IMG/VR virus record: IMGVR_UViG_3300033148_006306
Span: 1 to 52,786 of that record
Source of the DNA: a virus
DNA length: 52,786 bases
Strand: one strand, 5' to 3'
Below are positions 1-52,786 of the stretch, piece after piece; within the stretch, counting starts at the first letter, position 1; the number at the start of each line of letters is the position of its first letter. Both the position numbers and the translations under genes were made by a program. The notes beneath the pieces were generated by a model. It worked only from the letters and a program-made list of their open reading frames with translations. It was not told the origin of the DNA and searched no databases.

Positions 1-12
1 GGTCACCAACAC
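1..12. other. left cohesive end (cos), 12 nt
   Basis: The first 12 bases, GGTCACCAACAC, are repeated exactly as the last 12 bases (52775-52786). Lambda-type terminases of the GpA family leave 12-nt 5' overhangs, and end repair before sequencing would copy the overhang onto both ends. Across the joined ends there is weak twofold symmetry (GCTAAG, ten bases, CTCCGC), as expected for a cosN nicking site. A chance assembly overlap is the alternative. Confidence 0.75.
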
Positions 13-49
13 TCCGCAAAGTATGTATCTCGGCAGTTTTTCCTGTGAT

Positions 50-260
50 GTCCATGTCCTCTGGGAGTTTCAAAAAAATTATTCAAAAAAGAAATATATT
101 TCTTTTTATTGAAAAATACGATACAATATAACTGTAATTCATAAAATAGACATATCTTTCCATAATCCCAACGGACATATATGGACAAAAAGGGGATAAA
201 AACATATGATAGACTTAGAAAGCCTCGATAATGAAGAGAACATAGAGCGTGTCCATGTCC
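50..260. promoter_or_regulatory. candidate cosB: three related terminase-binding repeats
   Basis: GTCCATGTCC occurs at 50-59 and again at 251-260, and GTCCATATATGTCC lies on the minus strand at 173-186. Between the first two is an A/T-tract-rich stretch (about 70-120) that could be bent by IHF or HU. Lambda cosB likewise has three R sites bound by TerS, the first about 50 bp from cosN, with an IHF site between R3 and R2. The third copy here lies inside the first gene. Binding by this TerS is inferred from layout only. Confidence 0.5.
109..132 (+). promoter_or_regulatory. weak promoter of the terminase operon
   Basis: A -10-like TACAAT at 122-127 lies in a strongly A/T-rich, phased stretch, with no usable -35 box at proper spacing (TTGAAA at 109-114 is too close). 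Such promoters are common in Campylobacterota. It would start transcription about 70 bases before the first gene. Confidence 0.35.
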
Positions 261-445
261 AGACAGGACTGAGTAAAAAGAACATTGGATTGACATATAT
301 CCATAATAAAAAGAAAGATAAAAGTGGAATGTGGAAAGCTTTATCTCTTGGTTCTTTGTGTATGGAGAAAAATATTTCTATGCCAGAATTAGAAATAGCA
401 CTAGAAGAAGCAAAAAAATACAGAGAATTACATGGCAATAGCTAA
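206..445 (+). CDS. hypothetical protein upstream of terS
   Basis: Unrecognised protein of 79 residues, charged, probably mainly alpha-helical (the last 25 residues look like an amphipathic helix). ATG is preceded by a purine-rich AAAAAGGGG, and the end overlaps the terS start by 14 bases, so it is translated with terS. It also covers the third cosB-like repeat. A role in packaging is possible from position alone. Confidence 0.6.
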   Translation: MIDLESLDNEENIERVHVQTGLSKKNIGLTYIHNKKKDKSGMWKALSLGSLCMEKNISMPELEIALEEAKKYRELHGNS

Positions 446-1181
446 AAACACTTCTTCTTCTGAACTAAAAGAACTTCCGAAATGGAAAAAAATAGAAGAA
501 TCAAATGTAGAAATCACGTTAAAAAGATTTATAAGCGATAGGGAAGTGGTTTCAAAACAAGAACTTGTAGGCATATTAGGCAAAAGTGCAAAAACGATAC
601 AAAGGTACATAAGCGATGGTATGCCAGTGCATCAAGCTTCAACAAGGGCATTTCAAATATTTGATATTGAAGAAATAATTGTATGGAGAGACAAGTCAAT
701 AGACAAGGTTAAGTCACAGAAAACAGCTTCTAGGCAAACAGAAATGGAAATTAGTATAAGTGACAATGGTGAAGATGAAGAACTTGTCGCCCTAACAGAT
801 ATGGAGCGTAAGCTCAAAGCAGACGCAGACAAAGCAGAGCATGATGCAGTTATAGCAGACCTAAAAAAGAAAAAAGAAGAAGGCTCACTTATCTCTACTA
901 AAGAGCTAAAAAACACACTAGCCGACTTGACAACGGTTTTTATGACTCTCTATATGAATGATAAAAAACTTCTACCGGTGCAACTACAAAACAAAACCAC
1001 AAATGAGATGAGAGACTATCTTGATCTTCATTATGCAAAAAGGATTGAGGATTTAAAAAGATATGTGGAGTTGGAGTTTGAGGGAAGTGAGCAGAGTTTA
1101 CATGACGTAATATACAAAATCTTAGAGCAACTTCGAGACGGAGTGCACATAGACGAAATACTTAAAAGGATAGAGAAATGA
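432..1181 (+). CDS. terS: terminase small subunit (Nu1-like)
   Basis: 249 residues. Residues 41-64 form a helix-turn-helix that aligns by eye with the winged helix of lambda Nu1 (shared pattern: K-Q-L..I-G-K-S..T-I-Q....G-M-P-V), followed by the typical I-V-W-R-D segment near 82-88. TerS binds cosB, positions the large subunit at cos and stimulates DNA packaging. Compared with Nu1 (181 residues) it has about 40 extra N-terminal residues and a longer, very acidic/basic coiled middle region. It overlaps both neighbours, and lies next to the proposed cos as in lambda. Confidence 0.85.
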   Translation: MAIAKNTSSSELKELPKWKKIEESNVEITLKRFISDREVVSKQELVGILGKSAKTIQRYISDGMPVHQASTRAFQIFDIEEIIVWRDKSIDKVKSQKTASRQTEMEISISDNGEDEELVALTDMERKLKADADKAEHDAVIADLKKKKEEGSLISTKELKNTLADLTTVFMTLYMNDKKLLPVQLQNKTTNEMRDYLDLHYAKRIEDLKRYVELEFEGSEQSLHDVIYKILEQLRDGVHIDEILKRIEK

Positions 1182-1525
1182 GAGAGATTAAATTTAGATT
1201 ATTTGATAGACGAGAAGATAAAATGAAAAAATTGATATATTCTAAAGATTTTGAAGCTTTTAGTTTATCGTATTGTTTAAAAAATGAAAGTGAATATGTT
1301 GTTATGCAATACACTGGACTAAAAGATAAAAATGGTGTAGAGATTTATGAAGGGGATATTGTTAATATTCCAGAGCATTATGAGTATGATTTTTTAGCAA
1401 AAGAAATAAACGAAGTTATTGAATTTGAAGATGGAGCATTTAATATAGATAGTGCAGATATAGCAAATTGCGGAATCACTGTTATCGGGAACATATATGA
1501 AAACAGAGAACTTTTAGAGAAATAA
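1178..1525 (+). CDS. YopX-like protein
   Basis: 115 residues matching the YopX pattern: start M-R-E-I-K-F-R, a central Q-Y-T-G-L-K-D-K-N-G then I-Y-E-G-D-I-V, and near the end V-I-G-N-I-Y-E-N. YopX proteins are common in phages and have no firm function. It overlaps terS by four bases (ATGA) and ends directly before terL, so it is a small insertion in the terS-terL pair, which are adjacent in lambda. Its base use is more A/T-rich than terL, which suggests later acquisition. Confidence 0.8.
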   Translation: MREIKFRLFDRREDKMKKLIYSKDFEAFSLSYCLKNESEYVVMQYTGLKDKNGVEIYEGDIVNIPEHYEYDFLAKEINEVIEFEDGAFNIDSADIANCGITVIGNIYENRELLEK

Positions 1526-3496
1526 ATGTCTCACCTAATAAGCCACTATGACCCATCATTACTAAACATCCTAAAGTGGGAAAAGGACATATCCACAAAA
1601 GAGTGGTGTGAAAACAACGTGTATCTCCATACAGATGCTTCACCTACTCCTGGTATGGTTAGGTTTGATGATACTCCACATATTGAAGAGGTGTTGCGAG
1701 ATTTTGATAAAAACTATGTATGGAAACAGCTTTTAAACTGGTCTACACAAACAGGTAAAACTTTTACTATGCAGTGTGCTTGGGCTAAGAGTATGGACAC
1801 TGACCCAGCAAGAGTACAGTGGTCTATAAAAAACAAGAATGATGTTGGAGATTATCTTGAAGAAAAGATATATCCATTTCTTCGTGGAGTAGATTCTCTT
1901 CAGAAAAAGATTATAATTTTAAGTGAAGAAAAAAAGAAAAAACTCAAAGCAGCATCCATAAACATACCAGGTGGAGGTACAACTTTTACTGGTACAACAG
2001 ATGCAGAACTTAGGTCAAAGTCAGCAAAGTATGTTTTTGCAGATGAAATAGCCCTTTATGATAAGGGTAATTTTATAGAGCTTGAGGGTAGAACAAAAGC
2101 CTTTGAGAGACACTTTCGTAAGATAATGGCAGTTTCATCAAGAAAACATCTTAATGATGAAATGGATGTGAACTATAAGACATGTGAGACAGTAAAAGAA
2201 TGGAAAACATACTGTCAAGAGTGTGAAGAATTCTTTTATGCAGGAAGCAAACATCTAAAGTTTATGACTAAAACAGAGTTTATGCAGAAGTTTGACCAAA
2301 AAGAAGAAACATACAATGTTCAGCAGCATGTAAAAGAAGCACTAAAAGACATCTATATAGAATGTCCAAATGAAGAGTGTGAGCATCACATAAGTAATGT
2401 TGAAAAAGATAAAAATATATATGACAGAAAATATAAGTTTGAAATAGTCACCGGTGACGAAGATGGAAGAACGATAGGTTATAAAGCAAACGCTCTTGCA
2501 GTAAGGATAACATCGCTTGAAATCATAGTCTCACTTCTCATAAACGCTGAATATGAAGATGACCAAGATGTGCTCCATCAGTTATATATAGACTACTTTA
2601 ATGAGTTTTATGAAAAAGAATACCACACAGCAGATCAAAACGATATGCTACTACTTGGAAACGGAGTAAAAGAGTACATAGTACCAAAAGACACAGTAAA
2701 GATATATCTCACCATAGATAACCAGATGGACTACCTCTTCGCACAAATAACAGCAGTTGGATATGGAGTAGTGCCACATGTAATGTACTTTGGAAGAATA
2801 GAGACTTGGAGCGATGCTGAAGCACTGTGGGAAATATGTCAATACCTAGAAGACGAAGACGGTGAAAACTACATGGCATCAAAGATGGGTATAGACAGAC
2901 GTGGATATAATGAGGGTCAAATAAGCAGAACAGACGAGGCAGACGCTTTTGTAAACTATATGACTCAAAAATGGGGAGAAGATAGAGTTTATGGGATGGA
3001 AGGTCACGCTGGTTTAACCGGTGGAAAATCTTTTGCAGTAGTAAATCACAAAGACTACTCAAACCAAAGACACGAACTAAAGATAAAGATCATAAAATTC
3101 TCAAATCTATACATCAAAAACCAACTCTTCAGAAGCATAGAAAGAACCATAATAAAAGCAAAAGCTGAAAAAGAAGAAGATGACGGCTTTAACTACAACG
3201 GAAAACTCTTTTACATAAACCAAGACAACATAGACAGAGACATAAAAGGCACTACAAACCTCTCAATAACAAAAATGCTCACAGCAGAAGTCCTAGACTA
3301 CGCAAAGCACCCAAAAACAGGAAAACTAGCACCAGAAAAAAGCTGGATACCAATAAGAAAAAGAAATGATGCAATAGACACATCAACAATGGCACTAACA
3401 TTCGCAGAGATGGATAAAATAATCCTAATGAAAAAACCATCAGGTGAAAACCTAGAAGCAGCACTAAACCAACTAGGAGACTTAGACTTTTCTTGA
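1526..3496 (+). CDS. terL: terminase large subunit (GpA-like)
   Basis: 656 residues, the usual size for lambda GpA (641). The packaging ATPase has a Walker A-like S-T-Q-T-G-K-T at 73-79 and a Walker B-like F-A-D-E-I at about 171-175. The nuclease half starts with the acidic strand Y-L-T-I-D at 394-398. The enzyme cuts at cos and pumps DNA into the prohead through the portal. It starts immediately after the YopX-like stop codon. Its TGA stop is part of the promoter dyad at 3493-3506. Confidence 0.93.
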   Translation: MSHLISHYDPSLLNILKWEKDISTKEWCENNVYLHTDASPTPGMVRFDDTPHIEEVLRDFDKNYVWKQLLNWSTQTGKTFTMQCAWAKSMDTDPARVQWSIKNKNDVGDYLEEKIYPFLRGVDSLQKKIIILSEEKKKKLKAASINIPGGGTTFTGTTDAELRSKSAKYVFADEIALYDKGNFIELEGRTKAFERHFRKIMAVSSRKHLNDEMDVNYKTCETVKEWKTYCQECEEFFYAGSKHLKFMTKTEFMQKFDQKEETYNVQQHVKEALKDIYIECPNEECEHHISNVEKDKNIYDRKYKFEIVTGDEDGRTIGYKANALAVRITSLEIIVSLLINAEYEDDQDVLHQLYIDYFNEFYEKEYHTADQNDMLLLGNGVKEYIVPKDTVKIYLTIDNQMDYLFAQITAVGYGVVPHVMYFGRIETWSDAEALWEICQYLEDEDGENYMASKMGIDRRGYNEGQISRTDEADAFVNYMTQKWGEDRVYGMEGHAGLTGGKSFAVVNHKDYSNQRHELKIKIIKFSNLYIKNQLFRSIERTIIKAKAEKEEDDGFNYNGKLFYINQDNIDRDIKGTTNLSITKMLTAEVLDYAKHPKTGKLAPEKSWIPIRKRNDAIDTSTMALTFAEMDKIILMKKPSGENLEAALNQLGDLDFS

Positions 3497-3534
3497 TATA
3501 GGTCAATGACTTTCACAAAAAAAAGCTATACAAT
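3493..3534 (+). promoter_or_regulatory. dyad-type promoter, first cargo operon
   Basis: TTGATATAGGTCAA at 3493-3506, then 22 bases, then TACAAT at 3529-3534. The dyad resembles FNR/CRP-family sites and its centre falls near -41 from the expected start. The terL stop codon lies within it. It drives the gene at 3553. Confidence 0.8.
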
Positions 3535-3552
3535 GCTACAAAAGGATGCAAA

Positions 3553-4092
3553 ATGAACAAACATAAATTTGAAAACCCAAAAGCAGACGTAATACTAAAA
3601 GATGAAGAGGCTGTGATATATCTAAACTACTTAAAAGACAAAGGCTATGATTCAATAGATGAATTGGTAAAAAAATATAAAAATGAAGTTCAAGAAACCA
3701 CAGATAGATTAAAATATTTACGCGTAAGTTATCGTATGGAGCAAGGAATCAACAATGACATCAAAGAGGTGTTATATGGATTAAGCAGCAGACTTTCTTT
3801 ATATAGGGTTTATGGCTACGAACTCCACATGCGAAGAGAGCGTTATGTACAAGTAGCTATCGCATATATTTCCAAGAATCAGGCAGATATAGAAAGAATA
3901 CATAAATTATTTGCCGATGTTATCAAAGATAAAGCAAACGAGTTAGCCTCAGAAGCAATAGAAGAAAGACAAAAGCTATGTGATGAAGATAACAGGCTAA
4001 CAAAGCTAGAATACAAACTAAAACTCTCTAAATGGGAAAAAACATTCTGGAGAAGAGTCTTTAAAAAATTGTTTATGAAAAAGAAAACTTAA
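3553..4092 (+). CDS. hypothetical helical protein
   Basis: 179 residues, unrecognised. It is rich in K, E and R with long predicted helices (about 35-70 and 110-165) and a basic C-terminus ending K-K-K-T, which suggests nucleic-acid or protein binding. RBS AAAGGA precedes ATG. It is the only gene between two dyad promoters, so it forms its own transcription unit. Its TAA stop lies inside the next dyad. Confidence 0.7.
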   Translation: MNKHKFENPKADVILKDEEAVIYLNYLKDKGYDSIDELVKKYKNEVQETTDRLKYLRVSYRMEQGINNDIKEVLYGLSSRLSLYRVYGYELHMRRERYVQVAIAYISKNQADIERIHKLFADVIKDKANELASEAIEERQKLCDEDNRLTKLEYKLKLSKWEKTFWRRVFKKLFMKKKT

Positions 4093-4130
4093 TATAAGTC
4101 AAGGACAAAGAAACCAAAATAGTATATAAT
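4089..4130 (+). promoter_or_regulatory. dyad-type promoter, second cargo operon
   Basis: TTAATATAAGTCAA at 4089-4102 (one change from the consensus), 22 bases, then TATAAT at 4125-4130. The upstream gene's TAA stop is within the dyad. It would drive the overlapping gene chain from 4154 to 7863. Confidence 0.8.
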
Positions 4131-4153
4131 TTGGGTAAAGATTAGGAGATATT

Positions 4154-4405
4154 ATGAAAAAGCAAGACATCGCAGATATTACAGATTTTTTAGATACTGA
4201 AATCTGTGATTATGATTTAGAATATGATTATGAGATAGTAGATGATGTGATGCTAGTAACATTTATAGGGCACTTTACAAGCAATAGTGAAATTGAAATG
4301 ACTTTTAGATGTGTTGGTGGAAATCCTGAGTTTTATGGACTATGCGATAGCTACATTCACGCTGATACTAGAAGCTTCTGGATTAACTTTATGGGGAGTT
4401 TATAG
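4154..4405 (+). CDS. hypothetical acidic protein
   Basis: 83 residues, very acidic N-terminal half (many D and E), predicted alpha then beta. No family recognised. Good RBS (TTAGGAGA) before ATG. First gene of the operon behind the dyad promoter at 4089. Small acidic phage proteins often mimic DNA or inhibit host enzymes, but nothing here proves that. Confidence 0.65.
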   Translation: MKKQDIADITDFLDTEICDYDLEYDYEIVDDVMLVTFIGHFTSNSEIEMTFRCVGGNPEFYGLCDSYIHADTRSFWINFMGSL

Positions 4406-4406
4406 T

Positions 4407-4613
4407 ATGGTATATGTAGCAGTAGATTATGATGGCAGCGAGGTAATTGTTGGGTTGGAAACAAAATATAGTTATATGTTAGAAGATAAAAGAGTTTCGC
4501 TTCGTATGGGAGTGGTTGATGCAAAAGTAATAGCTAAAGGCTCAATAGAAAAACTAATAGGCAAAAAGATAACTTGGGAAGATGAGCCAGTAGAACTAAA
4601 GGAAGAGTTATGA
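4407..4613 (+). CDS. hypothetical protein
   Basis: 68 residues, unrecognised, beta-rich start (M-V-Y-V-A-V-D-Y-D-G). I chose ATG 4407 over the longer frame from 4311 because GGGAG lies just upstream and the longer form would overlap the previous gene by about 95 bases. It overlaps the next gene by four bases. Confidence 0.6.
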   Translation: MVYVAVDYDGSEVIVGLETKYSYMLEDKRVSLRMGVVDAKVIAKGSIEKLIGKKITWEDEPVELKEEL

Positions 4614-4885
4614 GTGAAGTTGTTACAGAAGAAGATATATTAAGATTTGCTGACAACACAATAAGAATTACACGGGATATGCTAAGATGTGAAGACTTTA
4701 ATGGAGTAAGAGAGCGTTTAAGAACAGTAACGCTAGCAGGCTTTATATATGAAGACAGTTTAATAATGAGAGCTTCTTTATCTGAGCCTTTTATTGAGTT
4801 TTGTCAAGACACATTAGATTTTAGTATGGAAGAGATGTTAGAGCATGATAGCAGACTAATAGCACAAGCCAAATTGATCGCATAA
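4610..4885 (+). CDS. hypothetical protein
   Basis: 91 residues, unrecognised, predicted helical with acidic patches. ATGA overlap with the preceding gene implies coupled translation within the cargo operon. Confidence 0.6.
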   Translation: MSEVVTEEDILRFADNTIRITRDMLRCEDFNGVRERLRTVTLAGFIYEDSLIMRASLSEPFIEFCQDTLDFSMEEMLEHDSRLIAQAKLIA

Positions 4886-4905
4886 GAAATGAAGAGGAGT
4901 AGATA

Positions 4906-5274
4906 GTGTATAAAGAAAAGATAATAGCTTCATTAGATAAACTAGCAAATGGAGAACTAAAAGCTCTATGGGAGCGAATACAGTTTGATTTTGTACCAGA
5001 TATAGGAGAAAAAGCTATGCTAAGAGATGATATAAAAGATAAAGTTTCAGACATAATTACTTCAAACCTAACAGACCCCAGACTTGTAGTTCAAGAGCAA
5101 CACAACTGGGTAGAGTTAAATATGGATGCAGTAGATGTGACTGAGTTGAGTTGTTTTATTGAAGCAGAGTTTGACATAGACTTCATTAGTCCAGACGCAG
5201 TAAGCAAATGGAACACAGTAGCAGACATAGTAAACTACATAGAAGATCAATTAGAAGGAAAAGACAATGGATAG
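4906..5274 (+). CDS. acyl-carrier-protein-like protein lacking the carrier serine
   Basis: 122 residues, GTG start with RBS GAAGAGGAG. Residues 43-116 align by eye with acyl carrier protein: an I-x-x-K-V-x-x-I-I helix, then D-A-V-D-V-T-E-L at 74-81 where ACP has D-S-L-D-T-V-E-L, then E-A-E-F at 86-89 and a terminal T-V-A-D-I-V-N-Y-I at 104-112. The serine that carries phosphopantetheine is Ala75, so it should not carry acyl groups. It may instead bind ACP partners as a decoy or structural piece. About 40 extra N-terminal residues are unassigned. Confidence 0.65.
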   Translation: MYKEKIIASLDKLANGELKALWERIQFDFVPDIGEKAMLRDDIKDKVSDIITSNLTDPRLVVQEQHNWVELNMDAVDVTELSCFIEAEFDIDFISPDAVSKWNTVADIVNYIEDQLEGKDNG

Positions 5275-5575
5275 TTTTATCAAAAAATTATTATATCCTA
5301 AGTATGTTATTATGAAAGGTATACAGATAGATAATAGGGCGATTATGTTTTTAGGGATAAATACTAAATTAACAAAAGAAAAACTTTATAACCATAATGT
5401 TTTGGAATTTTCTAATCATAGCAGTCAATATTATACATCAAATATTTACAAGAGAATTTATACATTTAAACAGCTTTTGAAGTGGTATAGATTATTAGGC
5501 AAAAAAGACTCTAAGTGCTTAGAATATAAATCATTTAAATGGCAACATATCAAAGAAAAAGGACTCCTAAAATGA
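5267..5575 (+). CDS. hypothetical basic protein
   Basis: 102 residues, unrecognised, rich in K, Y and N with a basic C-terminus. It overlaps the ACP-like gene by eight bases. Its codons are noticeably more A/T-rich than its neighbours, which suggests separate acquisition. Confidence 0.6.
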   Translation: MDSFIKKLLYPKYVIMKGIQIDNRAIMFLGINTKLTKEKLYNHNVLEFSNHSSQYYTSNIYKRIYTFKQLLKWYRLLGKKDSKCLEYKSFKWQHIKEKGLLK

Positions 5576-5748
5576 AAACACACATAGTATCAGAAGTAGT
5601 AGATGGAAGAGTAATTGAAACACCACTATCAGAACAACAAGCAAAAAAACTATATAAAAAACTAAAAAAAGCCGGAGCAGACACAAAGCTATATAAACGA
5701 TGCACAGAGCAAGTAGAGAAACCAGATATGCCAAAAGCGGAAGTGTGA
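5572..5748 (+). CDS. hypothetical small protein
   Basis: 58 residues, unrecognised, with a central lysine-rich helix. ATG 5572 overlaps the previous stop (ATGA) and has AAAAAGGA upstream. The earlier in-frame ATG at 5539 would overlap more and lacks an RBS. Confidence 0.55.
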   Translation: MKTHIVSEVVDGRVIETPLSEQQAKKLYKKLKKAGADTKLYKRCTEQVEKPDMPKAEV

Positions 5749-5749
5749 G

Positions 5750-6148
5750 ATGAGCAGTGCAGTAGATCATAAAAAAGTAAAAATACAAGAAATAATATGC
5801 GGTTGTCTCAGAAGCAACACTGAAGCGATAGCTATAGACACAATAGCTAGTTTCATAATAGAGCAAGACTCGAAGCTAGAAGATGAGATAAAGTGGAAAA
5901 CCGCTCAGATAGAAAATATGAAACAAAAGATAGAAGAACTTGAATTTAACATGTCAGAACACAAAAGACTTCATAGTGAACTTAATGATATTCTTCATCC
6001 AAATGGGGATAAGCCTGAAAATCCATCTCTTTGTGATTTAGTTGCTTATGTACGGAAAGATTTAAAGAAACCAAAACTATCTGACTATACAATAGATGAA
6101 TTGGTAATGGAAATAGAGGACAGAGGTCAAGAAATTGGATTTATGTAA
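5750..6148 (+). CDS. hypothetical coiled-coil protein
   Basis: 132 residues. Residues about 38-80 form a likely coiled coil (E, K, I, L heptads). The rest is unrecognised. It follows the previous stop by one base, so it is in the same operon. Confidence 0.6.
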   Translation: MSSAVDHKKVKIQEIICGCLRSNTEAIAIDTIASFIIEQDSKLEDEIKWKTAQIENMKQKIEELEFNMSEHKRLHSELNDILHPNGDKPENPSLCDLVAYVRKDLKKPKLSDYTIDELVMEIEDRGQEIGFM

Positions 6149-6166
6149 TAAATGGGGGAAGAGATA

Positions 6167-6670
6167 ATGAGCACTATAACTTTTAAAGACACAAACGAAA
6201 CATTTGAGATAATGGCACAAGACAAACGATACTTAATTTGTCAAAGACCATATACTGTAGCAGAGAGAGCTTTGGAAATAAAAAAGCATGATGAAGGCTT
6301 CGAGGAAGCTCTGAAAGAAGAGTTTGAGACAGTAGCAAAACATTTTAACTATGACTATGATGAGTTTTGTGATGATGATGACCAACGCGACAGAATATGG
6401 GATAATTATAGCGATGAATGTGGAGAACAACCAGAGCCATTGAGCGAAGACACTTTCTGCTACACAATAGTAGACCTACAAGAAAAGAAAAGAGCACCTG
6501 ATAACTACTACTGCAAATTCAACTACGATAAAAAAGAAGAGTGTAAAAAGGCTCTAAAAGAACTAAACACAATCACAAAAGAATCTAAGGGCACTCCTTG
6601 CGAAGAGTATGAAATGCAACTATCAAGAAGAAGATCAATAGAACTCTCAGAGTATGAGATAAAGGAATAG
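6167..6670 (+). CDS. hypothetical acidic protein
   Basis: 167 residues, unrecognised. Residues about 56-85 hold a run rich in D, and several Cys are scattered. ATG 6167 was chosen over 6152 because GGGGGAAGAG sits at ideal distance before it and would be wasted inside the longer form. Confidence 0.6.
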   Translation: MSTITFKDTNETFEIMAQDKRYLICQRPYTVAERALEIKKHDEGFEEALKEEFETVAKHFNYDYDEFCDDDDQRDRIWDNYSDECGEQPEPLSEDTFCYTIVDLQEKKRAPDNYYCKFNYDKKEECKKALKELNTITKESKGTPCEEYEMQLSRRRSIELSEYEIKE

Positions 6671-6672
6671 AG

Positions 6673-6897
6673 ATGAGTAAGAAGCTAATAGCAACAAGGG
6701 TATTTTATAGCTATCAAGGATTAAACAATCAAAATAGTATAATTTCACATGGCAGTGGAGCTATAGATGTTCCTGACGAAGAACTATTTGACTTTTTATT
6801 AAAAGGAGCACAAAATAGTAATAGTGAAGTAGCATCAATTCAGATTTTATCAATATGCCCCTTAGAATTAAAAGAAGTAAAAGATGCCGAAGAATAA
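6673..6897 (+). CDS. hypothetical protein
   Basis: 74 residues, unrecognised, mixed alpha/beta. The RBS (AAAGGA) lies in the end of the preceding gene, two bases away, and it overlaps the next gene by 14 bases. Confidence 0.55.
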   Translation: MSKKLIATRVFYSYQGLNNQNSIISHGSGAIDVPDEELFDFLLKGAQNSNSEVASIQILSICPLELKEVKDAEE

Positions 6898-7132
6898 TCT
6901 AAAACACGGTGTACTACTACTAATAACCCACCAAGAAGAACTAAACCAACTAAGTGAGGTGCAAGACGGTGTTGAGGTAGATGCTCTGTTCATAAACGAA
7001 CCATACTTAGTCTTCATGGATGAAGTGCTACACATAGTGCCAAGAAGCCAACTAGAAGACGGTCACTTTATGAGTGAAGTTAAACCAAGGAAGTTTAAGT
7101 CTTGGTATAAATCAATAAGAAGGAAGATGTAA
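6884..7132 (+). CDS. hypothetical protein
   Basis: 82 residues, unrecognised, with a hydrophobic start and strongly basic end (K-S-I-R-R-K-M). Overlaps the previous gene and abuts the next one. Confidence 0.55.
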   Translation: MPKNNLKHGVLLLITHQEELNQLSEVQDGVEVDALFINEPYLVFMDEVLHIVPRSQLEDGHFMSEVKPRKFKSWYKSIRRKM

Positions 7133-7342
7133 ATGCAGACAAGACTAGAAAGCTTCATAGAAGTGCTACATAACCAATGGTCAGGAATAGTTGTGGGATG
7201 GTGTATAGTTTTCTTTCTATTTCCATTGTTTGACCATTTGCAACAACACTGGGTAGCAACAATATCAACAATACTGTTTTTTATGTCCTCTTTTATGAGA
7301 ATGTGGATAATAAGAAGATACTTTAACGGGAGAGTGAAATGA
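7133..7342 (+). CDS. small membrane protein, two segments
   Basis: 69 residues with hydrophobic segments at about 17-34 and 41-57, and a basic R-R-Y-F-N-G-R-V-K end, which would place the C-terminus in the cytoplasm. Small two-segment phage inner-membrane proteins can be holins or exclusion factors. This one is far from the lysis genes, so no role is assigned. Confidence 0.65.
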   Translation: MQTRLESFIEVLHNQWSGIVVGWCIVFFLFPLFDHLQQHWVATISTILFFMSSFMRMWIIRRYFNGRVK

Positions 7343-7863
7343 TAGAAAGTAAAAAAGTTTTATATTCAAAAGGCAATAGTGACGAGCAATACACACCTGC
7401 TTATGCAGTAGAGCCTATCTTAGAGTTTATTCCAAAAGATGCTATAGTTTGGTGTCCATTTGATAAAGCGGACAGTGAGTTTGTAAAACAGATACGCAAA
7501 AAAGGAAACACAGTAATAATAAGCCATATAGACGATGATAAATGCTTTTTTGAATACGAACCTGCCGAATGGGATATTTTAATCTCAAATCCACCTTTCA
7601 CAAACAAGCGTAAGTATTTTGAGAGAGCATTGAGTTTTAACAAACCTTTTGCTTTAGTAATGACAAATACTTGGCTAAACGACTCAGCACCAAAACAACT
7701 CTTCAAATACAAAGACTTACAACTACTGATGTTTGATAAAAGAATGAAATTTGTAAATCCTGATGGCAGAGCAAATAATAAAATAACTTTCAGCAGCAGC
7801 TACTACTGTTGGAACTTTTTACCAAAACAAATAATAATGAAAGAATTAGTGATAAAAACTTGA
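7339..7863 (+). CDS. putative small DNA methyltransferase (NPPF type)
   Basis: 174 residues. N-P-P-F at 84-87 is the catalytic motif IV of N6-adenine and N4-cytosine methyltransferases. Upstream W-C-P-F-D at 38-42 sits where the AdoMet motif should be, but lacks the usual glycines. The layout (short, V-I-x-S-H-I before D-I-L-I-S-N-P-P-F) matches a family of compact phage methylase-like proteins. Activity is uncertain given the poor AdoMet motif. Last gene of the operon; its TGA is inside the dyad at 7860. Confidence 0.6.
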   Translation: MIESKKVLYSKGNSDEQYTPAYAVEPILEFIPKDAIVWCPFDKADSEFVKQIRKKGNTVIISHIDDDKCFFEYEPAEWDILISNPPFTNKRKYFERALSFNKPFALVMTNTWLNDSAPKQLFKYKDLQLLMFDKRMKFVNPDGRANNKITFSSSYYCWNFLPKQIIMKELVIKT

Positions 7864-7901
7864 TATGAATCAAGGCAATAAAACCAAACCTATGTAATAA
7901 T
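7860..7901 (+). promoter_or_regulatory. dyad-type promoter, third cargo operon
   Basis: TTGATATGAATCAA at 7860-7873 (an exact FNR-type TTGAT-N4-ATCAA), 22 bases, then AATAAT at 7896-7901 (TAATAA one base earlier). The methyltransferase-like gene's stop lies in the dyad. Drives the gene at 7919 and those after it. Confidence 0.78.
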
Positions 7902-7918
7902 ACACAAAAGGATAAAAA

Positions 7919-8131
7919 GTGAAACTCTGGGAAATATATTTTCATAGCGTAATGTGTTTTGAGAAAGGTCTTTATGTCTTACAGTCAGAAAATGAACCAA
8001 CAGAAGAAGAATGTCTAAAAGCACTATATGAAAACACATACACCGGAACAATCTACTTCGAGTCAGTAGAAGAGATAACCGAAAAAGAACTAAGATATAA
8101 AAAATACACACTAATGCAGAAGGATAATTAA
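7919..8131 (+). CDS. hypothetical protein
   Basis: 70 residues, GTG start with AAAAGGA upstream, unrecognised. First gene behind the dyad promoter at 7860. Confidence 0.6.
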   Translation: MKLWEIYFHSVMCFEKGLYVLQSENEPTEEECLKALYENTYTGTIYFESVEEITEKELRYKKYTLMQKDN

Positions 8132-8317
8132 ATGGGTACTGTAAAAACTAAACAAAAATATGAATGTGACTCTTGTGGAAAAGTTGGCGTATGGTCTAAA
8201 GGATGGCTACATAGAACAATATATCATAGAAGATGGGATGAATTAATAACTGTTTGCAGCGAGAAATGTGCAGATAAATATGATGGTAAGAAGAACAAAG
8301 AAAATGCAAAAGTGTAA
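8132..8317 (+). CDS. small zinc-finger protein
   Basis: 61 residues with C-x-x-C at 12-15 (C-D-S-C-G) and a second C-x-x-x-C at 42-46 (C-S-E-K-C), fitting one zinc-binding knuckle pair. Partner unknown. It follows the previous stop directly. Confidence 0.65.
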   Translation: MGTVKTKQKYECDSCGKVGVWSKGWLHRTIYHRRWDELITVCSEKCADKYDGKKNKENAKV

Positions 8318-8489
8318 CGGTAGATTTTGTGAGTATAAAGATGTATGTCTTCATGCTATTGAAGCACAAAAGCTCATACACATAAAAGATAAATGGATAA
8401 AAGTAGAACTATGCAGAACAGGATTACTGAGTGTAGATGGTAAAAAGTACCTAAGACTACCATTCACAGACCTGCTACTAAAGGACTAA
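8304..8489 (+). CDS. small cysteine-rich protein
   Basis: 61 residues with Cys at 4, 9, 15 and 43, possibly metal binding. I prefer ATG 8304 (14-base overlap) to the longer frame from 8268. Unrecognised. Confidence 0.55.
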   Translation: MQKCNGRFCEYKDVCLHAIEAQKLIHIKDKWIKVELCRTGLLSVDGKKYLRLPFTDLLLKD

Positions 8490-8490
8490 A

Positions 8491-8664
8491 ATGCTAAAGC
8501 ATGAAAAACGCAACATAAAAGAAAAATACAACACTATAAAAGCAAGAGCAATCGCAGGAGAATATGATACGCAAATAATCATAACTCTAATAATAGCAGC
8601 AGTTCTAGGAAGTATTAGTGCCGTATATGTATGGGAATGGTTTAAAAGATGGTTACAACAATAA
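8491..8664 (+). CDS. single-pass small membrane protein
   Basis: 57 residues. A basic N-terminal half is followed by one hydrophobic segment (about 28-47) and a W- and K-rich tail. AAAGGA lies just before ATG. Overlaps the next gene by 16 bases. No family recognised. Confidence 0.6.
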   Translation: MLKHEKRNIKEKYNTIKARAIAGEYDTQIIITLIIAAVLGSISAVYVWEWFKRWLQQ

Positions 8665-8843
8665 GCTGTTCATACATCTCTGATGGTAAGGTAATAGCTC
8701 AAAATGAAGATGCTACCTATGTCTATAAGCACAATCTTTCAGAAGAGGGAACTCTAAAGCTTCTAAAGTTACTAGGTAAAACACCGGAGATAAACGAAGA
8801 ACACTGGATAGTAGAGTGGGAAAAGAGTGCTTGTGGTTTTTAG
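8649..8843 (+). CDS. hypothetical protein
   Basis: 64 residues, unrecognised, beta-rich start followed by a short helix. Start lies within the preceding membrane-protein gene. Confidence 0.55.
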   Translation: MVTTISCSYISDGKVIAQNEDATYVYKHNLSEEGTLKLLKLLGKTPEINEEHWIVEWEKSACGF

Positions 8844-8854
8844 AGCAGAAGTGA

Positions 8855-8860
8855 TATAAT
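8855..8860 (+). promoter_or_regulatory. -10 box TATAAT without dyad
   Basis: TGATATAAT (extended -10) lies 17 bases before ATG 8877. No dyad or -35 box is seen, so this promoter should work without the dyad-binding regulator. Confidence 0.5.
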
Positions 8861-8876
8861 ACAAAAAAGGAAAAAC

Positions 8877-9221
8877 ATGATAATCTACAGTAAAAACGAA
8901 AACTACAAAATATGGGCAAACACAAAAGATTTTACATTTCATATCCAGATGGAAGGTCAAGAGATAGAAGAAGAAGGCTATCAAACATCAGGACTAGCAA
9001 TAGAACAAGCGGAACAAAACATACCAAAAGAAGTAGCGATAACTCTAACAAAATGCTCAACACCTAAAACAATGAAGTGTCCTCTGTGTGAAGACTGCAT
9101 AAGAAACCAACCCTCAACACACCAACTAGAAGACTATGAACAGTTCAACCCAAAGAAAGCACCAATGCGACCTTGGATTTGTGATGGCTATGAACATAAA
9201 GACCAAAAGAGTCTACTATGA
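8877..9221 (+). CDS. cysteine-rich hypothetical protein
   Basis: 114 residues. Second half has C-P-L-C-E-D-C at about 68-74 and a further Cys near 101, suggesting a zinc or iron-sulfur site. AAAAAGGA precedes ATG. It overlaps the next Cys-rich gene by four bases. Confidence 0.6.
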   Translation: MIIYSKNENYKIWANTKDFTFHIQMEGQEIEEEGYQTSGLAIEQAEQNIPKEVAITLTKCSTPKTMKCPLCEDCIRNQPSTHQLEDYEQFNPKKAPMRPWICDGYEHKDQKSLL

Positions 9222-9451
9222 AAACAGACTACGCATACTGCTTAGACGAACATACCTGTATCCACAGAAGAGGGTGCAGAAGATGGATAGGAAACTACCC
9301 CAATGAAGAAGTAAAAGAACTTACAAACAGTAACAGAGATGAATACATAAACGACAAAGACTGTGTACCAAATTACAGTGATGTAAACTGCGAGAACGAC
9401 TTTGATATGCTAGATAGATATAGACTAAGTGATGGGAGTGAGATGAAATGA
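9218..9451 (+). CDS. cysteine-rich hypothetical protein
   Basis: 77 residues with Cys at 8, 14, 20, 49 and 58, probably metal binding. Unrecognised. Coupled by ATGA overlap to both neighbours. Confidence 0.6.
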   Translation: MKTDYAYCLDEHTCIHRRGCRRWIGNYPNEEVKELTNSNRDEYINDKDCVPNYSDVNCENDFDMLDRYRLSDGSEMK

Positions 9452-9897
9452 TAGCATTGTTTCTTGATGTTGACGGAGTGTTGAATCAATATAGAAGAAG
9501 TGAGTGTATTCGTAGACACAAGATAGATTATGATTTTTGTTTTACACCTTTCAAAAAGAAAGTTATGAGATTATCCAAGCTTGTAAAAAAATACAACTTA
9601 GATGTTTATGTGTTTAGTGCATGGACAGAAGAAAACTTACAGCCACATTTGCCTTTTAAGCTATGTGGAGACACTGGAAAGTGGATTGAAAATGTTAACG
9701 AGGCATCAAATAAATATAAACATTCAATACTTGTAGACGATGAAATATCTCCAAAGATGGGCAAAGAGAATGGATATGGAGGAGAACAAGTCAATTTAAA
9801 AGAAGATATTGTAACCTATCAGCCTCACTATAACTTTGGTTTAGTTTTGAAAGATTTTAAAAAACTTGATAAAATACTAAAAAGGCTAAACGAATGA
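9448..9897 (+). CDS. HAD-superfamily phosphatase
   Basis: 149 residues. Motif I is L-F-L-D-V-D-G-V-L-N at 4-13 (nucleophile Asp7, acid/base Asp9), motif II Ser57 in V-F-S-A-W-T, and motif IV L-V-D-D-E at 95-99. It resembles the compact HAD phosphatases found with nucleic-acid repair enzymes; in T4 the polynucleotide kinase-phosphatase has such a domain. A nucleotide or nucleic-acid end phosphatase is likely, the exact substrate unknown. Confidence 0.75.
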   Translation: MIALFLDVDGVLNQYRRSECIRRHKIDYDFCFTPFKKKVMRLSKLVKKYNLDVYVFSAWTEENLQPHLPFKLCGDTGKWIENVNEASNKYKHSILVDDEISPKMGKENGYGGEQVNLKEDIVTYQPHYNFGLVLKDFKKLDKILKRLNE

Positions 9898-10091
9898 TAC
9901 AAAACTACACAGTAATGCCAGAACTAATCTTTTCTGCTTTTTGTGCTATACTTTCACTAATCGCAATAACAAGGATTTTACTTGAAAGTAGCACTAATAA
10001 GCATAGTTTCAACACTGTTTACCTTATGGATAAGCTGGATAAGCTACGAAGTTTTTACAATGTCAACAAGTATCGCTCTTATAGACTATAA
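9894..10091 (+). CDS. small membrane protein
   Basis: 65 residues with one hydrophobic segment at about 9-29, then a basic polar tail. ATGA overlap with the phosphatase gene supports translation. Its last 110 bases overlap a second frame (9982-10137), so one of the two may be shorter than drawn. Confidence 0.5.
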   Translation: MIQNYTVMPELIFSAFCAILSLIAITRILLESSTNKHSFNTVYLMDKLDKLRSFYNVNKYRSYRL

Positions 10092-10137
10092 AATAAACTC
10101 ACTAAATCCTGTACTTCAAGACCTCAGTGAAAGATGA
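9982..10137 (+). CDS. small membrane protein in overlapping frame
   Basis: 51 residues from TTG 9982, with AAGGA six bases upstream. One hydrophobic segment at about 3-22 and a soluble acidic tail. It ends with an ATGA overlap onto the DUF1064 gene. The nested arrangement resembles, in form only, nested lysis or exclusion genes. Confidence 0.5.
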   Translation: MKVALISIVSTLFTLWISWISYEVFTMSTSIALIDYKINSLNPVLQDLSER

Positions 10138-10487
10138 AATCTAAACACGGGAACACAAAAACTTTTAGAATAATAAAGGGAGAGAAAGTTCCCTTTGATA
10201 GTTTCAAAGAAGCAAATCGTTTTGACCAACTATATCTACTAGCAAAAGCTAAAAAGATTTCACAGCTTACTATCCAACCAAAATACCTATTAATGGAAGC
10301 CCAAACACACAACGGTTTCACATACAAAAGCGTTTCATACATAGCAGACTTCAGATATATAAAAAACGGAAAAACAATCGTAGAAGATGTAAAATCAGAT
10401 CACACAAAGAAACTAGCCACATATAGAGTTAAGATAAAATGGTTTCTATCTCTCTATGGAAAAGATCTAACTTTTATAGAAACTTGA
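10134..10487 (+). CDS. DUF1064 family nuclease-like protein
   Basis: 117 residues. Key positions of the PD-(D/E)xK-like DUF1064 pattern are present: F-K-E-A-N-R-F (Glu26) near the N-terminus, Y-I-A-D-F (Asp72), then V-E-D-V-K-S (Glu84-Lys87) and T-x-x-Y-x-x-K-I-K. Members are small phage endonuclease-like proteins, probably acting on recombination or replication intermediates. Last gene of the cargo region; its TGA lies in the dyad at 10484. Confidence 0.75.
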   Translation: MKSKHGNTKTFRIIKGEKVPFDSFKEANRFDQLYLLAKAKKISQLTIQPKYLLMEAQTHNGFTYKSVSYIADFRYIKNGKTIVEDVKSDHTKKLATYRVKIKWFLSLYGKDLTFIET

Positions 10488-10524
10488 TATAGGTCAAGAA
10501 GATACTTTTGGAATATGTTATACT
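10484..10524 (+). promoter_or_regulatory. dyad-type promoter of the leader/tRNA-like transcript
   Basis: TTGATATAGGTCAA at 10484-10497, 21 bases, then TATACT at 10519-10524. Drives the leader peptide and the long noncoding stretch containing the tRNA-like element. Confidence 0.78.
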
Positions 10525-10573
10525 TATACTTTCAATTCGATAAAAAGATATAAATTCAAAAGAAGGAGAGACT

Positions 10574-10627
10574 GTGAAATTCAAACCAATCGGTTATTTT
10601 CCAACTATAAATAAAAAAAGAAAATAA
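10574..10627 (+). CDS. 17-residue leader peptide
   Basis: GTG start preceded by AGAAGGAGAG, among the strongest ribosome sites in the window. The peptide is basic (ends K-K-R-K). It is followed by hairpin-rich RNA rather than a gene, so it may be a translated leader that controls folding or decay of the transcript. It could also be a truncated gene. Confidence 0.4.
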   Translation: MKFKPIGYFPTINKKRK

Positions 10628-11014
10628 TCTGGTCATCGTGCTGCAAAAAATGAAGTCCAACTTAGATGTTGGTCAAAGAAAACAAGTTGTAGGTAGCCTT
10701 AAAATGAAGATATTAGGCTTTGTAAGTAAACCAAACATTCTCCTGCAAAACACTAAGACTTTTTATGAAGCATCTATTCTAAGTAGTTGTTTCTCCGAGA
10801 GTTTCTCGGTTTGTGTCAAATCCTTAAATCCAGAAGTCTTTTCTTCTGGATTGTTTATGACATAAGAACTTTTGATGGAGCAGACAGACATACCAAGATG
10901 TTGAGAGACGGCAACCACTTAGATTAACTTCAATGGCTAGACTTGAAGAAACTACTAACGAGGATACAAATCAAGCAATGCTCTCAGTCTGTTTCACAAA
11001 GAGTTTAAGCATAC
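10628..11014 (+). other. hairpin-rich noncoding stretch
   Basis: No convincing gene. The one open frame (10638-10865) has non-coding-like composition and no RBS. Hairpins seen: CCAAC/GTTGG, CCGAGA/TCTCGG, ATCCAGAAG/CTTCTGGAT (near 10829-10852) and CTTCAA/TTGAAG. It lies downstream of a dyad promoter and upstream of the tRNA-like element, so it is probably part of the same primary RNA. Confidence 0.5.
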
Positions 11015-11139
11015 GCACCATTAGCTCAGTTGGTTAGAGCAGATTGTAGGTCTGAAAAACCTCAAATACACAAGATGATACTAATTTCATCGTATTAGAA
11101 AACAGTCACAGGTCACTGGTTCGAGTCCAGTATGGTGAG
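11015..11139 (+). tRNA. tRNA-Phe(GAA)-like element with enlarged arms
   Basis: Acceptor GCACCAT at 11015-11021 pairs with ATGGTGA at 11132-11138 except the first pair. D-arm GCTC/GAGC at 11024-11040 has the A-G-x-x-G-G-x-x-A loop. T-arm ACTGG/CCAGT with loop TTCGAGT lies at 11115-11131. The anticodon loop CTGAAAA at 11052-11058 gives GAA (Phe), but its stem has a bulged T and three extra pairs (11044-11046 with 11063-11065). The variable region is about 49 nt and holds a stem (AATAC plus GATGA with TCATC plus GTATT, 11065-11096). No CCA is encoded. It may be a degenerate tRNA or a tRNA-like RNA. Confidence 0.55.
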
Positions 11140-11153
11140 ACAGGCAAACTAAG

Positions 11154-11183
11154 AGGTTAACCTAGGAGCTATCTAATAGCTCC
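11154..11183 (+). terminator. palindrome plus strong hairpin after the tRNA-like element
   Basis: AGGTTAACCT at 11154-11163 is a perfect palindrome, followed by GGAGCTAT, loop CTA, ATAGCTCC at 11165-11183 (8 bp). There is no U-run, so it may be an RNA 3'-end processing or protective hairpin rather than a textbook terminator. Confidence 0.5.
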
Positions 11184-11211
11184 GTCATATCACAAACAAA
11201 ACAAATTTCCT

Positions 11212-11248
11212 TTGACTTATGTTAATATCCTACATTTTATGATATAAT
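11212..11248 (+). promoter_or_regulatory. reversed-dyad promoter of the portal operon
   Basis: TTGACTTATGTTAA at 11212-11225 (the dyad in the opposite orientation, one change), 17 bases, then TATAAT at 11243-11248. This shorter geometry is shared only with the other virion-gene promoters at 15451 and 23377. Drives gpW and portal. Confidence 0.78.
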
Positions 11249-11281
11249 ACTCATAATGCAAATTTCAAGTAGGAAAGTTTA

Positions 11282-11497
11282 ATGGCACAAGCAACCATAG
11301 ATTCAGAAATCGCTGACCTAACAACCAGAATCTCACTACTTGATGACGAAATAAAAGAACAGCAACATCTTTCAGAACTAGAAGAGGGCGGTGGCAACGC
11401 TAGATTCCGTACACAGTTCGCAGACATCGGAAAACTGTATGACAGACGAGATACTTTAAATACAAGGCTACAAGCATTACTAAGGAGTCAGATTTGA
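11282..11497 (+). CDS. head-tail connector, gpW-like
   Basis: 71 residues, the size of lambda gpW (68), helix then basic segment R-F-R-T-Q-F then a second helix, and in the lambda position between the large terminase and the portal. gpW seals the packaged head and makes the tail-binding site. Identification rests on size, order and pattern. Its stop overlaps the portal TTG start. Confidence 0.65.
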   Translation: MAQATIDSEIADLTTRISLLDDEIKEQQHLSELEEGGGNARFRTQFADIGKLYDRRDTLNTRLQALLRSQI

Positions 11498-13056
11498 ACT
11501 TAGGTTATGGAAACTTCTTCAGCACTTATGCTCCTGGTGCTTCAACAACAACAGCAGGAAAACCTCTTTTTGATGGAAACATAGATTTAAAAGCTTCAAC
11601 TTTTCCTAAAAAAATAAGACAACAAACTCACTGGCTAAATGTAAACACCACAGATGTTCCAACCATAGTAAGAACAAATACCAACAAAACTATAGGTATT
11701 TCAGTAAGTACACAAGTAGAAACAAAGTCAAAAACTTTCAACAATCAAGCAGAATCCCTAATAGAAAAACATGGCAAAAAAGGAGTGGGTGAATTAACAG
11801 GAAGACACCACTTCAACAAAGCCCTAAGAATAATGTCAGACTTTGATTTACTAGACGGTGGCTTCATTATAAGACACCACTATAGCCCAATATGGGAAAT
11901 ACCGTATAAGTATGAACTTGTTGGTGTAGATATGATAGACATCACAAAAACAACTCATTCTTTTGAGGCAACAAGAACAGAAACCACTATAAACGGTTTA
12001 GTGAGAAATAAGTGGGGGCAGATAACTCATGTATGGCTCTACACAACAGAAAACAAAACAACTTCAACTAAAGTTCCATATGATAATCTAACATACTATT
12101 CAGACACTTGGATAAGTATAGACCAGCAAACAGCAGCAAGTAAGCTGGTGTCAATGCTAAAAACTCTTGACCAATCGTTACAATATGGAACAGCGACTCT
12201 AAACTCGGCAATAGAAGCAGCAAAAGCAGGAGCATATTTAAAATCACAAGCGTACAATGAAGTAATGCAAGTTGTATCTGATACAATACAAGCTAATACT
12301 ACTGGTAAAGATGCTAAATCAATAGCAACAGCAATAGATTTAGTGAAGCCTATAATGAGACAACTATCAAACTTGGGCGTAAAACCACATGGTGTGACTC
12401 CTATTGCTAGTGGCGATGATGTAATTTTTGACACCTCGAAAACAGACAGCGAGTATAAATCACTAAATGACAATACTGAGATGAAGATGGCTTCATCACT
12501 TGGTTATTCAGACATAGGAATATACAAAAAAGCTTCCGATGCAAACTACTCATCAATAAAAGCCACGATAGAGATGGATCAGATAACAGCAGATGTAAGA
12601 TTTGATGATTTAAAAAATGTAGTGTTACAAGAAATACACACAAGACTGATACGAGTCGGGATACAAAAAGGATTAATAAAAGAAAGAGTAAAATATTGGA
12701 GCAATCCCTATGACTATAACAAGTTTAGATATCTAAGACAAAACAAAATAGACATCGAACCTGCAAAAAATGCAATGGCTAATAAAACAAATATAGCACT
12801 AGAAATAGACACTCCTGCAAATATAATAGAAACAAAATACGGAGTGAAATACGAAGATTGGCTTGAGAAAGCACATCAACAAAAACTACTTGCATTGGGT
12901 TATGAGGCAAAAATAGAAAAAGCTCGCAAAGAAGCATTTGAAAAGGAAGGGATAGAGCTACCTGAAGATGCTAACAAAGAAAAGCTGTCAAATATAGAAA
13001 AACAAAATAAGCAACTAATAACACTCCAAAAAAGTGTAAGCCTCCATGAGCTATAA
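11494..13056 (+). CDS. portal protein (lambda gpB family)
   Basis: 520 residues, close to lambda gpB (533). TTG 11494 is preceded by AAGGAG at ideal spacing and overlaps the gpW stop. Typical features: long central helix region (about 210-290), a D-I-E-P-A-K segment near 425-430 and the G-V-K-Y-E-D-W-L stretch near 460. The dodecameric portal forms the DNA entry vertex and joins terminase, head and tail. In lambda it is trimmed; no cleavage site could be judged here. Confidence 0.88.
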   Translation: MNLGYGNFFSTYAPGASTTTAGKPLFDGNIDLKASTFPKKIRQQTHWLNVNTTDVPTIVRTNTNKTIGISVSTQVETKSKTFNNQAESLIEKHGKKGVGELTGRHHFNKALRIMSDFDLLDGGFIIRHHYSPIWEIPYKYELVGVDMIDITKTTHSFEATRTETTINGLVRNKWGQITHVWLYTTENKTTSTKVPYDNLTYYSDTWISIDQQTAASKLVSMLKTLDQSLQYGTATLNSAIEAAKAGAYLKSQAYNEVMQVVSDTIQANTTGKDAKSIATAIDLVKPIMRQLSNLGVKPHGVTPIASGDDVIFDTSKTDSEYKSLNDNTEMKMASSLGYSDIGIYKKASDANYSSIKATIEMDQITADVRFDDLKNVVLQEIHTRLIRVGIQKGLIKERVKYWSNPYDYNKFRYLRQNKIDIEPAKNAMANKTNIALEIDTPANIIETKYGVKYEDWLEKAHQQKLLALGYEAKIEKARKEAFEKEGIELPEDANKEKLSNIEKQNKQLITLQKSVSLHEL

Positions 13057-13879
13057 TGAAAAAGCGATAAAGATTCTTGGAGACAGTTTAGCCCAACACA
13101 AAAAAGTCATCCAAGATATTCAAAAAAACATTTCAGAAAACAAAACTCTTCAATCAAAAGAGGCTCAACAACTTCAAAACGACATCAATCAACAACTTAA
13201 AGAAGTAGATAGTGCAATGCGAAGCTACATAAAAGCTATCCGTATTCCTGAAGACGGCAAGGATGCAAAAGTAGACTATGAAGCACTCCATAAGTTTATA
13301 ATGAGTGAAGTAGTAAAGATAGAGCCAGAGAAAGTAGACTATAACAAAATCAACTCTAAGATAGAGTTAGAAGTATCAAATATACCTAAGCCTAAAAACG
13401 GCAAAAACGGTAAAGATGCAGAAAAAGCAAAAGATGGCGAAGACGGTAAAACCCCAAAAATTGACTACATAAAAGTAAACCAAGAAATTATGGCTCAGTT
13501 TCCAAAAGCAGCTATATTAGAAGAGATAAAAAACCAAACCCCAAAACAAGAAAAAGTAGTTGGAATAAAAGAGATAAAACTTGAAAAAGATAAACTCATC
13601 ATTATAACTACAGACGGTAAGAAAAAGAGTTTTACAATATCTACTAAAAGCTATCAGATGTTCGGTGGTGGAGGTGTTGCATTTAAACCAAGCCTACTCC
13701 CGTTTGTTGACCCATACAGAACAGACACTATGATGATAATGAGAGATGGTAAAGAGTACCAAGCAACACTAGAAAGTTTACATACTTTCTTTAGTCAAGG
13801 CTTCCCAAAAGCAGTCGTATATAACGGTGTTCAAGTAACAAACAACAATGAAGATATAATAATCACAAGGAGCAACTAA
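13046..13879 (+). CDS. collagen-like structural protein
   Basis: 277 residues. N-terminal helix/coiled coil (1-60), then a broken G-K-x repeat region at about 117-135 (G-K-N-G-K-D, G-E-D-G-K), then a beta-rich C-terminus with G-G-G-G near 207. Similar proteins in phages form trimeric fibres or head-surface spikes. It overlaps the portal by 11 bases, so it is made with it, and a head-vertex fibre is the best guess. Confidence 0.6.
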   Translation: MSYNEKAIKILGDSLAQHKKVIQDIQKNISENKTLQSKEAQQLQNDINQQLKEVDSAMRSYIKAIRIPEDGKDAKVDYEALHKFIMSEVVKIEPEKVDYNKINSKIELEVSNIPKPKNGKNGKDAEKAKDGEDGKTPKIDYIKVNQEIMAQFPKAAILEEIKNQTPKQEKVVGIKEIKLEKDKLIIITTDGKKKSFTISTKSYQMFGGGGVAFKPSLLPFVDPYRTDTMMIMRDGKEYQATLESLHTFFSQGFPKAVVYNGVQVTNNNEDIIITRSN

Positions 13880-15420
13880 TGGCAGAGCCAACACCAACAG
13901 AAGTAGAACATAAAGACATAGAAACAGATGGAATACATATTCCTCATTCATTTAAAGTAGCAGACCAAACAGCACTTGATGCGTTAGAAGTTACAGTTGA
14001 TGATTTAGATAAGCTAATATTAAAACAAGATGATGGGACATATTATCGCATCAAAGGATACAGTCCTTTAGTTTATCAGCAAAATACTTTAGAAGACTAT
14101 GTAAGCTTTGTAGGAGAACAGACTGTGCTTACTGGTATAGTAGAAATCGAAGACATATTATCAATCAATGCCAATACTACAAAAATAGATATTATCCCAT
14201 TCACATACTGGATAAAAGGCAAAAAATATTCATACTCAGGTGCTACTGCTATATCACCAACTATCGCAAGTGGAGATAGTTCGACATTCGTTGGTGTAGA
14301 TGCAAGTTCAATAATTTATAGTGATGTTAAATTTACACCCGAAGATACAGCAACTATATTACCTCTAGCAAGAATACAAACCGTGCAAGGTCAAGTAGGA
14401 CCAGGAAGCAATTTACAATCTCCAATACATCTTACTTTCCCTATAGGTCAAGAGGGGCACAAAGAAAGAGAGTGGATAGAAAATACAATAGGGGTCTTAT
14501 ACTCTGACGGTGGATTGTATACAGAAAATGAAACTACTCCTTTGCAAGTAGATCAATCATTAGGAAGTTTTCATAATGCACAAAGAAAACATATAGACAT
14601 TGCTCAAAGTAATAACATTGAAGCATCAAGTGTCTATCATACAGGAGGAGTGCCAGCTCCTCATATGAGAACAACTTTAGTGATTCCTAAGCATTGGGAT
14701 AATAAAACAGATATAGTGGCATTGACAGCAAATAAATTCGTGTCACACACACTATTAAGAAGTCCTAAACAAGAAGATTTATTTTTCTTAATCTACGGTA
14801 CTAAAGAATATGATTCACAAGCAGATGCAGAAAATGCTAATCCAGATTATAGTGTTTTTACAAGTCAAAAAGAATCAGGACTTTATAAAGTTGCTCGTTT
14901 TATAGTAAGAGGAGACAGCACAAACATTGAAGCTATACAAGACGAAAGACCAAATATAATATTAGAAGATGAGTCTACAGGACTAGGACTAAAAGAAAAC
15001 TCATATAGCTGTATGTATATGGATACACCCGAAGAAACAACTATAACAACAGCAGGTGTTTTTGTAAAAGTAGCAGGAACAACCGGAGAAGTAGCAAGTT
15101 CAGCAGACTTTACAGTAGAAACAAATAGATTTACTTACACAGGAGAAATTACTAGAAGATTTAAACTAGATATAGTTTCAAGCCTAACAAGCATCAATAA
15201 TAATCAAGTAGTAAGAGCTAGATTCGCAGTTAATGGTGTAACAATGGCAGCAAGTGAACAAGAGAAGACAGGAGTTGGTACTAATGTTGGTACAATACCT
15301 TTAAGCTGTATGCCGGAACTAGCACAAGGTGATTATGTAGAATATTGGATAGCTAATATAAGCGGAACAGGCAATTTGCAAGTAAACTATATGAATATGA
15401 ATTTAACATCAGTTGATTAG
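13879..15420 (+). CDS. fibre-like structural protein (head fibre candidate)
   Basis: 513 residues, rich in T, S, D and beta structure. The last 120 residues (from about 390) look like a C1q/TNF-like jelly-roll head domain (repeating hydrophobic strands, M-A-A-S-E, then G-T-x-x-V-x-Y-M-x-M near the end). Overlaps the collagen-like gene by one base. Lambda has no gene of this kind between portal and protease. Together the two genes suggest an external head-surface adhesin. Confidence 0.6.
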   Translation: MAEPTPTEVEHKDIETDGIHIPHSFKVADQTALDALEVTVDDLDKLILKQDDGTYYRIKGYSPLVYQQNTLEDYVSFVGEQTVLTGIVEIEDILSINANTTKIDIIPFTYWIKGKKYSYSGATAISPTIASGDSSTFVGVDASSIIYSDVKFTPEDTATILPLARIQTVQGQVGPGSNLQSPIHLTFPIGQEGHKEREWIENTIGVLYSDGGLYTENETTPLQVDQSLGSFHNAQRKHIDIAQSNNIEASSVYHTGGVPAPHMRTTLVIPKHWDNKTDIVALTANKFVSHTLLRSPKQEDLFFLIYGTKEYDSQADAENANPDYSVFTSQKESGLYKVARFIVRGDSTNIEAIQDERPNIILEDESTGLGLKENSYSCMYMDTPEETTITTAGVFVKVAGTTGEVASSADFTVETNRFTYTGEITRRFKLDIVSSLTSINNNQVVRARFAVNGVTMAASEQEKTGVGTNVGTIPLSCMPELAQGDYVEYWIANISGTGNLQVNYMNMNLTSVD

Positions 15421-15450
15421 GGCTAATACCATAAAAATAAACAAAAAATC

Positions 15451-15487
15451 TTGACCTATATCAATAATTACAGAATTAAGGTATAAT
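15451..15487 (+). promoter_or_regulatory. reversed-dyad promoter of the protease/capsid operon
   Basis: TTGACCTATATCAA at 15451-15464, 17 bases, then TATAAT at 15482-15487. Drives the protease/scaffold, decoration and capsid genes. If TTGACC were read as a -35 box the spacing would be 25, too long. Confidence 0.8.
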
Positions 15488-15519
15488 ATGAGCAATAGAA
15501 TCCTAAAGGAAGAGATAAC

Positions 15520-16635
15520 ATGAATAACTTAGTAATAAATTCAGACATTTCACAATGGGGGTTTAGTTCAAGATGGCTGTCAGGTAAACTATCTGAAATG
15601 ACAGGAGACCTTGAAGTAGATATATCATCATATGGTGGAGATGTCTTTGAAGGTATTGACATGTACAATCAACTAAGAAGATACTCAAAAGACAAAGGAC
15701 ATGTGACAACTATCGCAGGTTCAAAAGTAATGAGTATCGCTTCACTCTTACTATTAGCAGGAGACACCAGAAAAGCCCACAGTAATTCAACAATAATGAT
15801 TCATAAAGCTTGGACTTGGTTGGCAGGAAATTCAGATGAATTAATTGCAGAGTCTAAAGTTCTAGGTGGAATAGATATTATCTTAGCAAAACAATATGGA
15901 AAATATATGGATAACTCCCATGAAGAGATAATGGAAGTTATGTCAAATGAGGGATGGTATATTGGACAAGAGCAAATAGAAGAAACAAATTTTATAGATG
16001 CTTTTATAGTTGAGTCTGATGAGGTGGAAGTATCCGCAAAATCAAACTATAAAAAAGCAATGGCTAGATTTAGTGCAAAAGCCCAAGAAGATGATGTTAA
16101 GCCAAACTTTGATGAGGTAAAAGCATCAATAATTGAATGTAATGACGGAAAATGTCCCACTGCCTCGCAAGGCGGTAAAATAGCGAATAAAATTCAAGGA
16201 GCAGACATGGATATTGTGTTTGACAAAGAAAATCTTGACAAAACGGAAGCACTCTTTAATGCGTTAGTGAAAAATAAAACTAAAGCAGAAAAAGATACAG
16301 CGGAAATACAGTTAAGTTTAAATACAGCGACAACTGCTTTGGAAGCTAAAACTGAAGAAATGACGAAGTTAGTAGCTAGTCATAAAACAGAGCTTTCTGA
16401 GGCAGAAGGAAAATTAGATAGTTTTAAAACAGAGACTATCGCAAGAGTGCAGGAAGGAATCTCATACAAAGCAACAGCAGATGTAATTGTTAATGCGATT
16501 AAAGCTGATGATTCTGAAAAAGCAACAAGTTTAATCATGGCTCATGTTGAGTCCGATGGTGCAACAAGACAAACCACAAGTGAACCGGTAAAAGGTACAT
16601 GGGATGGACATTCTTTTAAGAGAGGTAAAAAATAA
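15520..16635 (+). CDS. ClpP-like prohead protease with scaffold domain
   Basis: 371 residues. ClpP fold: D-I-S-S-Y-G-G at 34-40, nucleophile Ser72 in K-V-M-S-I-A-S, His95 in M-I-H-K-A. The second half (about 215-320) is a charged coiled coil typical of scaffold. In lambda the C gene overlaps an internal scaffold Nu3; an internal start is possible here too (ATG near 16207, residue 230) but not proven. It matures the prohead by cutting scaffold and portal. Confidence 0.85.
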   Translation: MNNLVINSDISQWGFSSRWLSGKLSEMTGDLEVDISSYGGDVFEGIDMYNQLRRYSKDKGHVTTIAGSKVMSIASLLLLAGDTRKAHSNSTIMIHKAWTWLAGNSDELIAESKVLGGIDIILAKQYGKYMDNSHEEIMEVMSNEGWYIGQEQIEETNFIDAFIVESDEVEVSAKSNYKKAMARFSAKAQEDDVKPNFDEVKASIIECNDGKCPTASQGGKIANKIQGADMDIVFDKENLDKTEALFNALVKNKTKAEKDTAEIQLSLNTATTALEAKTEEMTKLVASHKTELSEAEGKLDSFKTETIARVQEGISYKATADVIVNAIKADDSEKATSLIMAHVESDGATRQTTSEPVKGTWDGHSFKRGKK

Positions 16636-17270
16636 TGGCAACATTAACAGAAGGCACACACGCAGGTGAGTACATTGTATCAGAAGCGAATGGTGAAAGA
16701 TCAAGAGAAGCAGGGTTTTTAGCTTCTGGTAACAATCTGGGAGCATGTGCTGTACTTGGTCAAGTAACAACAGCATCGGCAGCAACAGCAGATGGTGAAA
16801 ATACAGGTGATGGAACATCAAGTGCTCCAACTGTGGGTACATCAGCAATTAATGGTACATATGTATTAACATGTACGGCAGAAGCAGCAAACGCAGGAAC
16901 ATTTAGTGTTGTTGACCCTCTTGGTAATGCGTTAGATGATTTAACTGTTGCAGTTGCATACGTTTCAGCACATATCAATCTTACTATCTCAGATGGATCA
17001 GAAGATTTTGATACTGGTGATATTTTTACAGTAGATGTAATTTTTGCAGAATACGGTGAGTTTAATGCAGGTGCATCAGACGGTACAGAAACCGCAGCGG
17101 CAATTCTTTTTGATGCAGTAGACGCATCATCAGCAGAGCAAAAATGTGTAGTAACAAAACGTGATAGTGAAGTTCGTGCAAGTGATCTAGTTTGGAAAAC
17201 AGGCACAGCAGAAGCTCAAAAAACAGCAGCAATAGCATCGTTAAAAGCTATTGGCATCATATTAAGATAG
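16635..17270 (+). CDS. head decoration protein (gpD-like) with Ig-like insert
   Basis: 211 residues, twice lambda gpD (110). The start (residues 1-45, with E-A-N-G-E-R-S-R-E) and end (130-211) fit gpD, which forms trimers that stabilise the expanded capsid. Residues about 50-130 are a T/A/G/V-rich beta region (T-S-A-I-N-G-T-Y, then F-D-T-G-D-I-F) inserted in the middle, like Ig-like surface domains. Placed between protease and capsid as in lambda. Confidence 0.75.
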   Translation: MATLTEGTHAGEYIVSEANGERSREAGFLASGNNLGACAVLGQVTTASAATADGENTGDGTSSAPTVGTSAINGTYVLTCTAEAANAGTFSVVDPLGNALDDLTVAVAYVSAHINLTISDGSEDFDTGDIFTVDVIFAEYGEFNAGASDGTETAAAILFDAVDASSAEQKCVVTKRDSEVRASDLVWKTGTAEAQKTAAIASLKAIGIILR

Positions 17271-17280
17271 GGAGTAACAG

Positions 17281-18306
17281 ATGATAACATTAGATATATT
17301 TAAGCAAGATGCTTTTTCAGCAGTAGAACTGACTAATTTTGTTAGTAAGCAACCATTTATTCCATCTCTTTTGAGAGATATGAACTTGTTTGCAGACAAA
17401 CCGGTGAGAACAACAACAATATGGGTAGAATTAAAAGATGGAAAAATCGCTTTAATCCCTACTTCAGAACGTGGTGCTCCAATCTTTCAAAGTGAAAAAC
17501 AGAAAAGAAGAGCTGTATCACTGCAAACAGTAAGACTTGCAAAAGGTGATAGAATCACATCTTCTGAACTTCAAGACATTCGTGCTGAAGGTGAAGCAGA
17601 AGAACTTAAAGAAGTTCAAGTAGAAGTTACTGACAGACTAGACATCTTAAGTGGCGACATGGATTTAACGCATGAAAACTTATTTCTTGGAGCAGTTCAA
17701 GGTATTCTAGTTGATGCAGATGGTTCAACTGTTATATATAATTTCTTTACTGAATTTAATGTATCACAAGCTAGTGAAGTTGATTTTGACCTAGACAATG
17801 CTACTCCTGCTTCTGGTGCATTGCTAACGCTATGTATGGGAATTCAAAGAAGTATGCAACGTGCAGGTCAAGGTGCATATTTACCTACTACTGAGGTTGT
17901 TGCACTTGTTGGTGATGCTTTCTGGGATGGTCTTATTGCTCATACAGAAGTTAAAGGTGCATATGACAACTGGGTTGCTGCACAAGCTTTCTCTAATGAC
18001 AAGAAAGCTTTTGGAGAGTTTTACTGGGGTGGAATCAACTGGATTAATTACCGTGGTACGGATGATAATTCGACTGTAGCTATTGGCACAGACAAAGCTA
18101 AGTTTTTCCCTCGTGGAGCAAGAGGTGTGTTTGAAAACGCATTAGCACCATCAGAATCTTTTGAGTTTGTTAACAAAAAAGGTTTACCTAGATATGCAAT
18201 GGTTGTTCCAGACTTGCTGAGAAATGAGTATGTTGACGTAGAAATAAAATCTTATCCACTACCATACTGTACTCGCCCAGAGATGTTACTAAGAGGTAAG
18301 AGGTAA
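17281..18306 (+). CDS. major capsid protein (gpE-like)
   Basis: 341 residues, equal to lambda gpE (341), same order after the decoration protein, and the gpE-style P-V-R-T-T-T-I-W start region and F-P-R-G-A near 270. RBS GGGAG. It has the HK97-like capsid fold by family. Codon use is the most host-adapted in the window, as expected for a very highly expressed protein. A hairpin overlaps its stop codon. Confidence 0.88.
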   Translation: MITLDIFKQDAFSAVELTNFVSKQPFIPSLLRDMNLFADKPVRTTTIWVELKDGKIALIPTSERGAPIFQSEKQKRRAVSLQTVRLAKGDRITSSELQDIRAEGEAEELKEVQVEVTDRLDILSGDMDLTHENLFLGAVQGILVDADGSTVIYNFFTEFNVSQASEVDFDLDNATPASGALLTLCMGIQRSMQRAGQGAYLPTTEVVALVGDAFWDGLIAHTEVKGAYDNWVAAQAFSNDKKAFGEFYWGGINWINYRGTDDNSTVAIGTDKAKFFPRGARGVFENALAPSESFEFVNKKGLPRYAMVVPDLLRNEYVDVEIKSYPLPYCTRPEMLLRGKR

Positions 18307-18326
18307 AAGAACTTAACGGTTCTTTT
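18305..18326 (+). terminator. hairpin at the capsid gene end
   Basis: AAAAGAAC, loop TTAACG, GTTCTTTT (8 bp). It overlaps the capsid stop codon and has its U-rich part in the stem. It probably attenuates transcription into the connector genes, which have no promoter of their own visible. Confidence 0.6.
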
Positions 18327-18346
18327 GCTAAAAACAAGGAGAAACA

Positions 18347-18664
18347 ATGAAAGTTTATGTAAAAATAGGTTGTATTGACAGCAACAGAGATGCTCACGAG
18401 ACAGGTACGGTTGCAGACATTGACAAAAAGACAGATCAAAAACTATGGGATTTAAAACTTGTAGAAAACTATGATGAAAAAAAACATGGTAAAGTTCCGG
18501 AAACTTCAGATGCAGCACTCAAAACCGCCAACGAAGCTCTAGGTGTAGCAAATGATAAAATTGCAGCACTTGAAACAGCCAACGAAGCTCTCAATGGCTT
18601 TGTGGAAGAAGCAATCAATCTGCCAAAAGGTCAAAAGCCTAAAGACTATGTAAAGGCTGAGTGA
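18347..18664 (+). CDS. hypothetical structural protein (FI position)
   Basis: 105 residues. A beta-rich start is followed by a helix with two copies of T-A-N-E-A-L (about 60-85). It occupies the slot of lambda FI, a head-assembly factor, but no sequence similarity is evident. RBS AAGGAG. Confidence 0.6.
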   Translation: MKVYVKIGCIDSNRDAHETGTVADIDKKTDQKLWDLKLVENYDEKKHGKVPETSDAALKTANEALGVANDKIAALETANEALNGFVEEAINLPKGQKPKDYVKAE

Positions 18665-18810
18665 TGGCTTATTTAATGATTTTCACAAAAGCTGATGAAG
18701 TTAATGGCGAAGAGTTTAAAAAGGGAGACACTTTAAGAGTCTCCGCTTCGATTCGTAAAACTCTTTTAGGCAAAAAAACTGCAAAAGACTCTAAGAAAAA
18801 AGAGGATTAA
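18664..18810 (+). CDS. hypothetical small basic protein
   Basis: 48 residues ending in a lysine-rich tail. ATG overlaps the previous TGA (by two bases), and the stop abuts the next start, so it is part of the neck operon. K-K-G-D near 19-22 resembles short connector proteins, but no firm family. Confidence 0.6.
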   Translation: MAYLMIFTKADEVNGEEFKKGDTLRVSASIRKTLLGKKTAKDSKKKED

Positions 18811-19152
18811 ATGTCAGCAAGAGACTTGATAGATAAGACACGAGCATCATTTGTAGACTCATCAAGTGCTCCTACAAGAGCGATTGTCTATACAAGAAGC
18901 AGTGATGATTTAGAAATCTCTTTAAACGCATTTGTCAGCGGAATAGAGTTTAACCAAGATGATAAAGATAGTAAAACAGCTAACAGAATCTCTTGTAGAA
19001 CTCTAATCTTAGAAGAAGAACCGACTAAAACCGACAAAATAACAGTAGATGGAACAGTCTATAATGTTAGAATGTGGGATAAAACCGGTAACGCATACAC
19101 AGTCGAAGCCGACACCAAGCGAAATAAAGTCACATCGAGAAAATTCAAATGA
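18811..19152 (+). CDS. head-tail connector (FII-like position)
   Basis: 113 residues, all-beta in the second half (D-K-I-T-V-D-G-T-V-Y-N-V-R near 77-89), like lambda FII (117 residues), the last head component where the tail attaches. Assigned from size, fold pattern and order. Confidence 0.6.
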   Translation: MSARDLIDKTRASFVDSSSAPTRAIVYTRSSDDLEISLNAFVSGIEFNQDDKDSKTANRISCRTLILEEEPTKTDKITVDGTVYNVRMWDKTGNAYTVEADTKRNKVTSRKFK

Positions 19153-19802
19153 TAGTAGAAATCAACGATACGACAACCCCAATGCTATCAGCAATAGGTA
19201 AAGTCAGTCGTGAAGTTGGTTTTGAACATATGAGTAAAATCGGTAATGCAGTTAGAAAAAACGCTGGTAACAGAATGAGGTCAACAAGAAACCGACATCA
19301 TTGGTTTCAAAAACCAGATAAAAATGGAATACTAAAGCCATACTACAGCACAGAAACCAAAGAGCTTGGTCAAAGGACTAAGCGTGATGGAAAAACTGTC
19401 AACAATCCAGATAGTATGAGCAATATGATTTCATCTTTTTTAATGGAAAGATCAGGTGTCTTGATAGTTGGAGGTAGAAATAAAGCTTTTACCCCAATCA
19501 AAAGACGAGATGGAGAAATAGTAGGAGTTGAAAAAAGGCAAGGAACAATCACTGCCCACACTCAATCTATAATCCACAAACTTGATACCGGTGAAAGAAA
19601 CTCTGCTCATCATTGGCTTAATGGTCAAGGCAAGTATTTTGAACATTGGAAGTTTAGAGGCAGACACTTTATGATAAAAGGCTTCGGAGACTCGATACCT
19701 TACATGAAACAGCAACTTACAAGTGGGTATGAAAAAACCGTAGGTCGAGCAGTAAATAAAGTAAAAGTTAAAATTAAACCAAGCAAAAGGGTAGTGGCAT
19801 GA
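19149..19802 (+). CDS. tail completion protein (gpZ-like)
   Basis: 217 residues. Basic protein with many R, K and H, in the position of lambda Z (192 residues), which finishes tails so they can join heads. R-x-R near 43-49 followed by H-H-W-F is a recurrent feature of such virion morphogenesis proteins. Starts inside the end of the connector gene. Confidence 0.65.
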   Translation: MIVEINDTTTPMLSAIGKVSREVGFEHMSKIGNAVRKNAGNRMRSTRNRHHWFQKPDKNGILKPYYSTETKELGQRTKRDGKTVNNPDSMSNMISSFLMERSGVLIVGGRNKAFTPIKRRDGEIVGVEKRQGTITAHTQSIIHKLDTGERNSAHHWLNGQGKYFEHWKFRGRHFMIKGFGDSIPYMKQQLTSGYEKTVGRAVNKVKVKIKPSKRVVA

Positions 19803-20278
19803 GTGTAACAATGAGAGGAATTTCAAGGTTTTTTGCTGAAACACTAAACGAAAATGCTGAGTTTATCGCACTAAGTCAAAGTCTGATTTCAGACGAGTTT
19901 AACTATTTTGTGAATGTAGACTTGGCAACAGTAGAAGTGCCTTTGCCTTATTTTGGAATAGTTACTTTCAATGACAAAGATGACAGAGAAGTAGAGAAAA
20001 AGTTTCAGACTCAATTCTTAATAGGAATATCAAGAGAAAAGCCTGATTTTGTAGATGGTGAAATAACAGAAGAGCCAACTCTTGATAACTTAGAACAGTT
20101 GTCAAGAAAAGCCTATGAAGTTATAACAAATGAAATGAGAATTTTTGGCATACAGGGCAGTAAAAATGTCAGAGTTTCTTATGTGAATATGTATGTACCT
20201 GCTACTGATGGTGAAGATGACCTTCAGATGCAGATAGATATAGAAATAGAACAAGATATGTATTTATCTTGCAATTAA
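19799..20278 (+). CDS. tail terminator (gpU-like)
   Basis: 159 residues, alpha/beta, in the lambda U position directly before the tail tube gene. Tail terminators cap the polymerised tube and bind the head connector. Four-base overlap with the preceding gene. Confidence 0.65.
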   Translation: MSVTMRGISRFFAETLNENAEFIALSQSLISDEFNYFVNVDLATVEVPLPYFGIVTFNDKDDREVEKKFQTQFLIGISREKPDFVDGEITEEPTLDNLEQLSRKAYEVITNEMRIFGIQGSKNVRVSYVNMYVPATDGEDDLQMQIDIEIEQDMYLSCN

Positions 20279-20295
20279 AAAAGTAAAGGAATAAC

Positions 20296-21489
20296 ATGTC
20301 AGGTTTTTTAACTACAAGAGTCTTACTCACAAGAGAAGATGCAGCAGGAGACATTCAATCAAACCCTGTATGTATAGAGTATCTTTCTGAGTCATTTGAC
20401 TTAAAAGAGGAACAGGCTTCAGAAGAAGTAAATCTTCTAGGTTCAGGCGGTGATGCTTCACCAATGGCGTTTGGAACATCAAGTTTCACTGGTTCATTAG
20501 GACATGTCATCAGCATTGACAACTCTCCAATCGTACTTACTCACGTTCTTGGTGCAGCACTTACATCAGCAAACGCTACAGCAGAAGTTTGGACAGCAGA
20601 TACAGCATATGATGTAGGTGACTTAGCAAATGGCGTGGCAAACGCAAAACATACATTTGTTTGTGTGTCTGTAACGGGTACGGCAAAAAGCCATGCTACA
20701 ACAGAGCCAACGCTTGAAGCTGATCCTAATGATGATAGAAATGTAAAAGTAGTAGATAATGAGGTTACATGGGTAGTTATGCCTAAGCTAATCACTGATA
20801 CTTATGAACTTACTCAAATTATGCCAACTTTCACAATAGAGTATGAACTTGAAGATCCAAGTGCTAATAAATTCTATAAAAGATTCAGTGGCGTAAGAAT
20901 GAACTCACTTCCGATTGCAATGACAGGTGGAACAATCTCATTAAAAGCTTCTATAGACTTCTTAGGTGTTTCGGCACTAGATAGTGAAGATGATGACTGG
21001 GTAGAACCACTTGCAGACATCACAGGTGCAAAAATCGTACCAAACTTCAAAGACTACTACTCTTATGAAGATTGTTTAGTAAAAGTAGATACAGTAGACC
21101 TATGTGAAACAGAATCTGTAAACATAGATTTAAACAGAAATGTAACAGTAGATGATGCAGTAAATGGCTGTAAAATTTCAAATGTTGGTATTCCAAATGC
21201 TAATGGCTCTATGAGTCGTGTTTTTGAAACAGCAGATTTTAACAACGCTAAAACTCACACTGATTTTGCATTGCAATTCGCATTTACAAAACTAAACGGA
21301 TGTGCTTTAACACTAGACTATCCTCTAGTAAAACCAAAACTAGCTGATCCAATCCAATCAATAGACAAACAAGTAATGATGTCTGTAGATATTTCAGCAT
21401 ATGGTGTATCAGGAACAAAATCTGTTCAAGCATCAGTAACATACCCTGGTCTTTACGACTCAACAGGTACATTAGTCGGAGCTTATTAA
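20296..21489 (+). CDS. major tail tube protein (gpV-like) with inserted binding module
   Basis: 397 residues, larger than lambda gpV (246). Residues about 97-163 form the carbohydrate-binding-like module often inserted in phage tail proteins: W-T-A-D-T-A-Y-D-V-G-D, F-V-C-V, T-T-E-P, V-T-W. The rest fits a tube protein, and a terminator-like hairpin follows, as expected for a highly expressed gene. Hexamers stack around the tape measure to form the tail tube. The insert would project outward and could bind host surface sugars. Confidence 0.75.
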   Translation: MSGFLTTRVLLTREDAAGDIQSNPVCIEYLSESFDLKEEQASEEVNLLGSGGDASPMAFGTSSFTGSLGHVISIDNSPIVLTHVLGAALTSANATAEVWTADTAYDVGDLANGVANAKHTFVCVSVTGTAKSHATTEPTLEADPNDDRNVKVVDNEVTWVVMPKLITDTYELTQIMPTFTIEYELEDPSANKFYKRFSGVRMNSLPIAMTGGTISLKASIDFLGVSALDSEDDDWVEPLADITGAKIVPNFKDYYSYEDCLVKVDTVDLCETESVNIDLNRNVTVDDAVNGCKISNVGIPNANGSMSRVFETADFNNAKTHTDFALQFAFTKLNGCALTLDYPLVKPKLADPIQSIDKQVMMSVDISAYGVSGTKSVQASVTYPGLYDSTGTLVGAY

Positions 21490-21495
21490 GCTTTG

Positions 21496-21530
21496 GGGTT
21501 AAGACATTTCCTTGTTTTTTGTCTTAGCCC
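21496..21530 (+). terminator. hairpin after the tail tube gene
   Basis: GGGTTAAGACA pairs with TGTCTTAGCCC (11 bp, one G-T) around a T-rich 13-base loop. Located right after the tube gene and before the chaperone promoter, where transcription should be reduced. Confidence 0.6.
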
Positions 21531-21576
21531 TACCATAACAAACAAGGACAACCTTTTATAAAATCAAAAAATAAGA

Positions 21577-21582
21577 TATAAT
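21577..21582 (+). promoter_or_regulatory. -10 box of the G/GT genes
   Basis: GATATAATAG with TATAAT at 21577-21582 after an A/T-rich tract. No dyad is present. Confidence 0.5.
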
Positions 21583-21607
21583 AGTGTATTCAAAACAAGG
21601 ATACATC

Positions 21608-22210
21608 ATGATAAACAGTAAGATAAATCAAGAAGCGTTAATCGCTTTGTCACAAGCATACGCACTAGACAACACAGCCATAACAGACCGCATAGAGTCG
21701 ATACTTCTCCCAGACAACCAAGAACTCCCAGAGGAACTTCAAAAATGTTTAGAAAGTTGGGGAAATAATCCAGTAGATGAACCAAGTTATGATGAAAAAA
21801 TCATAGACAAAGCAACACTGGAAGAAATGAAACTCATAGCAATCAAAGATATAAATATAGATGACTTTACTGCAATGGATATAGCAGTGCTCTCAGATAG
21901 AGTTTATAAAAAAGTCACAAACCAAATAGACGATGACGGAAAATACAAAACCACTCCAACCATCAACAATGTAAAGCTTCCACGCACTACTCAACTAAGA
22001 GCACTAAAAAAACTTGCAACAGATGGAGCAAGTGAAGATAAAATAGATAAAGAGATATTTAAAATCGCTGGTGTTAAAGAAAAAGACCTGTCAAAATGGG
22101 AAGCAGACATAATAAAAGAGATGTTCTTTGCATATGTTCAAGCGGTGGATAGTGATACTATGGGAAGCCATACTGACCGTACACCATTTGCAAGATATAT
22201 AAAAAACTAA
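21608..22210 (+). CDS. tail assembly chaperone G
   Basis: 200 residues, in the lambda G position between tube and tape measure. ATG 21608 has ACAAGG upstream; the earlier GTG 21584 lacks one. Its last codons form the slippery heptamer A-AAA-AAC right before the TAA stop, so most ribosomes end here and some shift into the T frame. G and GT bind the tape measure and recruit tube subunits. Confidence 0.8.
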   Translation: MINSKINQEALIALSQAYALDNTAITDRIESILLPDNQELPEELQKCLESWGNNPVDEPSYDEKIIDKATLEEMKLIAIKDINIDDFTAMDIAVLSDRVYKKVTNQIDDDGKYKTTPTINNVKLPRTTQLRALKKLATDGASEDKIDKEIFKIAGVKEKDLSKWEADIIKEMFFAYVQAVDSDTMGSHTDRTPFARYIKN

Positions 22211-22590
22211 TCGAGTGGCTTTTTGACGAACAAAGAGTCCTAAAGTATAAAACTCTAAGAAAAAATAAGACCAAGGAGATATTTGAGAAAACGCTTCAAG
22301 CAGCACAGCTTGAAGAACTAATGTATCCAGGTTCAAAAAAAGAAACACTATGGATTGTGTATCTCCCACCAGCACCTAGTCATGTAGTAAAGTTTTTCAA
22401 CTTCTTACAAACACACATAACACTAGATGTAACAAACGTGTCTATGGAAGGAAAAGTATCTGTTAGCTTTAGAGAAACCAGATACGGCTTGGCAAATCTT
22501 ATGGAAAAAGAAGGTTACGACTACAACATATACCAATGTTTTGTAGATGCCTTTGAAGAAAAGCTACTTTTACAGCACTATGGGAAATAA
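21608..22590 (+). CDS. tail assembly chaperone fusion GT (-1 frameshift)
   Basis: Reading slips back one base at 22201-22207 and continues in the open -1 frame through 22588. The T part (about 128 residues) has no well-placed start codon of its own before 22321, and the frame is open across the junction (K-K-L-I-E-W-L-F). This is the conserved G/GT strategy of long-tailed phages, with about 3-4% fusion in lambda. The T domain is thought to bind tube protein. Confidence 0.8.
22201..22207 (+). promoter_or_regulatory. -1 ribosomal slippery site A-AAA-AAC
   Basis: In the G frame the codons are ATA-AAA-AAC-TAA. The heptamer fits X-XXY-YYZ and is followed at once by the stop codon. No strong downstream stem was obvious by eye. 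Confidence 0.8.
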
Positions 22591-22614
22591 TCCATAGGTG
22601 ATATAGCCTACTCT

Positions 22615-23277
22615 CTATATAGTAAAGTTTTTTGTATGCTCTAATTTATGGCAGATGATATAACTATCATAAGCAGTTGCTCCATCTATAGGTAAATCAA
22701 AATATCCAAGATGTATTCTTCTGTAATTAACAGTAATAGATGCAACCCATTTTTGAGCGGATTTATTATACCAAACACCTCTATATCCACTTGTGTTATT
22801 TTTTCTTATTCTCCTAGTATTTCTTGCTTGAACAATTCTAGTAGTCCACTTGCAGTTGTGGGGAGTATAATCTTTATCATTATTTTTTCTTTCGAGAGTT
22901 AAACTGTCTTTATAGCCATTGGCAAGTGCCCAAGTTTGAAAAATGGCAAAATCTATTCTCCATTCATCGCAGATATGAATATTTCTTTTGCCATAGTCAA
23001 CAAAACTCTTATTGTTAGGATTGTAGCATCTAGCTTTCATGGTGTTCCATACATCATATAGTTTTGATTTTCTGCCACCATGTCTAGTCATGGCACAACT
23101 CTTGCAAGATTTTATTTTTCCTCTTTTAATACTATTAGCCATGGTTTTAAATTCAGCGTTGCACACTTGACATAATACCAACCAATATCTTGATTTAGTT
23201 TTACTAGAAGCATTTGCATAAGAGTAACCTAAATCCTTTAAAAAAATAGGTGTAGTTTTTTTGATTGTTTTATCCAT
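22615..23277 (-). CDS. HNH homing endonuclease with AP2 domain
   Basis: 220 residues. N-terminal zinc ribbon (Cys36, 39, 58, 61), HNH-type core around 125-155 (L-E-R-K-N-N-D ... P-H-N-C-K-W-T), then an AP2 DNA-binding domain at about 161-210 (S-G-Y-R-G-V-W, H-L-G-Y-F). Free-standing homing nucleases of this type cut phage DNA lacking the insertion and spread by repair. It lies antisense between GT and the tape measure and uses the divergent dyad promoter at 23377. Confidence 0.85.
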   Translation of the reverse strand: MDKTIKKTTPIFLKDLGYSYANASSKTKSRYWLVLCQVCNAEFKTMANSIKRGKIKSCKSCAMTRHGGRKSKLYDVWNTMKARCYNPNNKSFVDYGKRNIHICDEWRIDFAIFQTWALANGYKDSLTLERKNNDKDYTPHNCKWTTRIVQARNTRRIRKNNTSGYRGVWYNKSAQKWVASITVNYRRIHLGYFDLPIDGATAYDSYIICHKLEHTKNFTI

Positions 23278-23297
23278 TTGAAGTTCCTAACTTAAAT

Positions 23298-23345
23298 TTC
23301 TAACTTTAATGGACGAGAGGGTAATTAATCCTCTCTAAGTTAGAA
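23298..23345 (-). other. long hairpin in the endonuclease leader
   Basis: Outer stem TTCTAACTT/AAGTTAGAA (23298-23306 with 23337-23345) and inner stem GAGAGG/CCTCTC (23315-23320 with 23330-23335). It lies in the 5' leader of the antisense endonuclease mRNA, just before its start, and may limit its translation. On the plus strand it could stop transcripts coming from GT. Confidence 0.6.
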
Positions 23346-23349
23346 GTAC

Positions 23350-23414
23350 ATTATAGCATAAGACATACAAAAAGTCTTGACTTATATCAATATTCATAAG
23401 AATTTAGATATAAT
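23350..23414. promoter_or_regulatory. divergent promoter sharing one dyad
   Basis: One dyad, TTGACTTATATCAA at 23377-23390, serves both directions. Plus: 18 bases to TATAAT at 23409-23414, for the tape measure. Minus: 21 bases to TATAAT at 23350-23355, for the endonuclease. The minus side has the long geometry and the plus side the short one, as at other sites. Confidence 0.8.
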
Positions 23415-23443
23415 TAATGAAACAAACTCTCTAAGGTTTTGAT

Positions 23444-26320
23444 ATGGCAAACATTATAAATACTTTTACCCTCAAGCTTCAAGACCAAGACTTCAAAAGC
23501 AACCTAGAGAATCTTCAAAAAACTCAACAGCAGTACCAACAGCAAATAGCAAAAGGTCTGGTAGACAGTGCAAACAAAACCCAAAACCTAAGAAAAATAG
23601 AAGAGAAAGCACTAAAAGCTAAATCAAAACTGCTAACAGAAGGTCTATCAAAATCAGATAAACGAATAAAAGCAATAGACAAAACGATAGCTTCTACTAA
23701 GCTACTAGTTCAAGCAGAGAAGAAAAGCACAACCGGTCTAAAAGAAGCTGAGATAGCACTAGATAAAGTTTATGGTCAGCAAATAAAATCAACTAAAGCA
23801 ACAGAACAACAAACTCTTGCAAGTAAAAAACTTTTAACAGTAAATCAACATCTTGCAAAAGCACAATTTCAGCAAAAAAAAGCAACACCAACTTCAAGGG
23901 GAGTTTGGGACACAAAAGATATGAGGTCTTATTATACTGAACTTGAAAAATCAACTAAAGCAACAGATAAAAACTCAAAAGCAAAAAAGATAAACGCTGA
24001 ATCAACCTCTAGTCTGGCAAATCAAACAATCCGTTATCTAAGATGGGCTGGTACAATCGTAGGGGTACTATACGCAGTAAACAGAGTTTGGAGAGTAACA
24101 CTAGGTACTGGTATAGAAGTAAACAAGATGATGGAAGACAACACTTCCGGTATCGGTGCTTTACTCTCAGCAAACACACAAATGGTACTCTCAAACGGTG
24201 AAATGGTAGATAGCTATGAAAAGTTCAAGTTAGGTCAACAAGTAGCAACAAAAACAATGGATGAACTAAGAAAAGCATCTATAAGAACATATGCAACTTT
24301 TCCACAACTAACTGAAATCTTCCAACAGGCAATAGGTCAAACTCTTTCGATGGGGAAGGCGTTTGGTAGTACAGTAAAAGAAATTAATTCAAATACTATT
24401 GAATTATCTCAAAGAATGTCGAACATAGCAGGTGCTATCGGTATGCCGATGGACAGAGTGCGTGAGGAAATTAGAAGTTTACTTAGTGCCAATGCTTCGA
24501 CTGATTCATTAATAGCAACAATGCTCTTTGGTTCACCTACCGAAGCGAATAAAGCAATTCGTATGGCTAAAGACAGAGGAGAAGGTGGACTTACACGATT
24601 GCTAAACTCTGTACTCGCACCTTTTGACGCACTGGAAAATGTAGATAGCTATACTCGTTCACTATTACAACTAGAAGATGCTTGGTCACAACTATGGCAA
24701 ACTGCTTCTCAACCACTTTTTGAGACATTAAAAGATACTTTCAAAGATTTGGCAGTAGATATAAATGATGCTAAAAATGCTCTGCAAGAATGGAGAATAG
24801 AAATTAACAGCATAGCAGATGTATCAAAAAAGTCTGGTTTAGCGGTAATTCAAGACCAAATAAGACAAACAGCTAAAACCATAGCAGAATTAGAGCAAGA
24901 CAAAGGCTCTATGTTTGGTCTTTTCGATAAAGCTAAAGAGATTGACATAAAAAGACTAAAAACTGCGTTAGTTGAACTCAAAAAAGTTTATAAAGAACTT
25001 AGCGAAGAGAGCGTAAAAGCACCATCTTTAGCAACAGAACTAACCGTAGATAAAAAGTTTTTAGATGAAACAGCATCTTTGATGCAAAAAAACAAGACTA
25101 AAACTCTTCAAATAGAAGAACAAATCACAAAAGCTCAAAAACAACAGGAAATACTCCAAAAAAGAATTGCAATAAGAGATGGAGCACACACAAAAAATGC
25201 AGAACTAAGAAGATTAGCCGATGTAAAAAATGTAGCAGATAAAAAACTAATAGTAGCCCTAGAAGGAAGAATACAACAGCATGTAAAAGAAATAGCAGAG
25301 ATACGAGAAAAAGCTAATGATAAAGAATCTAAAGCACTCGATAGAAGATTTAACGAAATACGAAAAAATCAAAATGCTCAACACAAAGTATTTACAGATC
25401 GTGATAAGTCCATAGACGACCAATATAAAAAAGTAGAAGATTACCAAAATCAAGGTTTTGACAACTGGAAAAGAATTCAAAAAGAAAAAGAACAAGAAGC
25501 CCAAAAAGCATTTCAAGCACAACAAAACTTCAGAAGACTCCAAGCGGAACTCATAAGAGATGAGAAAGCAAGAGCAATAGAGTTAGCTAAAATAAATCTT
25601 GATTCAAGAAGAGCAGAACTTCTAGTACTCAAAGAAAAAGAGGGATGGACAGACGAATACTATACAAATGTTTTAGCAGCAGAAGAAGAACTCTCAAGAC
25701 GAATAATGCAAGGCTACACAGAATACGGTCAACTGATGGCAACCGTAGGCAACTCAATGGAGTCAAGCTTCTCAGATTTCTTCGACTTCACAAGTGACGG
25801 TTTTATGGATATGGAAGATATGGCACTAGATGTCCTTGATTCAATATACAAAGCACTTCTGAAAAACTACATAATTGGAGAAGCTACAACAGCAACAACC
25901 GGAGGCTCAGGAATAGTAGGAGCGATAACTAGTTTTGACTATTCAAGCCTATTCGCAAAAGGTGATGCTTTTAGCAATAGCCCATCACTCTCAGCACATT
26001 CAAATACGGTAGTATCTCAGCCAACACCATTCTTTTTTGCTACCGGAGGCGTACCAAATCTAGGAATAATGGGTGAAGCTGGAAGAGAAGCAATAATGCC
26101 ACTAACAAGAACATCAGATGGCGACCTTGGAGTAAAAGCAGTATCACAAGCACCTAAAAAAATAACAGTAAATATAGTTAATGAAAGCGGTCAAGAAGTC
26201 CAAGCCACACAAGCAGAATCAAGTTTTGATATGGAAGGTACAGTAATAAGCATCGTAATAGATGCAGTTCAAACGAATAGAATGGGTGCAAGAGATGTAC
26301 TAATGGGAGGTAATAGCTAA
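23444..26320 (+). CDS. tape measure protein
   Basis: 958 residues. Long coiled coil and Q/K-rich helices (about 10-90, 440-720), hydrophobic segment near 197-212 (Y-L-R-W-A-G-T-I-V-G-V-L), and a G-rich C-terminal region with F-A-T-G-G-V-P-N near 866 that recurs in tape measures. At about 1.5 Angstrom per residue it predicts a tail near 140-150 nm. It fixes tail length and later enters the cell envelope. Has its own dyad promoter. Confidence 0.88.
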   Translation: MANIINTFTLKLQDQDFKSNLENLQKTQQQYQQQIAKGLVDSANKTQNLRKIEEKALKAKSKLLTEGLSKSDKRIKAIDKTIASTKLLVQAEKKSTTGLKEAEIALDKVYGQQIKSTKATEQQTLASKKLLTVNQHLAKAQFQQKKATPTSRGVWDTKDMRSYYTELEKSTKATDKNSKAKKINAESTSSLANQTIRYLRWAGTIVGVLYAVNRVWRVTLGTGIEVNKMMEDNTSGIGALLSANTQMVLSNGEMVDSYEKFKLGQQVATKTMDELRKASIRTYATFPQLTEIFQQAIGQTLSMGKAFGSTVKEINSNTIELSQRMSNIAGAIGMPMDRVREEIRSLLSANASTDSLIATMLFGSPTEANKAIRMAKDRGEGGLTRLLNSVLAPFDALENVDSYTRSLLQLEDAWSQLWQTASQPLFETLKDTFKDLAVDINDAKNALQEWRIEINSIADVSKKSGLAVIQDQIRQTAKTIAELEQDKGSMFGLFDKAKEIDIKRLKTALVELKKVYKELSEESVKAPSLATELTVDKKFLDETASLMQKNKTKTLQIEEQITKAQKQQEILQKRIAIRDGAHTKNAELRRLADVKNVADKKLIVALEGRIQQHVKEIAEIREKANDKESKALDRRFNEIRKNQNAQHKVFTDRDKSIDDQYKKVEDYQNQGFDNWKRIQKEKEQEAQKAFQAQQNFRRLQAELIRDEKARAIELAKINLDSRRAELLVLKEKEGWTDEYYTNVLAAEEELSRRIMQGYTEYGQLMATVGNSMESSFSDFFDFTSDGFMDMEDMALDVLDSIYKALLKNYIIGEATTATTGGSGIVGAITSFDYSSLFAKGDAFSNSPSLSAHSNTVVSQPTPFFFATGGVPNLGIMGEAGREAIMPLTRTSDGDLGVKAVSQAPKKITVNIVNESGQEVQATQAESSFDMEGTVISIVIDAVQTNRMGARDVLMGGNS

Positions 26321-26658
26321 TGGCAACATATCCAACAGAACCAAAAGTAAGAGCATCAGGATCAAATAGAGAAATAGAAATACCAACTACAAAAAGTGAA
26401 TCAGATGGAGCATATACTAAAGAAAGAAGAACAACAACAAGAGAAAAAAGAAGATGGAAACTCAACTATAACAATATAACCAAAGATGAGTTTGAGATAT
26501 TAGAGAATTTTTTTATAGCAAACAAGGGACTGACTTTTCAATTCACATACCCTGGAACAGCAACAGAATATGATGTAGGCTTTGCTCAAGATAAGATAGC
26601 AGAAGCAGAAAAAGATGGTGTTTTAGTCTCAACATCAGTGGAATTGGAAGAACGATAA
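26320..26658 (+). CDS. minor tail protein (gpM-like)
   Basis: 112 residues, size of lambda gpM (109) and directly after the tape measure, overlapping its stop. Pattern R-x-x-W-K-L-x-Y-N-N-I-T near 45-56 fits the family. Forms part of the tail tip collar. Confidence 0.75.
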   Translation: MATYPTEPKVRASGSNREIEIPTTKSESDGAYTKERRTTTREKRRWKLNYNNITKDEFEILENFFIANKGLTFQFTYPGTATEYDVGFAQDKIAEAEKDGVLVSTSVELEER

Positions 26659-27290
26659 TGTCATTAAGTTCTCAAACCATACAAGACAAAAACGCCCTTT
26701 CAACAGATGCAGTTTTTCTCGTACTACTAGAAATAAACATACCATCAGTAGAAACAATCAGACTAATAAACAACACAGAAGACATAACATGGGACTCCGC
26801 ACTATGGCAACAATTTCCTTTTACTCTATCAGACATAAGCCAAACTTCAAAAAGTGAAGTCTCTCAATGGACACTAAAAGTGGCAAACGCTACTAGAGTA
26901 ATGGAAAGATATATGCAAGATTATGACTTTTACTTAAAAAATAATGGAGTAGATGGCAACGAAATAGAGTGTATAATCAGAGTAATAAATACAAACGACA
27001 TAGATAACACAACACCGATAGCAGAGTTCCCATCATTACTCCAACACTCAACCACTGATGCAGCGTGGGCTACTTTCAAACTAACATCAAGAAACCTATA
27101 TAGTCAACAATTTCCACAAAGAATAATCTACAAAAACTTTTGCTCTTGGGATTTTAAAAGTACACAGTGCCAATACTCAGGAGATGGAGAGTTTTGTGAT
27201 AAGACTTTAACAAACTGTAGAGCCTATTCAAACTCACCTCGCTTTGGCGGCTTCCCAGGTGTTTCAGGAAGAGGACTTGTCGTTGTTTAG
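26658..27290 (+). CDS. tail tip protein (gpL-like, iron-sulfur)
   Basis: 210 residues. Four Cys at 162, 171, 180 and 187 in the C-terminal part, with N-C-R-A-Y-S-N and F-G-G-F-P-G following, match lambda gpL, which holds a 4Fe-4S cluster in the tail tip. One-base overlap with the M gene. Confidence 0.82.
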   Translation: MSLSSQTIQDKNALSTDAVFLVLLEINIPSVETIRLINNTEDITWDSALWQQFPFTLSDISQTSKSEVSQWTLKVANATRVMERYMQDYDFYLKNNGVDGNEIECIIRVINTNDIDNTTPIAEFPSLLQHSTTDAAWATFKLTSRNLYSQQFPQRIIYKNFCSWDFKSTQCQYSGDGEFCDKTLTNCRAYSNSPRFGGFPGVSGRGLVVV

Positions 27291-27669
27291 TAATTATATA
27301 GGAATCCCATTTAAAGACAGAGCAGATACAGAAGAGAGTGCAGACTGCTTTGGTCTAGTCAGACTCATTTACAAGCAGATACTCAAAATAGAAGTCTTTA
27401 AGCCAAATTCTAGTGCATTTAACAGTAGAAGCGTACTAAGAGAGTTTTTAGAAGAGACATCAAGAAACTGGGATGAGGTTCAGAATTTGGAGAAATACGA
27501 TGTAATAGCAATGGCTCACGACCCAAAACATCCTGATATAATACAACACTTTGGAATATACATCGGAAATAGTAAAATGATACACACACTTAAAGGTGTA
27601 GGAAGCCACATATCGAATATTCACGAATACAAATACTTCATAAAAGGGTTTTATAGATGGCAGGAGTAG
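27283..27669 (+). CDS. NlpC/P60 peptidase, gpK-like tail protein
   Basis: 128 residues from TTG 27283 (start uncertain; TTG 27244 is possible). Catalytic Cys22 in A-D-C-F-G-L-V and His89 in Q-H-F-G-I-Y-I-G. Lambda gpK has an extra N-terminal MPN/JAB domain that is absent here, so only the cell-wall peptidase half remains. It helps tail-tip assembly and may open peptidoglycan at infection. Confidence 0.8.
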   Translation: MFSNYIGIPFKDRADTEESADCFGLVRLIYKQILKIEVFKPNSSAFNSRSVLREFLEETSRNWDEVQNLEKYDVIAMAHDPKHPDIIQHFGIYIGNSKMIHTLKGVGSHISNIHEYKYFIKGFYRWQE

Positions 27670-30600
27670 TCACATTTAATAATATACTAAACCCACTTCA
27701 AAGAAAAACCCAAGAGATAGAAGCTTCTACATCAAAAGAACTTCTAGCAACAATGGACATAAACAGAAACGAATATGAAGTAATAGTAGCTAGAAACCAA
27801 GACATAATAACGGAAGACTTTGACATCATAGAAGGTGACATAATCTCAGTCTCGATTATCCCTCTTGGTGGAGGCGGTGGAAAAGACATCATAAAAACCG
27901 TAGCGATGATAGCACTAGTTGTAGCTGCACCAGGACTAGGCACAGCACTTGGTGGTATGATGGCTGGAGGATTTGCCGGTTTCACAGGTGTTTACGCGGC
28001 AATAGGCACAGCACTTGTATATACAGCAGGCTCAATGCTAATAAACTCAATACTTCCAGCACAAACACCAAGTCTCGGAATGGACACTCTCGATAATATA
28101 AAATCAAGTCCTACATACTCTTGGAATGTACTAGGAAATTCTATAGAGCAAGGCAATCCTGTTCCTGTACTATATGGAAGACACAGAGTAACACCACCAC
28201 TTATAAGTAGATATGTAGAAACAAAAGATAATCTTCAATACTTAAACCTTTTATATGCTGTAGCAGATGGCGAAACCACAATAGAAACAAGCACTATAAA
28301 AATAAACGATGAAACAATAGCAAATTTTAAAGATGTGGAAATCTACACAAGACCAGGAACAAACGACCAATCAATAATCGGAATTTTTGATGATGTAATT
28401 TCAGACAACCAAGTAAATAAAACCATTTCAACCGACTGGACATACTCAACAACAGTAGGAAATAGTGTAAGTGGAATTGCAGTAGGAATAGTAGCACCAA
28501 GAGGAATATGGTACGCAAGTGATGACGGAAAAATAAAAAACTACTCGGTGGAAGTGGAAATAGAATATTACTATGACTCTCAATGGCTACCAATGACTTC
28601 TTCAGCAGCAACCGCAGTTTCAGAAGATATAAAATACTATTGGGTAAAAGTATCAAGTATAAAATATAACGCTTTCAGTTCATATGAAACTGCGTATAAT
28701 AGTTACTTCTATGGAATAGAAACAGGAATAGTAACAACAGCCTCATCTCTTCCGTCTAATTGTGAAAAAGTATCTGACGGCATTTACGCAGAACACTATG
28801 TATATGAAACAATAGTATCTCACGCAACAATAACAAGTAATAAACAATCAACTTTAAGATATACATATAAAGTAACAGGTCTTCCACAAGGAAACTATCA
28901 AACAAGAGTAAGATTTAAAACAGCACCAGCAGAAGGAAGCAGATATGGAAGCAGTTTAGTCTACGAATACTTGCAAGAAGTAGTAACAGACGACTTCACA
29001 TATCCAAATACTGCTCTTTTGGGACTAAGAATTTTAGCAACAGATCAACTTGGTGGGAGTATGCCAAGAGTTACAGTAGTAGCAGAAGATGTAATAAGCA
29101 ACCCATCAGAAGCAAACAGAGATATAATAGAAAAATATGACTACACGCTTTCAGCAGATGAAGAAGCAAAGTTTGACGAATGGGAAGAACACTGTACAGA
29201 TAAGAACTATACATGTAACATCTACTTCGACAGCATCTACACAGTAAGAAAAGCACTTGATATGGTTGGACTGCTAGGAAGAGGTAACGCTATACAACTT
29301 GGAAGCAAATGGACTACCATAATCGACAGAGCAGACGAGACACCAGTACAAGGTTTTCTCTTTACAATGGGAAATATAGAAAAAAATAGCTTTACAGAAC
29401 AATTCCTACCACTACAAGACAGAGCAAACCAAATAGACATAACTTACTATGACGAAACAGTAGACTATGAGCCACAAATACTTCAAGTCTCAAACACTAA
29501 AGCAGCTAACTCAAACACAATAAAAAAATCAAGCATAAACTATGTAGGCTGTACTAATAGAGAAATGGCTCTAGCATACGCTAAATTTTTACTAAACTGC
29601 GGAAGACTACTAACCATAACTCAATCATTCACAATCCCAACAGAAGCAATAAACTGTAGAATAGGAGATATAGTAAAAGTAGCACACGATATACCAGGAA
29701 TAGGACTAGGAAGTGGAAGAATAATCTCCGCAACAGTTTTTGGAATGGTACTTGATAGAGAAATATTACTAGAAGCAGAAAAAAGATACTATGTGCAACT
29801 AAGATATGACGATACTGATGAAATAATCCAAGCTGAGATAATAAACTCTGAAACAGAAACAGATACTTTCTTCTTTACAGACACTTTAGATAAATCACCA
29901 GAAAAGTATAACGTATATAGCTTTGGAGAAACAAATAAAATATCTAAAAAAATGAGAGTTGTAAACATCTCAACCTCTCCAAACCAAAAAGCAAAAATCA
30001 CAGCAATAGAATATGTAGAAGATGTTTACAATGATGTAGAGCAAATAATACCACACACCGAAACAGACCTACATCTAAAAGGACTAAGCCTAAACGAAGC
30101 CATAACCTACGAGGGAACAAGCGTAATCTCAAGCGTAGAAGCAACTTGGAGAGGCGTATCATTACATTACAGCGTTTATGTAAATGATGTCTTTTATCAA
30201 AAAGTTTTCACAGATAAGATAAACATACCAAATCTTTTAGCACCGGAAACATACACAATTAAAGTAGTAGATTCCTTCGGTGATGAGGTCACAAGTCAAA
30301 TCTCACTTCTAGGAAGATTCGCACCACCTGAACCACCAACAGACTTCACAGCAATCCAAAATGATAACATAGTAAGGTTTAGTTGGACAAAATCAATCTC
30401 ACTAGATACAGAAAAATATGAAATAAGAAGCGGTGTAACTTGGGAAACAGGCTTTTATGTGGGAACAGTAGGAAATGTAGATACCTTTGAGTGGTTCCCT
30501 GATATGAATGAGACTTATAGGTTTTGGATAAAAGCACTTGACTACTCAAATGTTTACAGTGAAACAGCACAAGAAGTACAACTTACAGTAGTAAATATAG

Positions 30601-31358
30601 AAGATACCCTCAATGTAGTAATAAATGAAGACTTTGGAAGTGATACAGTAGAGCCTTGTGGAACAACGGTAGGTCTGGTTTTTGTAGTGGGAGTAGGATA
30701 TATACCTATAAAAACCGCAACATTTGGAGATATACCGTCTTTAACTTTTGCAGACATTAGTGATGAGACTTTCGGCGGAGAAGTAAGTTTTGAAACATGT
30801 GTCTTAGACACAACCAAAATAGGACTAACAAAAATAAGACTATATAGTGCTTATACAGCAACATCAACAGGCACAACTTTCGGTGACTTCCCAAGCAGAA
30901 CTTTCGGTGACTTCCCTTTTGATACATTTAATAGTATTACAATCCCTACAACATTCAAAATGTACTACTCCATAAGTGACGATGATACAACTTACTCAGA
31001 CTTTATAGAATACACAGGAATAATAGATGAGTCATTTAGATATATAAAGTTTAAATATGAATTTTTAGATGATTTAATAGGAGTGGATATAATAATAAAT
31101 GAATTTAAAGCCATTTTGGATGTTCCTGACATAGAATATGATATAATTGACAAAACAATCGTAAATAGTGAAGCCATTGTCTTTGCAGATTTAGGCTTAG
31201 AATTTTATGAAGCTCCAAGAATTTTAGTAACAAATAAAGGAAGCACAGTGATACATGACATCACGAGTCTTACTAAAACTGGGTTTACGATAAGCCTCTA
31301 CGACACAACACCTACTCTCACTACTGGAGTAGTAGACATCAACATAAAAGGGTACTAA
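27657..31358 (+). CDS. tail tip / host specificity protein (gpJ-like), gpI region fused
   Basis: 1233 residues (lambda gpJ 1132). Residues about 75-135 carry the glycine-rich hydrophobic segments (G-L-G-T-A-L-G-G) usual for separate gpI, which is missing as a gene, so it seems fused. From about 150, gpJ motifs follow (N-P-V-P-V-L-Y-G). A fibronectin III-like domain lies near 880-960. The end has repeated F-G-D-x-P-S elements. gpJ forms the tip and carries the receptor-binding end. Confidence 0.85.
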   Translation: MAGVVTFNNILNPLQRKTQEIEASTSKELLATMDINRNEYEVIVARNQDIITEDFDIIEGDIISVSIIPLGGGGGKDIIKTVAMIALVVAAPGLGTALGGMMAGGFAGFTGVYAAIGTALVYTAGSMLINSILPAQTPSLGMDTLDNIKSSPTYSWNVLGNSIEQGNPVPVLYGRHRVTPPLISRYVETKDNLQYLNLLYAVADGETTIETSTIKINDETIANFKDVEIYTRPGTNDQSIIGIFDDVISDNQVNKTISTDWTYSTTVGNSVSGIAVGIVAPRGIWYASDDGKIKNYSVEVEIEYYYDSQWLPMTSSAATAVSEDIKYYWVKVSSIKYNAFSSYETAYNSYFYGIETGIVTTASSLPSNCEKVSDGIYAEHYVYETIVSHATITSNKQSTLRYTYKVTGLPQGNYQTRVRFKTAPAEGSRYGSSLVYEYLQEVVTDDFTYPNTALLGLRILATDQLGGSMPRVTVVAEDVISNPSEANRDIIEKYDYTLSADEEAKFDEWEEHCTDKNYTCNIYFDSIYTVRKALDMVGLLGRGNAIQLGSKWTTIIDRADETPVQGFLFTMGNIEKNSFTEQFLPLQDRANQIDITYYDETVDYEPQILQVSNTKAANSNTIKKSSINYVGCTNREMALAYAKFLLNCGRLLTITQSFTIPTEAINCRIGDIVKVAHDIPGIGLGSGRIISATVFGMVLDREILLEAEKRYYVQLRYDDTDEIIQAEIINSETETDTFFFTDTLDKSPEKYNVYSFGETNKISKKMRVVNISTSPNQKAKITAIEYVEDVYNDVEQIIPHTETDLHLKGLSLNEAITYEGTSVISSVEATWRGVSLHYSVYVNDVFYQKVFTDKINIPNLLAPETYTIKVVDSFGDEVTSQISLLGRFAPPEPPTDFTAIQNDNIVRFSWTKSISLDTEKYEIRSGVTWETGFYVGTVGNVDTFEWFPDMNETYRFWIKALDYSNVYSETAQEVQLTVVNIEDTLNVVINEDFGSDTVEPCGTTVGLVFVVGVGYIPIKTATFGDIPSLTFADISDETFGGEVSFETCVLDTTKIGLTKIRLYSAYTATSTGTTFGDFPSRTFGDFPFDTFNSITIPTTFKMYYSISDDDTTYSDFIEYTGIIDESFRYIKFKYEFLDDLIGVDIIINEFKAILDVPDIEYDIIDKTIVNSEAIVFADLGLEFYEAPRILVTNKGSTVIHDITSLTKTGFTISLYDTTPTLTTGVVDINIKGY

Positions 31359-33911
31359 ATGAGCCAAGGAATTATAATATATGACCAAAATACAGACTTT
31401 GGAACACTAGATGTAGACTTAAATACAAATTTCGCCACATTAAGAAGTCAATTTAGTGGAACGAGTTTTCCATCAAGTCCAACAACAGGGCAACCATGTT
31501 GGAGAACAGATAGAGGGCTAGATACTGTAGCAGGAAAGACAGGTAAACTTTACTTTTTCTCCGGTGATACAGACATAGGAGAAAGCGGTTGGATTTCTAA
31601 TGAAACAACAAGTACATACATCGTCGAAATAGAAAATGCAAGAGGTTCAAAAGATACACTAGACCAAAGATTAGATATATCCTTAAATGAAGATGGAACA
31701 CTAAAGTCATCAATAACTGCATATCAAAGTGAATGGGTACTTCCTTCATTAACTTTCACATACCTCTCAACCACAACCTTCAAAACAGATGGAAACACAG
31801 AAGACATCTACTTAGAAACAAGAAGACTGAAAGTAAATCTCACAGCTTCAAACTTTAAGACAGAGGTAGTAAGTGCTGTATATAGTGGCGGTGCAGATGA
31901 GACAACCGTAACAATCGCAAATGCTTCACTGGACAACACCCTAGTAAGTGTGGAACATGCAATAATTAGTCCTTATGTAGATGGTGGAAGCTTCCAACAA
32001 AATGCAGAACAAACACCAGTAGATGCAACAGGTTTTTCAGGAAACCTTAGTGGAACAGATACAGATGCACAAACAGCGTTAGAAACGATAGATGCTCTAG
32101 ACTTAACACCTGCAACAGACACCCCAATACTTACAGGAAATGCCACAGGAACACAAACAACAGACTTAATAGTTACTGTCACAAATTGGAACTCTGACCA
32201 AGTATTAACAATATCAGTAGAAGCAGGAAGTTATGTTGATAATGATGATGGAACAATAACTTGGACTCTCCCCACATATACAGGAGTTGATGATATTCAC
32301 AACATGAGTGTCCAAGCTACTGAACCATCTCATTTAATATCAGTAGCAGAAACTCACGAAGTAACAGTATTAGAAGGCTCTAGTGAAACAGACCAGACAA
32401 TCTTGTTTGAAAATACAACTATGACAGCAACAGAGTTCCCTGTTACTACAAATATTGATATTTCTGGGAGTACGCTATTAGCAAATGCTGATACAGCTAG
32501 TGCGACTTCATATAAAGTAGAGCAAGACGGTGGGGATAATGATTTTGTTAATGCAACACCAACGGTAGATAATATTGCTATTAACTACACAATAAGTGCA
32601 GGAGCAACTACGTCATCGGTAACTATTACAGGAGCAACTGATTTTGTAACAGGCGATATATTACTTATGAATAAAACAGAAACAGCAGTATTGTCTGAAG
32701 TAGATACTACCTCAATCACAACTGATAATGGTGGGGATAGCTACACGTTTGATATATCAGGACTATCTTTTACTAATGCTCCAAAAATAGTAAGTAAAGA
32801 TACAGCAACCATAACCACTTCAATAGTTGCAACCGGAGCAGGAGATGATTTTGAGGCAAGAACTATAGTTAGTCATACAGCAGATACTATTGGTGGTTCT
32901 TTAGCTAACACTGAGTTTGAAACAACACTAAGTACAACAACACCAACTATAACAACAGCAGTGCTTACATGGAGTAAGGATAGAAATAATGTTGAAAATC
33001 ATAGGTTATCGAATAGTGTAATAGGTCACACACTACATCAAAGAAGTGATACACAAGATACGGAATCAACTTGTGGAACAACACCATCAATAACCACAGA
33101 CGATATAACTTGGCACTTTGGAGATGATGCAGAAGCAACGCATACTGCCTCTAATACAGATGGTAGTATTACAAGTGAAACTAAAGCTGTAAGTTATTTT
33201 AGTGCTGTAAGTTATTTGAGTGATGGAACAACAAATGCAACAGTTGGTCATGGTATGGGTATAGTCCCAGAGTTATATACAGTAAAAAATAGAGAACAAT
33301 CTTTTTCTTGGTACACATATAGTGCAACGCTTGGAGCCAATAAGTTTTTAACGATTGATTCAACTTCCGCAGAAAACATTAATACAGCTACATGGAATAA
33401 TACAGCACCTACATCATCTGTGTTTAGTGTAGGCTCAAATGGTTCAAATGCAACAGCTATTGACGAGTATACTGCTTACTGTTTCGCATCAGTAGTAGGG
33501 GTTTGTATGGTAGGTGCAGTAACTATAGCAAGTGGTGTAATGAGTGGAGACACTGACTTAGGTTTTCCTTTAGGGTTTGGAGCGTTTAAGATAACAAACA
33601 CTACCGGAGACTGGGAAATAATAGGTAGTGAAACTACTGACTTTTTAGAGGCAAATACATCAAATACAGAAGCTACTAATGGAGCAGATAGAGTTACAGT
33701 TGCAGGGAACATAATTTCTAATAACGGTCTACCTGATGGTGATTATACCTTTGTGGCAATAGCTAAAGAAATTGATAATGCACCAACACTTATTACAGAT
33801 GTATTTGATACAGACACAAGAGTAGGAAGAGACTTTAAAATAGATGCAGATTTAGCAGATGATTTAGATGAAGTAACTAGAATATCAATCCCAATAGAAA
33901 AAGTAGTATAA
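31359..33911 (+). CDS. tail fibre protein
   Basis: 850 residues, very T/S/D/N-rich, beta-structured, typical fibre composition. Residues about 620-760 contain the recurrent phage fibre domain with V-G-H-G-M-G-I-V-P-E, then A-Y-C-F-A near 705. Begins right after the J stop, and a small fibre-assembly-like gene follows. Probably trimeric and receptor binding. Confidence 0.75.
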   Translation: MSQGIIIYDQNTDFGTLDVDLNTNFATLRSQFSGTSFPSSPTTGQPCWRTDRGLDTVAGKTGKLYFFSGDTDIGESGWISNETTSTYIVEIENARGSKDTLDQRLDISLNEDGTLKSSITAYQSEWVLPSLTFTYLSTTTFKTDGNTEDIYLETRRLKVNLTASNFKTEVVSAVYSGGADETTVTIANASLDNTLVSVEHAIISPYVDGGSFQQNAEQTPVDATGFSGNLSGTDTDAQTALETIDALDLTPATDTPILTGNATGTQTTDLIVTVTNWNSDQVLTISVEAGSYVDNDDGTITWTLPTYTGVDDIHNMSVQATEPSHLISVAETHEVTVLEGSSETDQTILFENTTMTATEFPVTTNIDISGSTLLANADTASATSYKVEQDGGDNDFVNATPTVDNIAINYTISAGATTSSVTITGATDFVTGDILLMNKTETAVLSEVDTTSITTDNGGDSYTFDISGLSFTNAPKIVSKDTATITTSIVATGAGDDFEARTIVSHTADTIGGSLANTEFETTLSTTTPTITTAVLTWSKDRNNVENHRLSNSVIGHTLHQRSDTQDTESTCGTTPSITTDDITWHFGDDAEATHTASNTDGSITSETKAVSYFSAVSYLSDGTTNATVGHGMGIVPELYTVKNREQSFSWYTYSATLGANKFLTIDSTSAENINTATWNNTAPTSSVFSVGSNGSNATAIDEYTAYCFASVVGVCMVGAVTIASGVMSGDTDLGFPLGFGAFKITNTTGDWEIIGSETTDFLEANTSNTEATNGADRVTVAGNIISNNGLPDGDYTFVAIAKEIDNAPTLITDVFDTDTRVGRDFKIDADLADDLDEVTRISIPIEKVV

Positions 33912-33921
33912 GGAGCATACG

Positions 33922-34260
33922 ATGGGTTTTAAAATAAAAAAAGTTAAAAAAGGTGCAATGTATAAAAATAGAAGAGTGTATGAAGAAGATGAACTAATAG
34001 ATGGAGATTGCGACAAAAAGAATTTATTAGTAAAAGCTATTGTAACTATCTCAACAGGAAAAAAGTTTTATGTAGACCCAGTAAGTAGAGCAGATATTGC
34101 AGATGCAATAAATATAGCAATAGATACAAACCAAACTTCAACAATATGGAAGTTGGCAGAGGCTATTGATGGAACAAAACTTGTGACGGTTTCACTTGAC
34201 GAACTTAAAGAAGCTAGGCTTTTAGGATTACAATATAAAGGCTCACTAGTAGGTGTATAA
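33922..34260 (+). CDS. putative fibre-associated chaperone
   Basis: 112 residues. After a basic start, R-A-D-I-A-D-A-I-N-I-A near 59-69 resembles the helix of small fibre-assembly proteins that follow fibre genes. Function is inferred mainly from position. Confidence 0.5.
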   Translation: MGFKIKKVKKGAMYKNRRVYEEDELIDGDCDKKNLLVKAIVTISTGKKFYVDPVSRADIADAINIAIDTNQTSTIWKLAEAIDGTKLVTVSLDELKEARLLGLQYKGSLVGV

Positions 34261-34490
34261 TGAAGGACTGGTGCAGTTATTTTCCTGAATACATCTTTGG
34301 TCAATATATAGGAGATGCCTGTAGAGGACATGACGGAGATTGTTCAACATCAAGATTTTATAAAAATCTAGTAGAAGATTTAAAAGAACTCACATTTAAC
34401 CATGAACTAGCATTTATAATCGCTGTAGGTGGTGGAGCAGGATGTTGGTGGTTTCACACAAAACTAATGAAAAGAAGGTGGCAAGACTAA
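34260..34490 (+). CDS. small membrane protein with phospholipase-like Cys-His-Asp motif
   Basis: 76 residues. D-A-C-R-G-H-D-G-D-C at 18-27 resembles the C-x-x-x-H-D-x-x-C active site of small phospholipase A2-type enzymes. A hydrophobic segment follows at about 50-65 (A-F-I-I-A-V-G-G-G-A-G-C-W-W). It is next to lysis genes, so a role in membrane attack at lysis or entry is possible but unproven. Confidence 0.5.
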   Translation: MKDWCSYFPEYIFGQYIGDACRGHDGDCSTSRFYKNLVEDLKELTFNHELAFIIAVGGGAGCWWFHTKLMKRRWQD

Positions 34491-35080
34491 TGAAAATAAG
34501 TAAATTAAAAGCAATAGTAATATTCATCCCAAGCTTCTTAGTGTGGCTTGTCAAAAAGTTCTGGACTTTAATCTTTTACCCATTACCATATCTAGCATAT
34601 GACTGGGTAATGGACTGTGTAACAAGAAAAGCATACACGAGACCAGAGAAGATATTTGCGAATCCAATAAAATGGTTTTTCTGGCTACACTACGATGACG
34701 ACCAACCACCTGAAGGAAGCAGAGAATTTGTGAAAGAAAATTACCCAAACGGTTTACAATCAAAATGGGATAGATTTGTCTGCTCATATAAGTGGACAGC
34801 AATCAGAAACGCTATGTATAATGTCAACTACAACTACTTAAGCAACACTTCACCGATAATACTTCACGAAAAAATCTTTGGCTATTATGCTTGGGATAGA
34901 AAGTTGAGATGCTCAAATGGAGATAATGGTTTCCAATTAGTTTTTTATAAGACAGCAAAAAACCAAAACAGATTTCTCTTCAGTATGGCAAAAAGACCAT
35001 TTGGGATGCCATTAACAATTTATATCGGATGGAACACAAACTTTAATGGCAGATTTACATTCGCAGGAAAATTTAAATAA
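34490..35080 (+). CDS. hypothetical membrane-anchored protein
   Basis: 196 residues from ATG 34490 (TAATG overlap with the previous gene). Hydrophobic N-terminus at about 8-40 with basic flanks, then a W/Y/N-rich soluble domain. Unrecognised; the same order (fibre, this gene, holin) suggests a lysis or entry accessory. Confidence 0.6.
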   Translation: MKISKLKAIVIFIPSFLVWLVKKFWTLIFYPLPYLAYDWVMDCVTRKAYTRPEKIFANPIKWFFWLHYDDDQPPEGSREFVKENYPNGLQSKWDRFVCSYKWTAIRNAMYNVNYNYLSNTSPIILHEKIFGYYAWDRKLRCSNGDNGFQLVFYKTAKNQNRFLFSMAKRPFGMPLTIYIGWNTNFNGRFTFAGKFK

Positions 35081-35099
35081 AAAATCTCAAATAGTGTGA

Positions 35100-35105
35100 T
35101 ATAAT
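35100..35105 (+). promoter_or_regulatory. -10 box before the lysis genes
   Basis: GTGTGATATAAT: extended -10 TATAAT at 35100-35105, 26 bases before ATG 35131. No dyad. Confidence 0.5.
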
Positions 35106-35130
35106 CATATATTAGAAAAAAAGGTTCAGA

Positions 35131-35532
35131 ATGAGTCAAGAAGTAGATAATGCCATAGCTATAAAAGAACTCACAACCATCGCAACACAAACAACAAAAG
35201 ATGTTGATAAAATAGTACTACACCTCGACAAATTAATCCCAGTTCACACTCAACTAGAATATCTCGTATCAGAAGTAGCGGAACTTAAGCAAGAAAACAA
35301 ACTCGGAATCAGCCCAAGCACTCTCAAGAGCATACTCGCCTGGGGTACATTAGTAATCATAGCTTTTGGAAGCTGGACAGAAATAAACCACAATACACTT
35401 AAAAATAATTTTGATAAACACGAAGCCACTCAAAAAGAAAGAGACAAAAACATAGACATAGACCTCAAAAAACAAGACTCACTACTAAGCAGAAACTTTG
35501 AACGAACAAAAGCATTAGAAAGATATAAATAG
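35131..35532 (+). CDS. single-pass coiled-coil membrane protein (lysis region)
   Basis: 133 residues: helical soluble part (1-60), one membrane segment at about 66-83 (K-S-I-L-A-W-G-T-L-V-I-I-A-F-G-S-W), then a charged coiled coil. Lies directly before the holin. An antiholin or spanin-like role is plausible; no signal or lipobox is seen. Confidence 0.6.
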   Translation: MSQEVDNAIAIKELTTIATQTTKDVDKIVLHLDKLIPVHTQLEYLVSEVAELKQENKLGISPSTLKSILAWGTLVIIAFGSWTEINHNTLKNNFDKHEATQKERDKNIDIDLKKQDSLLSRNFERTKALERYK

Positions 35533-35541
35533 GAGAAGAAA

Positions 35542-36108
35542 ATGAAATTACTTGAAATATTAGGAAAAGTAGGAAGCTCTATAATTAAAGAAGTTGTACC
35601 GGGTGGTGGACTCATAATCGAAGCAGTAAATGCTTTCTTGCCAGATGATAAAAAGCTAGATTCTAAAGCAACAGGCTCAGATATAGGGAATGCAGTCGCA
35701 TCACTGCCACCAGAAGCACAAGCACAATTAATGGATAAACAGTTTGATATAGAAATCACTCAAATAAAAGAGTCTTACAACACCGTAAGAGCTATGTTAG
35801 AGAGTGATGCAAAAAATCCTCAAAGTACACGACCTAAGATTGCACTAGGCTCTTTTCAACTAGTAAGAATCGTTCTGTTGACAGTTGTAGCACTATGGGC
35901 TTACGGTGTTGCAAGTGCAGATAAAGAGCTAGTTAAGTCAGTGATGGATGGATGGGCTTTCATTGCTATCCTTATAGGTACACCAACGACAGTATTGCTT
36001 TCATATTTTGGGGTGCTTAAAGCAGAGCACAAACAAAGACTAAACGCTGCATCTGGAAATCAAGAAGTAGGGATAATTGGCTCTATCGCTAAACTGATTA
36101 GGAAATAA
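35542..36108 (+). CDS. holin (3TM type, gene-transfer-agent family)
   Basis: 188 residues. The diagnostic stretch E-S-D-A-K-N-P-Q-S-T-R-P at 87-98 precedes membrane segments at about 104-124 and 137-158, as in the family of 3TM holins. It makes the inner-membrane lesion that lets the endolysin out. RBS AGGAGAAG. The M15 peptidase follows. Confidence 0.8.
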   Translation: MKLLEILGKVGSSIIKEVVPGGGLIIEAVNAFLPDDKKLDSKATGSDIGNAVASLPPEAQAQLMDKQFDIEITQIKESYNTVRAMLESDAKNPQSTRPKIALGSFQLVRIVLLTVVALWAYGVASADKELVKSVMDGWAFIAILIGTPTTVLLSYFGVLKAEHKQRLNAASGNQEVGIIGSIAKLIRK

Positions 36109-36118
36109 GAAAGGATAT

Positions 36119-36529
36119 ATGATGAAAAGCAAATCATTTAAAATTCATGAGTTTGTACCAAAACACATCTATGAGAAATTTGGCGAAAAAGCTTGGAGAT
36201 TTATAGATGCAGGACTTATCCATACTTTTGACACCATCAAAAAAAGATTCCCAAAAGGAAGCATAACAATCAACAACTACTTCTGGGGCGGTAAAAGAGA
36301 ATGGAGTGGTTTAAGAACACCAGTAAGCCCATATTATAGCGAAACCTCTATACATACTTTCGGTGGAGCAGGTGATGCAGTTTTTAGTGCATACGATACA
36401 GAAGAGATAAGACAAGATATAATAAATAATCCAGAACTATATCCATATGTAAAAGGAATAGAAATGGGGATAAGCTGGTTACATGTAGATACCAGAAATG
36501 AGGATGAATTGCAACTCTTTTATCCTTAA
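36119..36529 (+). CDS. M15 peptidase endolysin
   Basis: 136 residues. Zinc ligands His79 (S-I-H-T-F-G-G), Asp86 (G-D-A-V-F) and His122 with Asp124 (W-L-H-V-D-T-R) fit the M15 D-Ala-D-Ala or L-Ala-D-Glu peptidases used as phage endolysins. No signal peptide, so it depends on the holin. Last plus-strand gene, convergent with the minus-strand genes. Confidence 0.85.
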   Translation: MMKSKSFKIHEFVPKHIYEKFGEKAWRFIDAGLIHTFDTIKKRFPKGSITINNYFWGGKREWSGLRTPVSPYYSETSIHTFGGAGDAVFSAYDTEEIRQDIINNPELYPYVKGIEMGISWLHVDTRNEDELQLFYP

Positions 36530-36535
36530 ATAGAT

Positions 36536-36994
36536 TCATCTATCTTTTATATACTGTAAAATAACTCTCTCGTCATGAGATCCAACTTCTCTCACAATTT
36601 TAATTAGCCATCTGCTAATACGCCAAAACTCCCACATAGTAGAACTGATGGTATTTGACAAAACAGAAAACCATTTGTTTCTAAATAACCTATTACAAAA
36701 AAAGTCACTATAAACCGTAGAACTAACTTTACCACCAAGTGCAGCAATAAGCCTCGCAACAGCACTAGCGTTCCCATCAAAAAACTCAGACAACTCAAAA
36801 AAGTTCTCCTGAGCCTCTTCACGAACTCTACGAGCAAAAGCATCTCTGCGAATAAAATAGTTTTCATCAATCACAGCAGGAAAAACCTCTCTACTAAGAA
36901 CACCATCAGCAAACTCACGCTGATAGACATTCATAGTAGAAACACCATGTCTAAGACAAAACTCTTTAACGGTGATGAAATTGGCTGTCTTCAC
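36536..36994 (-). CDS. hypothetical HTH-like protein
   Basis: 152 residues from GTG 36994 (GGGGA upstream; the ATG at 37042 would overlap the preceding gene by 46 bases). N-terminal F-I-T-V-K-E-F-C-L-R-H-G-V-S resembles a helix-turn-helix start, the rest is basic and aromatic. Possibly DNA binding. Last gene of the minus-strand operon, six bases from the convergent endolysin gene. Confidence 0.55.
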   Translation of the reverse strand: MKTANFITVKEFCLRHGVSTMNVYQREFADGVLSREVFPAVIDENYFIRRDAFARRVREEAQENFFELSEFFDGNASAVARLIAALGGKVSSTVYSDFFCNRLFRNKWFSVLSNTISSTMWEFWRISRWLIKIVREVGSHDERVILQYIKDR

Positions 36995-36996
36995 TA

Positions 36997-37158
36997 CTAT
37001 CCCCAAATATATTGAGCCGAACATAAAATAATAATAAACCAAAAAACAAACACTGTTTCTCCGGAAAGCTTCCCAAAACTATTTCCATCCTTGACCATAA
37101 GCAATGTTCCTAATATTCCCCAAATACTTAATAGGAATAATCCCCACGCAATAATCAT
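36997..37158 (-). CDS. small membrane protein, two segments
   Basis: 53 residues with hydrophobic segments at about 2-21 and 34-48 separated by a polar loop. ATGA overlap with the upstream gene, and its stop is two bases from the next start, strongly supporting translation. Confidence 0.65.
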   Translation of the reverse strand: MIIAWGLFLLSIWGILGTLLMVKDGNSFGKLSGETVFVFWFIIILCSAQYIWG

Positions 37159-37451
37159 CTTTCATCCATTATAATTTTTTCTAAAGCAGAGATAGCTTCT
37201 GAATATTTCTCATTATGAATTTTCCCAACAACAGAAATTAGAGGATTTATCTCCTCTTCAAGAGTAGTCACAAAAAGATTATGCTCAATTTTATGAACTA
37301 CATCAACTTTACCTTCAGCCATATTTGTTCCTATAGCACTATCTCTAACAGTCAAAGGCATAACTGTATGAATCTTTAGAGTAGGATTTCCTCTCTGAAA
37401 CTCTACAAACTCTTCATCATTTTTAAAAACATGTGTTTTAATAATCATCAT
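37155..37451 (-). CDS. hypothetical protein
   Basis: 98 residues, unrecognised, alpha/beta with an acidic helix near 60-75. RBS AGGGAG. In an operon with the two genes after it. Confidence 0.6.
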   Translation of the reverse strand: MMIIKTHVFKNDEEFVEFQRGNPTLKIHTVMPLTVRDSAIGTNMAEGKVDVVHKIEHNLFVTTLEEEINPLISVVGKIHNEKYSEAISALEKIIMDER

Positions 37452-37453
37452 AG

Positions 37454-37705
37454 CTATTTTCTCCCTAGTTTTTTAATATCACGAAATCTTTTCTTAGAAA
37501 TAATGCCCTTCGGCTTCTCTTTCACTTTACGAGCAAACTTAGCAAGTTTTGAATTATCATCTAAATCAACTTTTGTTTTATTTTCAATATGTTCAAAAGC
37601 TTCTTTATTTGCTTTGCCCTGTGGAACACGCTTCCAAAAATCATCATCTTTCTCAGCAGAAGTTAATTCATGTAACTCTTTTATTTCACCAGTATCTATG
37701 TTCAT
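37454..37705 (-). CDS. hypothetical protein
   Basis: 83 residues, charged, acidic first half and lysine-rich second half, probably extended or helical. First gene behind the dyad promoter at 37735-37776. Unrecognised. Confidence 0.6.
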   Translation of the reverse strand: MNIDTGEIKELHELTSAEKDDDFWKRVPQGKANKEAFEHIENKTKVDLDDNSKLAKFARKVKEKPKGIISKKRFRDIKKLGRK

Positions 37706-37734
37706 CTTATTTCCTTTAAATTTTAAACATCACA

Positions 37735-37776
37735 ATTATAATACAACTAAAACCAAATAGCCTTGACATGTATCAA
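37735..37776 (-). promoter_or_regulatory. dyad-type promoter downstream of ssb
   Basis: On the minus strand: TTGATACATGTCAA (37763-37776), 22 bases, TATAAT (37735-37740). Lies two bases after the ssb stop codon. Confidence 0.8.
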
Positions 37777-37778
37777 GA

Positions 37779-38282
37779 TTAGAAGGGAATTTCCTCCTCT
37801 GAAATATCAATCTCAGGAACACTATCAGAACTAGGCATAGGCTTATTGTTATAATCCATACTCTGAGACTGTTGTTGATGTTTTTCATCATAACGCTTAT
37901 GACCATCATAGTTAGGACCACGAGTAGTTTCATCTCTAACAGGAGCATAACCACTATCAGACTTACTATCTAGCATCTGCATAGTCTCTACAACAACAGA
38001 GTGCTTAGAGCGTTTCTGTCCGTTTTGATCTACCCACTGGTCAAAGTTCAAACGACCTTCTACTAAAATCTTTGAGCCTTTACGAAGATACTGGTTTGCT
38101 ATCTCTGCACTACGAGCAAAAAAAGTAATGTCCACAAAACAAACTTCCTCTTTTTTCTCACCATTAGAAGTAAACTTTCTTGATGTAGCTATAGCAGTGT
38201 TTGCTATACCCATCCCACTCTGCGAATAACGCAACTCAATATCACGGGTTAAATTCCCAACTAAAATAATTTTGTTATACAT
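37779..38282 (-). CDS. ssb: single-stranded DNA-binding protein
   Basis: 167 residues. OB-fold pattern I-L-V-G-N-L-T-R-D-I-E-L-R-Y near 6-19, then A-I-A-T-S-R-K-F and G-S-K-I-L-V-E-G-R-L, and an acidic D-I-S-E-E-E-I-P-F tail that docks partner proteins. It resembles Campylobacter SSB closely from memory, which is the best host clue here. Protects single strands in replication and recombination. Confidence 0.93.
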   Translation of the reverse strand: MYNKIILVGNLTRDIELRYSQSGMGIANTAIATSRKFTSNGEKKEEVCFVDITFFARSAEIANQYLRKGSKILVEGRLNFDQWVDQNGQKRSKHSVVVETMQMLDSKSDSGYAPVRDETTRGPNYDGHKRYDEKHQQQSQSMDYNNKPMPSSDSVPEIDISEEEIPF

Positions 38283-38401
38283 ATTTTTTCCCTTTTATAA
38301 TTTTCTTTATATTCATTCCAATTAACAACTAAACAAAACACAGCACCTACTCCGAATAGTGCCATATAACTGTAAATCATATCTTCTTTACTCCACTTCA
38401 T
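38267..38401 (-). CDS. small membrane protein before ssb
   Basis: 44 residues with one hydrophobic segment (about 9-27) between a polar start and a lysine-rich tail. AAAGGAA before ATG. Overlaps the ssb start by 16 bases. Unrecognised. Confidence 0.6.
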
Positions 38402-38415
38402 CGTTTATTCCTTTG

Positions 38416-38724
38416 TTATAAACATATCTTTTGTTGTCCGGTAGAACTTTCATTCTTTCTTGGATAGTCTTCAGAATGTATCCATAGCTTATGTGCTTTT
38501 TCTATTAATTCTTCGACAGTAAAGCTAACTACAAACTCCCATACGCCTTTACACTTAGGACACTCACAATCAACTTCAACACGAAATTCATTATCTGTAC
38601 CATCCCATTCATCTTCATTGTATGCAGAATATATCTCATCTCTTTGATATTCTGACAAATTCACTTGACAGTAAGGGCAACAATTATCCTTAATACGCTT
38701 GTGTGCTATCTCTCTCCAAAGCAT
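38416..38724 (-). CDS. zinc-ribbon protein
   Basis: 102 residues with C-C-P-Y-C at about 15-19 and C-E-C-P-K-C near 53-58, a zinc-ribbon pair. ATG 38724 is six bases after AAGGAG; GTG 38727 is too close. Possible nucleic-acid or protein binder. Confidence 0.6.
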   Translation of the reverse strand: MLWREIAHKRIKDNCCPYCQVNLSEYQRDEIYSAYNEDEWDGTDNEFRVEVDCECPKCKGVWEFVVSFTVEELIEKAHKLWIHSEDYPRKNESSTGQQKICL

Positions 38725-38727
38725 CAC

Positions 38728-39471
38728 TTACTCCTTACCATCAAAATAGAGACTGTTTACTTCTTCTTCAGTTGCTAGTCTATAAACTTTATATTCATCT
38801 ATAAATCTCATATATTCAACTTGTTCTTCACATATCCACCATATCTTTTCGTCTTTTACTCTACCAACTACCATTAATGCTGGAAAATTACTCTCATCTT
38901 CAAACCATTTTGGTTTTATGAAGTCTTTAGATTTTATTGGCTTAGTGATTGTTACTGTTTCGTTTGCTGTAACATTAATTGGATTTCCATCAAATACAGA
39001 AGTTTTCGTTACAATATCACCAATTTCAGGATTTGAAGTTGTTACGGTAACTCTCAATTCCTCTCCTACTATTGGAAGTCCATCTAAGTCTTCCATATTG
39101 TTTATTTCAACTTGTGCATTATTTGCACTTGTTGGTTCACAATCTTTTAAAATTGGCGGTTCAGTCCATTCCATTTTATCGCTCCATCCCTTTGGTTCTT
39201 CCCAAGATAAAACTCCGTTGTTTATGTAGAATTGTTTATGTGGAAATGAATTTAAAAACTCTTTAACCACATAAGTAATTCTATTATTATCAATACATAT
39301 ATATTTTTGTAATTCGTTTGTGTGACTTTCTCTTTCATATCCACCCTCAATCAACAAATCATAAGCCTCTTGGGAAGCTTTAATATAACCACCGTTGAAG
39401 TTTTGTTTAGTTTCTACCGGCTCACTATCTTTTCCCATCTCGCGCATTAACTCTCTGTCTTCATCGCTCAT
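38728..39471 (-). CDS. hypothetical protein
   Basis: 247 residues. Helical acidic start, a middle T/V/E-rich part (about 120-180) of probable Ig-like or repeat beta structure, and an I-W-W-I near 212. No family recognised. ATGA overlap with the small upstream gene. Confidence 0.6.
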   Translation of the reverse strand: MSDEDRELMREMGKDSEPVETKQNFNGGYIKASQEAYDLLIEGGYERESHTNELQKYICIDNNRITYVVKEFLNSFPHKQFYINNGVLSWEEPKGWSDKMEWTEPPILKDCEPTSANNAQVEINNMEDLDGLPIVGEELRVTVTTSNPEIGDIVTKTSVFDGNPINVTANETVTITKPIKSKDFIKPKWFEDESNFPALMVVGRVKDEKIWWICEEQVEYMRFIDEYKVYRLATEEEVNSLYFDGKE

Positions 39472-39569
39472 TTCATCTCCCTTATTTTCATTTGTCTATA
39501 TTGCTCTTTCAACATCAAAATATCTAACTGCCACTTAACGAACCATATTTTAGTGTCAAAAGTGTCCAT
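39468..39569 (-). CDS. small helical peptide
   Basis: 33 residues, one amphipathic W/K/L-rich helix. It overlaps both neighbours by 4 and 14 bases (ATGA at the end). The RBS is modest. Confidence 0.45.
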   Translation of the reverse strand: MDTFDTKIWFVKWQLDILMLKEQYRQMKIREMK

Positions 39570-39744
39570 TAGATCTCTTTTTTTCTATCACTTCTAAAGC
39601 TTCATTAATAAATGCACAAGCTATCTCAATCTGTGCCATTATTATACCTCTCACATATTCAGCATTATGGTCTTTTTCTCTCTGTAAGCAATCAGCCCTA
39701 CTTTGAAGAACTAAAGGAGCTATTCTATTAAAAACTTTACTCAT
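39556..39744 (-). CDS. hypothetical protein
   Basis: 62 residues from ATG 39744 (AAGGTGG upstream; the longer frame from 39774 would include the promoter). Helical, unrecognised. First gene behind the dyad promoter at 39763-39804. Confidence 0.6.
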   Translation of the reverse strand: MSKVFNRIAPLVLQSRADCLQREKDHNAEYVRGIIMAQIEIACAFINEALEVIEKKRSNGHF

Positions 39745-39762
39745 TTTTTCCACCTTTTTAAA

Positions 39763-39804
39763 ATAGTAACACAATAAATACTAAAAGTAATTGACTTATA
39801 TCAA
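39763..39804 (-). promoter_or_regulatory. dyad-type promoter
   Basis: Minus strand: TTGATATAAGTCAA (39791-39804), 22 bases, TACTAT (39763-39768). Lies three bases after the stop of the zinc-ribbon gene at 39808. Confidence 0.8.
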
Positions 39805-39807
39805 GAT

Positions 39808-40110
39808 TTATTTCTTACACCCACAGCTTTTAATCCTACCGGTTTTGACATAAGAAAGCAAAACTCTCCATGTCTCACCACATCTAGGACAAATACACAT
39901 AGAAGTAACTCTGTTGTCAACTGTTTTGTTTTGACCAAAATACCTAACACCATTTGCAATAACTTCTCCAAGCTTGTATAGATGCTGAAGTGCAGGTTGT
40001 GGCTTCTCAACTTTCTTTTTAAGTACACCAATAGCCTCAAGACACTCAGTAACACTACTATCTGTATCATTATCATCGTCTTCTATAAAATGTTCACTTA
40101 CTCCATCCAT
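39808..40110 (-). CDS. zinc-ribbon protein related to the endonuclease N-terminus
   Basis: 100 residues, acidic first third, C-terminal C-I-C-P-R-C-G and S-C-G-C-K-K. Its last 30 residues resemble the zinc ribbon of the HNH-AP2 endonuclease at 22615 (both have T-G/R-G-R/K-I-K-S-C). Could be a DNA-binding remnant of such a nuclease. Preceded by a dyad promoter. Confidence 0.6.
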   Translation of the reverse strand: MDGVSEHFIEDDDNDTDSSVTECLEAIGVLKKKVEKPQPALQHLYKLGEVIANGVRYFGQNKTVDNRVTSMCICPRCGETWRVLLSYVKTGRIKSCGCKK

Positions 40111-40119
40111 AAAAACTCC

Positions 40120-40338
40120 TTAAATATAATCAAAGTATACAACAATCTCAAACCAATTACCTTGACACAAATCAAGAAAGTAAAGAACGGCTGCTATTAC
40201 TCCAGTCCCCAAAAGAAAAAGAAACAAAGTAATAAGAAGCACAATAGGAGGAGACAAACACCTAACCTCCACCTCAAACAAAACAACCCTATAGCCAAAC
40301 AAGAGAAAAATAAACTCAATCCTCTCAAACAGCCACAC
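40120..40338 (-). CDS. possible membrane protein
   Basis: 72 residues with two hydrophobic stretches (about 6-20 and 32-56), GTG start without a clear RBS. It runs through the dyad promoter at 40134-40175, which argues against it. If not real, 40176-40362 holds no other gene I can support. Confidence 0.3.
   Translation of the reverse strand: MWLFERIEFIFLLFGYRVVLFEVEVRCLSPPIVLLITLFLFLLGTGVIAAVLYFLDLCQGNWFEIVVYFDYI
40134..40175 (-). promoter_or_regulatory. dyad-type promoter
   Basis: Minus strand: TTGATTTGTGTCAA (40162-40175), 22 bases, TATACT (40134-40139). Drives the zinc-ribbon gene at 40110. Confidence 0.78.
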
Positions 40339-40362
40339 CTGAAACAGAACCAGATAGTAAAA

Positions 40363-40947
40363 CTACCCTTTAAATTTCCAAATAAACTTACCAGCGGTCT
40401 TTAGTTGACCTCGACAACAGCCACTAATGTTTTCTTTATAGACACCAGAACACTTACCAGCCTCATAAATAGAATGAAAAGTTGCTATAAGTCTGCCATC
40501 TAAAGAATACTGAGAGACAGGTCTGCAAAGCTCATCTCTGTTTTTATGTGGAGAGTTGTGACCCTTAACCATATTTTCTCTCCATACCATAACTTGAATA
40601 TTATTAAAAGAATATCCTTCATCATCCTTAAGCCTATCAACAGAAGGGGCTAATTCTCTTTCAAAGTTACTATCAATCCAAGCAGAGTGAATGATAATAA
40701 ATTTTGGTTTAGATAAACACCATACTCTAAGTTTATTAAGAGAATAAGCAGGCATCAGATGTCCTCTATACCTACTATTTCTTCTTTGAGCACTATAAAT
40801 TTTCCTAACAACACCCATAAGAGTCCGAGAATCATCAGTAACACATTGCTTACACCAATGTTGCAAACCATCCTTCTTGCTCCCATTAAGAGAGAACAGC
40901 TTTATAGAAACATAACCCTTACAATAAGAACAGTATTTAGTTTTCAT
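40363..40947 (-). CDS. HNH homing endonuclease with NUMOD domain
   Basis: 194 residues. N-terminal C-S-Y-C and W-C-K-Q-C zinc pair, HNH-like middle (S-V-D-R-L-K-D-D-E-G-Y-S-F-N-N-I-Q near 117-133), then a NUMOD1-like recognition domain (V-S-Q-Y-S-L-D-G-R-L-I, then S-I-Y-E-A). Likely a free-standing homing nuclease. ATG 40947 chosen; GTG 40956 also possible. Overlaps the ribbon-helix-helix gene end. Confidence 0.75.
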   Translation of the reverse strand: MKTKYCSYCKGYVSIKLFSLNGSKKDGLQHWCKQCVTDDSRTLMGVVRKIYSAQRRNSRYRGHLMPAYSLNKLRVWCLSKPKFIIIHSAWIDSNFERELAPSVDRLKDDEGYSFNNIQVMVWRENMVKGHNSPHKNRDELCRPVSQYSLDGRLIATFHSIYEAGKCSGVYKENISGCCRGQLKTAGKFIWKFKG

Positions 40948-41071
40948 TAGTAGCACACTTCTTAATTAATAGTCCTATGGCATCAGAAAGAGTCTTGCAA
41001 TCATTTTCTAACTTAATCCTCTGCAACTCTTTATAAACATCTCTCTCTATCTTCATTGTAACTTTGTCCAA
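40937..41071 (-). CDS. ribbon-helix-helix DNA-binding protein
   Basis: 44 residues from TTG 41071 (AAGGA at good spacing). Beta strand D-K-V-T-M-K-I, then two helices (E-R-D-V-Y-K-E-L-Q-R-I-K, and T-L-S-D-A-I-G-L-L-I-K-K) match Arc/CopG repressors. Such dimers bind short inverted repeats. It is a candidate regulator of phage genes, including the dyads, but that is speculation. Confidence 0.65.
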   Translation of the reverse strand: MDKVTMKIERDVYKELQRIKLENDCKTLSDAIGLLIKKCATNEN

Positions 41072-41112
41072 AATAAATCCTTTTTAATTAATATGTAGTA
41101 ATTGTACTACTT

Positions 41113-41814
41113 TTAGTATAAAGTGAAGCTGAATGGAGGATCAAGAGACGGGGCAAATCTTATAATATCAAAATGAAAACAGAAAGATATATAAAAAACT
41201 TCAACAAAACCCTTTATTCTTATTATAGAAATAAAACTAGAAATAGAAGTCTTAAAAACTCTTTTTTTCTTAAAGAAGATAGAGAAAAACCAATCAAGAA
41301 ACTCATCTGCAACACCTCTCAGCACACCAAAGGCACGATAGAAATAACGATAAGCCTTTTGAGTATACTTACCTTTACTTTTAGAATAGAATCTAATAGT
41401 AGTCCTAAGCTTCTCACGCATACGCTTCTTGGTTTGTTCTATATTCCATACCTCATTATCGCTGAGACCAGAAGAGTAGTCTTTGATAACATAGTTGTAG
41501 AAAGGAAGTGTTCGTTGAGGTTCTGATAAAGAGCATCTTTTTTTAACGAGAGAAAATTTACTAATCACCTTATCATAAATAGCTCTCACAGCGTTTTTAT
41601 CGTCAGACCATATCTGAGTATGTAAATGAGGATTTGTGTAGCTGTGACCTAGCTCTATGTTAGAAAAGAAGTATATTTCAGCTTTAGAATTAGCAATAAG
41701 ATATGTAACATAAGTTTTAATCTCATTAATAAGCCTAAGTTTTTGATAAGTACCACCCTTACCGGAAGTAAAAGTGTACATGTAGCAGCCAAGATCACTG
41801 TGACGAGTAGCCAA
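41113..41814 (-). CDS. HUH-type replication initiator-like protein (Rep)
   Basis: 233 residues as drawn. Motif 1-like Y-M-Y-T-F-T at 11-16, HUH motif N-P-H-L-H-T-Q at 61-67 (His63, His65), and a Y-N-Y-V-I-K-D-Y at 106-113 with candidate catalytic Tyr108 and Lys111. HUH nucleases nick one strand and start rolling-circle replication. The coding-like frame continues upstream to about 41919 (K-R-N-I-P-I-T-K-E-Q) with no ATG, GTG or TTG, so the true start may be ATT or lie elsewhere. TTG 41814 is the only standard start. Confidence 0.6.
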   Translation of the reverse strand: MATRHSDLGCYMYTFTSGKGGTYQKLRLINEIKTYVTYLIANSKAEIYFFSNIELGHSYTNPHLHTQIWSDDKNAVRAIYDKVISKFSLVKKRCSLSEPQRTLPFYNYVIKDYSSGLSDNEVWNIEQTKKRMREKLRTTIRFYSKSKGKYTQKAYRYFYRAFGVLRGVADEFLDWFFSIFFKKKRVFKTSISSFISIIRIKGFVEVFYISFCFHFDIIRFAPSLDPPFSFTLY

Positions 41815-41962
41815 AGCGTAATACTCATGACGAATAGCACGATTCTTTTTACGATACTGAAGTATCTTCTGCTCTTTAGTGATGGGAATATTGCGTTTTT
41901 TAGCAGAAAATGGTATAATACACCCTTCGTTAGACTAACCATGCAGGTAGATTTAACACACT

Positions 41963-42001
41963 GAGAAAGAGCCATATGAGTTCATACCTCATGCTCTTCT
42001 C
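41963..42001. other. large stem-loop before rep (candidate origin)
   Basis: GAG/CTC, AAGAGC/GCTCTT and ATGAG/CTCAT (14 bp in three parts, with bulges A and CAT) around the 7-base loop TTCATAC. It lies just upstream of the HUH gene. Such stem-loops often carry the nick site of rolling-circle origins; a terminator for the genes upstream is the alternative. Confidence 0.5.
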
Positions 42002-42089
42002 GACCTCGTTTAAGAAAACTCCACAAAACCAATCAAAAAATTAGTCTCACACTTGGGAATTTCGACACCAAGCCTCGTAAAATAGGGGT

Positions 42090-42314
42090 TTAAGTTTTCA
42101 TTAGTTTTTCCATAGCAAAATGTAAATCTAAATCAAGTTCCTTTTTACAAAATTTAATGTATTTCACATCTAAATAAAGTTCAATCACATCGCTATTTTG
42201 TTTACTAAATCCACCAATAAAAGATAATAACACTAAGTCTATAACTTCATCTTTTGTTTCTTTTCGCTCAATTAGTTCTTCTGTAGCTTTTATACTTGCG
42301 GTTTTAAAACTCAT
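42090..42314 (-). CDS. hypothetical protein
   Basis: 74 residues, helical, unrecognised. RBS AAGAAGGATTTG, the same leader sequence found before the genes at 49209 and 49530. Confidence 0.6.
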   Translation of the reverse strand: MSFKTASIKATEELIERKETKDEVIDLVLLSFIGGFSKQNSDVIELYLDVKYIKFCKKELDLDLHFAMEKLMKT

Positions 42315-42326
42315 AACAAATCCTTC

Positions 42327-42617
42327 TTAAAATTTAATAACACTATCATCAGTATAGATAGCAAACACTTCAACAGCCTCACTTCCAAAATGAGGATGTG
42401 TAATAGTCTGCACCTCATAACCACGATACGGAACTGTATGTATCTTAGCAAGATCATCTTTAGCAGGATAACCACGCTTAAAAAGCACATACTTATACCT
42501 ACGACCAACCAGCCTCTTAGTCCAGTAATCATTTTTTAAACGATACTCAAAAGACTTAGTTCCGGCAACAATCTCATCAAAATACTCACCACATAGGTTT
42601 AAATGTAAATCAGGCAT
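42327..42617 (-). CDS. ASCH-domain protein
   Basis: 96 residues with the ASCH pattern: L-H-L-N-L-x-x-x-Y-F-D-E-I near 4-16, G-T-K-S-F-E-Y-R-L at 19-27, then a basic strand and F-K-R-G-Y-P. ASCH domains are PUA-like folds that bind RNA or act on modified nucleosides. Overlaps the next gene by eight bases. Confidence 0.7.
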   Translation of the reverse strand: MPDLHLNLCGEYFDEIVAGTKSFEYRLKNDYWTKRLVGRRYKYVLFKRGYPAKDDLAKIHTVPYRGYEVQTITHPHFGSEAVEVFAIYTDDSVIKF

Positions 42618-42879
42618 AATTTCCCTTTAGCCATCCGATATAACATATAACACTATATTGAAGCTCACAGCCATGAAGTCTTTTGTCTTCATAGATACCC
42701 AAACTGCTCCCAAAAGCTTTCATAATGATTCTCCTATTGAGAATTTTATCTCTTAACAAAAAACCAATTCGTTTATCAGTATTCCCAATACGAATACCAT
42801 CTTTAACAAACTCTATTTTAATCTGATACCAATGTCTCTTGCCCGATACATTTGCCAAAAAGTTTTTAAGCCACTTCAT
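42610..42879 (-). CDS. hypothetical protein
   Basis: 89 residues, basic, alpha/beta, unrecognised. ATGA overlap with the zinc-finger gene before it, and it overlaps the ASCH gene after it. Confidence 0.55.
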   Translation of the reverse strand: MKWLKNFLANVSGKRHWYQIKIEFVKDGIRIGNTDKRIGFLLRDKILNRRIIMKAFGSSLGIYEDKRLHGCELQYSVICYIGWLKGNYA

Positions 42880-43040
42880 AACTTCTCCTTCATAGGTAAA
42901 AGATGCTCACAAACCCATCCTAGCCTCTTAACTTTCTTAGGAGAGTAAGTAGCAACATCTTTACCTTTCTTTTTAGTAGCCCTTTTACAAGAACTACAAA
43001 CATCAACAGTCATATACTTAGGTGTGTTGCACTTTATCAA
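42876..43040 (-). CDS. small zinc-finger protein
   Basis: 54 residues from TTG 43040 (AAGAAG upstream), or 45 from ATG 43013. Cys at 4, 15, 18 and 44 plus His46 look metal binding; the middle is lysine-rich. Unrecognised. Confidence 0.55.
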   Translation of the reverse strand: MIKCNTPKYMTVDVCSSCKRATKKKGKDVATYSPKKVKRLGWVCEHLLPMKEKL

Positions 43041-43051
43041 ACTTCTTCTTT

Positions 43052-43255
43052 TTAAATTTTAAGATCAATAACAACACTGTTAAATAATTGTTCTGCACCA
43101 TTACCACCTACTGTGTTTACAACAAGGTCATTAATGGTAAGCCCATCAATAATTAACCCGGTTTCTTTGTTTAGCTCAACTAGAATATTAAGAATTTTCT
43201 CCTCGGCCTCAGCCCTACACACGTTTATTTGTTTTATAGTTATACTTTCTTTCAT
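43052..43255 (-). CDS. hypothetical protein
   Basis: 67 residues, alpha/beta with an acidic start, unrecognised. RBS AAAAGGAAG. A -10-like TATTGT lies about 30 bases upstream. Confidence 0.6.
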   Translation of the reverse strand: MKESITIKQINVCRAEAEEKILNILVELNKETGLIIDGLTINDLVVNTVGGNGAEQLFNSVVIDLKI

Positions 43256-43342
43256 AACACTTCCTTTTAAATAATTTTACGATACAATACATAGTCCAAC
43301 AAAGGACAATTTCATATTAGAGCCTCAAAAGCTCACCCTCCT

Positions 43343-43375
43343 AAAACCCTTGGACCTAATCTCGCTAAGGGTTTT
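43343..43375 (-). terminator. terminator-like hairpin after dam
   Basis: AAAACCCTT (43343-43351) pairs with AAGGGTTTT (43367-43375), a 9-bp stem right after the dam stop. In minus orientation it ends in T-T-T-T-A. Confidence 0.65.
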
Positions 43376-43377
43376 CT

Positions 43378-44190
43378 CTAAAATAAAGTAGCTTTAACAT
43401 TTTCAACATTTGTAATGTAATACTCTTGATTCACTTTCTCTTTTTTACTTATTTTTTGATATAAGTCTTCAAAGAAATGTACACGCAAGTCTTTAGTTTT
43501 TAAAAAGTTATACACTTTATTTTCTTTGCCATTTAAAACACCACTAATCCCAAACGATATGTCGTTTTCAATAAGATAGTCTAACATCACAATAAGCTTT
43601 TTCTCATTTTTATCACTCCAAAAAGCATTATATCCAGCTTGAGTATTTGAATAAGGCGGATCAAGATACACAAAACTATCTTCTTGTATCCCGATATCGC
43701 AAAAGGGCAAAGAAGTGAACTTAACATTTGAATAATCCATAGTCTTATACATGTTAATCTTCTTTTGAGTGTTTGAATTAAAACATCTTTTACCCCAAGT
43801 TTGATTAAATTTAAAATCATTATTAAATCTCATCATATTTGAGTTGCAAGACCAGATAAGAGCCAAGAGCCTATCTCCACCACCACAAAGATTGTATTCC
43901 TCTCTTAGCCTCAAATACCTCTCTTGACTTTCTTTAGTAGGCATAGAAAAATGACGAGCATACTCTACAAGAGTGCCTGCATCAGCTCTTAGTCTTTCAT
44001 GTATGTCTCTAAGATCAACAAGAATATCATTTGCATAAACAGTATCATAAAGATGAGCAACATTCATATAAACACTACCACCACCGGTAAACATATCGTA
44101 AAACACACTTTTATCTTTAGGAAACAAAGGAATAAGCCTATCTAAAAGCTTATACTTAGAACCCATGTAGTTTATAGGACTTTCAATCAT
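43378..44190 (-). CDS. dam: DNA adenine methyltransferase (D12 class)
   Basis: 270 residues, T4 Dam-like size. AdoMet motif D-M-F-T-G-G-G-S at 32-39, catalytic D-P-P-Y at 177-180, and P-I-N-Y-M-G-S-K-Y at 5-13. It methylates N6-adenine, likely in GATC, and can protect against host restriction. ATGA-type overlap with the preceding gene, terminator after. Confidence 0.88.
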   Translation of the reverse strand: MIESPINYMGSKYKLLDRLIPLFPKDKSVFYDMFTGGGSVYMNVAHLYDTVYANDILVDLRDIHERLRADAGTLVEYARHFSMPTKESQERYLRLREEYNLCGGGDRLLALIWSCNSNMMRFNNDFKFNQTWGKRCFNSNTQKKINMYKTMDYSNVKFTSLPFCDIGIQEDSFVYLDPPYSNTQAGYNAFWSDKNEKKLIVMLDYLIENDISFGISGVLNGKENKVYNFLKTKDLRVHFFEDLYQKISKKEKVNQEYYITNVENVKATLF

Positions 44191-44533
44191 CTTTTTCTCC
44201 TTGAATTAAAACAGAATAATAATCCCTAGCTGGATACCCAGACTTAAGAACTGTCATAGTGTCAATATACTTATGAGAATTACAATAATCCAAAAACTTT
44301 TGCTTACTACCAAATTCCAAAACACTAACATTTTTAAATATCTCAATCTCAGCACCAAGAGCAATAAGCCCATCGTACTCATCTTTTTCAAGATCATAAT
44401 AAAAACCGTAATTAGAATCACCAGTAAAAACATGTCTGTTCTGACACAAATCACTAGCCTCCATAATATCCTCATCTCTCTCAACCTGATCCAACTCCAA
44501 TAAATGAAGCACCTTATAATTCATAACTTCCAT
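44183..44533 (-). CDS. hypothetical protein
   Basis: 116 residues, acidic start, unrecognised. The end A-R-D-Y-Y-S-V-L resembles small phage enzymes only weakly. RBS AAGGAGATG. Overlaps dam by eight bases. Confidence 0.6.
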   Translation of the reverse strand: MEVMNYKVLHLLELDQVERDEDIMEASDLCQNRHVFTGDSNYGFYYDLEKDEYDGLIALGAEIEIFKNVSVLEFGSKQKFLDYCNSHKYIDTMTVLKSGYPARDYYSVLIQGEKDD

Positions 44534-44542
44534 AACATCTCC

Positions 44543-44617
44543 TTAAAATAAACTCAACCCACTCTTAACAGGTCTATACATCTGACCACCACTAAACAAT
44601 GTACCTATCTTTAACAT
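44543..44617 (-). CDS. 24-residue peptide
   Basis: Short frame from ATG 44617, overlapping nothing, with the phrase K-I-G-T-L-F-S-G-G similar to the first motif of C5-cytosine methyltransferases. Too short to be an enzyme. The RBS is weak. Confidence 0.35.
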   Translation of the reverse strand: MLKIGTLFSGGQMYRPVKSGLSLF

Positions 44618-44618
44618 A

Positions 44619-44786
44619 CTACAACCTAACCAAATACTCAATCAACATAACAAGAAGTGGAATAATCACAGCTTGAAAACCTATCTTAAAATTATCTCTT
44701 TTGTTAGCATTAACAACTTCGACAACGAAAATACCCCACATCCAAAACACCACCGTAAATATCAAGCTATAATATAACTCTACCAT
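44619..44786 (-). CDS. small membrane protein, two segments
   Basis: 55 residues with hydrophobic segments at about 7-25 and 37-54 and a basic loop between. RBS AAGGAG upstream. Unrecognised. Confidence 0.65.
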   Translation of the reverse strand: MVELYYSLIFTVVFWMWGIFVVEVVNANKRDNFKIGFQAVIIPLLVMLIEYLVRL

Positions 44787-44819
44787 CCAATCTCCTTTTT
44801 AATTACATATAGTAAAGAA

Positions 44820-45032
44820 CTATTTTTCAAGTTCTTCTAATTTTCTCTCAAAACTATCTACTAATTCTTGAGAACAAAATGTTATCGGGAGCATATCTTG
44901 TGATATCCCATCCGATACTGTCACCCACCCATCGGAACGCAAAGTGATTGTTTGGCTCTCATCTTCCAGCACACATATATCATAGGCATAACCGATTTTA
45001 TTAAAGAACCATTGTTTTATTTTTTTAAACAT
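44820..45032 (-). CDS. hypothetical protein
   Basis: 70 residues from ATG 45032; the longer frame from 45152 runs into the DUF5131 gene. Basic start (F-K-K-I-K-Q-W-F-F-N-K) then a beta-rich part and acidic C-terminal helix. Unrecognised. Confidence 0.55.
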   Translation of the reverse strand: MFKKIKQWFFNKIGYAYDICVLEDESQTITLRSDGWVTVSDGISQDMLPITFCSQELVDSFERKLEELEK

Positions 45033-45036
45033 AACC

Positions 45037-45816
45037 CTACACCATATCAGCAGCAGGAAACTCTTGCACCTTTTCAAATTTATAACTTCCACTAGGTTTA
45101 TGAGCACCCCACTGCTTAAAGAAAAATGGAACATCATTAGCTTTACAGTCATTATAAATCTTCTGCACCCACTCAGGCTTCATCTCACGGACTTTAGACT
45201 TAGCACCACTCTCGCCACCAACTATAACCCAGTCAAGCATCTCTATTAGTTTTGTTTTAGCACCATCGTTTAAGTATGGGAATGGGTGGTGTCCTCTTTT
45301 ATCTTGAAGATAGTAACAGTTAGTATCTATTTCTCCTATCATTGGCTCAACACTTACAAAGTGAACTGCTGCTGGAATTTTTACAAGTGTTCTCACTCTG
45401 TCTAACTCTTTTTCATTCTCAACTGTTACTCCTAGCCATAGGTTTTTAGGAACTTCAAAAACTTCGTTATATCTATCAAAAAACTTCTTCATTCTCAAAG
45501 GTCTTTTGGTTAGCATTTGAAAAGTGTGCAAAGGATTGCCTGTAACAGTAACCATTATTTTTGCAAACATCTCATAAGTTACTTCATCTTGAAATAAATC
45601 AGTCATACTACCTACAAAAATCATCTTACCTTTTTTCTTTTTGTATGGTCCAATCAGCCTATCTTCATGAAAAACAATATCACTAAAAGAAGTATCGTTA
45701 AATCTCTCGTGTACTATCTTCGCATAACAATTTTTACAACCATCACTCACAGCAGTACAACCAGTAATCGGATTCCAAGTGTAATCAGTCCACGCTATAT
45801 TAGTTTTGTTCATCAT
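45037..45816 (-). CDS. DUF5131 (phage Gp37/Gp68) family protein
   Basis: 259 residues. Signature W-T-D-Y-T-W-N-P-I-T-G-C at 9-20 and D-G-C-K-N-C-Y-A at 25-32 (Cys20, 27, 30), then V-G-S-M-T-D-L-F-Q and Q-M-L-T-K-R-P. The three-Cys layout recalls radical-SAM proteins. Members are frequent in phages with unknown function. G-G-E-S-G-A near 200. Confidence 0.82.
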   Translation of the reverse strand: MMNKTNIAWTDYTWNPITGCTAVSDGCKNCYAKIVHERFNDTSFSDIVFHEDRLIGPYKKKKGKMIFVGSMTDLFQDEVTYEMFAKIMVTVTGNPLHTFQMLTKRPLRMKKFFDRYNEVFEVPKNLWLGVTVENEKELDRVRTLVKIPAAVHFVSVEPMIGEIDTNCYYLQDKRGHHPFPYLNDGAKTKLIEMLDWVIVGGESGAKSKVREMKPEWVQKIYNDCKANDVPFFFKQWGAHKPSGSYKFEKVQEFPAADMV

Positions 45817-45823
45817 ACTCTCC

Positions 45824-46504
45824 TTAATCTAAATCATATTCAGCTTTAAGCATCTTAGTAAGCCAAACAGTACCTTTAGGAGTAAGTAAGGTTGTGTAAC
45901 GAACTTCTCCATTATGCTTACCGTTTGGTTTACGAACAAAATACCCACGCTCAACATACTGTTGGTATGGCTCTGTATTCATCATAATAAACCCACGACC
46001 TTTTAGCCACGCAAACAAGTTGTTACGTCCTAAGCCCTCAATAGCAAGGTTTTTACTAAAATCTCCAATAGTAACCATTCCAGCTTTAATGTTAAGATCA
46101 GCAACAGCAACAATAACTTTGTCTTTCTCAATAATAGTCTCTGCAAGTCTAAGTTTATCTTTTTCGGAAGCAGTCAAAGCCTCAAGAGCTTCTATATAGG
46201 TTTGTGGAAGTTGTGGAGCAGAGTTTTGTTTCTCAATCTCATCAACTTTATCAATAACCTTCATAAGAAGAGAATTGTTAAGTTTTGCACCAACAGCAAT
46301 AGCTTGTTTCTTGTTTAGGCTATAAGTAGTAATCTTAAGGTTGTTTAAGTTAACAATGTCCATTTTGGACACTTCCCCAAAGCTCGGCTCTTTTGCAAGT
46401 TCCTCAACTTTTTTCATAGCTTTATCATGTCTAACTTCAATTAAATCAGTCAAATCTTTAAGTGTAATAACACCAACATTATCATTTTGTGCAACAATAT
46501 TCAT
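45824..46504 (-). CDS. Rha/KilAC antirepressor-like protein
   Basis: 226 residues. N-terminal Rha-type domain (I-T-L-K-D-L-T near 13-19, H-D-K-A-M-K-K) and C-terminal KilAC domain from about 115 (G-R-N-N-L-F-A-W-L-K near 154-163, then T-P-K-G-T-V-W-L near the end). Such proteins release phage repressors or block host functions. Long leader (about 150 nt) with pseudoknot-forming repeats and a near-consensus promoter; RBS is weak. Confidence 0.82.
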   Translation of the reverse strand: MNIVAQNDNVGVITLKDLTDLIEVRHDKAMKKVEELAKEPSFGEVSKMDIVNLNNLKITTYSLNKKQAIAVGAKLNNSLLMKVIDKVDEIEKQNSAPQLPQTYIEALEALTASEKDKLRLAETIIEKDKVIVAVADLNIKAGMVTIGDFSKNLAIEGLGRNNLFAWLKGRGFIMMNTEPYQQYVERGYFVRKPNGKHNGEVRYTTLLTPKGTVWLTKMLKAEYDLD

Positions 46505-46562
46505 TTTAAATGGTATCTTTATAAATTTAAGTAAAAATATTAGAGGAAATATAAGAAGATGT

Positions 46563-46652
46563 GCCTACCAAAACTCATCTAATCTATTTCAAGATTTACT
46601 TAACCGAACTTACAAGTAAGTCCAGCGAGTTCTGGTAGGCTCGGTTAAGTAA
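46563..46652 (-). ncRNA. interleaved inverted repeats: 5'-terminal pseudoknot
   Basis: Helix A: 46563-46576 pairs with 46627-46640 (13 of 14). Helix B: TTACTTAACCGA at 46596-46607 pairs with TCGGTTAAGTAA at 46641-46652 (12 of 12). The order A-B-A'-B' with A' and B' touching is an H-type pseudoknot. A small hairpin (46608-46621) fills the middle. The transcript from the promoter at 46661-46690 should start within a few bases of its edge. Confidence 0.7.
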
Positions 46653-46660
46653 TCAGCAAC

Positions 46661-46690
46661 AGTATATCAAAATAAAAGAACAAATGTCAA
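46661..46690 (-). promoter_or_regulatory. sigma-70 promoter of the antirepressor
   Basis: Minus strand TTGACA (46685-46690), 18 bases, TATACT (46661-46666). One of the two clear -35/-10 promoters seen in the window. No dyad. Confidence 0.75.
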
Positions 46691-46698
46691 ATCAACCC

Positions 46699-46721
46699 CA
46701 AAAGTCAAAAAATAACTTTTG
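46699..46721 (-). repeat. CAAAAGT/ACTTTTG inverted repeat, copy 1
   Basis: CAAAAGT, nine bases, ACTTTTG, at the end of the small membrane-protein gene and just upstream of the antirepressor promoter. Nearly identical to 49994-50018. Weak terminator or operator. Confidence 0.5.
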
Positions 46722-46806
46722 AAGCAATATGAAAAACAAAGTCATGCAGCACAAAGAACACAACCAACAAAACAAACGCAAAACCAATAGCTTTTAAGTA
46801 ACCCAT
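46705..46806 (-). CDS. 33-residue membrane protein
   Basis: One hydrophobic segment (about 7-22) flanked by basic start and His-rich end. AAAAAGGATT at good spacing before ATG. Just after the coiled-coil gene. Holin-like size, role unknown. Confidence 0.6.
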   Translation of the reverse strand: MGYLKAIGFAFVLLVVFFVLHDFVFHIASKVIF

Positions 46807-46807
46807 A

Positions 46808-47506
46808 CTAATCCTTTTTCAACTTAAACCCACTAGCCATAAGATCAAGAACAGCCCTAGCATTTTGCTCTCCATAGTCCTCAATAACAGAAAGACAAGT
46901 GGTAATACTGTAAGGAGTGGCACGACTCAACTCACCGGCAAAAGACTTAATAGCAGCAGATATGTTTTTAAGAGGAGGAACAACAATAAGTTTATCTAAA
47001 TCTTTATCATAATACATCCCCTTCGGAACAAGCTCTGGTATAGCCCAATAGATGCTAACTTCTTTTTTTGGAAATTCATCCCAAATATCACAAGTCTTAG
47101 CATATAGAGTTTCTCCTTCAATGCCAGTGATAAAATAAGTATGCAAAGCATAGTCATAAGCTTCCTTGTGAAAAAAGCTATGTAGCATATGACTCTGTAT
47201 TTCATCAGGATATATAAACTTAACATTAGGCATAAACCTACTAGGAAAATTAGTGGGAGCACCTACTACCTCTTTATGCTCCTCACATAACAGACTATGT
47301 TCACTCTCTTTAGTAAATGGAACTCTAAAATTTTCGTGCTTAACCCTACTACTACTTTTCTCAAATCTTTTAACAGTCTCAAGAAGTTCTCTAATCTCAT
47401 CATCTCTATTAGAAATAGTTTTCGTAAGAATCTCAACTAAATCAAGAAGATGCTCATTTTCTTTTTCTAAAAACACAATTCTCTTTTTCAACTCTCTAAA
47501 TTTCAT
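46808..47506 (-). CDS. coiled-coil hypothetical protein
   Basis: 232 residues from ATG 47506 (AAGGAGATAGTG upstream; the longer frame from 47581 would overlap the HNH gene). Residues 1-60 are a heptad coiled coil, the rest an unrecognised alpha/beta domain. Residues near 80-90 (V-V-G-A-P-T-N-F) are encoded by a variant of the dispersed intergenic repeat. Confidence 0.6.
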   Translation of the reverse strand: MKFRELKKRIVFLEKENEHLLDLVEILTKTISNRDDEIRELLETVKRFEKSSSRVKHENFRVPFTKESEHSLLCEEHKEVVGAPTNFPSRFMPNVKFIYPDEIQSHMLHSFFHKEAYDYALHTYFITGIEGETLYAKTCDIWDEFPKKEVSIYWAIPELVPKGMYYDKDLDKLIVVPPLKNISAAIKSFAGELSRATPYSITTCLSVIEDYGEQNARAVLDLMASGFKLKKD

Positions 47507-47939
47507 CACTATCTCCTTCCAAAAGTAAGTGGTTACTCCACGCAATCTCTCTACACTCTTCTCTACTCTTTTTAACAGCACTATACCCTACTACATGTAT
47601 AAGACCATGACAATCTACACAAATGTTAATAAGATACCTATCATCTTTAACACCTAAACCCTGTACTACATGATGTGGAGCATCTAACTCATAACTAATA
47701 TCACATACTTGACAAGCACCAAGACCACGAACAGCCTCTTGTCTCTCACGATATTTAGCTTCCGGAAACCGAACAGCCTTGTCAGGATTCAGCCCAACTT
47801 TTTTAACCCCAGAATCCAAAAAACTATTTTTTGTCTTTCCTTTTCGATTACGACCTTTAGCTTTAAATGGTTTTTTAACACAAAATGTACTTTTAGGCTT
47901 GTCGCCTTTTATTCTACCGGTTTTGATTTTGTAGGGCAC
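47496..47939 (-). CDS. HNH endonuclease-like protein
   Basis: 147 residues. Basic start of 60 residues, then C-Q-V-C at 76-79, H-H at 89-90, C-V-D-C-H at 107-111 and His115, the zinc-bound HNH fold of small phage nucleases. Could be a recombination or packaging nuclease rather than homing. Overlaps both neighbours. Confidence 0.75.
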   Translation of the reverse strand: MPYKIKTGRIKGDKPKSTFCVKKPFKAKGRNRKGKTKNSFLDSGVKKVGLNPDKAVRFPEAKYRERQEAVRGLGACQVCDISYELDAPHHVVQGLGVKDDRYLINICVDCHGLIHVVGYSAVKKSREECREIAWSNHLLLEGDSDEI

Positions 47940-48222
47940 GTTTTTCCACCTCTCTAAGTTTTTTAGAAATAATCATAAGGTTACTTCTAATTTTCATAGC
48001 ATTTTCTCTACCAACCCACTCTCTGCCACACTCTGCAATAGCACTCTCAATATAACGAATAGACAAAGCACAGTTAATCTTCATACCAATAAAATCTGCT
48101 CTCTCGTTACTAAACTCAAGCAGTTCATGATACTTCTGAAAGTTTCTAAAATTATCCTTACAAAAAGCACCCTCACCACCATACAAACTCAATGCTAATA
48201 GCATCACTAATAAAATCTTCAT
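47914..48222 (-). CDS. secreted hypothetical protein
   Basis: 102 residues with a Sec-type signal: K at 3, hydrophobic 4-14, then G-G-E-G-A. The rest is helical and charged with four Cys (two likely disulfides). Exported to the periplasm; exclusion or lysis roles are possible. Confidence 0.65.
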   Translation of the reverse strand: MKILLVMLLALSLYGGEGAFCKDNFRNFQKYHELLEFSNERADFIGMKINCALSIRYIESAIAECGREWVGRENAMKIRSNLMIISKKLREVEKRALQNQNR

Positions 48223-48326
48223 GACTTACTCCTTTCAAAAGTAAAAATAGTATAAATAAGCTTCGCCATACAACCTAAAAATATCGCACAAGCAACACCA
48301 ACACAAATAATCCAACCGATACTCAT
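48219..48326 (-). CDS. 35-residue membrane protein
   Basis: Hydrophobic segment at about 4-19 with two Cys and a short basic end. ATGA-type overlap with the secreted-protein gene. First gene behind the dyad promoter at 48367. Confidence 0.6.
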   Translation of the reverse strand: MSIGWIICVGVACAIFLGCMAKLIYTIFTFERSKS

Positions 48327-48366
48327 AAAAACTCCTAAAATTTTCGTGCTACTATCTACTACCAAA

Positions 48367-48408
48367 ATTATAACCTAAACCACAACCCTTTCCCTTGACT
48401 TATATCAA
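48367..48408 (-). promoter_or_regulatory. dyad-type promoter
   Basis: Minus strand: TTGATATAAGTCAA (48395-48408), 22 bases, TATAAT (48367-48372). Drives the membrane and secreted protein genes. Confidence 0.82.
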
Positions 48409-48414
48409 GTTCAG

Positions 48415-48439
48415 AAAAATTGGTGGCACTAACTACTAC
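48415..48439 (-). repeat. dispersed intergenic repeat, copy 1
   Basis: Plus-strand AAAAATTGGTGGCACT followed by AACTACTA. Lies right after the stop of the gene at 48429 on the minus strand. Other copies: 49296, 49545, 50048, 50521. Confidence 0.6.
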
Positions 48440-48707
48440 TCTCAATCTCTTCAGCAAGTAGAGCAACAGCCTCTTCTTTTAAACTAGCATACATCAATGC
48501 AGCACTATCTCTTTTTTTATAACCTCTAATAGTGTTAATACTAACACCTCTTAACCTCGCAATATCAAGATCACTAATAACAACACTACAATAGTTAAGA
48601 AGAGCAAGTCTACCACCCTTCTCAAGTGCAACAATAGTTTTCCAACTCTTCGTATGATAAGCAATAGCAACACCAGAATATAGCTCTGTAAATTCTTTTC
48701 TAGTCAT
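48429..48707 (-). CDS. HTH-like protein
   Basis: 92 residues. D-I-A-R-L-R-G-V-S-I-N-T-I-R-G-Y-K near 47-63 fits a helix-turn-helix, so it may be a small DNA-binding regulator. Overlaps the previous gene by eight bases. Confidence 0.6.
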   Translation of the reverse strand: MTRKEFTELYSGVAIAYHTKSWKTIVALEKGGRLALLNYCSVVISDLDIARLRGVSINTIRGYKKRDSAALMYASLKEEAVALLAEEIESSS

Positions 48708-49209
48708 TTTTAAGCTCCTCAGTGTTTTTTAAATTTATACGCCCAAAATAAGCCTCATACTCTTTACTCTCTTTTATCTCAGATATATACTCATCAATAG
48801 GCTTTAAAGTATCCCTGACATCATAAATGTATTGACCTAAAATATATTCTTTTTCCCCTTCTTTTTCACAAGCTGAAAACCAAGTCACAAGAAAATCATA
48901 TATATCATCTTCCTCTTTTATCTTTAAACCATCTCTAACCTGCTGAAATCTAGTCTTAAAATCCTCATCAATTAAAAAACCATAAGGTTGTAGTTCATCT
49001 TCGCTCATAAACTCATAATACTCAGCTATATTATCTTTAGTGATAGCTGAATTCTCAAATGTATCTATCGCATAAGTAACACGATTACAAACGCTAACTT
49101 CTCCAATATGAGTTTCTAACCATTTAAGAGCAATTTTTTTCCCATCAATAAAACTGCCAACTTCTCCTAAATCTTCTTTTTTATCTGTAATAATTCCGTA
49201 TGTTTTCAT
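48700..49209 (-). CDS. hypothetical acidic protein
   Basis: 169 residues from ATG 49209 (AAGAAGGATTTG upstream, at spacing like the genes at 42314 and 49530). Acidic, alpha-helical, unrecognised. Confidence 0.6.
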   Translation of the reverse strand: MKTYGIITDKKEDLGEVGSFIDGKKIALKWLETHIGEVSVCNRVTYAIDTFENSAITKDNIAEYYEFMSEDELQPYGFLIDEDFKTRFQQVRDGLKIKEEDDIYDFLVTWFSACEKEGEKEYILGQYIYDVRDTLKPIDEYISEIKESKEYEAYFGRINLKNTEELKND

Positions 49210-49295
49210 AACAAATCCTTCTCTAAAGTGCATAATTTTAACTCTCTCAAGCTTAACACTTACAAGAGCCTACAAAGTAAGCTCAAATAAATCTT

Positions 49296-49320
49296 AAAAA
49301 ATTGGTGGCACTATCTACTA
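49296..49320 (-). repeat. dispersed intergenic repeat, copy 2
   Basis: Plus-strand AAAAAATTGGTGGCACT plus ATCTACTA. Identical to the copy at 50521. Includes the stop of the gene at 49318. Confidence 0.65.
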
Positions 49321-49530
49321 ATCATATTCCCATAAAGTAACTAAGTTCGCTTGAATAGCATAAGAGCATCCAACAACCCATAACAACATACCATCTTCAT
49401 CAATAGCCTCTACTTCATGCACCCATCCATTTTCTTCCATATCCTCGTATAAATCGGCATCATCTCTTTCATCACCTACATACTCAATTTTATCGCCAAT
49501 AACTATTTTTTTCCCATTTCCATCTAACAT
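49318..49530 (-). CDS. hypothetical acidic protein
   Basis: 70 residues, very acidic middle (D-D-A-D-L-Y-E-D-M-E-E), small beta-barrel-like G-D-K-I-E-Y-V-G start. Unrecognised. RBS AAGAAGGATTTG. Confidence 0.6.
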   Translation of the reverse strand: MLDGNGKKIVIGDKIEYVGDERDDADLYEDMEENGWVHEVEAIDEDGMLLWVVGCSYAIQANLVTLWEYD

Positions 49531-49544
49531 AACAAATCCTTCTT

Positions 49545-49570
49545 AAAAAATTGGTGGAGTACCTTACTAC
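49545..49570 (-). repeat. dispersed intergenic repeat, copy 3
   Basis: Plus-strand AAAAAATTGGTGG, then AGTACCTTACTAC. Directly after the stop of the gene at 49567. Confidence 0.6.
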
Positions 49571-49707
49571 ACCCTTTTAGCTAACCTAATAGCCTCTACT
49601 ATACTAAACGTAACCTTACCAGTATCAGCAAACAACCGCAACTTAAGAAAGTTATACTCTTTAAGCTGCTTTTTGTTTAGCTTACTTTTCTCTTTGATCC
49701 ATCCCAT
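49567..49707 (-). CDS. hypothetical basic protein
   Basis: 46 residues, basic helices, AAGGAATT before ATG. Unrecognised; possible small nucleic-acid binder. Confidence 0.55.
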   Translation of the reverse strand: MGWIKEKSKLNKKQLKEYNFLKLRLFADTGKVTFSIVEAIRLAKRV

Positions 49708-49716
49708 GAGAATTCC

Positions 49717-49902
49717 TTAATTTTGAAGATAAAAATCTTTTGCTTCATCGTTATAAAAAGTTATATAGTTTTTCGCTTTTTTACCAGCAGCAGAATCCCC
49801 TAAAGTGCCACTATAAGAAAAGTCTTTATTAAAAACAAATCCAGCTTTTTTAAGTTTATCACTAACCTCTTTGTGATTACCTCTAAAATTCATAACTTCC
49901 AT
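49717..49902 (-). CDS. hypothetical protein
   Basis: 61 residues from ATG 49902 (GAGGTG upstream; TTG-like earlier start at 49920 lacks an RBS). Small alpha/beta, unrecognised. Confidence 0.55.
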   Translation of the reverse strand: MEVMNFRGNHKEVSDKLKKAGFVFNKDFSYSGTLGDSAAGKKAKNYITFYNDEAKDFYLQN

Positions 49903-49940
49903 CTCACACCTCTTTAACACAAAATTTAGCTCAAATAATA

Positions 49941-49953
49941 AGCTATACAGTAC
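49941..49953 (-). promoter_or_regulatory. repeated promoter-like 13-mer, copy 1
   Basis: AGCTATACAGTAC on the plus strand (minus: GTACTGTATAGCT). Also at 51455-51467. Both lie upstream of a minus-strand gene in otherwise unlike sequence, so it may be a promoter element. Confidence 0.4.
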
Positions 49954-49993
49954 AGCCCAATAGCTGCATTAATAACCTAAAAACAATTTAACT

Positions 49994-50018
49994 CAAAAAG
50001 TCAAAAAATAACTTTTTG
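49994..50018 (-). repeat. CAAAAAGT/ACTTTTTG inverted repeat, copy 2
   Basis: CAAAAAGT, nine bases, ACTTTTTG, with a degenerate second copy just after (50020-50045). Same sequence as 46699-46721 except one extra A/T pair. Confidence 0.5.
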
Positions 50019-50047
50019 GTAAAAAACTCAAAAAACAACTTTTTAAG

Positions 50048-50060
50048 AAAAAATTGGTGG
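50048..50060 (-). repeat. dispersed intergenic repeat, copy 4
   Basis: Plus-strand AAAAAATTGGTGG, then a divergent tail with CTACTACTACTA at 50090. Lies after the stop of the gene at 50097. Confidence 0.55.
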
Positions 50061-50096
50061 ATAGCCCTACTCTCTAAAAAGAGGTGGCTACTACTA

Positions 50097-50318
50097 CTAT
50101 GCTACATTCCATCCTATACCATAAGATACAAACTTCTTATTAGTAAGAACTAAACCAAGATCACAAACAATCTCTTTGGCTTTTTTAATAGTTTTTACTG
50201 AATAATAATTATCTTTTTTACCACCTAAAATTTGAGTAAATAAAGCTTTATTCCTATATAAAACTCTCACAAATTCGCCTAAACTGTTTTTATATACTTG
50301 ATTTACATTTTTTTTCAT
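50097..50318 (-). CDS. hypothetical basic protein
   Basis: 73 residues, lysine-rich, alpha/beta, unrecognised. Overlaps the preceding gene by four bases. Confidence 0.55.
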   Translation of the reverse strand: MKKNVNQVYKNSLGEFVRVLYRNKALFTQILGGKKDNYYSVKTIKKAKEIVCDLGLVLTNKKFVSYGIGWNVA

Positions 50319-50509
50319 TTTGATCCATCCTTAACACTCTGATACTCTTTTTTTAAAGATAAAATAAAATCATCTAATAAAACCATATTATTATTAATAT
50401 CACTCTTTAAAGCAACTTTACACATAAATTCTAAAGCTGTATAATAAGAAATAACACCATGTTTATAATTTCCTAAAATAACTCTTAATCTTTTTTCAAG
50501 TTTTAACAT
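50315..50509 (-). CDS. hypothetical protein
   Basis: 64 residues, helical, unrecognised. AGGAG lies upstream in the gap to the repeat at 50521. Confidence 0.55.
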   Translation of the reverse strand: MLKLEKRLRVILGNYKHGVISYYTALEFMCKVALKSDINNNMVLLDDFILSLKKEYQSVKDGSK

Positions 50510-50520
50510 TTTACACTCCT

Positions 50521-50545
50521 AAAAAATTGGTGGCACTATCTACTA
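50521..50545 (-). repeat. dispersed intergenic repeat, copy 5
   Basis: Plus-strand AAAAAATTGGTGGCACT plus ATCTACTA. A sixth, diverged copy (AAAAATGGTGGGACACT) follows at 50550-50567. Confidence 0.65.
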
Positions 50546-50566
50546 TCAAAAAAATGGTGGGACACT

Positions 50567-50719
50567 CTACTCTCTAAAATTTCTTTTTTTAACAACAGCA
50601 TTGTACCCACTACTTTTAGCAAATCTTCGTCTTTCTATTGCTTCCTCTTTTGTATTAAAAAACTCATTTTCTTTTAATCCATCCCAATATATAAACCTTA
50701 CTAAATACTTCTTTAACAT
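50567..50719 (-). CDS. hypothetical basic protein
   Basis: 50 residues, strongly basic, one beta strand then a K/R-rich helix. TAGGAATT before ATG. Unrecognised. Confidence 0.55.
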   Translation of the reverse strand: MLKKYLVRFIYWDGLKENEFFNTKEEAIERRRFAKSSGYNAVVKKRNFRE

Positions 50720-50727
50720 GATAATTC

Positions 50728-50835
50728 CTAAAATATAGTTTCATCCAATTTAATTGTAAATGCAATATCAAAAAACAGATACAAAAAAACACCACTTAAC
50801 AAACCAGTAACACACTTTAATATAATAATCTCCAT
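50728..50835 (-). CDS. 35-residue membrane protein
   Basis: One hydrophobic segment (about 3-26). Starts inside the stop of the gene before it (TAATG). Unrecognised. Confidence 0.55.
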   Translation of the reverse strand: MEIIILKCVTGLLSGVFLYLFFDIAFTIKLDETIF

Positions 50836-50996
50836 TATAAAGTCTTGTTTATATCTCTAGTTATTAAGTTTTTAGCACTTCTTATGCTTTTACACTCTCT
50901 AATGTTATAATTAGCAAATTGCACTTCTATAACTTCTTTACCAGTTACATTTTTAATATGAATAAAACCGTTTTTATATCCTATTGTTTCAAACAT
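50835..50996 (-). CDS. hypothetical protein
   Basis: 53 residues, basic, beta hairpin then helix. GGAG precedes ATG. Unrecognised. Confidence 0.55.
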   Translation of the reverse strand: MFETIGYKNGFIHIKNVTGKEVIEVQFANYNIRECKSIRSAKNLITRDINKTL

Positions 50997-51093
50997 GATA
51001 CACTCCATAAAATAAAATCTATATACACTCTAAACAAGTGCATAACAAATCTTACATAATAGAATAGTAATAATTTACTACTCTATAAATAGA

Positions 51094-51417
51094 TTATATC
51101 TCTATAAATCTAGGATTATATCTATCTATCATAATAGATATTGACTTTTTATATTCACAGTTAGTATCTTCTTTACACCATAAAAACAATTCTTTAATGT
51201 CACTATTCCCACCTATTTGTGAGGTATAACACTCTTTAAAATACTTCTTAATAGTGCTTTTTTTCAGCATCTCAGAACTTGAAATAAGAGAGTATTTGTT
51301 TAATGCTACATTTTGCCACTTGTTAACAATATCACCCCTAAAAATCAGATATATATAATCAGCATCTTCTTTAAGTTGTAATCCCTTAACAATATTAACA
51401 ACAGTTTCTTTTTTCAT
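51094..51417 (-). CDS. hypothetical protein
   Basis: 107 residues, K/I/Y-rich, unrecognised. ATG has AAAGGGTG upstream. Very A/T-rich coding. Confidence 0.6.
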   Translation of the reverse strand: MKKETVVNIVKGLQLKEDADYIYLIFRGDIVNKWQNVALNKYSLISSSEMLKKSTIKKYFKECYTSQIGGNSDIKELFLWCKEDTNCEYKKSISIMIDRYNPRFIEI

Positions 51418-51454
51418 AATACACCCTTTTAATATAATCTAATAACTAATATAT

Positions 51455-51467
51455 AGCTATACAGTAC
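51455..51467 (-). promoter_or_regulatory. repeated promoter-like 13-mer, copy 2
   Basis: AGCTATACAGTAC again, about 40 bases upstream of the gene at 51417. Confidence 0.4.
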
Positions 51468-51504
51468 CAACTATAAAAAGTTAGTACAATATAGATATAA
51501 AACA

Positions 51505-51963
51505 CTATTCAATGTCATTATTGCTTAGTTCTTCTATGATACTGTATAATTCATCATCTGCAAACTTTAATCTATTATAAGTGTCTTTACATCCCTTATA
51601 CGCATTAAGACCATTTTTAAAGTTTTTAAGTTCTTTATCGGTTAGATATTCTTCAGCATATGAACTGTTTTTAAGTAAAAAATTATAATCACTTTTTAAA
51701 TAACCAAATTCAGAAAAAAAACTAGCTTTGTCATCTTTATAATCTAAATAAGATAAAGCATCTGAAATAACACATCTAAAAGCTAAAAGTAAATCTAAAT
51801 CACTCAAATCATATTTTTTAGCTTCAAAGTCAGCAATAGAGCCATAATATTTAAAAGTAGTGTGATTTACTCTTATATGATAGTGATATCTCTTTGCACC
51901 CCAATGAGTAACACCACCCAATTTAGAGTAACTTAATTTATATTTTAAAATTAATTCTTGCAT
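51505..51963 (-). CDS. hypothetical protein
   Basis: 152 residues. Start has H-W-G-A-K-R-Y-H-Y-H (20-29) then a helical rest with Y and D. Overlaps the previous gene by one base. Unrecognised early-region protein. Confidence 0.6.
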   Translation of the reverse strand: MQELILKYKLSYSKLGGVTHWGAKRYHYHIRVNHTTFKYYGSIADFEAKKYDLSDLDLLLAFRCVISDALSYLDYKDDKASFFSEFGYLKSDYNFLLKNSSYAEEYLTDKELKNFKNGLNAYKGCKDTYNRLKFADDELYSIIEELSNNDIE

Positions 51964-52277
51964 TATAAATCCTTTTTTCTGTTTACATCATATACAATAG
52001 AATCAAATTTACACTTGATAATATCTTCACATACTGTATATAAACAAGCATATTTATTACTTTTAATTTTAGTGTTTAGTTGTTTGCTAAATACTTCTTT
52101 AATTAAATAGTTTAAAGCCGTGCTTTGAAATTGTGAATCATAACCATAGTTAAACGGTACTTTATAAACAAAATTACCATTAATATATATCTCTACACTA
52201 TGATAAGTATTTCCATATGTACTTTGAAACCATCTACGACCAATAACTTTAATTTCTTTTATATCTCTAGTAACCAT
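51963..52277 (-). CDS. conserved phage hypothetical protein
   Basis: 104 residues. The start (G-R-R-W-F-Q-S-T-Y-G-N-T-Y-H-S-V near 13-28, then G-Y-D) is a pattern I recall in many phage genomes, function unknown. First gene behind the dyad promoter at 52338. Confidence 0.65.
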   Translation of the reverse strand: MVTRDIKEIKVIGRRWFQSTYGNTYHSVEIYINGNFVYKVPFNYGYDSQFQSTALNYLIKEVFSKQLNTKIKSNKYACLYTVCEDIIKCKFDSIVYDVNRKKDL

Positions 52278-52337
52278 AATAACACCTCTTAAAATCTAAA
52301 ATATAAGTGAATAAACACTTAATAAAACCATATATAA

Positions 52338-52379
52338 ATAATAGCTTTATTAAATGTATATAGCCTTGATATAAATCAA
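52338..52379 (-). promoter_or_regulatory. dyad-type promoter near the right end
   Basis: Minus strand: TTGATTTATATCAA (52366-52379), 22 bases, TATTAT (52338-52343). Lies two bases after the stop of the first leftward gene, so that gene is separated from the rest by a regulated promoter. Confidence 0.8.
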
Positions 52380-52381
52380 GA

Positions 52382-52555
52382 CTAATGATTAACTTCTCTA
52401 AATGCTTCCATCATTAGAGAGCTGCTACTGTTAAAAGTAACAATATTGTTTTTAACTGCTTCGCCTGGTATGTCGTTAACTGGATCAGCATTTATAAAGT
52501 AAACATTATGTTTACACTCTGAATCTTTAATTGCCTGAATAATAATCTCTAACAT
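52382..52555 (-). CDS. first early leftward gene, hypothetical
   Basis: 57 residues, acidic alpha/beta, with A-D-P-V-N-D near 23-28. AAAAGGATT before ATG. It is alone behind the strong promoter at the right end, so it would be among the first phage proteins made after injection from that end. Candidate host-takeover or regulator gene; no family recognised. Confidence 0.65.
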   Translation of the reverse strand: MLEIIIQAIKDSECKHNVYFINADPVNDIPGEAVKNNIVTFNSSSSLMMEAFREVNH

Positions 52556-52588
52556 CTTGAATCCTTTTAACTCTCTTTATATACCACT

Positions 52589-52617
52589 ATTATATAGTAT
52601 AAGAGATACAAAGTCAA
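52589..52617 (-). promoter_or_regulatory. strong sigma-70 early promoter
   Basis: Minus strand TTGACT (52612-52617), 17 bases, TATAAT (52589-52594). Points into the leftward operon from near cos. No dyad, so it should fire without the phage's regulated system. Confidence 0.75.
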
Positions 52618-52774
52618 GCAAAAACGGTATATAATGCAGTAAATTGCTAAACTAAGGCAGTGTGTCAGATAATAGAATATGTATGACAAAATGCAATATA
52701 TCAAGCATAAAGCACTAAAACGAACTAGATTATAATAATCATAAGGTACTGTAATAGAAGCTTCAAAACGCTAA
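52618..52774. other. right-end noncoding arm next to cos
   Basis: No gene on either strand. A/T-rich with a plus-direction TATAAT near 52632. It corresponds to the cosQ side of a lambda-type end. Confidence 0.5.
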
Positions 52775-52786
52775 GGTCACCAACAC
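52775..52786. other. right cohesive end (cos), 12 nt
   Basis: Identical to bases 1-12. See the left end. Confidence 0.75.

Follow-up and report, generated by a model that had tools for sequence, protein, structure and literature searches.

One important question raised by this DNA is whether a dyad resembling the FNR/CRP box, repeated along a phage genome, defines a class of promoters, and which protein would act on it. The window (the whole stretch of DNA analysed) is a phage contig of 52,786 nt with a G+C content of 34% (IMG/VR record IMGVR_UViG_3300033148_006306), for which no near-DNA match was found in the phage collection. Ten perfect and two near-perfect TTGAY-N4-RTCAA dyads were identified in these 52.8 kb, the dyad density being 1.9 per 10 kb. 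The pattern TTGAYNNNNRTCAA was matched 10 times, whereas the expectation derived from 100 dinucleotide shuffles was 0.36 and none of the shuffles reached 10 (maximum 3), so that the dyad is more frequent in the phage than chance allows. The backwards-read pattern, used as control, gave one match in the window. When a weight matrix was built from the ten sites of that prediction, the real sites scored at least 20.8, clearly apart from the next-best unrelated site in the window (score 15, without a -10 box). The consensus, CTTGATATARGTCAAG, is of the FNR/DNR type (TTGAT-N4-ATCAA or a close variant); the published DNR motif is CTTGATnnnnATCAAG (PMC1274295).

All ten dyads named in the original prediction are present, and each of them (10/10) is followed at 21–22 nt by a -10 box, which is the geometry of class II activators, with a predicted centre near -41.5 (hereafter geometry A). 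The spacing of exactly 22 nt claimed for five minus-strand sites (37763, 39791, 40162, 48395 and 52366) was also confirmed. The -10 boxes of these promoters are often imperfect, a -35 hexamer is missing and the genes that follow are non-structural. As far as sequence can tell, this supports the existence of an FNR/CRP-type class II promoter class in the phage. The geometry A promoters, and one promoter without a dyad, are:

3493..3534, plus strand: 22 nt, TACAAT; before the gene at 3553, the dyad lying at the terminase gene's 3' end
4089..4130, plus strand: TTAATATAAGTCAA, 22 nt, TATAAT; half-site TTAAT; before the gene at 4154
7860..7901, plus strand: 22 nt, AATAAT; before the gene at 7919
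10484..10524, plus strand: 21 nt, TATACT; before the small-ORF/tRNA-like region at 10.5-11.1 kb
23350..23390, minus strand: dyad 23377, 21 nt, TATAAT; before the HNH endonuclease gene (22615-23277)
37735..37776, minus strand: dyad 37763, 22 nt, TATAAT; before 37454-37705, directly downstream of the SSB gene
39763..39804, minus strand: dyad 39791, 22 nt, TACTAT (only 4/6); before 39556-39774
40134..40175, minus strand: dyad 40162, 22 nt, TATACT; before 39808-40110
48367..48408, minus strand: dyad 48395, 22 nt, TATAAT; before a short ORF and 47914-48222
52338..52379, minus strand: dyad 52366, palindromic, 22 nt, TATTAT; before 51963-52277
52589..52617, minus strand: dyad-less sigma70-type promoter, TTGACT-17-TATAAT, heading the minus-strand block

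A second arrangement appeared when the dyads were read on the other strand, where some of them lie 16–19 nt before a perfect TATAAT, with a predicted centre at about -36.5 (geometry B). All promoters of geometry B stand at the head of operons for virion proteins (portal, protease, tape measure, tail):

11212..11248, plus strand: TTGACTTATGTTAA (imperfect dyad), 17 nt, TTTATGATATAAT; before a 71-aa gene and the portal gene
15451..15487, plus strand: TTGACCTATATCAA, 17 nt, TATAAT; before the head maturation protease gene (15520)
15451 dyad, minus strand: weak A-side -10 box, TATTAG, at 22 nt
23377..23414, plus strand: TTGACTTATATCAA, 18 nt, TTTAGATATAAT; before the tape measure gene (23444)

The dyad at 23377 is therefore bidirectional, serving an A promoter on the minus strand and a B promoter on the plus strand. 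The perfect dyad at 15451, the near-perfect one at 11212 and the opposite-strand geometry had been overlooked in the original prediction. A -35 hexamer inside the dyad was considered and rejected, because 25 nt separate the B-side TTGAC from TATAAT. Each virion -10 core is a perfect TATAAT box with a conserved TTTAGA/TTATGA upstream, and this core is kept where the dyad is missing, both in the phage G277, which has dyads elsewhere, and in L095, a relative that lacks them altogether.

The comparison set comprised 12 dyad-bearing contigs, most of them fragments, from at least two lineages. In the relative G002 the site at 24679 is orthologous to the 3493 promoter, the minus-strand site at 20785, upstream of tRNA-Met, is similar to the 10484 site, and the arrangement at 15202 matches that of the 15451 B promoter. 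Among the non-redundant phage sites, 23 of 29 reading TTGAT-N4-GTCAA have a -10 box at 21–22 nt, while an exact TATAAT follows at 16–19 nt in 9 of 28 reading TTGAC-N4-ATCAA and at 20–23 nt in none. Thus the GTCAA side pairs with 21–22 nt and the ATCAA side with 16–19 nt, and no site with an exact TATAAT is swapped in the 12 contigs. The rule is not absolute, since four ATCAA-side sites lie at 22 nt from an imperfect -10 box (G002 23068, minus; G007 1406, plus; G274 17345, minus; G288 21185, minus). The chance of the observed spacing is about 1e-36 for geometry A and 5e-17 for geometry B, or 3e-8 for the latter with a tenfold higher background. Of the 45 IMG/VR matches to a loose pattern, many were lone sites belonging to a small number of recurrent sequences, some of them in GC-richer DNA; these were left out of the count of dyad-bearing phages. 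The dyads are not a trait of the terminase family, as the terminase relatives (up to 46% identity; L095 and others) lack dyad-promoters.

The SSB of the phage shares 72–78% identity with its counterpart in one Campylobacterota clade of nitrate-respiring type, the putative host; SSB similarity is the basis of this assignment, and such genes can be transferred between genomes. Fifteen genomes carrying the closest SSB relatives were analysed, together with a scan of 397 Campylobacterota genomes. The identical box, at 21–23 nt, was found in Campylobacterota before napA, moaA, nrdD, nnrS, cytochrome and porin genes (identified from sequence), which outlines a host regulon of anaerobic and nitrogen-oxide genes of the kind that the original prediction had suggested looking for. 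Host dyad boxes with this spacing also precede the hosts' own Crp/Fnr genes, and several regulators adjoin such boxes. Spacings of 21–23 nt prevail over 16–19 nt both in the 15 genomes and in the scan, where CTTGAC-N4-ATCAA with an exact TATAAT occurred 17 times at 21–23 nt and 5 times at 16–19 nt, against 0 (at 20–23 nt) and 9 (at 16–19 nt) in the phages (Fisher p = 1e-4). Geometry B was not common in the chromosomes of the 397 genomes, and no clear orientation preference was seen among the host class II boxes.

The Crp/Fnr proteins of the host clade carry a PETLSR recognition helix of the FNR type (E-x-x-S-R), as expected for a matching regulator. The oxygen-sensing [4Fe-4S] FNR sensu stricto is characterised by an N-terminal cysteine cluster and a further cysteine. 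None of the Campylobacterota regulators inspected has the N-terminal cluster (0–2 cysteines each), and hence they are DNR/NNR-like at best. The original prediction had left the choice between a host redox or cAMP-type regulator and a small phage protein. The match of host box, spacing and PETLSR regulators supports the host redox-type branch, whereas neither of the small phage proteins put forward found support. A cAMP/CRP site is unlikely, because the half-site is TTGAT rather than TGTGA.

We consider it probable that the dyad is the box of a host Crp/Fnr-superfamily protein and works as a two-geometry switch, with activation in geometry A and probable repression in geometry B. The predicted binder is a host Crp/Fnr protein with the FNR-type helix, a Campylobacterota regulator of the DNR/NNR-like kind (anaerobic or nitrogen-oxide). 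Bound at -41.5, it would act as a class II activator of the non-structural genes, in line with the FNR class II sites, which cluster at -40.5 to -42.5 with their centre at -41.5 (PMC7713065). In geometry B, where the virion promoters are taken to be of the extended -10 type and self-sufficient, the box at about -36.5 would cover their -35 region, and the bound dimer should block the polymerase. The literature search gave no example of an FNR-family protein repressing from exactly -36.5. Falling occupancy, for example through titration by replicated phage DNA, would shift expression from A to B genes, a replication-linked early/late order being an assumption of the model. The timing of the whole infection may depend on one host protein, with dyads heading about ten gene blocks. 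The fuller proposal is that the host regulator is an early/late switch tied to anaerobic respiration, activating accessory/early genes from -41.5 and repressing divergent virion genes from about -36.5 while bound to a single oriented dyad, and being titrated by replication, so that virion genes would come on as the genome copy number rises; this we put forward tentatively, as possible and well short of probable.

The dyad does something at the virion promoters, since it is kept at 16–19 nt in two lineages, at several such promoters, and late-gene activation is common among phages. One host regulator might then activate both geometries, the non-structural genes from -41.5 and the virion genes from about -36.5 by a different contact. 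We regard this as unlikely, given that the perfect TATAAT cores with their upstream TTTAGA/TTATGA are retained in G277 and L095 where the dyad is absent, that the hosts favour 21–23 nt over 16–19 nt (15 genomes and the 397-genome scan) and that known Fnr class II sites lie at -40.5 to -42.5 (PMC7713065).

The strong orientation of the dyad in the phages, missing from the host promoters, could instead point to a phage-encoded regulator without detectable Crp/Fnr similarity that imitates the host box; most phage genes belong to no known family, and on visual inspection 36536-37042 and 48429-48707 resemble HTH proteins. As originally claimed, the phage has no recognisable Crp/Fnr protein: no FNR/CRP-type recognition helix was present in any ORF of at least 40 aa in the 12 dyad-bearing contigs, nor any Crp/Fnr domain in a Pfam search of 20 window proteins, and a phage-encoded Crp/Fnr gene was rejected on both grounds. 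A shared small regulator was also rejected, as all-against-all blastp revealed no gene common to all dyad-bearing contigs, though most are fragments. The supposed RHH protein at 40937 is endonuclease VII-like (phrog_1035), and the HTH protein at 48429, proposed to bind the dyad, matched no Pfam family. With box and 22-nt spacing also identical to those of the host regulon, a regulator of the phage's own is improbable.

About a dozen good dyads per phage genome against 0–15 exact-TATAAT boxes per host genome would suit decoys that titrate the host regulator, with promoter geometry incidental; a sponge requires neither fixed spacing (21–22 or 16–19 nt) nor fixed orientation, and this reading is very improbable. 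Chance can be dismissed, for although 34% G+C makes TATAAT-like strings frequent, the shuffles (0.36 against 10), the spacing (about 1e-36 for A; 5e-17 or 3e-8 for B) and the conserved site positions in relatives refute it.

The host-box reading was compared with known systems. Class II promoters of E. coli FNR, Pseudomonas DNR and the Campylobacterota Crp/Fnr paralogues share the (C)TTGAT-N4-RTCAA(G) box, the 21–22 nt to the -10 box, a centre near -41.5 and the lack of a -35 hexamer, and the phage-type box precedes the nap, nnrS, moaA and nrdD genes of the putative host. Unlike in those systems, the phage boxes are oriented, dense and not placed before metabolic genes. In phage T1, host cAMP-CRP conveys the metabolic state of the host by direct action at several promoters of the phage, but its effect there is repression (of pir, dam and recE), and the available part of that account describes neither a genome-wide fixed-distance class nor a virion-gene geometry (PMC6737242). 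In phage GIL01, as far as the available part of the source goes, host LexA bound to phage promoters controls which programme the phage follows, but by SOS-linked repression in a temperate phage, assisted by phage gp7, and not as an activator class (PMC4551915). Moving an IscR site nearer the -10 box turns activation into repression, although in engineered E. coli promoters and with an unrelated regulator family (PMC8561392), whereas in the phage both spacings are natural and often arise from one dyad.

Phages that heed a single host regulator were already known (CRP in T1, LexA in GIL01), and no FNR-regulated phage promoters were found in the open-access literature. New with respect to the literature found are phage units organised on a host anaerobic/nitrogen-oxide box, in two opposed geometries that split non-structural from virion genes. 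If the proposed mechanism is true, it would represent a simple natural case of spacing deciding between activator and repressor action, and an early/late switch, open to testing, for which the phage encodes no regulator. It would also tie the lysis of nitrate-respiring Campylobacterota by viruses directly to the respiratory state of these bacteria.

All ten dyads of the original prediction (3493, 4089, 7860 and 10484 on the plus strand; 23377, 37763, 39791, 40162, 48395 and 52366 on the minus strand) were present in the window, each with a -10 box 21–22 nt downstream (geometry A). The window is an entire IMG/VR record (52,786 bases, G+C 34%) with tailed-phage genes for a gpA-type terminase, portal, ClpP-type head protease, capsid protein E and tape measure. 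The motif TTGAYNNNNRTCAA occurred 10 times against 0.36 expected (100 shuffles, maximum 3 in any), confirming that the dyad is commoner than by chance; its consensus was CTTGATATARGTCAAG. Besides these, position 15451 has a perfect dyad and 11212 a near-perfect one. The 21–22 nt spacing held for the ten sites; a second geometry had been missed. Some dyads, read on the other strand as TTGAC-N4-ATCAA, lie 16–19 nt upstream of a perfect TATAAT preceded by TTTAGA, TTATGA, TTAAGG or similar (geometry B).

B promoters and a box-free promoter in the window
11212, plus strand: B promoter, 17 nt from dyad to TATAAT, with a 71-aa gene and the portal downstream
15451, plus strand: B promoter, 17 nt from dyad to TATAAT, with the head protease downstream
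23377, plus strand: B promoter, 18 nt from dyad to TATAAT, with the tape measure downstream
52589-52617, minus strand: plain promoter, TTGACT-17-TATAAT, without a box, heading the minus-strand block

The dyad at 23377 serves both geometries, as divergent A and B promoters. By the usual numbering the dyad centre lies at about -36.5 in B versus -41.5 in A, half a helical turn nearer. Since the 52589-52617 promoter has no box, at least one candidate promoter of the window would need no activator.

Further dyad-bearing contigs, metagenomic and mostly incomplete, were obtained by pattern scans of viral contigs and from terminase relatives. Siphovirus-type contigs (G002, G277, G281, G288/G307) have terminase, portal or tape-measure genes in common with the window; others (G003/G004/G005/G007/G274) are of contractile-tail type, with a tail sheath, and G271 has two dyad sites. 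After removal of near-duplicates, TTGAT-N4-GTCAA had a -10 box of at least 5/6 at 21–22 nt in 23 of 29 sites (p ~1e-36, genome-wide hexamer background), and TTGAC-N4-ATCAA had an exact TATAAT at 16–19 nt in 9 of 28 (p ~5e-17, or 3e-8 with a tenfold higher background); these values treat sites as independent, which those of related phages are not. With exact TATAAT there were zero swaps between the two spacings, a contrast so marked that kinship among the phages should not undo it. The preference of each orientation for its own spacing was seen in the phages, apart from a few of their sites where the ATCAA side stands at 22 nt; host boxes lack it.

The B promoters with a readable downstream gene all start virion operons, the first genes being the head protease, the portal with its upstream small gene, the tape measure and the tail chaperone; the small gene heading the tail-sheath operon of G003/G007 is another target. 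No recognised virion gene stood first behind an A promoter. Their targets are small unknown genes, HNH endonucleases, a DNA methylase and tRNA regions, and because most of the products have no known family, "early/accessory" is our inferred label. One A promoter, in G288 (18078-18119, minus strand), stands before the gene of a lipoprotein-like protein of 276 aa (MKKIIASFMLIVGMFTFQGC...), an odd phage cargo. An A promoter precedes a tRNA or tRNA-like gene in two related phages, G002 (L042 510-585) and the window (10484-11139). The latter gene (11015-11139, plus strand, 125 nt) matched the Rfam tRNA model (34.6 bits) with no ARAGORN call; its anticodon loop is TTGTAGG (GTA, Tyr by eye), with a variable region of seemingly ~60 nt. 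A DUF5131/phrog_2045 protein, of a function-unknown phage family (45037-45816, minus strand), is encoded near a D12-class adenine methylase (43378-44190).

The dyad could be bound by a small phage protein or by a host regulator. As first noted, the phage has no recognisable FNR/CRP protein: no such recognition helix was found among ORFs of at least 40 aa in 12 contigs, nor a Crp/Fnr domain by Pfam in 20 window proteins. The dyad-bearing contigs do not all share any one gene. The supposed RHH protein at 40937 turned out to be endonuclease VII-like (phrog_1035; 40363-40956, minus strand). A 168-aa protein (36536-37042, minus strand), HTH-like by eye at its N-terminus, is a candidate DNA-binding protein; it had no Pfam or PHROG match and is 28% identical to a protein of G274.

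The phage SSB is 72–78% identical to that of one Campylobacterota clade versus ~48–68% in most others, a host assignment made from this one protein. Across 15 genomes, most of them from that clade, TATAAT within 8–34 nt after TTGAYNNNNRTCAA peaked at 21–22 nt, with low reversed-pattern controls. Among the genes that follow these boxes, recognised by sequence, are those for periplasmic nitrate reductase NapA, MoaA, anaerobic ribonucleotide reductase, NnrS-type proteins, multihaem and small cytochromes, a radical SAM protein, porins and Crp/Fnr regulators. A strict pattern gave three matches across 85,000 species' genomes, two in comparable gene context: a Sulfurovum MAG has the pattern at an NnrS cluster, and a gammaproteobacterial MAG has it at hemN, which adjoins a Crp/Fnr gene. 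The Campylobacterota genomes encode 1–5 Crp/Fnr proteins each, and several of the genes adjoin dyads with TACAAT or TATAAT at 22 nt. Many of the proteins have PETLSR in the recognition helix; in FNR, the E-x-x-S-R pattern reads TTGAT. They lack FNR's N-terminal cysteine cluster, so strictly speaking they are not FNR; our best guess is a DNR/NNR-like nitrogen-oxide or redox role. Of the proteins with solved structures, those closest to them are various members of the Crp/Fnr group, DNR and an FNR-type regulator among them. The published DNR box, CTTGATnnnnATCAAG, matches the phage dyad as far as its outer C and G (PMC1274295), and FNR class II boxes are centred at -40.5 to -42.5 (PMC7713065). 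By sequence and spacing, the phage set would work like class II FNR/DNR promoters.

Geometry B is probably repressive. A dimer covering -43 to -30 would come up against region 4 of sigma, and for IscR a likewise shorter spacing to the -10 box switches activation into repression (PMC8561392). Activation from -36.5 is possible; against it, the tape-measure promoter core is kept without the dyad in G277, whose four dyads lie at other places, and in L095, a terminase relative that has none. If the promoter depended on the dyad, it would be expected to disappear along with it. Virion genes have perfect, extended -10 cores. As a class of host promoter the B core is uncommon: the ATCAA-side pattern lay at 21–23 nt in 17 cases versus 16–19 nt in 5 among 397 Campylobacterota genomes. 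Promoter-like sites with a TTTAGATATAAT or TTTATGATATAAT core and no dyad occur at G002 9208 (minus), G277 19038 and 17982 (minus), G007 17531 (minus), G003 6000 (plus) and L095 12552 (plus); G277 17982 and L095 12552 lie upstream of tape measure genes.

A search of open-access literature turned up no phage described as built around FNR-type boxes. The principle of a phage obeying a host regulator is already known from T1 with host CRP (PMC6737242) and GIL01 with host LexA (PMC4551915). With repression at B, an active host regulator (anaerobic or nitrogen-oxide respiration) would activate the A genes and hold the B genes down. Build-up of phage DNA, with a dozen boxes per genome that might titrate the regulator, or a phage-made inhibitor would lower its occupancy; the A genes would then fall and the virion genes rise.
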